A stretch of DNA of 64,000 bases from Mycteria americana. Taxonomy: Eukaryota; Chordata; Aves; Ciconiiformes; Ciconiidae. Position numbers and translations under genes: made by a program. The notes below the pieces were generated by a model, which worked only from the letters and a program-made list of their open reading frames with translations, had not been told where the DNA came from and made no database searches. The first letter of the stretch is position 1. Each line of letters starts with the position of its first letter. Positions 1 through 64,000 of this stretch are shown one piece after another. Location: NCBI RefSeq assembly GCF_035582795.1, contig NC_134368.1:37935501-37999500 (forward strand), in the 5' to 3' direction.

Positions 1-1027
1 CCCTCCCACCTCCTATCCCCTGGTCCCTTCAAGGGTTTCAAAGATCTACAAACACCACATGCATCAATCTTTATCAGGCAAAACTGCACACCTTAATATG
101 GTTTTAATACTGAGCAACGTTTGCTATTACTAGCAAAGCAGGGAAGTGAATTTTTTTTAAACTCTGTTCAACTGTTCAAGACAAGACTTTCTGCCTACTT
201 CAGAAAAATCTACCTAAACATAAATAAGAAATGCTTGTTTGTGTAAAATTTAGGCTTGATACAAATTGATCTGCTTATCCTAGCCTATCTTCTCCTCCAT
301 GTAGCTTCCAGTAAGCTAGTAACAACAGTAAACACATCTCTCCTACCTCAAAAGTACTCCCTTTACAACATGTGATCTTTGAAACCTAATTAATGAAAAC
401 ATTGTGGCGACTACTACTTAATATGACCTTGACTCTATTTCCCCTTAAAAATACAAAGTTAAGAAACGGCATAAGACACATCCTTCAGAAAAGATGGTAG
501 CTATACCTCAGTACTAAGCTTTCCTAGCTCTGTAGTCATTAATAGCAGAAAACTGCACCAATAAAAATAATTCCTTTTGCCCATTCCCCAGTATATAAAC
601 AAAAATTAAATTCAGCTACACTTCCATATTTCTTGAATTTTGTGACTACAAAGTCTGTAATTAAATGTAACTATATTCTCACTGCAGTAGCAGGCAAGTT
701 TCAGAAATCACTTCTGAGGGGGAGAGAGAGAGAGAGAGAGACAGACAGCACTCAGTCAGTGAGCTAGAAATAAATCGTATTTGCCCAATAAGGCAAATCC
801 CCACAACAGCTTACAGCAGGAAGTTTTTCTACTCCAATTGACTCATCATATCTGTTTTGCTTTCTTTGATGTAAGCAGAGTTCGTAGACTCCAAAGTTTG
901 TACTTGAATCAAATCCAGGTACTAGGAGCATCTTAGATGAGCTTCCAACATTATTCCATAGCAATAAGACATGGGGTCTTAGCGAAAAGAATAGCATGTG
1001 AAAGAAGCAATCATGGATGGTACTCAC
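1..1027 (-). other. TRAPPC11: TRAPPC11 intron 13 (partial)
   Basis: This is intron sequence after the exon ending at 1028, whose donor reads GTGAGT on the minus strand. It is A+T-rich and contains a (GA)n microsatellite near 720–741. I see no further coding exon. The next expected TRAPPC11 exon must lie left of the window. Confidence 0.7.
719..742. repeat. (GA)n microsatellite
   Basis: About ten uninterrupted GA dinucleotides run into ACAGACAG. The tract lies in TRAPPC11 intron 13 and is an ordinary simple repeat, likely length-polymorphic. Confidence 0.9.
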
Positions 1028-18685
<17,658 letters not shown>

Positions 18686-19120
18686 AGGACTTTGGTACAA
18701 GGAAACTCCACCTTTTAATACAGTGCAATTTGGGGTCACCATCTTTCTCTTAATAACTTTTGTATTTGTTGAAGTAAACATTTTATAAAGCTCAATTTCG
18801 TAACTCGCAAACCTAGTCACACAAGTTTATCTAGAGACTATGTGGTCTTCTTCGGAAAAAAAAAAACAAACTTGCCTTAAATGAAGGTTAGAATGTGACA
18901 AAGGATATAAAGCGCCAATGTGGTGAAGTGAGTAGTGCTATATGCAGTGTTTATTAATTTATATTTTACTCTGTAGTAAAATCCTGTTATAGTGAACCCA
19001 GTGATACTGTAAACATTTCCTGATGTTCTTATTCCAATTGAAGAAAAAAGCACTATAACAGTGATTGGTCATTTGACAGCATAATTCAAAATAAATTATT
19101 CCATGGAAACAAGACCTTTG
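18686..19120 (+). other. RWDD4: RWDD4 3' UTR with poly(A) signal
   Basis: The sequence after the stop codon is A+T-rich and noncoding. AATAAA at 19090–19095 is the first good poly(A) signal, so cleavage is expected near 19,110–19,125. A second AATAAA near 19,650 could serve a longer form. Confidence 0.6.
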
Positions 19121-22100
19121 TCATTTGTTTATCTAATATGAATGTTGAAGGAGAACGTAAAAATTGTTACATTGCAATACAGACTAGAGCTTGTGGTCCC
19201 GTTTTCACTAGTTACTGGCTGAAATAGTAAATACTAGCGAAAGCAAGGCCAAATATTCTAGTCTGCTCAAAAATGAGTGGTTACAGCAGGAGTATGTCCT
19301 CTTTATTCTCTGCAGTATCCATCTGTTAGTCTTTCTCCAGTATGCATCTTTACAGACAGTTGGATGTCTGAGGGGAGGGAAAAGTGCTTTCTTGCACATG
19401 TCTCAATAAGTGTTGAGATTTTGTAGCTCTTTTGTTGGAGAAATGGGCATTCCTTGGAGGCGTTTGCTGACTGAGTGGTGGGACAGTGGGAAGAAGTCAG
19501 CATTCTGCCAAATGTGTTGGGAGAACTTTTTTTTTTCCTAATCTGCTCTCTTCTATCAGAAAGAGAGGTCATCTTTACTATATGAACGGTTACTGAATAC
19601 AAGATGCCTTAATGTCCTTTATTAGTTTTGTTTGTTTTGAGATTAACTTTAATAAATGCCTATTTATCTGCTGTGGTACGTGTTTATTTTTTTTTAAATT
19701 GTGTATTGCTTACTGCACTTCTAGGGCCAAGTTTGTATTTGCAAAGGATTTTCTATTGCAAAGAAAGCATTCCCAAAAATTGGTGGAAGAACTGTATCTT
19801 CCCTCTTTCGGTATATGTTTACATGTTCTTCAGAGTAGTTGTGTGTGTTATTAATATGAGGGTCAGTCAACCCACTGAGAGTCATAGGAGAATATCCATC
19901 ATGTTTAGTACACACAGCAAATCAGGTGTCTCTTTGAAAGAGTGCACTCCACTGCACACACTAGGTACAGCATTTGGTGAGAGGGGTGTTAGAGGTGCAG
20001 GCTGGATGTTCTGATCAGTGGTGCTAAGATCTTGCCTTTGTAGCCAAGAGAGGATAGTTTATGTGACTGTCATATTAGGACTTCAGTTGATGGAGTAGAA
20101 GTGTTTATGCTACTGTCTGTGTCAAGAGAGCTTATATGCAACATACATTAATATAGTTCTCTTAAATTGTCTTAAATTATTTCTGTTTTACCAAAGGAGG
20201 ATACACTAAATATATTGCAAAATTACTGCTTGTCTTCATATATATATACATATATATAAAGAAAAAAAGTTACATGAAATGTTGTGACTGCAGGTGAAGG
20301 AAAAAAAAATTGAATTTGTTCTGTGGTTTTCACTCTTCTGAAGAGACTGTGAAGGGATCTGAAAGAAATATGGTCTGTACTGCTGTCATCCGACAAGAAG
20401 CTGTAGTTTTTACTGAAACACTGGAGTTAAAATTGGTAAATGTATGTGCTTCCTCAGTAAGGAAAATACTATAGATTCTTAAAGAATTCTTAATTTCAGA
20501 AAGTCGTCATTTCCTTTTGAACTCAACTCACATTAGTAAAAGCTGGTAAAGTACACAAGGTAGGACTTTTTCCAAGTGATGCAATCTTGCCTTTGACGTA
20601 AACTGGAGGCTCACGGCTGCAATCTGAGCAAAAGTGTCTGGCAGGGAGTAACACCGCGGGGAGAAGTTGCTCTGGTAGTACACAGTGAGCCTGTAACAGG
20701 GAAGGGCATTTAGCTTTAGTTTCTGCCAGCATCAGAATGGGCAGGACTTTTTCTATTCACAGCATCTCCAAGGGGAATTGACTTGTCTTTGCTAGTATCC
20801 TTGGCGTATGAATCAAGTTGCCATGACAATTTATCTGAATAGATTAGTTAGGGAGGGTGGGGGAAGGACAAATAAGAACCACATCTCTTGCTTTTATAGT
20901 GTTACTGTGTGTAATGGCAGACTTGTTAACCTTGTGAAATGCCTGATTTTTCAGCTCCTAGTCTGCCTATAAATCACACACTCTTGTGCAGATATCCAAG
21001 CAAGCTTCTCTGGTTCTGTTAGTAAACGTGTTTGTTTGAAAGTCTACTATCAAGGGAAATATTTTGCATTGGGAATTTTTGTATCAGTTCTTTCCTTCTG
21101 TGTAAATTTTGAAAGGTAATTTGTGTCATTAAACCATTTTCTCATATGACGTGATGGTTGGAACAGGGTCATTTCAAGAATCTAGGTACTTAATATTATG
21201 GAGAGGCCTGAGCACTGACAACTGAGGGGAGGGAAAATGTAATGATTCTTATCAAGAAAGGCACAACTGTAAATAGAGATCATGACTACTGAGGAAATTC
21301 TAAACACTGTTGAACAGTACACCACCACCACCTTTTTTTAAGTAAAAACCCACTGGCAGTGGAAAAACGGTGGTTTATGCTTTATTTCAGTAGGGCAAGA
21401 GTCTCTTGATTGTAGGGATACACCACCTATTGAAATTCATGGGGTTTGCAGTAAAGCTTTGGTTGGCCTGAGAAGACAAGAGTCAATACTAGTAACAGTA
21501 AAGTGAAAGTAGCAAGTGTCCAAAATACAGGATGATTAAAAAGGGATTTGTCGGTTTACAAAATTTTCCATACTGCATGGATACTAATTGCCTTACTGAA
21601 GCACTAGTTGAAAGGGCTTTTTAAAAAAATACTTTTTATCTATAGTGTTGTTGCAGTAACCACTTGGAAATCTCATCTGATCAAGCATAGCTTACTTTTT
21701 TCTTTTTCAAATTTGTCTCTGAGAATCTTTCCTTGGGACAAGTTTGGTGCAGAAAATTGAGGTGGCAATACCAATGCTTAAATGAAGTTTAGCATTGGGT
21801 TTTAAACTGAAATTTAACTTAAAATATTTTTTCTCTTCAGTCTTTTAGTTGCGCATATTTGAATTCATTAATATTCCTAATGCCTTTGAAAGTTAATTAA
21901 TTTTAAGCTATGCATTGTTTTTTTCTTTCAAAACTTTTCTCAGCAGGCTATCATTTTGTGGTTTGTTTGCTTGCTGTTAAGGAGGTGAGGAGTCTCTCTT
22001 CCCCCCGCCCCTTTTTTTTCCCTTCTGTCAGTCCTTATGGTGCTCTGGAGCACATCACTAGGCAGTGCGCTTTCCAGCCTCAACTTACAGGAGCTATTAG

Positions 22101-24900
22101 CATAGGATGTATGCAGGTTTTGCTATAAAATTATTTGGCATCTCTGAAACACAGTGACCTCTTCTCCAAAATCTGTCCAGCTCTTTCTGTTGTTGATACA
22201 GGTATTTGAAGAATACAAAAAAAAAAAAGTACAGCAGCAGTACAAGAACTGTCACTATCGCATTGGTATTTTATACTTTATTTCAGATGAAACTTCAAAG
22301 ATGTCTTTAGTTGTATTTGCATGATATTAAATACAAGTGCATTCAGTGCTGTTAGTACCAAGCCCAAAGATGCTCCATTGCAGTGTAACGTGTTGAATCC
22401 CAGGGAATAATGCAGACTGCCTTTAAGTATGTTGGGTGGAGGGGTGACAGCTGTGATTGATCAGCAGCGTGTACCTAGCATATCCTGCTCACCCCTTGGT
22501 CAGCCTGGCACAGCTGACAGTGAAATCAAGGCTGCTAATGTCTGCAGTACCACTGCAACTGGTTGTACGTGGGGTGGATAGATAAAGCATGTCCAACCGA
22601 TGAGCACTTAGATTTTGGTGAGTAAAAGAACAGTAGGAAAAAAGCCAGCATTTCTTCATATAGGACTGTTGGTAGAAGTGCAAACGTAGGGAGACTATAA
22701 TCCTCTCATCTGAGGCAATACAAGTGGTTTAGGGTTATACTGTGAACTTTGTGCTGTGAAAATCATTGAATTGGTCTGCACCAGAAATAGTTCCCCTTTG
22801 GAAATTGTTTCCTTCGACTATGTTTTGTGGCTTATAGTACGGTACCCTAAGCACTTGTAGTTAACAGCAGAATGAAGGGGGGAGGAAATGTTCGTTCAAC
22901 AGAGAAAATACCAGAAGCGTGAGAATTCTGGATGGACTGGAGGAGGAAGTGGAGGGGGAAAAACATTGTTGTACACAAAACTAGAAGAGCATAGGGGATA
23001 ACTCTTCACTGCTGCCGGACAACACAACAAAACAAAAGCTAAGCTTATGGTTGCTGGCATGAGGTTGGGTTATGGTAAAAGATGAGGATTGTAGATTTTC
23101 TTTCTGTCACTGTCACTTGTTCTTTCACCAACATGGATTTGGCTTCGTTTCAGAATGGGGCTGCTCCATGGTTGTGAGAAGAATTTCTATTTGTCTGACT
23201 GTTATGCTTCCTGTTACTCTTTCTGAGCCCATGGAAGCACCTCTGAAAGTCTGGTGTACTCTCAGAAATAAATTAAGACAAAACATACTGACTAGTCACT
23301 GGAAAATCATGTTAGAATATTTGATGTAGGTGAAAGAATTAACTGATTCTCTTCTCTCTCCTTCATTCAGAGCAAAGTGAGGAGTGACTCCAAATGGCTG
23401 AATTACACAAGACATATAAGAATCTATGTCCAAACACTGGTGTTCACCTGAAAGTTTGTCTGTCTAGTTTAAAGTTTTACATAGCTATCCCTTGCTGCTG
23501 TGTCTGATCATTCATGCTTGTAGTTCCTACAGTAGTATGTGTTTCAAGTATTCATGTTTACAATATGGCAGAAATTTGAAAACTCTTACTGTGATTGCCT
23601 ACTGCAAGTTGCTTATGTTGTAAGATGGGATAAGGTCACAGCAATGAGAGAAAGCCAAACTATAACTGCACAGCCTTAGTGGAGAGGAATGGGGTTGTGT
23701 GGGTGTCTGAGGGCGTAATTTCTTCCGCAGTATCTTTATTACTGGTAATGATCAGTGAAAGGGAAAAGTCAGTCTTGGATGAGTTTGGAAGATATCATTC
23801 AAGAAAAGATAATCTTTTCCTTCTCAGACAATTATCTGTTATAGTGTCACTGAGAGGCGATAAACATAAACATTGTCTTGTATGGAGTCACTCTTCAGAG
23901 CAGGATCTTACTTTAAATCAAGTGTTTCTGTCAGTAATGCATTTTATGATTTCCTGCAGGAAAAACAAATGTGAAGAAAGCATTACTATCTAAAGAGCTG
24001 CTGTCTTCACCGTGGGGAACCATTTGATCTCTATTTACAGGGAAAACTATGGTTCAATTGACCTCGAAGAGAGAGATTTTATAATAGTACAGGGAAAATG
24101 TAGCAGCCCATTGATAAAAAGTACATAGCCTCTATAGATGTTTAACAAATTTGCATTATCAGTTTTATATTTTTCTCTGAAGATCAGCACTAGAATATTA
24201 CCAGGATTTAGTTAACTGGCATACAACATGATTATGATCCCCTCCCCCCCTCCCTATGTCTTTAGATGATAAAAGTACAGGATGTAGTATAGAAATTTAT
24301 TTCCTAGATTAAAATAGTGCTAAAGTTACAAATCCACTGAAAGGAAGGAAATCAATCTTACTCAGAAATAAGAATGTGCCAAAATTAAAGCTGCCTATGT
24401 GATGTTTATATGAAAAAGAATGCATAGGAAGATTTTCTTTCTGTGACTACATGTTTTTTGGATTTTGTTTGTGGTTTTTTTTTCCCCTGGTAGTGTCCAA
24501 GCAGATGCTTAGTGCTTTGCTTCCTTGTATCCCTGCTAGTAGGAAAGCACTACAAAAACCTGAGTTTTAGTATGCTCCTAAATCTGAAAAGGGAAGAAAG
24601 TTTTTGCTTTATAGAAGTAAATAAAGTAACAGAACATTCCCTGGAACAAAGTGGACATTTGAAACCAGATGACCAGGTATAGAGGCAAATGAATTTGCTT
24701 TAATAAAACTGACTGGATCTGAGTGGCTTTAGTGCCTGTTTCAGAGTCTGTCTCCATGCAGAGGATCTGTGACATATAAATGCTTATGGATAATTTTAGG
24801 TTGGCTATATAGCTACAGTCCATGTGATTAAGCATTGCTTTCAATAAATTTGTGTTACAGAAGTCAGTGCAGATTCTAATGTATTGTTAATGAGCTCTAG
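19121..24900. other. Intergenic, mostly nothing recognisable
   Basis: This A+T-rich stretch lies between the RWDD4 poly(A) site and the first convincing block of the relict NWD-like gene. Apart from a weak coding-like block at 20294–20435 and an AT-rich palindromic tract near 20238–20260, I see no gene, RNA or repeat family I can name. Short open frames here have no protein features. Confidence 0.5.
20294..20435 (+). pseudogene. Possible upstream degraded exon of the NWD-like relict
   Basis: The block is bordered by CAG before 20294 and GTAAAT after 20435. It starts in one frame (VKEKKIEF) and continues after a one-base shift as FHSSEETVKGSERNM and VIRQEAVVFTETLEL, which looks like protein rather than random translation. 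I recognise no domain. It may be a 5' exon of the relict gene downstream, or chance. Confidence 0.3.
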
Positions 24901-25043
24901 TTGAATCCCTTTTCATTTGATGGAAGGAGAGGAGATACACTGCTTACTTCTCCGGGACAAAAGAAATCCACATGTATGCTGTCAACGAAGGCTACCTGGA
25001 CTTGGTTAACAGGCATTACAATCAGTCTGAAAGAGTTAAAAAG
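24901..25043 (+). pseudogene. Relict NWD-like gene: N-terminal exon with one stop
   Basis: The block follows CTCTAG and ends before GTGAAG. After two bases, the frame from 24903 reads ESLFI, then a TGA, then WKERRYTAYFSGTKEIHMYA and NEGYLDLVNRHYNQSERVKK. The long protein-like run broken by one TGA (CGA to TGA would be typical CpG decay) suggests an old exon. I recognise no domain. Confidence 0.5.
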
Positions 25044-25563
25044 GTGAAGTTCTACAAGATATTTGTAGTAGCTTATATGCATGTGGATCCAATAGTTTTG
25101 TATATTCCTTTCTTCGTTAACTTGCTTATTGTGATGTTTAAAATGCTCTGAGTGCAAGCAGATATATTAGCTTATTAGCTAGTGTGTGTATGTGTCAAGT
25201 AACTGTTCAGTCGGATGAGTGCAAGAGCAGTTACCTTGTCTTTCCTAATTTCATGGCATGATAAGAGTTTTCTACCTCTTTTCGCGGTGCACACTTACAG
25301 GTAATATACCTCCCCTGGTTTTCTTCCCAGCATGGGAAAAAAATGGTACTCGGCATCACTGGGTGTTTCCTTCATAGCTTTTATATAGAAAGGTATATTG
25401 GGTGGGGGAGGAAGAAAAAAATTAATATAAACTACTGACTGGTGCTGATGCCTCACACCTGGAACTAATTAAGATAATCTGTGTCACATTGCATATAATA
25501 TAATGTGCAAGCTACAATATGTCTCCCTCCTGATTTATTTTCTCCTGTTTTAAATGTATATAC

Positions 25564-26150
25564 TTGAGGCCTCTAGTACAATCTCTGACTGGTAAAGATT
25601 GGGCAGAATCTCTTTGTGGTCATCACAGTAATCTTTGTTTCATAGACACAAGCCCCTCTCTGTTAGATGCTGTATCAATGAACCCAAAGGAAGCAGGCCT
25701 GGTCAGTGTCTTCCAGGATCAGGAAATGGGGAAGAAACGTATTCTATGAGGAGACACATGCTAAATACGAAAAGCAAACACTGAACTTCTTTGGATATCT
25801 GTTCAGAGAGAGAAGATGACAGAAGTATTGAAGAGGTGAAAGGAGGAGGGAGGAACAGCTTGAGGTCTGGAGGCTTAAGAACATGGTTGGTTACTCTTCT
25901 AAAAAACACAGTTGATAAACATACGTTGTTTCTCCGCATGTTAAAACATCTCTAAGGTATTTTAAAAGATGATAAAATGTTTTTGAAGGTGTTAATGATA
26001 AACCATTGAGGGGAGGAAAGAATGTCACCAGAAGAAAGTTATACACAGGAGCAAATCTGGAAATTTTTATTTGAAGCTGTGAGATTCTTGTATACCGAGC
26101 AAATGGAATTTCCATTATGTGAAGAGAGAGAGAACAACTCTAAAATCTAG
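25564..26150 (+). pseudogene. Relict NWD-like gene: heavily frame-broken coding block
   Basis: All three frames contribute protein-like pieces in succession: FYEETHAKYEKQTLNFFGYL, then DRSIEEVKGGGRNSLR and TWLVTLLKNTVDKHTLFLRM, then from 26022 MSPEESYTQEQIWKFLFEAV and FLYTEQMEFPLCEERENN. This is what a formerly coding exon with several small indels looks like. Borders are unclear and it may be more than one exon. Confidence 0.45.
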
Positions 26151-26577
26151 CTTCATCTTTCCTGCCAGATTCTGAGTAGTTTAACATTTTGAGCGTTGCA
26201 AGCTCAGAATTTTATCTGCTGCGTGGAAGGGTAATGCACAAAATTTGGATTTAGATGTACATTTTGCACATGCAAATTTGGCTCATCAGTATTTAAATCT
26301 CCAGTTAAAGTGCGTGTCTTGTGAGCAGAATGGTTAAAAGGTGATTTGCCATGCTTGCGCATATATGCACAATCTTGGTAAGGTGCATCATTGCATCATA
26401 TCACTTAAGTTACAAATGTTATGAAGTATATCGCCTGTAAGAACATGTCTTATTTGAGAAATAGTTATCCTCTGATTCATTCAAAGCTTTTGTTGCCATC
26501 AAATGCAGCGAAATAATCAAAACTGCAATGACTTTTTTGTTACAACAACCTGATCTCATTATGCTTATTTGTGCTAG

Positions 26578-26737
26578 AATCAGAGGCAGAAAGAAATGCA
26601 TTAATGGAAGAATCCTATCCTCAATTATACAATTACTGTAAAGAAAGAGGTTATAACTCCAGCTGATGGACCTGAGGTGGGGGCTCCCAGGTAGTGTCAG
26701 AAGTGATCACCACAATGTTTTACTACATCTGGAAATC
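26578..26737 (+). pseudogene. Relict NWD-like gene: 'ERNALMEESYPQL…DLRWG' exon, one-base frameshift
   Basis: The block follows the acceptor GTGCTAG. The frame from 26580 reads SEAERNALMEESYPQLYNYC-KERGYN, and the frame from 26663 continues LMDLRWGLPGSVRSDHH-NVLLHLE. These are the two halves of the signature found near the N-terminus of NWD-family proteins, where ERN.LM…YP.L..YC is followed within about ten residues by F.(V/L)(V/M)D(L/M)RWG. The break near 26657–26662 is explained by loss of one base. A TGA at 26738 ends the second frame. Confidence 0.65.
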
Positions 26738-27041
26738 TGAAGAAATGTTAAGAGATGAGACATCAAACATTTGTTGTAAGGTTTTCAGGATCTTTTTATT
26801 TAATTCTGGAATTCAATTGAATTTATATTTTTAGGGTACAATAAGTGTATTACTGGATTTATTATATAAAGAAAGGGCATATTGTAAACCTAGAATGCAA
26901 AAGAAGAAGGGATAGCGAGTGAAGCAAATTCTTGACTGATACACACTGTAAGAAACCTGTTAGGTTGGCTTTTGTGCTGTATGTAAATCAGGGTTGTATT
27001 TGTCTCCATTGTGTATGTATTCCTTTTTTCATTGCTTTCAG

Positions 27042-27482
27042 ATTTTTGTTGGGCGAAAGCCTGATGATCCTGTCATCCCAGGAATATTATGAAAGAAAAA
27101 CTTAGAGTAATTAAAGGTATAATTGGAAGAAGGAAACTAATTGAAATAATGCAAAAGCAGAAAATGTTAAGTGTTGAATCTCATGAGGAATCAAAAGAGA
27201 CAGTTCTGACTGAAAAAGCAGTGCAGACATGATAATCAGGCAGGTGTTGCTCAACAGTTTTTTGGGAACTGGCAAATCATCAAAAGAAAATATAACTGGA
27301 ATTCACTCTAGCAGAGAATCAGACTCAAACATTTCAGATGATCAGGATCTGTTTAATGTGTCATCGTCATTCCTCAAGCGTAAACCTGCCATTGAATGTG
27401 ACAAAGAAATGCAGCTGCTTAACCAGTGGTACAGACATGATGAAAATTTTCTTTCAAGTATTTACAAACCGCAGCCTACCAG
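27042..27482 (+). pseudogene. Relict NWD-like gene: 'WYRHDENFL' exon with two frameshifts
   Basis: The block has a pyrimidine-rich acceptor (…ATTGCTTTCAG) and ends before GTTAGT; it is 441 bases. The frame from 27043 is protein-like to about 27100, the +1 frame from 27104 to 27229 (RVIKGIIGRRKLIEIMQKQK…EKAVQT), then the first frame again (SSKENITGIHSSRESDSN… EMQLLNQWYRHDENFLSS…KPQPTR). The two shifts cancel. WYRHDENFLSSIY resembles the RDEN…PPTY(V)LQ motif of NWD proteins. The exon leaves two bases, AG, which pair in phase with the next block at 28032. Confidence 0.65.
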
Positions 27483-28031
27483 GTTAGTGCTGAGTTCCTT
27501 CTGTTCAGAAGTTGTTTGGTGAAGGAATAAACACGGTTTTCCTTCCAGTCCATTAAGGAGATGAATTTATTCTTCATTAGTCTGAAAGTGATTCACTTCT
27601 TTAATCACTGGAAGTTTTATTGCTAAGCACTTGTATGAAAGAAATGCTAAGTCTGAAGAGTTTCCTTCAACATTATATCCCGCAAATGAATAGTAGCTTT
27701 AGTTAAATGAGCAGCAGTGCTTTTCTCATTATAGTACAAAGTGCAGGATTAGAAGGTGTCATTTGAAGGAAAATTTTCCCCAAATCTTTATTAATGATGC
27801 TGATAACACTGTCATCAAATAGGCATATGAGATTTTATCTCCAACTTAGAGGTGGTGTACCGAGGCCCAGTTGAGATATACACTGATTAAAACAGAAGTA
27901 ATAAGACTCAAACCTGTATCTGCCCATTTGCCGAACTGTGCAGCAATTTGGTAGGCTAGAGCTGCACCTACCTGAAGTAATGGTGTTCTTTAATCATGTT
28001 TTATGATTAGAGCAGCTTCTTAATTTTCCAG

Positions 28032-28222
28032 GCTGTTCTCACAGCTTGTCTTCTACTCATCGTCGTGGCACATTTTACAGGGATATTTTCAGCAGTGATC
28101 CTGCACACAGGCAGCAAGCTAAGAGCAAATGGCGGAGCTCTTCCAGAAACTACACAAGATATTTCAAGAGTATGCTCCACTTATTCTCAGGGAGGAAGCA
28201 TCCACTGAGCTTCTCGAGGCAG
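28032..28222 (+). pseudogene. Relict NWD-like gene: helical exon with two in-frame stops
   Basis: The block lies between …TTTTCCAG and GTGTGA. In the phase demanded by the previous exon it reads LFSQLVFYSSSWHILQGYFQ-Q, a TGA (28096), SCTQAAS, a TAA, then EQMAELFQKLHKIFQEYAPL and ILREEASTELLEA. The second half looks like intact helical coding sequence. It leaves one base, which joins in phase with the block at 29584. Confidence 0.62.
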
Positions 28223-29583
28223 GTGTGACTAGAAACCCAAAATGAAGAGAAGGGCACTCAGCTGGAATGATAAGCAATACATTATTTCCTAAAAGGAGGA
28301 GAAAGGTTAGTTTCAGTAATAAAAAAGTTAAAGGAGTTAAGAGACATCACTGGTTTTGGCACTCCTCAGAATCTTGTGGTAGGACAAGCAATACTTCAGT
28401 GAGTGTGTTACTGCTGTGATAAATATGTAAAATAGACAGAATTTCAAAGACATTACTTCTCAATAACCCTAAATGCCTCTTCCTGTTCAATGTGCTGTTT
28501 AGTCCACTTAAACATATGTAACTCCTTCTACAATCTGCAGGCCACTCTTTAGGCTCTACTAGAGGAGCAAAAAGCCTGGAGTTTGGCCCAACAAAATAAA
28601 ACACGTGCTGTGAAATTTTGTTTAAATGCAGAGAATAAAACAGCTACTGCAGAATAAGCCTAATCATGCAATAATAATTTAACAGCAAAACCACACATTT
28701 CAAGGGGTTTTTTTTTACAAATAAATCTTTTCTGGTTTTCATATGAAGAACAAAGGACAATCAAATGTTTTCTCTGAGGTTCAAAGTGGTTGTGCATCAG
28801 AGCTAAGAAAGTCATTTAGCACTTCTTTCTGCCACCCTTTCCACAGTATGGTGCTTATAGTGCTCAGATGAGCAGTTAAATTATTTAGAGAGATTATAAA
28901 GTTATTAACCTTCGATCCAGTAAAGAAAGTTGCTCCTTCTGGGCTATCTTTGGGGTTATTTATGTATTTGAAGACTACCCCTGTTGGTTACTGGTTAGTA
29001 TGAGTTAGATACATTTAGTTCTTAATCAGTCCTCGTGGCAATTTCCCCATTAATCAAAGTGGTTTGTTGAAGTTCTTGGCCTGCCCTCCACTTTTTTGAT
29101 ACCTTTCCCTAGTGTTTTATAAGTAAATTCAGGTTCTTATGCCAGAGCCACACTTGGTCACAGATTATTAATGCCCTGTTCCATACAAAGAAAAAAATCA
29201 TTGAGTTTAGCACCTGGAATGACACAGGTCTTTTCTTGTATCCATAATCACGTCGTAATGTAGACATTTCCATGCTCTTTTGATTCCACTCTTTCACAGC
29301 ATTATTGTCTTGTTAAGTGATGGAGAAAAGTTACATGTTTTCCATTATGTTACTCTGACCCAGACCAATTAATTAAATTCCAATCAATAATTTGTTTTAT
29401 CAGAGTTCGTTAGAAGTTTTCACAGGTTTATAGAAGGGTCTGTGTTGCTGCAAACATACCAAGATCTTTATTGCCATCTTCATGCATGCTATGTTCTCTT
29501 CCAGCATAATCTTTTCTTAAATAATTTTGATGGTAACTTTTAAAAAATGGAGTTGAGAATTAGAACATTTTTTCTCTCTCAAG

Positions 29584-29784
29584 TCTTGCAGCAAGAGGTT
29601 GATCAAGGATTCAAGATTTGGGGCTCTCCAGAAGATCACTCTTACTTCTTCAAGAGGAAGACCTTGACTTAGAATACAACCTGTCAAGCAAGCAGGCTTC
29701 AAAATGTTTTGATATCCACCTTGTGAAAACAAAGGTTAATGAAAGGAAGCACGTCAGAACATCATAGAAAGCATCCACGCACAG
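29584..29784 (+). pseudogene. Relict NWD-like gene: exon with one frameshift and one stop
   Basis: The acceptor is TCTCTCTCAAG and the donor GTATGC. In phase with the preceding exon it reads VLQQEVDQGFKIWGSPEDHS, shifts one base near 29645, then reads LQEEDLDLEYNLSSKQASKC and FDIHLVKTKVNERKHVRTS, with a TAG at 29765–29767 followed by KASTH. It leaves two bases, which pair with the block at 31100. The EVxxG…PEDHS stretch resembles the region before the NACHT domain of NWD proteins. Confidence 0.6.
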
Positions 29785-31099
29785 GTATGCCTACCATCAC
29801 TTTCCTTTATTCACCTCTGCCCCGGATGCTGGGAATTTCTTTTCATCATGTTCTAGAGCTCTAAACAGGGAAAAACTGAAGATCACAATATTTTTTGTCT
29901 TGTCTTGAGTGTAACTCTGTATTTTTTAAAGGTGCATCCTAAACCTGCGGTACTTTTATACTCCCAAGTAAGGTGCCTTCACTCTTTCTTTAAATACCTT
30001 CTCCAAGTTCCCTTCTTTCAGCTTGGTTTTCCCACTTAGGTGTTTATTCTGATGTTCTTTATCTCTCTCAATCAGCTGCAATCTTCTAAGACTTCCTGAA
30101 GACCAGTCTTCAGTTTGTTTTGCCTGTTAACTTCAGTTCTCAGTATTCAGGAAAAGCTATACAGAGGAGAGTCCATGTCAGTTTAAATCCTTAGAGAGGC
30201 ATGCTGAGTTAGAGTGATGTAGAAGGCTGACACGTGATTCTTAATTTGCCTTGGATACCCAACTTCATCAGCAATCCCATCAGAAGTGGTGGGATTGGCA
30301 TGGAATAAGGCAATGTGAATCAAGAATCAAAATCTTATCAGCAGTTGTTAATATATGTTTAATTAATCTGTATCTGCTCATTTATTGCTATTAATTCTTT
30401 GAGTTAGTAACAAACTCAGCTGTGTCTCACAAATCTGAAGAAGCCAAGGAAAGTATTAGGTATGGCCTATTATAACTCTTTTTCTCTTAACTGTAAAATC
30501 AGATCTAAGTGCACTCATTCAGCACTGGGGGTTTGAGGATGCTTTTCTATTATATGAACTCACAGACAGAACACTATTAATCTGTTGAGAAAAGGTGTAA
30601 CACAAGATATGATGTATCTATTTTTGGCTTCAGTTTATCTTAATTCTTCTCTTAGTCCTCATCTTAGATCACCTTTCTTGTCTGTGGATATGTGCTCTAG
30701 GCTTTACAAGTTTGTAAAACAAAAAGTACATTACTGAGCACAAACCTGCTCTGTGTTTTCTTCCTACCCAGCCCCCTTTATCTCTTCTTTTGCATCTCAA
30801 TGAAACAGGTTTGGCCATTGCTTGTCTTATCCTTCCACGTACTCAAAGCATGCACGAAGGGATGTTATTTTTTCTTGTTGCAAACCTAAAATTGTCAGGC
30901 ATAAGTAGTAATGCACAAGCTATCATCTAGGATTGTTAGAAATTAATTTAGTACGACTTGTGCAGAAAGATGTATTTATCAGTGTACTGGATATAATGCA
31001 GACATTACTTTGTTGTAGCAAGAGTTACCACTGGTTGCCTTCCAGTACGTTTTGATTCAACTAGTTTCTATGCTTGATAGGTTTATTCTCTCTATTTAG

Positions 31100-31336
31100 C
31101 TTCATCACACCAATATCTAGAACAAAAATGCAAGTTAGGGCAAAGATGGGATTGAACCCATCAACAGCAGATCCCATTCCTTCTACCTTGAACGCTTGCG
31201 CAATGTCTTTCAGAAAATTATCATCACCCAATTCCACTGGTCAGCTCTTGACAAGGACCTTATCTGAGGGAAAGTAACAAAGATCAGAAGATGTAGGAGC
31301 TGCAGACAAAAGGCTATGTTTTAAGTACTCTGAAAA
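31100..31336 (+). pseudogene. Relict NWD-like gene: exon with one in-frame stop
   Basis: The acceptor is TCTCTATTTAG and the donor GTTATA. Read in the phase set by the previous block: FITPISRTKMQVRAKMGLNP, STADPIPSTLNACAMSFRKL, SSPNSTGQLLTRTLSEGK, TAA (31275–31277), QRSEDVGAADKRLCFKYSEK. It leaves AA, which joins the A at 32054 as a lysine codon. A single stop in 79 codons of otherwise open frame indicates recent or mild decay. Confidence 0.58.
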
Positions 31337-32053
31337 GTTATAGTGAAAAAATCGCCTTGTATTTAAGTGAGTCTGAAAATGGTCTTAAGACTAAAAAAAC
31401 ATGGGCAAGTTACTTGGTATGAAGTGAGATGTTTCTAGTCAGCTGACAGACAGCACACTGCTTACCATGTGAGGATCGTGATTACAGCATATTTTCATTT
31501 TATTGATAGAAGAACTGAAGAATAATTAGAAAATTGGCTTTGTAGATTTGGGGAAAAGTAAACCCTTAAACTAAATTTTGCCTTTCCTATTAATTTTTAT
31601 ATTCCTTTGTCCCATGTGACACTTAATATGAATATATAAGAATTTTGGTTTTGTTAGCAACTATACAAATCTACTGGGCTGTACACTAAATGTCATATTA
31701 GAGACTTTAACCTCTATCTTTGAGTGTGCTGAGAGTTAACTAGGGCAGTTGTAGATAATGGCATATTTTATGTGTACTTACAAAGGGCCTGTGCCTGCAA
31801 TTTTGTGAAGAATTTGTAGATAGGGCAGCTGGTTTAAGAACATAGTTTGCATATTAGGTAACTTTCATGTCTATTTCCAATGTCATTATGAAATAATGGT
31901 GTTTGGGTTTGCTGTTCACACGTCAGGAAGAGTTATTTATTTACTTGTAAGACTGCTAATAGTTTTGTAAACAAAGGAAAAGAAAAATGTGTTTAGGGAA
32001 GGCTTTCTCTCTTTCTGTTTACCTAGAATGATCAGTTCCAAGTTTTTCCCCAG

Positions 32054-32222
32054 AAATGCTACATGTCAGGAGGAAAAGGGAAGTGTTTACAACGGGGATG
32101 AGGAAATTCTGGCGCATGTTCAGCAGGGTCAGGCTCTGTGAGTTCAGCAGCAAGCTGCCGTTTATTTTATGTTCATTGGCACAAAGCGAAGTAGAACATG
32201 GTGTGGTGGAGAAAACTTGGAA
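32054..32222 (+). pseudogene. Relict NWD-like gene: exon with in-frame TGA
   Basis: It follows …TTTTTCCCCAG. In phase with the previous block it reads NATCQEEKGSVYNGDEEILA, HVQQGQAL, TGA (32139–32141), VQQQAAVYFMFIGTKRSRTW, CGGENLE, then TAG. The TGA fits a decayed CGA arginine. The 3' border is not clear; I end it at the second stop. Confidence 0.55.
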
Positions 32223-33265
32223 TAGCTCACCTGTCTGTAAAAACTGATGAGCTTTTTCCTTTTGAGAGTAGCTGTTTGCCTTTTTTTTTTTTCCTTGCTT
32301 CTCCCACCCCCCCTAATAAGTTCAAAAGTATATGTGTGATTCATCTTAATAATACCTCACCAGTTTATTAAGGGAGTCCTCCCTACGATCCTAAGACGGC
32401 ACACCATTTTCAGTGCTGCAGGAGGAAAGAAAGATCCTCCAAAGTTGTATCTGGTCTGATGTAGGAGAATGATTTCTTGATATAAAATCTGACCATACAC
32501 ATGGTCTAGAGCTTGGGATTTGAAAACTAAGGATTTTCTATGCTGCCTCAGTTTACTACCACCATTCACCCTCACTTACCCCAGCTTGTCTCAGTGTTTC
32601 AAAGAAAGACAAAACACCTTCCCTCTCCCAAATATATCTGTCTATATACACAAATATATTCAGTACCTGAGAAGAGTCAATTACGTACGTGAGAGGAGGA
32701 GCAGTCTTCCTCCTGAGCTCTGCAGATGAATGCCAGAAGCATGAGATGTGCTTATATGTTTTATCTTAGCACAGAACTATGAGTGTTGTAAGCAGGTTGA
32801 TACAAATCCATTCTGTCCCCGGTCCATGATACACAAGCAGGAGGATTCATAAATTTACAGATTAATTAGCTAGCAGAGACCACATGGAGGATCCCGTCCT
32901 ACATGTCTACAAACAAGTCAATCTGTACTGTATATCACTTGCATGTAAGCCCCTCACCCCATAAAAACCTTATGTTAGTTAATGTAAGATGCAAACATAC
33001 GAAGCAGCATAAGGGGAGAGGGAACTAATTAAAATAATACTAGGAGAGGTTTCTAGGGTATTTCATCCATTGGTTAGAATTCCAGTTAAAACTACATATC
33101 TAGTAAAGAGCTTCTGATATCAGATTCTTATTTGTACCTGAAAGTTGGATGGTTTCCTTTTTAAAAGGAGGAAAATATTAATTAGAATGAAATGTCTTTT
33201 ATAAATTCTACAGTTTTCTTTCAGAATGAAAGTTGTGATGTAAAATACATGCCTGCAGCTTAGTT

Positions 33266-33925
33266 ATCATAGAATCATAGAATAGTTTGGGTTGGAAGGG
33301 ACCTTTACAGGTCATCTAGTCCAACCCCCCTGCAATGAGCAGGGACATCTGCAACTAGATCAGGTTGCTCAGAGCCCCGTCCACCCTGACCTTGAATGTT
33401 TCCAGGGATGGGGCATCTACCACCTCTCTGGGCAACCTGGTCCACTGCCTCACCACCCTGGTCCACTGCCTCACCATCTAGTCTAAATCTACACTGTTTT
33501 AGTTTAAAACCGTTACCCCTTTGCCTATCGCAACAGGCCCTGCTACAAAGTCTGTCTCCATCTTTCTTATAAGCCCCCTTTAAGTACTGAAAGGCCACAA
33601 TAAGGTCTCCCCGGAGCCTTCTCTTCTCCAGGCTCAATAACCCCAACTCTCTGCAACAGAGGGATGGAAAGGTGTTCCATCCCTCAGATCATTTTCGTGG
33701 CCCTCCTCTGGACCCGCTCCAACAGGTCCATGTCTTTCCTGTGCCGAGGGCTCCAGAGCTGGACACAGTGCTCCCGGTGGGGTCTCACCAGAGCAGAGCA
33801 GAGGGGCAGAATCACCTCCCTCGACCTGCTGGCCACGCTTCTTTTGATGCAGCCCAGGATACCATTGGCTTTCTGGGCTGTGAGTGCACATTGCCAGCTC
33901 ATGTCCAGCTTTTCATCCACTGAGT
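33266..33925 (-). mobile_element. CR1 LINE, 5'-truncated, with end of reverse transcriptase ORF
   Basis: The left end carries TCATAGAATCATAGAAT, the reverse complement of the CR1 3' octamer repeat, so the element lies on the minus strand with its 3' end at 33266. The minus strand encodes remnants of the pol C-terminus, for example [20 protein letters not shown] and [14 protein letters not shown], then [20 protein letters not shown] in another frame. It is truncated at about 33925 and carries frameshifts, so it is dead. A 21-bp tandem duplication lies at 33436–33477. Confidence 0.93.
33436..33477. repeat. 21-bp tandem duplication inside CR1
   Basis: Two adjacent 21-base copies beginning CCTGGTCCACTGCCTCACCA differ only at the last base. 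They occupy the place where CR1 copies normally have a stretch like GTGAAGAATTTCTTCCTAAT, so the duplication seems to have accompanied loss of that piece. Confidence 0.75.
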
Positions 33926-35104
33926 TGTCTTTAAATATGATGTAACTCCATAAGCAAATTAATGAATAGACTATACAGTTGTTTAAGTTGGTCCTGTGCC
34001 TGAACAATATGGACTTGGTCCACTGAAGAACATCAACTCACGTGACCATTCTTACCCCAAATGTTCTCACACTCGATTAGTGTTTTCTGATGGGAACATT
34101 GTTATTTTTCCAACAAAACAACTGTCAGTATGTGTTTCAGATCAACAAGTAAGCTTCTGAAAGAAAAAAAAATATTTTAACACAGGGATGCAAGAGTTAT
34201 AATTTGATTTATTTGGTGCCACTGGTGAGAGCAGAAAAGTACAATTAATTCTAAGCCTCTGCTATCAGATTGCTGATGTTTGCAAAATTTCCATGTGTTT
34301 TTCTGAGGTTACCAAAATTTCAGTACTGTTTTGTAGTGCAGAAATTACTGGTGCTTATTTTAATATTATAATTATCACAAATTGCCATTATGATAACCCA
34401 TGTATTTGGGATACTGCAATACAGTGTGCACATCATTCTTGTGGAAGGACTTAGATCTGTGCCCACGAATATAAATTATAAAATATGCTTTAATTTTCAG
34501 TTGTTTCAGCTGGTAAACGTGTGGACGTGTATGGTTTGTAGGTAAGATAACACAGTTTTAAAAGCATATTTTTCTTTTCCACTGGAAATAAATTCCTTGT
34601 AACAAATAAAGACTCTTTGGGGTGTGAGATTTGTGAAATAATGAATATTTTCTGAATCCTGCAAACAAAATGTTTTTGAGAAAGGACATCAAACTTCAGG
34701 CCTCAAAGTATCAGTCAAGAACAGAAATCCAGGCAAATGTTCTTGTCAAAAAGAACAGTGTTTAACTAGTTCCTTATTTTATTTTAATCAACATTAGGTG
34801 CTGAAAATAGATTTCTGCCTGGACCAAAACCCCCATCTGTTTTCTTCTCTGAATTTGAAGGGAGTTCAGTTCTGGCAGGAACCTTGCGTCTTCCTCTTTT
34901 CCAGACAAATGTGTCAAGTTGCAGCTTAAAGCTCTGGTCTCGGTTATAATCGTTACTCAGCTGGTGTATTTCTGTGTATTTTAAGAAAAATATAGCAACC
35001 TGTATGTTGTTTTGTTTTGTGGTGGTTACCTTTACCAGTATTTGCTGTTCTCTGGAGTATGCATTACCCACCAGAGGGAGCCGAAGCCAAGAACTGTCAG
35101 ATTT

Positions 35105-35352
35105 TCATAGAATCATAGAATCATTTAGGTTGGAAAAGACCGATAAGATCATTGAGTCCAGCTGTTAACCTAGCACTGCCAAGTCCACCACTAAACCATG
35201 TCCCTAAGCGCCACAGCTACACGTCTTTTAAATACCTCCAGGGATGGCGACTCAACCACTTCCCTGGGCAGCCTGTTCCAGTGCTTGACAACCCTCTCGG
35301 TGAAGAAATTTTTCCTAATATCCAATCTAAACCTCCCCTGGCGCAACTTGAG
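35105..35352 (-). mobile_element. CR1 LINE 3' fragment
   Basis: It begins TCATAGAATCATAGAATCATTTAGGTTGG in pieces typical of the reversed CR1 3' end. It continues with CR1 tail sequence (CTCCAGGGATGG, GGGCAGCCTGTTCCAGTGCT, GTGAAGAAATTTTTCCTAAT) up to GCGCAACTTGAG. It is a short 5'-truncated copy of a CR1 subfamily different from the one at 33 kb, and has no coding capacity. Confidence 0.92.
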
Positions 35353-38300
35353 TTGGCCTTTCAATTCCCAGAGGGTTCCCTGGTGAAAGTCCTCTCTTAC
35401 ACTTCACAGGGCTTTGAATTTGGGCATCTGTCCTCAAGTTAGCTTGGAAGCAGATGGGGACCGGGTAGGAAATCAGAGAACCTCCCTATGCTAAGTTATG
35501 ACCTCTTTTGGGAACCATCACTTCAGTGTCAAAGCAAGCAAAGCAAAACCTTGTGATGTACAAGTCATTGTTCTTTGGGTTTTATGTATGCCGTTCTTTG
35601 TAACATGAGTAAGGACACCAAAATTGTATGAAAGAGAAATAACTTTGAAGGTAAACTAATTATCCCTGAGAAAATTAGGCCAGGTAGAAGGAAGGGTGAA
35701 AAGGTTATCCATGTCTCTAAAAGGAAATCTCTCAAAATTCCTGACTACAAACAGGCTGGAGGATATTTCTGCTATATATTAAACTGATGTTTATCAAGAA
35801 ATAAATTGGCTGAAACAGGATAGAAGGTGTAGTTCATGCATATTATGTGTTTTGATTTTGTTCAGCACAGAAATATATCAAGTGTCTAAAGTGTTTATTT
35901 TGACTGAGAATTTTGGAACTAAATGTTTAAGTGTTTCCAAAATTACATATCTTCATTTTTCCTTAAAAATCACAGTATTTTGACATATTCTAATTTATCC
36001 CAATTCATTATAATATACTGAAGAATGTTCTGATTTTTTTACTCAGCCAATTTTTTATCCAGCTCAACTGCAGTGGTTTCTTAAACACATATTGATAGAA
36101 GCTCGTTAAAATTTAAACCATGTTTTAATTATATCAAGCTATGTTTTCATTATTACATATAAAAACCCCAGGCCTCTAAAATGATTTAAAATTAAGTCTT
36201 AGTGCTATGGTGAATAGGTTAGGAGCCTGACAAGTCTCATAAAAAGCAATTTAAAAAAGAAAGTTATGGAGAATGTTGATATAGCTAATTTATTTATCAG
36301 TAAACATGAGGGATTAACACATACAGCTCCTTGCCTTGGGTGTGCCAATACTGACATGGGCAATGAACAGGTCAAGAATGAATTGGTCAAGGTGAGAGGG
36401 GTTTTATTGTTCTTTTTCTTGGTTTTCTTTCTGTTCGTTAAATCATAAGATCAATTTATATTTCACCAACTTTTTATTAAAATCTTCCTTTGACTTAGAG
36501 GACGGGAGGAGTGCTGGTCCTTCTGGACAAATGAGCTTCTTCCCACGTGTTTCCTTCTGTACTTTGAACAGAGAAATAAGTAGATGTTGAGACATGGAGA
36601 TTATCAGCTGAAAGGTGGTAAGGAACACCTTCTTATACCATTTCTGAGTTGTAGCTGACCATATGAACATAAACAGTCTTTAGGAACAGGTGGAGTTGAC
36701 TTCTTTGTTCTACAAAAGGCAGGAAAGCTCATATAGTTAATTATAGCTGAGCAATCATATACAAAACTGGTCCTTACTGCCTCTAAGCTGCTTGGTCCTT
36801 GCCTAAGTCATTTGTAGTTTTCAGTGCTGTGGCATCCTTTGACTTCTGCAAAACCCATTAGTCTATTGGTCGTAAGAATTATGACTGATGGGAGACATTG
36901 AAACTTCCCTCGGTAATAGTCAAATTTGCTTCTCCACCACCAATTTTGGGTAAACAGTTAGCCTATTAGACCTCCAATGGGATTTTTTTCCAAATTCAAA
37001 ATCTTGTCATACAAAATGGTAACAGTCACATCAAATAACCTCAATTTCAGTTCAGGTTTGTTCCTTGACTGCATTTTGTCATGTCCTTCAAAGGAAGGTA
37101 CAAGACAGTTTATATCAAATTGCTGTCTAATGGACTTGCTTTATGGCTTCCTCAGTTAGAAGTTGCCTATATACTGGAGCATGAGGTTTTAATAGACTTT
37201 TTTTTTTTTTAAATATCTGGATACTATCTAACTTATGAAGGGCTCATTATCCATATTTCAGCATTTCAGAAAGGAGGGCTTATTTCTGTATTTATTTTGC
37301 TGTCAATTTAGTTAAATAATGGCATAACTTGTCAGGATTTTTAGTAGGCATTTTCCAACATTTCAATGGGAATTAATCTGTCAAATGTAGTAAATAAAAA
37401 GAGAAATGTAAAAATTTCAAAAAGATCAGCAGGAGACTCATAAATTTGAAAACCAAAACAAACCTTAAATTATGTGGTTTGCAATTCCTCAGCAGTGCCT
37501 GTTGGATAAATTACAGTGCTGTATGACACTTTGAATGTGCACTTTAGGATTTTCTAAATTAAAGAAAATAGAAGGGGATAAAATCTTACAACTTTTTTGG
37601 AAGAGGAGATACGTTGTATTATAATTTCTTTCAGATGCAGTTAACTAGCTATAAAATGACCCTTCACTTTTTTAGTTTTCTTGGATTCCTTTTTACACTC
37701 CTCCTCACAATTATTTCTGACAGCTTTTTTCTTCTGTCTCTGCACTTCATTCCCACTGTCATTTCAATCTTTGTTTCAGTTCTCTGTCTTGTTTGGTTTT
37801 ATTTTTCTCTCTTGCTTTGTGTGGGGGTGATACTTTCATATTCTCTGTTTTCACATTTGATTTCCCTTCTCCTCAGAATTTTATTGCCTCATACTTTATT
37901 CTGAGGTCAGGGAAGGGAAAGGAATATATGCCAGCTGCAGACTCAGGAAATATACTCAGCTCTGTGTTTGAACCTATACTTTTTTTATTATTTCAGGGTT
38001 TTGATCTGATGGACTCACGCCAGTTGCTGCATGAAATACACATTTCTTCAGCAGATACTCCTATACATAGGGATTGCTCCATACTTATATCAAGAAATTC
38101 ATTGAAAGGTTATACTCTGTATAGAGTAGTAGGAAGTATTTTTCACCAGTGAGAATTTAGGATTAAAAAACTCCTCTTCATAACTCAACTGAGTATCAGC
38201 CTTCCATCATTGTATTTTTGTGAAAGTCAGGTCTGTTAATAATGTCTTTATATTTAATCCATTGCTCTCTGATTGATATATTGTCATTATATAATCCAAA

Positions 38301-41300
38301 TGTTATAAGGGATTAATCTTAAGGGTACATTTTGTAGGTATGAATTCCCTCATCCCTTCAACAACCTACTATATCTTCCACTGACAAACTGCTACTCAAG
38401 TACTTCTTCCAAACATAAGTTGAAGGGCATTGTTTCCTGGTTTGATACGCCAATCCGGCATGCAGCTTTACGCAATGTTTGTTGAGATTGTCAAACTGAA
38501 ATTTCTGAGAACAAGATTTGTGCTAGTGCAGTGCAGAAGTGTTCTCTCAGTTGGTGTCCTACTACCAGTGTCAGCTGGGAGTTCGTTATTCGTCTTTGCT
38601 CTGTGTAAATATTGTAGTCACGGAAAAAAATGATAGGTTTTCTAAGGGTGACTGGTCCACTTCTATAGCATATAATGGTAGGGAAGGATAGTCATAATTA
38701 CTTATGCAGTATGTTTGACAGGATTTGAATGATGAGGTTTAGGAGAAGTCCAGTGTCTGCCTCTCACATTAATTTGATTTTCAAATGGCAGTGGCAGTAT
38801 TCTATATCAAAGACAGGAATAGTTTGCAAAGGCAAATCCAGCTGCAAGGAGTTAAGACAAAGTGTTAGAAAGAAAATTGATGAAAGAGGAAGGAAGCAAT
38901 ATGCCATACATAAAAGAGATTATAAAGAGAATCATCCGAAGTGCATGTTGATGTCCTTATTCAGTCCTGTATTTTGTCACTGGTATGTTGAAGGGTTTAA
39001 AAGCTAGATTTGCAGACAGTAATGACATTGGGAGCACAGCATATCATAATGTATGCTGCATCTAGATTCAGTGCAGGCAGAGACGGGGCAAAATATTTGA
39101 AAAGAAGCAAAATCAAACCACATTAAAAATCCCAATTACTGTACATGACAATCTTTTATAGCATTAAAATGTGCAGTTAACTAGGATATTTGGCAATCTG
39201 ATAGTTTTTATTCCTGAACTGTCACTGCCAGAGCAGCAAGATTGCCCTTCCAATCCTCCCCCTCCCAGTCATGTCACAGTTGGTATAAAAAGTCCAGATC
39301 AGGCTGCATCGGAGTGTCTGGGGTTTATTCTGTACCTTGCTCATCTAGTTGATTCTGACAGTATAGACCTGATGTTGTCATATACCTCTTGCACTGGGTT
39401 GTGCATACACATCTGGAAGCAATTCAGTCTTCCTTGCACATGCACTTAGTCTTCAGGTTTTATTTAGTAGTGTGACAGAATAAGGCTACAGGTACGGTTT
39501 CTCTGTTTTAATTGAGTCTTCTTTTGTACAGAAATAGAAAAGAAGCCATGGTGTTCAGTGCTAGCAAAGGAGATACGGTTGTTAAGATGATATGCCAAGA
39601 CTCTGTGGCTGCTGTTCAGGGAGAAGCTGTAACTAATGACTACTTCCTTGTGATCTTTAGGTAATTAATGTTTAGAAACTGTATTCTTGCTTCTCCAGAA
39701 AAGGAAGTTGTGCCCAATTTTTAAAAAAATATTTGGTGAGGTTTCAAGAGCATCTTTTCTAAATTCTTCTGGAGTTTTTGCAAATCATACTGGCAGCCTT
39801 CCAGCAACTTTAGGTGCCTAATTCCTCCTAAAAATCTGGGCTTCTACCCTTAACTTTTTCACCCAGCTGTGTTCCATCTGAAGGCAGGAGGTTTCAGCTC
39901 TCTCACACCTCCATTAAACCTTCCAGATTCTGGTACCTGCATCCTATCATGCCTGGCAGCTGCTCCAAGAGCAAATTCTGTATTACTCCATTACTTTCAG
40001 AAGGGTCAGCAGGGCTGCCCTCACTTTACGCTGAGGTGAGTTTGACTCAAAAACATTCTTGAGAGAGCACATTTTCTTTTCAGATAGTGTTACAGGTTTT
40101 AAAACAATTGCTGTTTTAAAAGTGCCTGTAGTGGTGTAGTAGAAACCTCCCTCTTGCTGTGAGCAGCTCTGCTGTTCCTTACAGGGCAGCCGGCTGTTAT
40201 GCAAGTAGAACTTTTCAGCGTTAGCACCTTTGCCTACTCTCGCACTCTTCAGGGTTGCTGCAATGACTTTATTTGCACCTGCTTCATTAATCACCTGAGC
40301 TATCATCTCATGGCATTCAGCCGTATTCCAGATACTAATACCACTGAGAGAATACTCTGGAATCTGAAGACCACAGTCATGTGGCCGAGTTACTTTCAGT
40401 TCGTGGTTTCATTTCTGTTGCCATTTGTTAAATAAAGGAGAACTGTTTCTTTGGATTGATTCATGTCTGAAAGGATCATGCAAATGGCAATCTCAGACTA
40501 TCGATATTGTCATTCCATATTCTATTTCAATAATCCCTTCTACTTTACCATGCTACATTATTTAATTTCCTACTATTTCATATGAACATCTGTAACAAGA
40601 TTGCAATGAAAAACGGTGTGCTGTGTGGTTAAAAAAATAATAATAATAAAAAAGAATAAAAGAAAAAATGAGTGCTCTGAAATCAATCATGTGACAAAGA
40701 AGATGGGCTTAAGTGGTGAACAAGTATATTCATTCTTGTGAGAATACAAGAGATCTGAACCAATTTTCTTGCAAATTTAGTGGAACTTTAAGATAATTTG
40801 AATTAAGTTCCAAAGGTTATGATTGCTCCTTATCACTGAAATGTACTCTCTAATCCTAAAAATCTCCACATTCTGGAAACTAAAGATATGATTTTCAGTA
40901 CTGAATTCAAGCTTCTGTTGCTGTCTCAATACTTTATCAGTAAACTGAATAATATTATCAAAGATCTATAATTGAATATACATTTTATATCTTCTTGTAA
41001 ATAATACAAGATTCAAATGTATATTTGATGTCATTAAAGTCAAACAATGGCTTATTCTAAAAAAATGTCCAAGTCCTTAAATCCTATGCAGTTTAGCTCA
41101 GGAAAAGATACCTGGAAACATTCCTTCTGAACACGGTGGTGGTAAGACAATTGCAGAGAGAAAATTTTGCTAACTTCTACATTCTCAGTAAGCCAGATCA
41201 GTTCAGGCTTTATACATAGTGATCAGCACCCTGTATTTCACCTAGAAAGTGAAATGATCACAGTGCAGACGTTTGTGTACCTGGCCTTTGTGTATTTACC

Positions 41301-42301
41301 AAAAATGTGGACAGCAAAATTCAGGTAGATCATTCAAGCAACCTCACAAGATAGTCCCAGTAGAACAACGACAGATGCGTGTTAATTGCAGAATATTCTA
41401 TTCCTGTGCTACAAATGCTTTTTTTTTTTTTTAATTTAACCTTAAATATGTAGGTGTTTATCCTGAATTTGTTTGTTTAGCCTTTTGTGGTGGAGAGAAC
41501 TACCTTCAAATGTGGAACTTTGCTGCGAAGATTAATGACTAGTTTTTGACTGTTACTACAAATAAGGGAAAAAACACAAATGGAATTTGAGACATTGTGG
41601 CTATGCAGAATTGTCCCAGGCATGTTCAAAATACACAGGTATTTGCTGTTTAAACATTCCCTTTCTTTCAGATTAGGGCAGGTAGCAGACAAGACAACGT
41701 GGCAGGCACAATGTTGCGTTTGAGAACATGACTGAAACCTTTAAAAGGCAGTTCTGCCAAAAAGAACAGACAAAATATACTAATTTCTGTAATTTGTGTC
41801 TGAATTGCCTTGCCTGTTTCTGAAGTAGTTTACACATTGCAAAGGGCTGGATTCAGAACTAACATCAATGAATACAATGCTGAGCACTGCTGGAATCATC
41901 CAGTTAAAAACAAGTTGAACATAAAAGAGTTAGCCAAAGGACTCATCCTCGCAACACCTTGATGTGGAGACTTTTTTAGAATGTGTCTCAGCCAAATTAC
42001 AGCAAAAAAGCTGAAGAAAAATATTTTTTTTTAATGATGAAAGCTCAGAACTCCAAAAGTGAACTCCTGATTCCCACTGGTTTCAGTGAGGCCAGGATTT
42101 CAGCCCTATGTTGCAACTGAATATATATATCTATGCTGGGGAATTGGAGATCACTGTCATGGGAGTGTTCAGAAGATTCATAAACCAAGCCACTTCAAAC
42201 TTTAAAACATAACAGGGACAACTCAGTAGGCAGAATAATTAGTAGTCATAGATTGGTGAGTGTTTTGGGGGTTTTTTGTCTTGGAGATATGTTGTATGCA
42301 G

Positions 42302-42482
42302 GAGTCTCAGTGCAGGAGTGATTACAGTGTGGAACATAGTAAAATCAAAATGCCATGCTGTTAGAATGGAAAAGGGACTTGTAGAAAGCATTGAAATTGT
42401 GCTGGTGAGGGATACAAAACTCTTTGTCTTTACAGACAAGGGATTGGCCTCTTTTATGGATTATCTGACACTCATTTTTCAG
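42302..42482 (+). pseudogene. Relict NWD-like gene: intact WD40 exon
   Basis: The acceptor is TATGCAG and the donor GTAGTA. After one base, 60 open codons read SLSAGVITVWNIVKSKCHAV, RMEKGLVESIEIVLVRDTKL, FVFTDKGLASFMDYLTLIFQ. GVITVWNI is a WD-repeat D strand, followed by a second blade start. It ends in phase 0, matching the block at 44247. No stop or shift is present. Confidence 0.6.
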
Positions 42483-44246
42483 GTAGTAAACGCAAATTTA
42501 TTCAGAAAGTAAGTTTGGGGGTGTGTGCATGCTTACAGATTTTTTTTACATTTCTGTAAAACCTAATTAAAGACGACATTTACTTAGATAATTACACAAA
42601 GCAGGCAAGGTGGGGTTTTTTTATATTTTTACTAGACTCTATTAAATTATGACCTTTTGGAAAAGAAGTATGTGAAGAAACAGTGAAGTCATTACATCAT
42701 TCCTTGCCAAGGTAAAGAGTACAGGATTCTTGAGGGAGGACTACTGCTTGGCCTCTCTGAGAATAGGTGAGTTTGTCTCTGGCACTGGCTGCATCATCCA
42801 CAAGGTTTTACACATAGAACAAATCATATGTTCATGCTCTGTACAACTAACTGCTAAATACTTTTAAATAGAATGATTGTTCAGTCAACCATCTTAATTG
42901 TTTTATTTTCTTGAGTCACAATAGTCATTAGCATAAAGGGCATTCTCTTAAAATCCATCAGATACTCACAGAAGTGTCTCTAAATAAAGTTAAAATCTGA
43001 AATTAAGCAATTCTTTACAGTATACTGTGTATCTGAGTGGAAACTAAGTCTGGTTAAGGTCAGCTGTACTTCTTAGTTTCAAAGCTACTGTGGGACCTGA
43101 ACCGTGAGCTAAGGCTCCCTTTTCCAGAAATGGAGAAATACAAAAGAAGTCACTTTCTGGGGATAAAACCCTCTAACAGTAATAAAGACCTCACTGGAGC
43201 AGAAGGATGCAACTTGTTCTTCCCTGTGCCTGTTGGACTGAGTTGGTTTTCCCTAGCATTTGTGAGGTCTGTGAGAAATGTTTGGATAAGATCTTTTGGT
43301 GCTGTTCCCAGAACATGTTTCATGTGATATCAAAGAATCCTGACGTTGTGCCAGGGACCTTTTTGTCATTGGGAATTTAGAGACTGGCTTTGTAAAGGGT
43401 TGGCTGAGCCAGAATGCAAAGAAAACTCCTGAGCAGTCTCTTCTGGCAGGCCATCTTCTGTCAAAGGCCACCAGGGACCTGTACCAGGAGACTCCACCCA
43501 AAAGGAGAATGAGCAAGGGAGCGACAGGTGACAGCTTTAACTTCTTTAGCACTGCAGAGCTGGAACTGAAACATTGGTTGTCCAGGCCATGGATTTTCAC
43601 CAAAATATGAACTATTGGAGTAAATAAATGAGGTCATTGTAACCTTCCTTAAAGCCAGAGTGTCCTTGTCTTGAAGCAGGGAGATCAGAGACGAAGACCA
43701 GACTGATGTATGATTATTATATTCCTTCAACTGCAAGAATTAATGACCCTAGCTGCCTGAGAAGTGGGAAGGAATTGTGACTATGCTCACTTAAATACTA
43801 TTTAAGTAGCATTACTATCTCCCTACACATCAGTCTGAACCAGTGGTTTCCAATCTTTTTCCATCTGTAACCCGTAAGTTTTGTCCACTGGCAAGGCAGT
43901 CCTGGGTGAACGGAAGGTAAGCATACTGACAGTTTTCCTCACTACTTTCCATTCACCTCTTAAAGTCTGGAGTTGCAGATAGCCTATTTTGACTTCTGAG
44001 TAAATGCAAGGAATTTATCTTGAATCTACCATTGCTCTTCACAGTAGTTATTTAAGGTGCAGTCTATCACCACCTGCTTACAATATACAAAAGATGAGAA
44101 GGAAGCAGGTTTTCCAGAAGCCTTAAAATTGTAGTGATCACCTATTAAGTAAATTGTGCATCCTTCCTTCTGAGGACTTTTGCTTCAGTGAATGTAATCA
44201 AGAGGTTGTATCAGCTGACAAATGTCAACATTTAATATTTTTTCAG

Positions 44247-44393
44247 AACTTTGGACCCCATGGGAAAGGTGCAAGGAAAGTAAGACAGGAAAGGAGACTG
44301 GGGAAGAAGGTAAAACAAGGAATGGAAAAAAAGGAACTTACTAGTGAAAAACATAATGCTATTGATCAGTACTTGCTTCGTGGAGATGAAAAG
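44247..44393 (+). pseudogene. Relict NWD-like gene: intact basic exon
   Basis: The acceptor is TATTTTTTCAG and the donor GTGAGA. It has 49 open codons, phase 0 at both ends: NFGPHGKGARKVRQERRLGK, KVKQGMEKKELTSEKHNAID, QYLLRGDEK. It is highly basic and I assign no domain; it may be an inter-blade insertion. Confidence 0.5.
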
Positions 44394-45252
44394 GTGAGAA
44401 AACATCCTAATGTATCATGTTTATACAGTTTCTCTCAAATCTCAAAATATTGTTCTGCTTACTGATGGATATGTTACGTAACAACTGTTAGAATGCTGAG
44501 AAGCTCTTTTGTCCTACTTTGTATTCCTTTTTTTTATGTCACTTATTTCTATCTTGTTTTCACTCCATAGTTTCCATTATGATCTGGTATCAGGAAGGTC
44601 TCGAACAGGTAAGTGTTCTAGGGTCATAATCATAATTAAGTCCATCTTTTGATTGCTTAATTTACACTGATGATTAATTTTCTAATTGGAAATTCTATAG
44701 TTTTTCTTCCTAAAGATCAAATTTTAAGTTGCAATAAGAATTTTACAGTTTAATTGTGTTGTAACCAGAATTCCTGTTTTCACAAGTTCGCAAAGTTTAT
44801 TAATAATCTTTGCTATTTACTGTCATCTGCATATATAAAGTATCACTGTTGGGCTGTGTTTGGCTTTACTATGAACAGTTTCCCCTCTGACTTACTGTAG
44901 ATAGTCTCAGCCCAGTGTTCATTTGACATGATTTACCTTGATTTTCTCAGTCATCACTGCATTGGGTCAACAGACAGATCAGCTGGAGAAGTTATTACAA
45001 GTCCATATGTGTACATATACAATAACATATATGTCCATATGAAAGGACTTATGCCTAGAGGGTGGTTTGGTTTTAAGGTTCATTGACCAACACCAATGCC
45101 ACTTAACTACTTATATAAATAAATACGCTAAGATTGAGAAAAGGGTACATATTTTTAATTAGATATAAATGCGATAAAAAAGTGCTGGCATAAATCTGCA
45201 GAAAAGTTCTTGAGCTTGTGACTGACTTGCCAGATGATCTCCTGCTCCCTAG

Positions 45253-45459
45253 GTCACAGTGTGTTCATACCACGTGCACCATCTCTCTGAGTTCAGTTTG
45301 CAAGCCCTGTGCCAGCTCTGTCTTCTTGAAACCAGCACATCCATCCTCTTCCTATACACTACTGCCTTGACCTTCACTGACCACTATCTGGTCCTTCCTA
45401 GCTACACTGAAGAAGAGAAAATGGACTATATTATACTGTGGAACTTAGAAACCAGAATG
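45253..45459 (+). pseudogene. Relict NWD-like gene: intact WD40 exon
   Basis: The acceptor is GCTCCCTAG and the donor GTAGGT. It has 69 open codons, phase 0 to 0, including LYTTALTFTDHYLVLPSYTE and MDYIILWNLETRM. ALTFT…YLVLPS…YIILWNLET is the full layout of a WD40 blade (strand A/B, strand C, W in strand D). Confidence 0.65.
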
Positions 45460-47209
45460 GTAGGTATTATTTTTTGTAAGCTTAAATGCACTTTTCATGT
45501 TGAAAAGTGACTGCTAGATGTGGTACTTATAAAAATAACCAAGAGTTTGGATGGCGAATATTTGCATGAAACTACTCAGAAATTATCAGCACAGTAAGGA
45601 TTACTTACTGAATATGTTCTCTAGTTGCTAAAAATTAATGTACTCATTTTGCCAGTCACTTCCACCAAAAAATAACACTTATCAAAGAAAATACTGTGAA
45701 GCATTATTCCAGTGTTTCTTGAATAGGTAGAAACCAAAGCATAGTATCCAGGTTTGCTGCTTAAAATACCTGAACATCTATCAAATTTTCTATGAGTGTG
45801 GAGAATATAATTATTTTGTTACTAATTAATTACATATGCAACAAGTAGAAAGCAGAGCTGGAAATCCATTTAGGAGGTCATTTATTTCAACGGTACTGGA
45901 CTTTATTATTATTGGGCCTATCTTTCTACTGTAATAGGATAGTCCCCTCATACATACAAATACCATATTTTCACTCCGGCAAATAGGTGGTACCTCTGTA
46001 TGACAGCTAGAATCTTGTCCCTGGGTAGTTGTGTTCTGCAGCCATCTCCTGAATCACTAGGTATCGTTAGAAGCTTCCTCTCCCTGATCCTAGTCTCGAT
46101 GCCCCTGGGAAATTGCACCATTCCTCGCATCCTATGCCTGTAAATGTTCCTCAGTTGTGGATCTGGATTTCGCTGGGAAGAGAAAGGTCAGCCTTCCCCA
46201 TGGGCTTTGTGCCACTGTGGTAGCATAACCTTCAACACAGTTCAGCTCACTTTTGCCAGGGGAATGCAAGGAACATGCAACAAGTGTCCACCCAGCTGGC
46301 CACTGGCGATGCTCAAAATGTGCCCTTAGATGGATGGTGGATCTGATGGCTCTGCTCCCCTCCTGTCCTGCTGGCTGAGAGTAAATACTACATTCTTCAA
46401 ATGATTTTCAGAGAGAACTTTCAGGGGAAAAGGTAGGAAGAAGGAGAAATAACACATTAAATTCTTCTGGAGCTTTGTCTGGGCCTCCAAGGATATATCG
46501 GTGCCTTCCCACAGCTCAAGAACTGCTGATCCAATCCATTTCCCCTGCCCAAGGGCAGGATCAGTTATAATTAAACCAATACTGACATGGTTGTCTAGCC
46601 TGTCTTGTAGCATCTTCATCACTGGAGATCTTTACTTTCCAAAGGAATATATTTCAGTGCTTCACTGTCATTATGGTTGGACAGTTCTTTTTTTTTTGTT
46701 TTCTCCCTAGTGTCTTACTTAAACCTTCAGTGCTCCATCCGAAGGGCATTAATTATTGTCCTTTTCACTTAGACAGATTGTCCCTTTCCTCTTGGAAGAA
46801 ACTTTCACATTACCGAGGACTACTGACTTCAGTCCTCTTGTTTCTAGGCTTTGTTCTATTTTTCATTAGAAGTCATTGTCTTCTACACCTCTTCTCTATC
46901 TTGTTGCTTATTTGAACTCCCTCCCCCCTTAAGTGTGGTTTCCAAAACTGAATAGCATATAATTACTTAACATGTCTTAAAACAGCATTCCTGTTTATTC
47001 ATCTCACAAGATTTGTTTTTTTTGCGATGGCGCAAAATTAGTGACATGTTGATCTTACTCTCTTCAAATCCCAGGAGTTTTTTATTGTCATTAATGGTTA
47101 TTTAATATAGTACGATAATCAAAGTGCTATTCCTTAAGACTAATATCAAATTAATAGTAGAGGTGTTTATCTGACAGATACTTAAAATTACTGTTTTTCT
47201 AAATTTTAG

Positions 47210-47428
47210 GTTTAAAAATTATTGAAAAATGAGCCAGATGTTTACTGCTTGACAATTACAGATGATGCCAGTAGAATTGGTTTTGGGGTCATGATGGAAA
47301 ATGGGTAAACTCCTGAATATGTTCCTCTTTTGTTATTACATGAATGGTACACTCCACAGTCATCAAGTTCCTCTACCAAAGCACTTGCTCAGAAAGGAAA
47401 AATGAAGAAGCTGGCTAATGCTGATAAA
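47210..47428 (+). pseudogene. Relict NWD-like gene: exon with two in-frame TAA codons
   Basis: The acceptor is AAATTTTAG and the donor GTAACT. It is 73 codons, phase 0 to 0. It has TAA at 47213–47215, then KLLKNEPDVYCLTITDDASR and IGFGVMMENG, TAA at 47306–47308, then TPEYVPLLLLHEWYTPQSSS and STKALAQKGKMKKLANADK. Both stops are single-base changes away from common sense codons. Skipping this exon would keep the reading frame. Confidence 0.62.
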
Positions 47429-48355
47429 GTAACTTCATGAAATGCAAAGAATAAGTTAATAGATTTTGTGCTTCTGCTGATTAAGTCAAGGATTTTGCAT
47501 GTTTGTAAAAATTACTTTGAGTTTTCTTTTCAAACAAAATGACTCTTACTTAATTTTCTTCCAGTCTCTTGCATCTGTTCACTAAGTACAATAAAACTAT
47601 GGTTGGTCATCTTGCCAGGTTTTTGCTATCCTTAAGAAATGAGACAAATGACAGATAACCGATGGTTTAGAATGACAAATATATTCATTTCTGCTTACAT
47701 GTTCTGATCTTCTAAACTGGAAATGAGCAGGAATGTTGGCCAGTCATTACTAAAGAGTTGCATGATTTGTTTGAAATGAGGCTTTGTTGTGTGTCATCTT
47801 TATTAAGCAGTGCTCTCTTTATATAGAACTCAGGTTTTAAGTATGACAATTTGTGAATGGCCCCCTCTTTTCCCAGCTGAAGTAGATGATGATCATTCCA
47901 CTCTAGAGTAAAAATCTAATCACAGTGACACAAACAACACAGGGAGACTCTGGGCTGAAGAAGGTACAATTCAGAAGCCCAAGCATCAAACAAAATAAAG
48001 GGATCTAGGGAAAATTTAGTGACAAAGGCAGCCAGCCATCCCCAACTACCTAGTGAGATTCCAGTAGAAGATGACAGGATTCCAGTGTCTACATTCATAT
48101 CAAAATAAGACTTAGAAGAAACTTAGTGTTTTTAAGGCTTGCACAGTAGTAATGAGAGGCAACTGAGAGAAGCTATGCATGCCATTTATTTAGAGGTATT
48201 GGAAGTCCAGTCAGCCTCTATAGTTGTGCTGTTTCATGATCTTTCCAAGTGTTAACAGCATAAATGGTGATCTCTAATGGGTTTTATACAAGGTTTAAAC
48301 AGAGATCTGCTTGAAATGATACACTGAAATAAAACTATGCCAAAGCTACTTACAG

Positions 48356-48526
48356 TCTGTTTTAATGGAGTTGTTTATATCAGCACCATCTTCAACTGAA
48401 ACTCATAACACTCCGTTAAATATTATATCTTCCTACGTGGTTCAAAAGCATGGCAGAAATAGCAAGACCACAGTTATTGCTTCAGTTACTTCTCATGGAG
48501 CGTTAAGAAACCTGACCCAGCAGAAG
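48356..48526 (+). pseudogene. Relict NWD-like gene: intact exon
   Basis: The acceptor is CTTACAG and the donor GTTAGC. It has 57 open codons, phase 0 to 0: SVLMELFISAPSSTETHNTP, LNIISSYVVQKHGRNSKTTV, IASVTSHGALRNLTQQK. It fits in frame after the exon at 47210. No stop is present and I recognise no motif. Confidence 0.5.
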
Positions 48527-48817
48527 GTTAGCCATGTTTTAGAGCCTTGAGTTAGATTACTTCAACTAGGATACCTTAGTTAGATGCTTCCAGTTGATGC
48601 GCTTAAGCCTTCAGTAGAAACTTGGGCATTTTGCTGAAAACACAAGCAGTGTCTTCCAAGAATGAGCTCAGTGCCCATCTCATTAGTGAGTATTTGCATG
48701 ACTGGCTTTAGCTCAGGAGCTGGTACCCAGTGTCTCTCCTCATTTTTGCTATGCAAGGCAAAAATAAACAGTTTCAACATCATTATGTGTTCATGGCTTT
48801 TTTTAGTTTTTTAATAG

Positions 48818-48999
48818 AGCCAGCTTTTGAACAGAGACAGAACCTGCTTTGTGCAGATTCCGTATTTTGCCAAGGCCACGATTTAAAATTGCACCTCGGT
48901 CTTATCAGACTGTTGAATAGGAGATGAAGCATCTGCTGAAGAGCATGTTTGCATAACACCTTTGAAGAAATGGGCAGAGAGGAAAGGCGCAAGCTGTTA
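48818..48999 (+). pseudogene. Relict NWD-like gene: exon with stops
   Basis: The acceptor is TTTTTTAATAG. In phase 0, as the previous exon requires, it reads SQLLNRDRTCFVQIPYFAKA-TI, TAA, NCTSVLSDC, TGA, IGDEASAEEHVCITPLKKWA-ERKGASC, then TAG. The 3' border is not clear. Another frame is open for part of the stretch, so the reading is less certain. Confidence 0.4.
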
Positions 49000-50676
49000 G
49001 AAAATAATATCAGTTTATATCAGTGGGAAAATAAAAGGTGTTTGAAAGCAGAGTGAGCCTAAAGAACTTCACTTCAGCTATAAAGAATTGAATGGAAGTA
49101 TGTAATTTTTATATTCATCAGATAATTCCATTTAGAAGCTGTGCTTCATTTAGTGAGAAGGAAAACTAGGACTATAATCTGGGCGCATTTTACATGTATT
49201 TATATGCAGATTTACATTGGGCATAAGGTTCAAGGAGCCTTATCAAATGATCTGTGTTTTGGCAAGCATACTAACATGATCTTAATTTAATAACAACTTC
49301 TTCCTACTGATTTTTTGAATAAACTTGTGCTTAGAGGCTGTATTCTAAAATATCAGGACTTAATTTTTTTTTTTTTAAATCCTTCATACAGAGCCAGAAT
49401 AGATGCAAGAATGGTTCTGGTTACAGTTGGGATGTTCCTCCTGTGAGGGACTCACACGATTTGAATTATTAAGAAAAGTTTTAAATTTCTTCTCAGTTCA
49501 TTTAATTCTCGTAAGTTTTAACAGCCTTTTACAGTTGGCAGTTACTGAAGCTGCAGTTCAGTTACTCTGGTGCACTCCATGAAGTCAAGCCTTTGAAATC
49601 TGTGGGTGATTTCTTGTCTGCTGTTGTACCTCATGCCAGCAAGTACAGATGACAAGTCATTAAATACAAGAGAGAGGTGTTAGCAAAAAAAATTTTATTA
49701 AATACGAGACTTGTCTGACCTGCTTCCCCCAGTCCAATTCTGTCTCTGCGGCAACAGCCACAAGCATGTCACAAAACGTTCAGGATTTCTCTAAAGAAAA
49801 ATTTAAATACTTAAAATGTCACTTTTCAAGGAAGCATCGTATTTTATCCTCAAGCAGGTTTCAAAAGTGCATAGCATGTTTACAGGAAGACAAGCCTTGT
49901 GGCTTGTAAAGCTTCATCATCAGCTAAGGCATTAATTTCGCTCCCCACAGCAAGCAGGGCCACCGGCTGCACGGGCATAAGAATGAACACATACTCTGTT
50001 AACTTACCTGATCTGGCAGTGCTTTGGGATTGGGGAAGTATGTCTTCTGAAGTCGAGTTTAGAATAGCTGTGGTATGATAATCACAAATTTTATTGCAAT
50101 GTTCTTTACATAAAATCATCAAGTACCACCTTCATGGTTTACTATAAATATTTTAATAGTGTAAGGGGGGAAAGACTCAAAATTATTCTTTCCTTCTATT
50201 GCTAAATAAGAGGTAATCATAACGTAGATGAATTTGCCACTCTGTATACTATCACTAGATTACTGCATTGAAAATCATAGTCAAAGTACGTATTTTTATT
50301 TAGAAAATGCTCAATAGTCTGTTTCTGTACGATTTCAATTATTATTCAACATTTCCAAGTTTTATGAAATTAATATGAAGAGTTCTTCACCGATGCAGAA
50401 ATTCCAATGATCTGATACTCAGAAATCCAAGTAATTTACTGTTTTTTAAACTTAAAGACTCTCCCAAAAGCCATTTAATAATCCCATATCTTGCATCCCG
50501 TGTCCCAGCTCTACTGGCTAACTTACTTACACAACTCACTGCGTTCAACTGACAATACAATTGTTTGTTAGCATCTCAATATTACACCTTTGGGGAAAAA
50601 AAAACATATTTAGTGTTTTTTTTATAGAATTTACTATCTGTATGTATCTGAGTATGTTTTTGTTATCCGTTCACAG

Positions 50677-50801
50677 GATAAAAGTTTGGGATCCATTTGA
50701 ACACCAGCATACCATTATTCCAAGTTATGAAGGTGTACATCATACTGTGATCAGCAAACTCCAGCTGCTGGAGGAAAGGGCAAAAGCAGTCCTACTTGCA
50801 G
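50677..50801 (+). pseudogene. Relict NWD-like gene: intact WD40 exon
   Basis: The acceptor is CGTTCACAG and the donor GTCTGT. After one base it reads IKVWDPFEHQHTIIPSYEGV and HHTVISKLQLLEERAKAVLL-A, leaving one G. IKVWDP is a strong WD-repeat end and KAVLLAG begins strand B/C of the next blade. The left-over G joins GA at 53119 to give glycine, continuing G-YVNLWDL in frame. Confidence 0.68.
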
Positions 50802-51611
50802 GTCTGTGAAACTGATTATTATACTGGTAATGCTTCTACAATTCTATTTCTCACCCTTCTCCAGTAATAGATGGCACGTTAGTATTAAACATTTACCAGG
50901 CAAAATTTCTAAGTGGGCAATAACGTAGGTATATAGTGGGCTGCAACTCTAGTATGGTTTTGATATTATTTTGGTTTTATTTTTATTTGAGAAATGATGG
51001 GTACTTTCTCCTTTTGTGCTATTGAGGACTTAACCTTTGCTATCTGGTGAGGTCAAAAGGAACCTCGAAATAATTCTGTGTCTGCCCAGCAGCAGCTGAC
51101 AGACTAGGGCGCATGCAGCCCCCCTTTTTGTCCCTGCACTGGAGAGCGGGATCGATGATTCCAGTTACCAATCCCTCCCTGTCTCAGGCACCAGGATATT
51201 TTAATGGCTCCAATAATGTGTTCCTCAGACAACAACTAAAGGCATTCTTCAAGGCCTGAAAAGCACGTAGTCCAGAGAGGACAGGGTCAAAAATAGTCAA
51301 AGAACAAGAAAGCAGAACTAAGGAAATAACAGTACCAGATAATCTTCATGCAAACGGCAGAAATTTGGGGGGTTTTGTTGTTGTTACCACAGGTTCCCTT
51401 TACTCTAGACTTTTAACGTCTATTTATATTCATTTCCACCACTCAAAAGAATACCCTATTTGTTGTTAACCTCAAACAGCAAGAAAGCAGTATCTCCATA
51501 AAAACCCAAAAAGGACACGTAGCTCCCATGGCACAAGTATGAATGCTGGGGCACCTGTGGGCAAATGAATTAATTGCACAACTTCTGTCCATGTCCCTCC
51601 CCCCTCCATTA

Positions 51612-51665
51612 AAAACAAACAAACAAACAAACCAAAAACAAAACCACACACACAAAACAAAAAAA
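51612..51665. repeat. (AAAC)n-like and A/C-rich simple repeat
   Basis: Several AAAC/CAAA units run into CACACA and A-rich sequence. It is a simple repeat in the interior of the relict gene, between its last two exons. Confidence 0.85.
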
Positions 51666-53118
51666 CACAAACCCAATACTGTTGCTCTACTGCCAGCAAA
51701 TGCAGCTACTGCGGTAACCTCACACGGTACCTGTCTGGGCTGCTGTCTCCCAGATGAACCTTGCTGTATTCCTCACTGGAAGGTTACAGTTGCAAGTAAA
51801 TTGCAGTCTTTTCCCCAAAAGTATGAAACAAATTTACACACCTAAAACTTGTCAGATTTTTAAATTCATACTGCATATAATTATATAGCATCCAGTTTGC
51901 CTCCCACAAAAATCTCTGCCTCACTGAGACCATGCAGGGGCAAAATGAAGTTTGGGGTGGTATCTATAAGCCTACCATTTCCTAGCCTGACTGGTGACCT
52001 AAATAAAACTTTCAGTATTAGGTTTTTCCAAGATGTAATTTATACTATGGCTGTCAGGAGTTAAGATAGCAGTTGCCATGGAGCTTTAATCTTTTTTTAG
52101 GCTTAAGTCAAAGGAAGCTGGAAATCTGTATGGTGGGTAGAACCCTGCTCAACAGAATTTTATTTAAATTGGGACAGGATTTTATCCTAATTTCTCTACT
52201 GAAAGTTATTCTCAAGGGTTCTAGAATTCTTTTTATTTTATTCTGTTTCTCAGCAGGAGATGGAAGTTTCCTTTTAGGCTTCTTAAATCACGCTACATTC
52301 AACCACAGAAGTACCCAAGTTGCTCCCCCCCACTCCTCCAACTATAAACTGTAACTTTCTACTAGTCTTAATGTGCACAGCTAATCCCTGTAGTGAAATT
52401 CATTCACCAGTTTTACCATTTTCAGTGGAGGCACTCCATAAGTATGCAGAAGCAAAACTTTGGGGAGGATTTTATTTTCTATATGCCCACTAAGCGCTAA
52501 TCCCTACACTGGAAAACAGACCTTTGGAACAGAAGTAATTAGTTTGAATCTGTGTGTCTGCTACTTATAACTTCCTTGATGTATATTTAAGAAAAAAAGA
52601 AGTGTGCAATGTGTGAAGTGCATCTCTGAGAAGTACAAAATTGGCCATGCGATAGCCAGTAATGTTCTGCTAGAACACAGTTGCAGCAGAACAGAGATGC
52701 AATCCAGTCTAATACTTGCAGTTAAAACATTGCTGGCTGACTTAAAACTGAATTTGCCCTACTTAATAAACCAAAAAAATGCAGAATTTGTCAAAACAAA
52801 CTTTTAGAACTCTTACCCTACCCCAACCAAAAATTGGATAGGATTCAGATGCAATATGAGCTTGATCTTAAGAAGAGACTTGGATTGAAAGGCAAATGAC
52901 AGCTTCATTTAATGAATAATTTGCCAGAATTTTCACTAAATAGAACTGTTTACTAGCTAACTGTAGTGGAAATCCATAATCCTTGAGCTGGTCCAAAGAC
53001 TGCAGGGTAATCAGAAAATTGGCATAAAAGAGGATTTCAAACTTTTTCAACTCTTTAATGGCATGTATTATAAAAGAGGCATGATAATAGTAAAAAATAA
53101 ACATCTTTTTCCTTCTAG

Positions 53119-53350
53119 GATACGTAAATCTATGGGACTTGAACAGTTGCACAATAACATCTGGTTTTATCACTGACAGCAAAATGTCTTACCTAACTAG
53201 CACTGGACAGAAAAACAATTCTTGTGGGTGTGACTGACAACCCTGCTCATCATCTTGAGAGGATCAGATGCAAAACCAACTGTTCTACTCAAAAAATACT
53301 TCTTTGGAGAAGTATCTGCTAGCAGCCAGGAAGAACCTGAAGAAAACTAG
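53119..53350 (+). pseudogene. Relict NWD-like gene: probable terminal exon with one frameshift
   Basis: The acceptor is TTTTTCCTTCTAG. After GA it reads YVNLWDLNSCTITSGFITDS and KMSYLTSTGQKNNSCG, completing the WD blade begun at 50677. TGA at 53235–53237 ends that frame. A one-base shift near 53223–53234 opens LTTLLIILRGSDAKPTVLLK and KYFFGEVSASSQEEPEEN to a TAG at 53348–53350, which looks like the natural end of the protein. Confidence 0.6.
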
Positions 53351-56300
53351 GCTGTTGGATGAGTACAGACACAAGGAGCATCTCTGATCTCTTAAAGACA
53401 GCTATTCAGAGACTTAATTGTTCACTGTGTCCAAGAAAAGCTATGCACTGTGAATAGGATTCAGGAAGCCATAATGGTCAAAGAAATCGCTTAAAGTAGC
53501 TCAAAAGAACTTTTGAGAGGCGAGGTAAAAGAGAAGTGCGTATCTTCAAGAACAGATGCTTTACTCTGAATTGCAGGGAGATACACATCTCCATTCACGG
53601 TTTTCAACCTTTCTTGAGTTAGGCTCCTATAGGAAACTCTCACAAAACAGCAAGTGCCACTACCTTCCTAACATCATCTGACTGGTCTAGTGCAGACCTT
53701 CCCAACAGTTATTTTGTCTCAGTTCATTGGTCTGGTCTGTGGCATTCCACAGGTCAAACCATACTTGGCCTGCCTCAAGTCTCCTGCACAGAGACTAGAC
53801 AGGGCTGCTAGTCCTGACAGAGGAAGATATGCTACTTCTAAGCTATAGCATAAGCAAGTTGCTTTTTCTTTGCCCACAATACATTTCTTTGCTGAGACTC
53901 ACTGAGCAGATAGGCTGCTTTTCAGGACTAATACATCTGTCATTTGAGTTTAAAGCAGGCTTCAGCAAGCAATAACTACCAAGATAGTATAAGCTTTGAA
54001 ATATGCAATAAAAGAACTTCAGGCGTATTACCTGATGTGGTAAAGCATCTTCACAATTTACAGGGGCTTTTATCATTGTTCTGTTAGATTCAGGTATGTA
54101 TGGGGAAAAAAAAGGTCTAGATTAGATTGCAGCATTTAAAGCAAGTTGGGCTTTTATATGAAACCTGCAGTATTTTTTCAGTCTGAGGTGCCATTGTCAA
54201 AGACTTGCAGAGCTACTGGAGATGAGACCTCTTAATAAGAGAAATATGTATGCAGATAAGGGGGAGAAAAAACTAAGCTCTTAACTTTCTGGTGTGGCAA
54301 TTGCTGCAGTTGTGTGCCAATAGACTGGTTGGGTTTTGGGTTTTAGGGGCTGAACAGGGTGCAGTTCAGCCCAGCGGAGTCTAACAAATAAAAACCCAGA
54401 TTAAGAATCAGATCTGCTGCAGTTAGAAATGGTACAAGCCACAGAAGTGCCAAACTGCTCATTTTTAAGTATGAATTCAGGCAAACTGTAGTAGTTTCCT
54501 TCAAGCTGAAGTTAGAGGCTTTTAAATGAAGAAAAAGTCTTCAAAGTTAGGAAATGCCATCTTCTTTACAAAGGCCCACTTCAGCTTTAAAAGAACATCC
54601 AAAATGGAAAAGTCTTAGGTAAATTCAGGGAAGAATGGGGCATTTCACTTACCACCCTTCTGTACCAGTTTCAAGACTTGTCAGTACCACATTACCATTT
54701 CTGGATTAATGCTTAGCATGGAAATACAGTTTAAACTAGTTTAAATACAGAGGTATTATCGTGCTTTTCAGGTATGAACATACAATAGCATGCAGAAGAC
54801 TACACTTAAAGAAGTTGTACCTATCGTGGCTGGTAATTAACTGTATTTGGATTCAGGCAGCTTACACAACAGAATAAAGTAATACACAGCAACTGGAGGA
54901 AACCTGTATTAAGTTTGTGTACTATTCCAGACCTGCCAGAATTCAAAAAAAATGCAGTAACTGCTGAGGATAGTAAATGGCCTTATAATATAGACAGCAA
55001 ATATTATTAAATTGCTAATTTTGTTTTCAAAACAGTAAGCTTTTTATTAGGTGTATTTTTTGTTTTGCTTTAAAGTTTAATCTTTGGTAATTTAATCAAA
55101 CCAATCAAGCTGGTCCATGGGACAATGATCAAGAAACACTCTTGCTCTGATACCATTCCTTTTAAATAGTTTATGGGGACCTTTTGCTGCCGATGAACTT
55201 GCATTACTTCAAAACTGAAAGGCAAAAAGCAAGAACTTAGAAGTGCACCATATTTTTGTAAGCTTCAAGAAAACAAAATGTAACCTATGCTGAATTAGGA
55301 TGTAGCATTAATTTTCCCAAAGAGGAAGTAGTTTCCTGTGTAGTTACATACGCTTCTATCAACTTCTCAACTTCCAAAGTGTTTGTTGCCCAGATTTTTT
55401 TTTTTTTTGCAAGAAGCTAGACTTCCTTCATGACAGTCAATACATATCTTGAAGATGAACAGGTTTAACAGTGTTTACTTTTCATTTTCACTTCACTAGT
55501 GAGGTTCATCCCTTTAAGAAAAGGAACTCAACATGAAGAAGCAACATAAGAGTTCTCTGCTTACCCTTCTGATTTCATACTAGCATCTTATGTACATCTT
55601 CAGCAATTACCATTGATCTTCTATGAAAACAGATGCAAAACCACAAAATCTGGGTTTGGTTAAAAAAGGTGGTGAAATGCTAAGTGCCCGATAACATCAG
55701 ATCTTTTCTCATGTACGTTTTAAAAGCAAATTAGCCAGAGTATTTAAAAGAGGTAATTTTAGATGCACCCAGGTATATTTGAGGCACACTGCTAATCTGC
55801 TTATTAAATGAATTATTGCTGCATGTGAGTAATTCCATGTATTAGGCAAGCAAGTGCTGTTTCCCCAGCAATATCTTCACTGGAAACCTTGAGAATTCAT
55901 ATTCCCTGCTAGAAGGGCCATTAGCATAAAAGAAAGCATCCCTGCATTAGAGATATTTATCTGGACCACTTTCAGAATCTAAAATTTTCTTTCTGTAACA
56001 CCACAACATATGCTTCCTACTTTAGCAATTATTCCAGATGAACAATTATATAAGGCTCCCAGCTTTCTCCTCTGCCTTGGAAAAAAGTATTCTTGATTTA
56101 GCCAGTAGAAATTCAAGCAATACTTTTCAAGATAAATTAGTAATGTTAATGGTTACAATTTCACTTGTACTTTGTTCTGCAACTTCAGTGTTTACTTAAG
56201 CAATGTTTGTTTTTTAATACTAGGGAGTATCGCCATTTTAGGTAGACACATGATGTTGATACAATCCCCAGTCCAAGGCTCCCAACCAGTCATCCCAAGA

Positions 56301-57464
56301 AGGAAATTTAAGAATCACTAAGCCATAACAAATAGAAAAAGGAGTAAAATGCACAGAGGAGGACTTATGACACTTGTCTCCAATGGCTGGCCTGATCATT
56401 CTCTATCAGTAGCCATGATCCAGGCCCCTCAAGAAGCCTATCTTTGCAACCTCAGATTAGCCACTAGGCCTGGAAAGCACAACAGGGCCTTGGGATAAGG
56501 TTTACCTTCTCTCCTACCCTGCTGATGGGTCGGAGCCCTTACAGTAGTTTCCTGCAAGAGCTGTTTGCTTATTGTGGTACAGGTCTCCCCAGTGGCACTA
56601 GTCCACTTAATAAACCTACAATTTTAGAGCAAAAATTCAAAACACTGGCTTTACGCTCCCCTGCCATATGTTAACTAGTATTACTTGCAAATGCTAAATC
56701 CTGTTAAGGAATCAGATCATAACTGTGGAAACAGGCTCGGTATTTTACGTAGCTTATAATATTTAGAGTCCTGCACATTGATTCATACCATCTGGCCCAA
56801 CAGCACTGAGGGTTTCTTTATGCCAAGCGCAGTGCATCCAGCCCTCCAGCCCCAGCCGTCACAGCCCTCTAGTGGAGATGCAGCAGGGAGCTTTGATGGC
56901 ATTCATCCATCGTGGCTTGCTTTTGCTCATCTGCCTTCTGCGCCGCTCTCAGCTCAGCACAACTGCTTTTCAGTCAGGCTTGGCCAGAGATGGTGTCGCT
57001 TCTCCCTCTGTGCTGTCAAGGGAGACCTTAGCAGCAAAGAGCAGAGACCTTTGGGGACTTCTGAGCACTTGCAGCCCACAGAGATAACCCCCACACCCAG
57101 CCCTGCAGAGCTGCTCTGTCTGCCTTGCCAAGCCCACAAGGGCACAGGCAGGCTTAAGGAAGAGCACTGCTGAGCAGGAACCCTAGGTGCAAGCTTTGAT
57201 ACACCAGGTACACCACTCACTTCTCCTCTATTAGCATCTCCCATTGCAAAGGAGCAGGAACAGTTGTTTTCATCTTTCTTCCACCTCCTCTAAGAAGTGG
57301 AGGTGAGGAAGTTCACTTTTAACTACCACCCAAGTAGTGTTTAGACACTACGGGAATACTTCAGGACAACACTGTTACTTACCCTGTCAGAAACGTGCTG
57401 CGATTTGTCTACTGGCTCTGTGCCAGTCATGCTTATGTTTTGTTTTTTATTATCTATCAAAACT
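53351..57464. other. Intergenic between relict gene and ING2
   Basis: This is A+T-rich unique sequence with no recognisable exon, RNA gene or repeat family. Part of it may belong to a long ING2 3' UTR, since minus-strand AATAAA-like signals occur here (for example TTTATT on the plus strand near 55030). Nothing else can be supported. Confidence 0.45.
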
Positions 57465-58508
57465 TTTATTGAAAGCTTTTGCCTTCAGGTTTTTTAGATA
57501 GCTGCCCAAGTCCAAGAACTGTGGTGCTGTGCCTAAACCCAGGTGTGGCCACACGTACACACATACCACTTAAGGAAAAGCAAAGTTTACATCCCAGAGA
57601 ATACCAGTCATGTTTCAACTCTCTAGAGATTGATCATGACGAAGATTTCATCACATTTGCAATTCCTGTTCCCTGAGATGTCAATATCCCCTCCTCTCAA
57701 GGGATCCTTCTACCACTTCAAGGCTTCTATAGGCAGTGGCAAAACATAAACAATCAAAGAAACAGTTTTGGCATTAGAGAGACCATCTTAAACAATAAAG
57801 ACCACATCAGGATGCTCAACAGAACCCAAACAAGACCTACTAAGAATATCCAGAACTGCATATACACCATAATTCTATCATATCCAAAAATTGACTCCCA
57901 AGTGTAAAGTCACAAAGACAAGAGTTTAATATTGACAAAAAAAAAAAAAGGTTAAGTTAGTGGTATTTTCTTCCTTGAAATAACATACTGGTCATATGAA
58001 AGTCACTGAAGAGGTCTGCTTTTAGCTCGGAAGACTTTTACAGTTACAGCAGAATTCAAAACCCCTAATTCCAAATGTGTGATGTTAACACAAAACCTGA
58101 AAACTTAAGACCTGGGATAAAGAACAAATTCAGTTGTTAAGATTCTAGCAGTTACGTGAGGCCTTTCAACACCTTTCCCATAACATGAAAAGTTCTTCAG
58201 TATCTTTCCCACCACCATTATTTCAAGATTCACAAGGTTCTTTAAAATACTAATGGGGTTAAATTGAAACCAAGCGCCATATGCTTGTAATGTCTTCTGT
58301 GAAGGTCTGAAGCCACCCTGTTTCAATTATTTGGTTATTCAGTGCAGAAAGTTAAAGATCACAGAAAGTTTAACAGCTTTTAATACTCCATTAATATTAT
58401 AGATTAAAAATTATTGCATAGTCTTATGCATTTCCTAAAACAGCGTTCTCTGGAAATTAAACATTTTAATATAAAAGGAGCAACTCTTTAAAACATGAAT
58501 TGCTTTCA
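57465..58508 (-). other. ING2: ING2 3' UTR (extent inferred)
   Basis: Sequence downstream of the ING2 stop codon. A minus-strand AATAAA lies at 57465–57470 and an ATTAAA-type variant lies nearer the stop, around 58380. The true cleavage site cannot be set without transcripts. No coding content is seen. Confidence 0.4.
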
Positions 58509-61500
58509 CTACCTCGATCTTCTATCCTTTTTTGATTTGTCAGTACATTTGTCCATAGTTTTCTCATTGTCTCCTCTGCACTTGGGGCAATACCATTTCC
58601 CCTTTGGTTTGTAGGTGAGTCCAACACACGAAAAGTGGAACCACTCGATAGGACACTGTTCGTTATCACATCCTATCATTTCACCGTAAGACACTTGGTT
58701 GCATAAGCAGTAAGTTGGTTCATTGGGATCAATTGCAAATTCTACAGGTGAAACCTCCCTCTCTTGTTTGGCTTTGGAGCGTTTTTTCTTCTTGGAAGAT
58801 TTAGATCTTTTTTCTTTAGGCGGCTGATCATCGCAGTCATCGATACCATTTGCTATATGGCACAGATCACGGCTTTCGCTGGTTCGCTGGCGACGAGGTC
58901 TACGTGAAGATCTCTCTGGCTGGCAGGACTCCATCTTTGCCTTTTCTAGAGGCTTTTCGTTCTCAGACAGATCTTGAAAACACTGAGAGTGTGTTTCCAT
59001 TTGCCGGGCTCTATTCTCTACCAGTTCTAGCATCTGAGTAACTATTTGAATTTTTTCATCTCCAAGTTCTTGGCTGTTGATTAATGCACGCTGAAGATGC
59101 TGCTGCAAGCGCTTCTTCTGAACAGGATCATTTTCTGACTTGTATTTTTCATAGACATCATCTATTTCTTTTAATGCTTCTATAAAATAAAGATAATAGG
59201 AATAATTACACAAGATGGAACATACTCAAGAAAATATAGAAATGTATTTCTAACTGATGAGAAATAGTACAAATTTTAATTACAGTATACCCTAGTGGGC
59301 TAGATCGGATATTTTCTTCAAGTGCATGTGGTCATCAAACCAGTGTTTAAGATCACAATATGTTGCAAGAAAAAATTCTCAACTTCTAAGAAAAAGCAAG
59401 CTTATTTTAGTCATTGGAAAAAGAAAGGATAACACAAGAAAGGGGACCATAGCTGCTGGAGCGTGGATAGTCTAGACCCTGCCTCCATCTGAAAAAGCAG
59501 GTATTTCTGTTGAGAAATCTTACCACAGTAGTTCTAAAACCCTGGCCTACAAACCAAAGCAATAGCTTATTGTATCACAGGAAGAAATTTAGAATTCATA
59601 TAATCATTATATATCATTATATATAACACTCCAGAATTAGGATATCCAGGTCCTCTGCCTTCCCCTTCTTATTCATTTAAAGGTTTGGTATTACACTTTC
59701 AAGTAGACATAACAGGAGCATGACAACTGAAGTTACACAACAGCAAATTTACAAGCAGGATTTAAATCAACTTAAACCACTCAAAATGCTTTTCCTCTTA
59801 CCCAAGACAAATTACAGCAAGTTGCATGTTAAATCGAGGCTGAACTTTTCAGAATAGGTGACCTAATGTTTAGTGCATCACAGGGTATTTTAAGCAACTA
59901 GTAATGGGTGGCTCACAGTTTGACTTCTAAGCTTTTCTTCTTGCAAGTCATGCAAAATAACTGGATGAGTTGCTGTGAATCTTTCATAAAGTTTAGTTCT
60001 TAGAAGCAAGTTTAATGACCCCAAATATCGCCTTACAAGCCAGTCTTAGTCTGTATTCTATTGTTCTATATTGCTGGATTTTAAAATAATATTTTCCAGA
60101 CCAAAAGTTACACTAGACCGATACATAAAAGACAGAGAAATTGCTAAAGTGGAAGGAAATAGATTAGTAGAACTGACAGTGAAACGTGATGCACAGTGTT
60201 AGATATGGTACTGGTTCCTTCAGAAACAACTTAAGGATTTTATTTGAACAGGCAAGGGAGTTTATAAATGGCAGTAAACTATTTACTTCTAAAGCAAGAA
60301 GATATGCAGTATAACCTATCTCATCCTAAAGACCTGCGTTTCACAAACTCGCTTTCGTTTTTAAAGAATTTGTCTGCATTGTCCAGTTGTGAAATGATTC
60401 AATCTTGTGCTAAATGGAAGCCATAGATATTATCTCAATATTGTTCACAGTGGTATTTTTCCTGCTGACATCTTGAAACAGCAGCTTAAGCATCAACAGC
60501 CGCTTTTTACTATAAATTCTCAAACCTGTATGACAACAGGAGCCAACAGCATTTTGTTCTATTCCAGACTTTCACTACGGGAAGAGAAAAATCACTACTC
60601 TGCCTGTCCAATAACTCACTTAACCTATTTTTTTCTCAATACTAGCATTTGAGCTACCAGTAAAAACACAAGCTTTGTCTCCCTGCATCTTCAGCTGCAT
60701 TACTCGCCTGTTGCCCTGACAGGGTGGGGCGGAATCTTACCCTCTGCTCCTGAAAAGCATGGAGTAGGGTACTTTGTAGGCTGTTGAACTAGAAATGCGC
60801 AACCAGAGTACAATATTCTGCAGCCACGCTATCTCCCACCCAGCCTTTTTTTGAGGGGAAAAAAATAAGTGTAGGTGTAGTTACACAGATTACCCATATT
60901 GGGAACACCCTTGCCCAGAAGAGCCCACAAGCAATAACTGTTAGCTTTTTCACACAGTGACAGAGAATAACATTCACCCTACGCTGATGACTCCCTGGAT
61001 GTAGCCCGTGAAGATATGCTGCACACTAAATGGATCACTGGCCTTCAAAAAGAAGAGAGAACTTTTGGATTGAGAGAGATGCAACTTAACCAAACTCCTT
61101 GTTGCTCCCTAAGATTAGAGAAGGCATCCATACGCTCAACTAAATAGCTCTGAAACCCCTGTTAAAAAAAAACAAACCCAAAACACACAACACAAGCCAG
61201 GGCCAAGTGTTCATTACAGATAATCTGATTAAGTTTGGTGGAGCTAATAAAAGCTAAAAGGACTTCAGTTTTCCAAGCACAGGAGTGGCTTTGTCCCTCC
61301 TGCATGAACTATCACTACCCTTTAAATTAGCTGAAGTTATACAGTACTGCTTTTACATCTTCAGACTTGGGCCAAAAATATTTTTATCAAATTTTTAGGG
61401 GTTTGGGTTTTCTTTGTTGTTGTTGTTGTTTTTTAAAACAGCTGAAGACTTTGGTAAAACTAGCAACAAACCTCTGCTTTGACCCAGTACGGTATTAGTG

Positions 61501-62906
61501 GCTGGAGGAATATGTATAGGAGATATAGCCTAAATAAAAGATTGAATCTATTCGAGACAGATCTAGAGCGTTGTCACCACAGATCAGATAAAGAGCCTGC
61601 TAGGCAGTCCAGCCTTGACTAAGAATTCAAAACGCTGCAGACAAGCCTGTGCCCTTTAGACTTTAAAAACACAGAAAACTTACAAAAGCCTGTTCTTATG
61701 TATCTTCCTGGGTAATTAGAAAGATAATTGAAAGAATCCGTTTACATTTAACGTCTGAAAGGCCTTAACGGTCCCCTCTTATCCACAGTGAAGAAAGCCT
61801 CCCACGAGGGAGGGAGATACGGCTCTAGTTCCTACTCCACGGGACCAAAATCCCCCCCTCCTGCCGCGGGTCCACGCCACTCGTCCTCTGCTGTACGGCT
61901 CAAGCAGTAACGCTCTCCAGGAGCGGGTCCCACCGCCGGATTAGGCGGTAGGCAGTAATTAGAAGTAAAAGATACCGCGGCTGCGTGGCCCAAGAGTGGG
62001 AGGCATAATGGATTTAATTGATATTTAACCCGCATTTCGGAAGAAGCCATAGCTTTGACTGAAGTTCAGGGTAACTTCCCGCTCTGTGGACCCCCTCCGT
62101 TACCCGAGGGCACACCGCGAACACGTACGCGGCGCCCCCCCCCCCCCGTGCGCTAACCCCCGGCGGGACGGTTCGGAGAGCCGCGATGTGCCGCGGGACG
62201 GGGGCAGGGCGGCGCGGCACGGCTCGGCCGGGACGCGGCACCCCCACCCCCGCGCGGCGGCGGCGGGGCAGAGCGAGCCGTAAAACCGCCTCCCGTGCCC
62301 CCGCCTCCAGCAGCACCGCCGCCGCTTCCATCAGCAGGGCTGCCCGGCGGGGGGAAGCGGGGAGGGAGCAAGCGGGGCGGGAGCGGCCCCGCACGGCGGA
62401 GCGGGCCCCCGCGCGGAGCCGGGGCCTAGCTCCGGGCAGCGCGGCACCGCCGGCTCCCACCGCCCCCGAGGCGGGGCCACCGCCGCCGCGGGGCGCCTTC
62501 CCCCGGAGGGACGGGCCGCCGCCCGCCCCGGCAGACGCCGAGCGCGGCGTCCCGGCAGCGCCGCGGGCTCAGCCCCGCGCAGGCCCCGGCAGGGGGCCCA
62601 CCCCGGCGCCCACCCCCCCTCCGCCGGGCCCGCCCCGGCCCCAGCCCCTCCGCGCCGGGCGCATGTGCGGCGGGGGGCCCTCCCTTCCCCCCGCCCGGTG
62701 CCCTGTGGCGGAGGCCGCGTCCCGCGGCGGCGCCCACCTTGGCACTGCGTGTCCATCTCCCGCAGCAGTGAGGCGTTGCGCTGGATGTCCAGCGGCAGCG
62801 ACTCCACGCACTCCAGGTAGTCCTGCACGTAGAGCGAGAGCAGCCGGGCCCGCTCCCCGCCCGGCGCCGCCGGCCCCGCCACCAGCTGCGGCCCCGCCAG
62901 CATCAT
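58509..62906 (-). CDS. ING2: ING2, inhibitor of growth family member 2 (PHD-finger chromatin reader)
   Basis: ING2 is a subunit of the mSin3A/HDAC complex that binds H3K4me3 and couples it to histone deacetylation and p53 responses. There are two coding exons on the minus strand: 62906–62738 (56 codons plus one base) and 59179–58509, with GT/AG borders, giving 279 residues against 280 in human. Exon 1 gives [11 protein letters not shown]…ERARLL then [19 protein letters not shown]. The ING N-terminal coiled coil continues into exon 2 ([34 protein letters not shown]). A basic nuclear-localisation region ([18 protein letters not shown]) precedes the PHD finger, about residues 211–260, with all eight C4HC3 ligands (YCLC, GCDNEQC, HFSC, YCPKC) and the Tyr/Trp pocket (VSYGEM, EWFHF). 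A polybasic tail (KKDRRSR) binds phosphoinositides in the family. Two adjacent ATGs occur; the second (62903) matches human MLG… better. No disruption is seen. Confidence 0.97.
59180..62737 (-). other. ING2: ING2 intron 1
   Basis: This is the single coding-region intron, 3.56 kb, with donor GTGGGC inside the CpG island and acceptor TTTTATAG. It is A+T-rich in the middle and strongly GC-rich from about 62050 to 62737. A C-run of about 13 bases lies near 62136–62148. I see no further exon. Confidence 0.85.
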
Positions 62907-63900
62907 CCCCCCGCGCCAGCAGCACATCCGCCGCCGCCGCACCGCCCGCACCGGGCGCGGGGTCCCCGCGGCGGCCCCGCTCCGCTCCCTCCTGCCGCCG
63001 CCCCTCCGCCCGCCGGCGGCCGAGCTGCGCGGGCCGGGCTGGGCCGAAGACGCTGCGGGGGGCCGTCGGGTGGGAGAGCGCGCCGCCGGGCTGGGCTGGG
63101 CTGGGCCGGGCCACCCCTCCGCGGGGTCCCGCGCCCCTTCCCGCCGCGGTACCGCCGCCGAAGCAAAACCCACTCGGAGCCCCCGCCCCTGGCCGCTGTG
63201 CTGCGCGCATGCGCGAGGTCCTGCCCTTATAAGGCGCGGCTGGCGGCGCTGCGAGGGGTTCGCATTCTCCCGCCTTCCCCTCTCGCCCGCCCCTACTGGC
63301 CCGGCGCGCGGCAAGGGGCGGGAGCCAGCGCGGAGGCGGAGCCTTCCTTAAAGGCGCACGCGTCCGCCGTTTCCGCGGCCGGGGCGGAGTGCTAGCCCCG
63401 GCGGCGGGCGGCGTGGGGTCGCCGGGTGATGGAGGCGGTCGCCACGGGGGGCTGCCGGCGCCCCGCAGCCCGACAGCGGCGCGCAGCGAGGCGGCTGTGA
63501 CCAAGCGGCTCGCCCCGCCCCGCCCCTCCCCGCGCCAGGTGCCCCGGCGGCGCCCGTGTGTGGGCGGGGGCGGACGGCCGTTGCGGGGGGCGCTGAGGCG
63601 CCACGCGCGCGGGGCGGGGCGGCGGCTCCCCCAACGGCCGGACGCGTTCGTCCCTCGGGCAGCGCCGCGCTGCCTGCGCCCGCCATCTCTGCGCCCAGCC
63701 TCGCCGAGCCGCCCGCAGGCCGGCGGTGCCCCCTCGCCATGCCACTCGCCGCCCTCCCTGAGGGGCGGCGGGGGCCGGCGTGTGTCCCCTGCGTCGGGCG
63801 CGGCCCTGTTGCACCTGTGTGAGGTGAAGGCGAAGAGAGCAGAAAGGACCGCCAGGTGTGAGAGACTTCGTTTTACCTCCAGTTTTCGGTGAGCTTCCGC
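62907..63900 (-). promoter_or_regulatory. ING2: ING2 CpG-island promoter with NRF1 and CArG sites
   Basis: This is an extremely GC- and CpG-rich block upstream of the ING2 start. It holds a perfect NRF1 palindrome GCGCATGCGC at 63205–63214 and, 10 bases further, CCTTATAAGG at 63225–63234. The latter is both a perfect CArG box, CC(A/T)6GG, and a TATA-like element. If it acts as a TATA element for ING2, initiation would be expected roughly 25–35 bases to its left, near 63195–63200. Many GC boxes (GGGCGG/CCGCCC) and a (GGGCT)n run at 63090–63110 are present. Long open frames here are an effect of GC content. Confidence 0.75.
63091..63113. repeat. (GGGCT)n short tandem repeat
   Basis: Four GGGCT-type units in a row end in GGGCCGGG. 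The tract is G-rich and could form a quadruplex on the plus strand upstream of ING2. Confidence 0.7.
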
Positions 63901-64000
63901 CGCTGCAGGGTTGTTAGCAGGGCGGGGAGCGGCGCTGTGACCTGGCCCTGGGGACTGCGAGCGTCTCAGGGGAGAGGTTCACGAGGGTCCCTCAGGCGTG
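63740..64000 (+). other. Right edge: possible divergent first exon
   Basis: CpG density falls toward the edge. A consensus-like donor (TTTTCGGTGAGC) sits at about 63888–63893 on the plus strand, within the shoulder of the ING2 island, so a divergent transcript could start here. There is no long protein-like frame and no recognised gene. Confidence 0.25.

Follow-up and report, generated by a model that had tools for sequence, protein, structure and literature searches.

What the DNA between RWDD4 and ING2 in Mycteria americana once encoded, and whether it still encodes anything, is the question that this locus raises. A sequence-only reading of a 64,000-nucleotide window (the whole stretch of DNA that was analyzed; contig NC_134368.1, positions 37,935,501 to 37,999,500) had placed there, at 24901 to 53350, a decayed gene of the NWD1/NWD2/TEP1 type made up of at least fourteen protein-like blocks. 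All coordinates below are window positions.

The remnant between RWDD4 and ING2

We used tblastn to compare nine relatives of the proposed protein with the window and found 13 to 27 HSPs for each, with best scores of 91.7 to 129 bits. All of these HSPs lay on the plus strand between 24 and 54 kb, save 1 of the 15 found with P0003. The control, which consisted of the reversed window and 20 dinucleotide shuffles, gave only 3 to 10 HSPs in total per relative, the best at 31.2 bits. Frameshift-aware alignment resolved the signal into 19 plus-strand coding blocks from 26550 to 53347, arranged in protein order, in which 624 of 1144 aligned residues were identical to those of an ~2000-residue relative. 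Every block scored 81 to 225, compared with maxima of 26 to 50 over 20 shuffles of the reference segment and with 18 to 35 on the opposite strand, in each case below the plus-strand score. The features are as follows.

12531..17350, plus strand: exons of the upstream neighbor RWDD4 (tblastn hits of two fish models: P0077, 12525-17350; P0124, 12531-16317)
26550..26778, plus strand: e1, DUF4062/TIR-like domain, part 1; 2 frameshifts, 1 stop
27012..27477, plus strand: e2, final part of the TIR-like domain, with linker; called stops doubtful
28070..28218, plus strand: e3, linker before NACHT; 1 frameshift
29565..29787, plus strand: e4, linker; 2 frameshifts called, 1 well flanked
31100..31261, plus strand: e5, linker before NACHT; 2 stops
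32025..32138, plus strand: e6, immediately before the Walker A exon position; 2 frameshifts
32139..34183, plus strand: interval expected to hold the Walker A exon (Anolis P0029 residues 642-693); no trace
34184..34307, plus strand: e7, NACHT core following Walker A; 1 frameshift
34308..37951, plus strand: interval expected to hold P0029 residues 736-1275 (540 residues: remaining NACHT, winged helix, first WD40 repeats); no trace
37952..38119, plus strand: e8, WD40 region; no lesion called
39518..39661, plus strand: e9, WD40 region; no lesion called
40187..40401, plus strand: e10, WD40 region; 1 frameshift
41474..41626, plus strand: e11, WD40 region; 2 stops
42285..42488, plus strand: e12, WD40 region (ITVWNI); no lesion called
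42642..42767, plus strand: e13, WD40 region; 1 stop
43353..43526, plus strand: e14, WD40 region; no lesion called
44249..44396, plus strand: e15, WD40 region; 1 frameshift
45253..45453, plus strand: e16, WD40 region (IILWNLET); no lesion called
47216..47302, plus strand: e17, WD40 region; no lesion called
50669..50803, plus strand: e18, WD40 region (IKVWDP); no lesion called
53112..53347, plus strand: e19, C terminus (VNLWDL); 3 called frameshifts, two separated by 5 bases
58509..59225, minus strand: exon of the neighbor ING2 (Pfam ING domain above cut-off, PHD slightly below)

The blocks are spaced by non-coding DNA across 26.8 kb, showing that introns were kept and that this is not a processed copy. 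Support for the gene begins at 26550, and the probable exon start of e1 is the AG preceding 26578. The seven motifs quoted in the sequence-only reading were all recovered on the plus strand, from 26577 to 53200, and the extent that it had given held except at its upstream end, where the peptide at 24957-25043 (from a block placed at 24901-25043) had no match better than chance among 125 relatives (best E value of 0.41) and was rejected. Pieces at 47303, 48290, and 48398 were likewise rejected as parts of the gene, being unsupported by relatives, and a piece at 38780, which matched one sawfish protein out of order (E value of 0.005), was not used. Ten short pieces of the remnant gave no relevant family when compared with Pfam.

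RWD domain matches in two of the RWDD4 exons fell slightly under the Pfam cut-off. In two fish gene models (P0077 and P0124), RWDD4 is fused to this gene in the same order and on the same strand as in the window, implying that the neighborhood is ancient. The comparison of the RWDD4 side suggests that the site downstream of RWDD4 is likely the ancestral place of the gene.

The ancestral protein

Relatives were found in squamates, amphibians, sharks, bony fish, the alligator, and one turtle, as unnamed LOC entries or as si:ch211-212k18.6, with several bearing the automatic names NWD1 or NWD2. All are gene models. Those of snakes, lizards, frogs, sharks, and bony fish run the full length of the gene, and those of the near outgroups, alligator and turtle, are partial. 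The RWDD4-linked gene (zebrafish si:ch211-212k18.6, P0094; Anolis LOC100559988, P0029; Crotalus tigris LOC120302418, P0020) matched the remnant block by block, and we took it as the orthologue. Its models run full length (although the P0094 isoform is without Walker A), whereas the gene in the window is broken and partly missing.

The ancestral protein of ~2000 residues comprised a TIR-like (DUF4062) domain, a NACHT ATPase, an NWD1-type winged helix, and WD40 repeats. A profile of 15 relatives matched the human TEP1 chain 11gz_A over the TIR-like domain (E value of 2e-7), and an oyster relative matched the same chain at 4e-8 and Pfam DUF4062 at 22.6 bits, compared with a cut-off of 24.7; DUF4062 was absent from the Pfam listing for P0020 (E ≤ 0.01) and P0018 (E ≤ 1). 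The Pfam NACHT family scored above its cut-off in P0020, P0018, P0045, P0066, and P0095 and below it in P0001 and P0094; HTH_NWD1 was above its cut-off in six of the seven scanned proteins, the exception being P0094; and WD40 was above its cut-off in P0020, P0001, P0045, P0066, and P0095, P0018 ending before the WD40 part. The Walker A motif GxxGxGK[ST] was present in 25 of 26 aligned relatives. In 23 of the 26 rows, the residue following a conserved Phe position (occupied by Leu in two rows) was Glu, which, judging by the fold order and a stretch of TEP1, may correspond to TEP1 E1008, the catalytic glutamate on helix C, the 11gz_A alignment ending earlier. A predicted 911-residue model had a STAND fold, and a structure search with it matched Apaf-1, NLRs, ORC/Cdc6, and Avs3, with no TEP1 chain among the matches listed. 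The N-terminal domain folded alone gave a poor model (pLDDT of 61).

The intact protein would be expected to work like other STAND switches: the C-terminal beta-propellers would keep it closed until ligand binds, upon which the NACHT domain would swap its nucleotide and form a ring, with the N-terminal TIR-like domain as the putative effector. Such a mechanism could not work at this locus because the ATP-binding exon could not be traced, the reading frame is broken in the effector domain, and the propeller exons appear to be decaying neutrally.

Decay of the locus

The sequence-only reading had seen stops and frameshifts over many exons. We called 27 lesions over all blocks, 20 of them well flanked. 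In e2, the frame changes between an open stretch that ends at 27229 and another that begins at 27214; with this block left out, 12 well-flanked frameshifts and 6 well-flanked stops remained, in 11 of 18 blocks, which bears that impression out. Seven of the 19 blocks (e8, e9, e12, e14, e16, e17, and e18) carried no called lesion.

Neither Walker A nor the winged helix could be traced in its expected interval of the window's own copy. The search for the Walker A exon gave best scores of 34 and 37, compared with shuffled-protein maxima of 36 and 34, and that for P0029 residues 736-1275 gave 38 to 44, compared with maxima of 39 to 42 (3 shuffles each), the controls in these searches being few (3 to 10 shuffles). 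N-terminal residues 1-223 were also untraced; since this region is poorly conserved, their absence carries little information.

At columns invariant among the relatives, the window matched 127 of 162, whereas in leave-one-out comparisons the 21 relatives matched 92 to 100% each. In a neutral simulation, a 78% match at invariant sites corresponded to ~0.10 to 0.11 changes per site, at which 11 to 13 stops are expected in 1100 codons; the number called was 13, including 6 outside e2 that had good flanks. The sequence comparison suggests that the propeller exons that survive are decaying in the manner of neutral sequence. At a bird substitution rate of about 2e-9 per site per year, the decay would be on the order of 50 million years old; this is likely an underestimate, since only blocks that could be aligned were counted.

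The locus is therefore predicted to encode no protein here, and this lineage likely lost the gene. We consider it very probable that the locus is a broken, non-processed, likely unitary pseudogene of a vertebrate DUF4062-NACHT-WD40 (STAND) ATPase gene, directly downstream of RWDD4. The term unitary, already used in the sequence-only reading, fits because searches of the genome assembly, in which the top 20 and 24 candidates were scored, turned up no further copy.

Alternatives and comparison systems

The seven blocks without a called lesion, three of them (e16 to e18) consecutive, might suggest that a shorter gene is still alive and that the open WD40 blocks encode a small propeller protein or function as regulatory RNA. 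We regard this as highly improbable: these blocks were kept no better than the other twelve at invariant columns (47 of 60 compared with 80 of 102), and the broken blocks e10, e11, e13, and e15 interrupt them. Some bird genes are reported to be located on hard-to-sequence chromosomes (PMC12954441), and our genome searches scored limited candidates, so that the locus could in principle be one of two copies, with an intact one absent from or overlooked in the assembly. Against this, searches with Anolis and alligator proteins (E ≤ 0.01 and E ≤ 1) returned the locus itself together with paralogues or WD repeats of 24 to 29% identity and nothing higher among the candidates scored, and the locus has introns and adjoins RWDD4, where the two fused fish models have their single gene; we give an overlooked copy very little credence indeed.

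Human NWD1, NWD2, and TEP1 resemble the relatives in the order TIR-like domain, NACHT, helical or winged helix, and WD40, and this shared order, like the automatic names of several relatives, might point to a decayed orthologue of one of the three. This reading is scarcely credible. The open frames of this genome that are, judging by domain content, NWD1-like and NWD2-like were 24 to 28% identical to the relatives and did not match the window (best E value of 1.0), whereas the RWDD4-linked relatives did. Furthermore, 16 vertebrate relatives formed their own clade (100/100) in a tree that represented the three genes by two NWD rows, both of them long-branched. The family assigned in the sequence-only reading thus stands as to type, but the remnant is, by these comparisons, most likely the orthologue of a separate vertebrate gene without a proper name, distinct from NWD1 and NWD2.

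A 2026 preprint identified the DUF4062 domain of human TEP1 as a TIR-like NADase and shows TEP1, NWD1, NWD2, and NPHP3 as its human carriers (PMC13174449). The gene described here is, as predicted from its relatives, a further vertebrate member. It is conceivable, though less likely than not, that it was an extra jawed-vertebrate TIR-like-NACHT-WD40 switch beside these four, with its P-loop and putative catalytic glutamate kept from sharks to lizards, that it was lost independently in the two warm-blooded lineages, birds and mammals, and that archosaur decay may have started at the P-loop exon. That exon is missing in the window, and the alligator gene model is without it as well. Counting against early P-loop loss in archosaurs, the listed zebrafish isoform also has no Walker A, so that the gap in the alligator model may simply reflect which isoform was chosen.

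A deeply conserved vertebrate STAND gene without a proper name in database entries thus appears to be dead in this lineage. Its remnant can still be read at the old site, so that the loss can be dated and compared across birds, crocodilians, turtles, and mammals. Zebrafish, frog, or lizard would be suitable for testing what the gene does. Our literature search found no paper naming si:ch211-212k18.6 and, by title and abstract opening, no description of this gene among the matches listed; in the accessible main text of a paper on genes missing in birds (PMC4290089), RWDD4, ING2, NWD, and NACHT all go unmentioned. Two invertebrate relatives, compared as such and not as orthologues, have roles in sensory cells in the excerpts available: C. 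elegans qui-1 (PMC8871372) and fly CG10185 (PMC7198581).

A parallel is STK33, described in the available portion of PMC4509753 as a unitary pseudogene in neognath birds, with remnants marked by extensive deletions, missing exons, indels, and stop codons, and as kept in reptiles, amphibians, fish, mammals, and palaeognaths. As far as that portion goes, both cases show a gene of reptiles, amphibians, and fish reduced to avian remnants; mammals retained STK33, whereas no mammal-named protein was found among the relatives here.

The gene remnant and its neighbors

Frameshift-aware alignment of related proteins to the window (bases 37935501-37999500 of contig C4), whose sequence contains no N, resolved 19 plus-strand blocks (e1 to e19), arranged in protein order, between RWDD4 and ING2:

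12531-17350, plus strand: RWDD4, the upstream neighbor
26550-53347, plus strand: coding blocks e1 to e19
58509-59225, minus strand: an ING2 exon, the neighbor on the far side

The blocks cover 1122 of the 1961 residues of the Anolis relative, and each outscored the opposite strand as well as all 20 shuffles of the reference segment. With tblastn, nine relatives gave 13 to 27 HSPs each against the window (best, 91.7 to 129 bits), while the controls, one reversed window and 20 dinucleotide shuffles taken together, gave each relative 3 to 10 HSPs (best, 31.2 bits). The protein-like blocks proposed here by the sequence-only reading were thus real and far above controls, with the exception of its initial block, before 26550, for which the relatives provided no support. 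Identity to the window was 394/638 for turtle, 319/558 for alligator, and 52 to 54% for squamates, over columns that partly differ. The higher turtle and alligator values are consistent with a bird host, as are the genome size and the repeats that we take to be CR1-like.

A by-eye join of the readable blocks, searched against public proteins (E ≤ 0.001), had at least 19 matches (best, 2e-98) in alligator, snakes, lizards, turtle, frogs, caecilian, and coelacanth. A rattlesnake query (E ≤ 1e-60) found 84 proteins among the matches listed, and an alligator query (E ≤ 1e-100) found at least 75. Together, the protein searches listed at least 125 distinct relatives, all of them gene models, spanning squamates, amphibians, sharks and rays, ray-finned fish, coelacanth, alligator, one turtle, and molluscs; the lists were limited by E value, protein length, and shared words. 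No bird or mammal appeared in the visible names among the matches listed, an absence that may also depend on how many bird and mammal entries the database contains.

The gene likely sits at its ancestral place, because two ray-finned fish models, Scomber P0077 and Scortum P0124, fuse RWDD4 to the start of the gene. Their first parts align to the RWDD4 of the window (12525-17350 and 12531-16317, respectively), and the remainders align to the blocks. We infer that the same-strand adjacency, examined in relatives on the RWDD4 side, predates the split of ray-finned fish and tetrapods. A snake family member, P0021, carries the name RWDD4 isoform X1, though without a matching RWD portion. Head to head with RWDD4 lies an open frame (11222-11548, minus strand) with no Pfam match, which we take to resemble the start of TRAPPC11.

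Lesions and undetected exons

We called 27 lesions, 20 of them well flanked on both sides. With e2 discounted as a poorly conserved stretch of doubtful frame, 12 frameshifts and 6 stops were spread over 11 of 18 blocks; two frameshifts in e19, 5 bases apart, may be a single event. The Walker A exon (Anolis residues 642 to 693) did not clearly outscore shuffled proteins in its expected interval, nor did residues 736 to 1275 and 1 to 223 in theirs (3 to 10 shuffles each). Searches for the missing parts in the 1.35-Gb genome, the single one of its group searched, yielded only paralogues of 24 to 29% identity and generic WD repeats among the best 20 and 24 candidates. Stretches that we assume to be CR1 repeats (33265-33930 and 35105-35440) lie within or beside intervals with missing exons.

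Of 162 columns that are invariant among 21 relatives, the window matched 127, and each relative, when left out in turn, agreed at 92 to 100%. The seven lesion-free blocks were no better kept than the others (47/60 versus 80/102), as neutral decay predicts, which counts against a surviving short gene. Simulation placed divergence near 0.10 to 0.11 per site. Judged by its frameshifts and stops, its undetected Walker A and central exons, and its equal decay at invariant columns, the gene is very probably dead at this locus, and the earlier reading of the many-exon breakage as a pseudogene is supported.

The alligator and turtle entries are both partial. In the alligator model (P0001), e6 runs straight into e7; the model skips the Walker A exon, which is likewise without trace in the window (32139-34183), and also lacks the TIR-like N terminus and the C-terminal part. 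It agreed at 70 of 73 invariant columns. Its Walker A gap may be a matter of annotation, since a listed zebrafish isoform also lacks Walker A. The sole turtle entry among the matches listed (P0003, Platysternon) is a 718-residue C-terminal piece misnamed TRMT61A; it agreed at 97 of 107 columns, below all 21 relatives, which may reflect damage to the turtle gene or a faulty gene model.

The ancestral protein and its kinship

The longer relatives have about 1800 to 2150 residues. Their N-terminal domain is DUF4062 TIR-like: a 15-relative profile found human TEP1 chain 11gz_A (E = 2e-7), and the Pfam DUF4062 score of the oyster relative fell slightly under the cutoff; Pfam did not list DUF4062 for snake P0020 or frog P0018. 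NACHT, an NWD1-type winged helix, and WD40 repeats follow. The predicted model of the 911-residue P0018 (pLDDT, 84; pTM, 0.85) is similar to Apaf-1, to NLRs, and to Avs3, a bacterial STAND protein. Of 26 aligned relatives, 25 carry Walker A, and the listed zebrafish isoform is the one that lacks it.

The fit to the NWD1/NWD2/TEP1 family noted by the sequence-only reading holds for this domain order, and the gene is distinct from NWD1 and NWD2. The same genome has an open 1320-residue frame at 26.2 Mb on the same contig (C4) and a frame on C24, which from domain content we take to be NWD2-like and NWD1-like, respectively. Both are 24 to 28% identical to the relatives, and neither matched the window (best E = 1.0). 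In a 20-row tree, the 16 vertebrate relatives formed one clade (support, 100/100), outside which lay the NWD rows, with their long branches, and the two mollusc rows. By sequence comparison, the dead gene is neither NWD1 nor NWD2. A literature search of limited scope found no paper on it.

If the intact protein worked like Apaf-1 and as a preprint (PMC13174449) proposes for TEP1, the propellers would sense a ligand, the NACHT domain would oligomerize, and the TIR-like domain would serve as effector; none of this can operate from this locus. The same preprint describes TEP1 as active in NAD+ hydrolysis and NWD1, NWD2, and NPHP3 as inactive. A Glu, the putative catalytic residue, occupies a plausible position in the TIR-like domain of 23 of 26 relatives. 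Oyster P0095, the closest mollusc relative, represents a cluster of 309 member sequences, far above the other entries seen.
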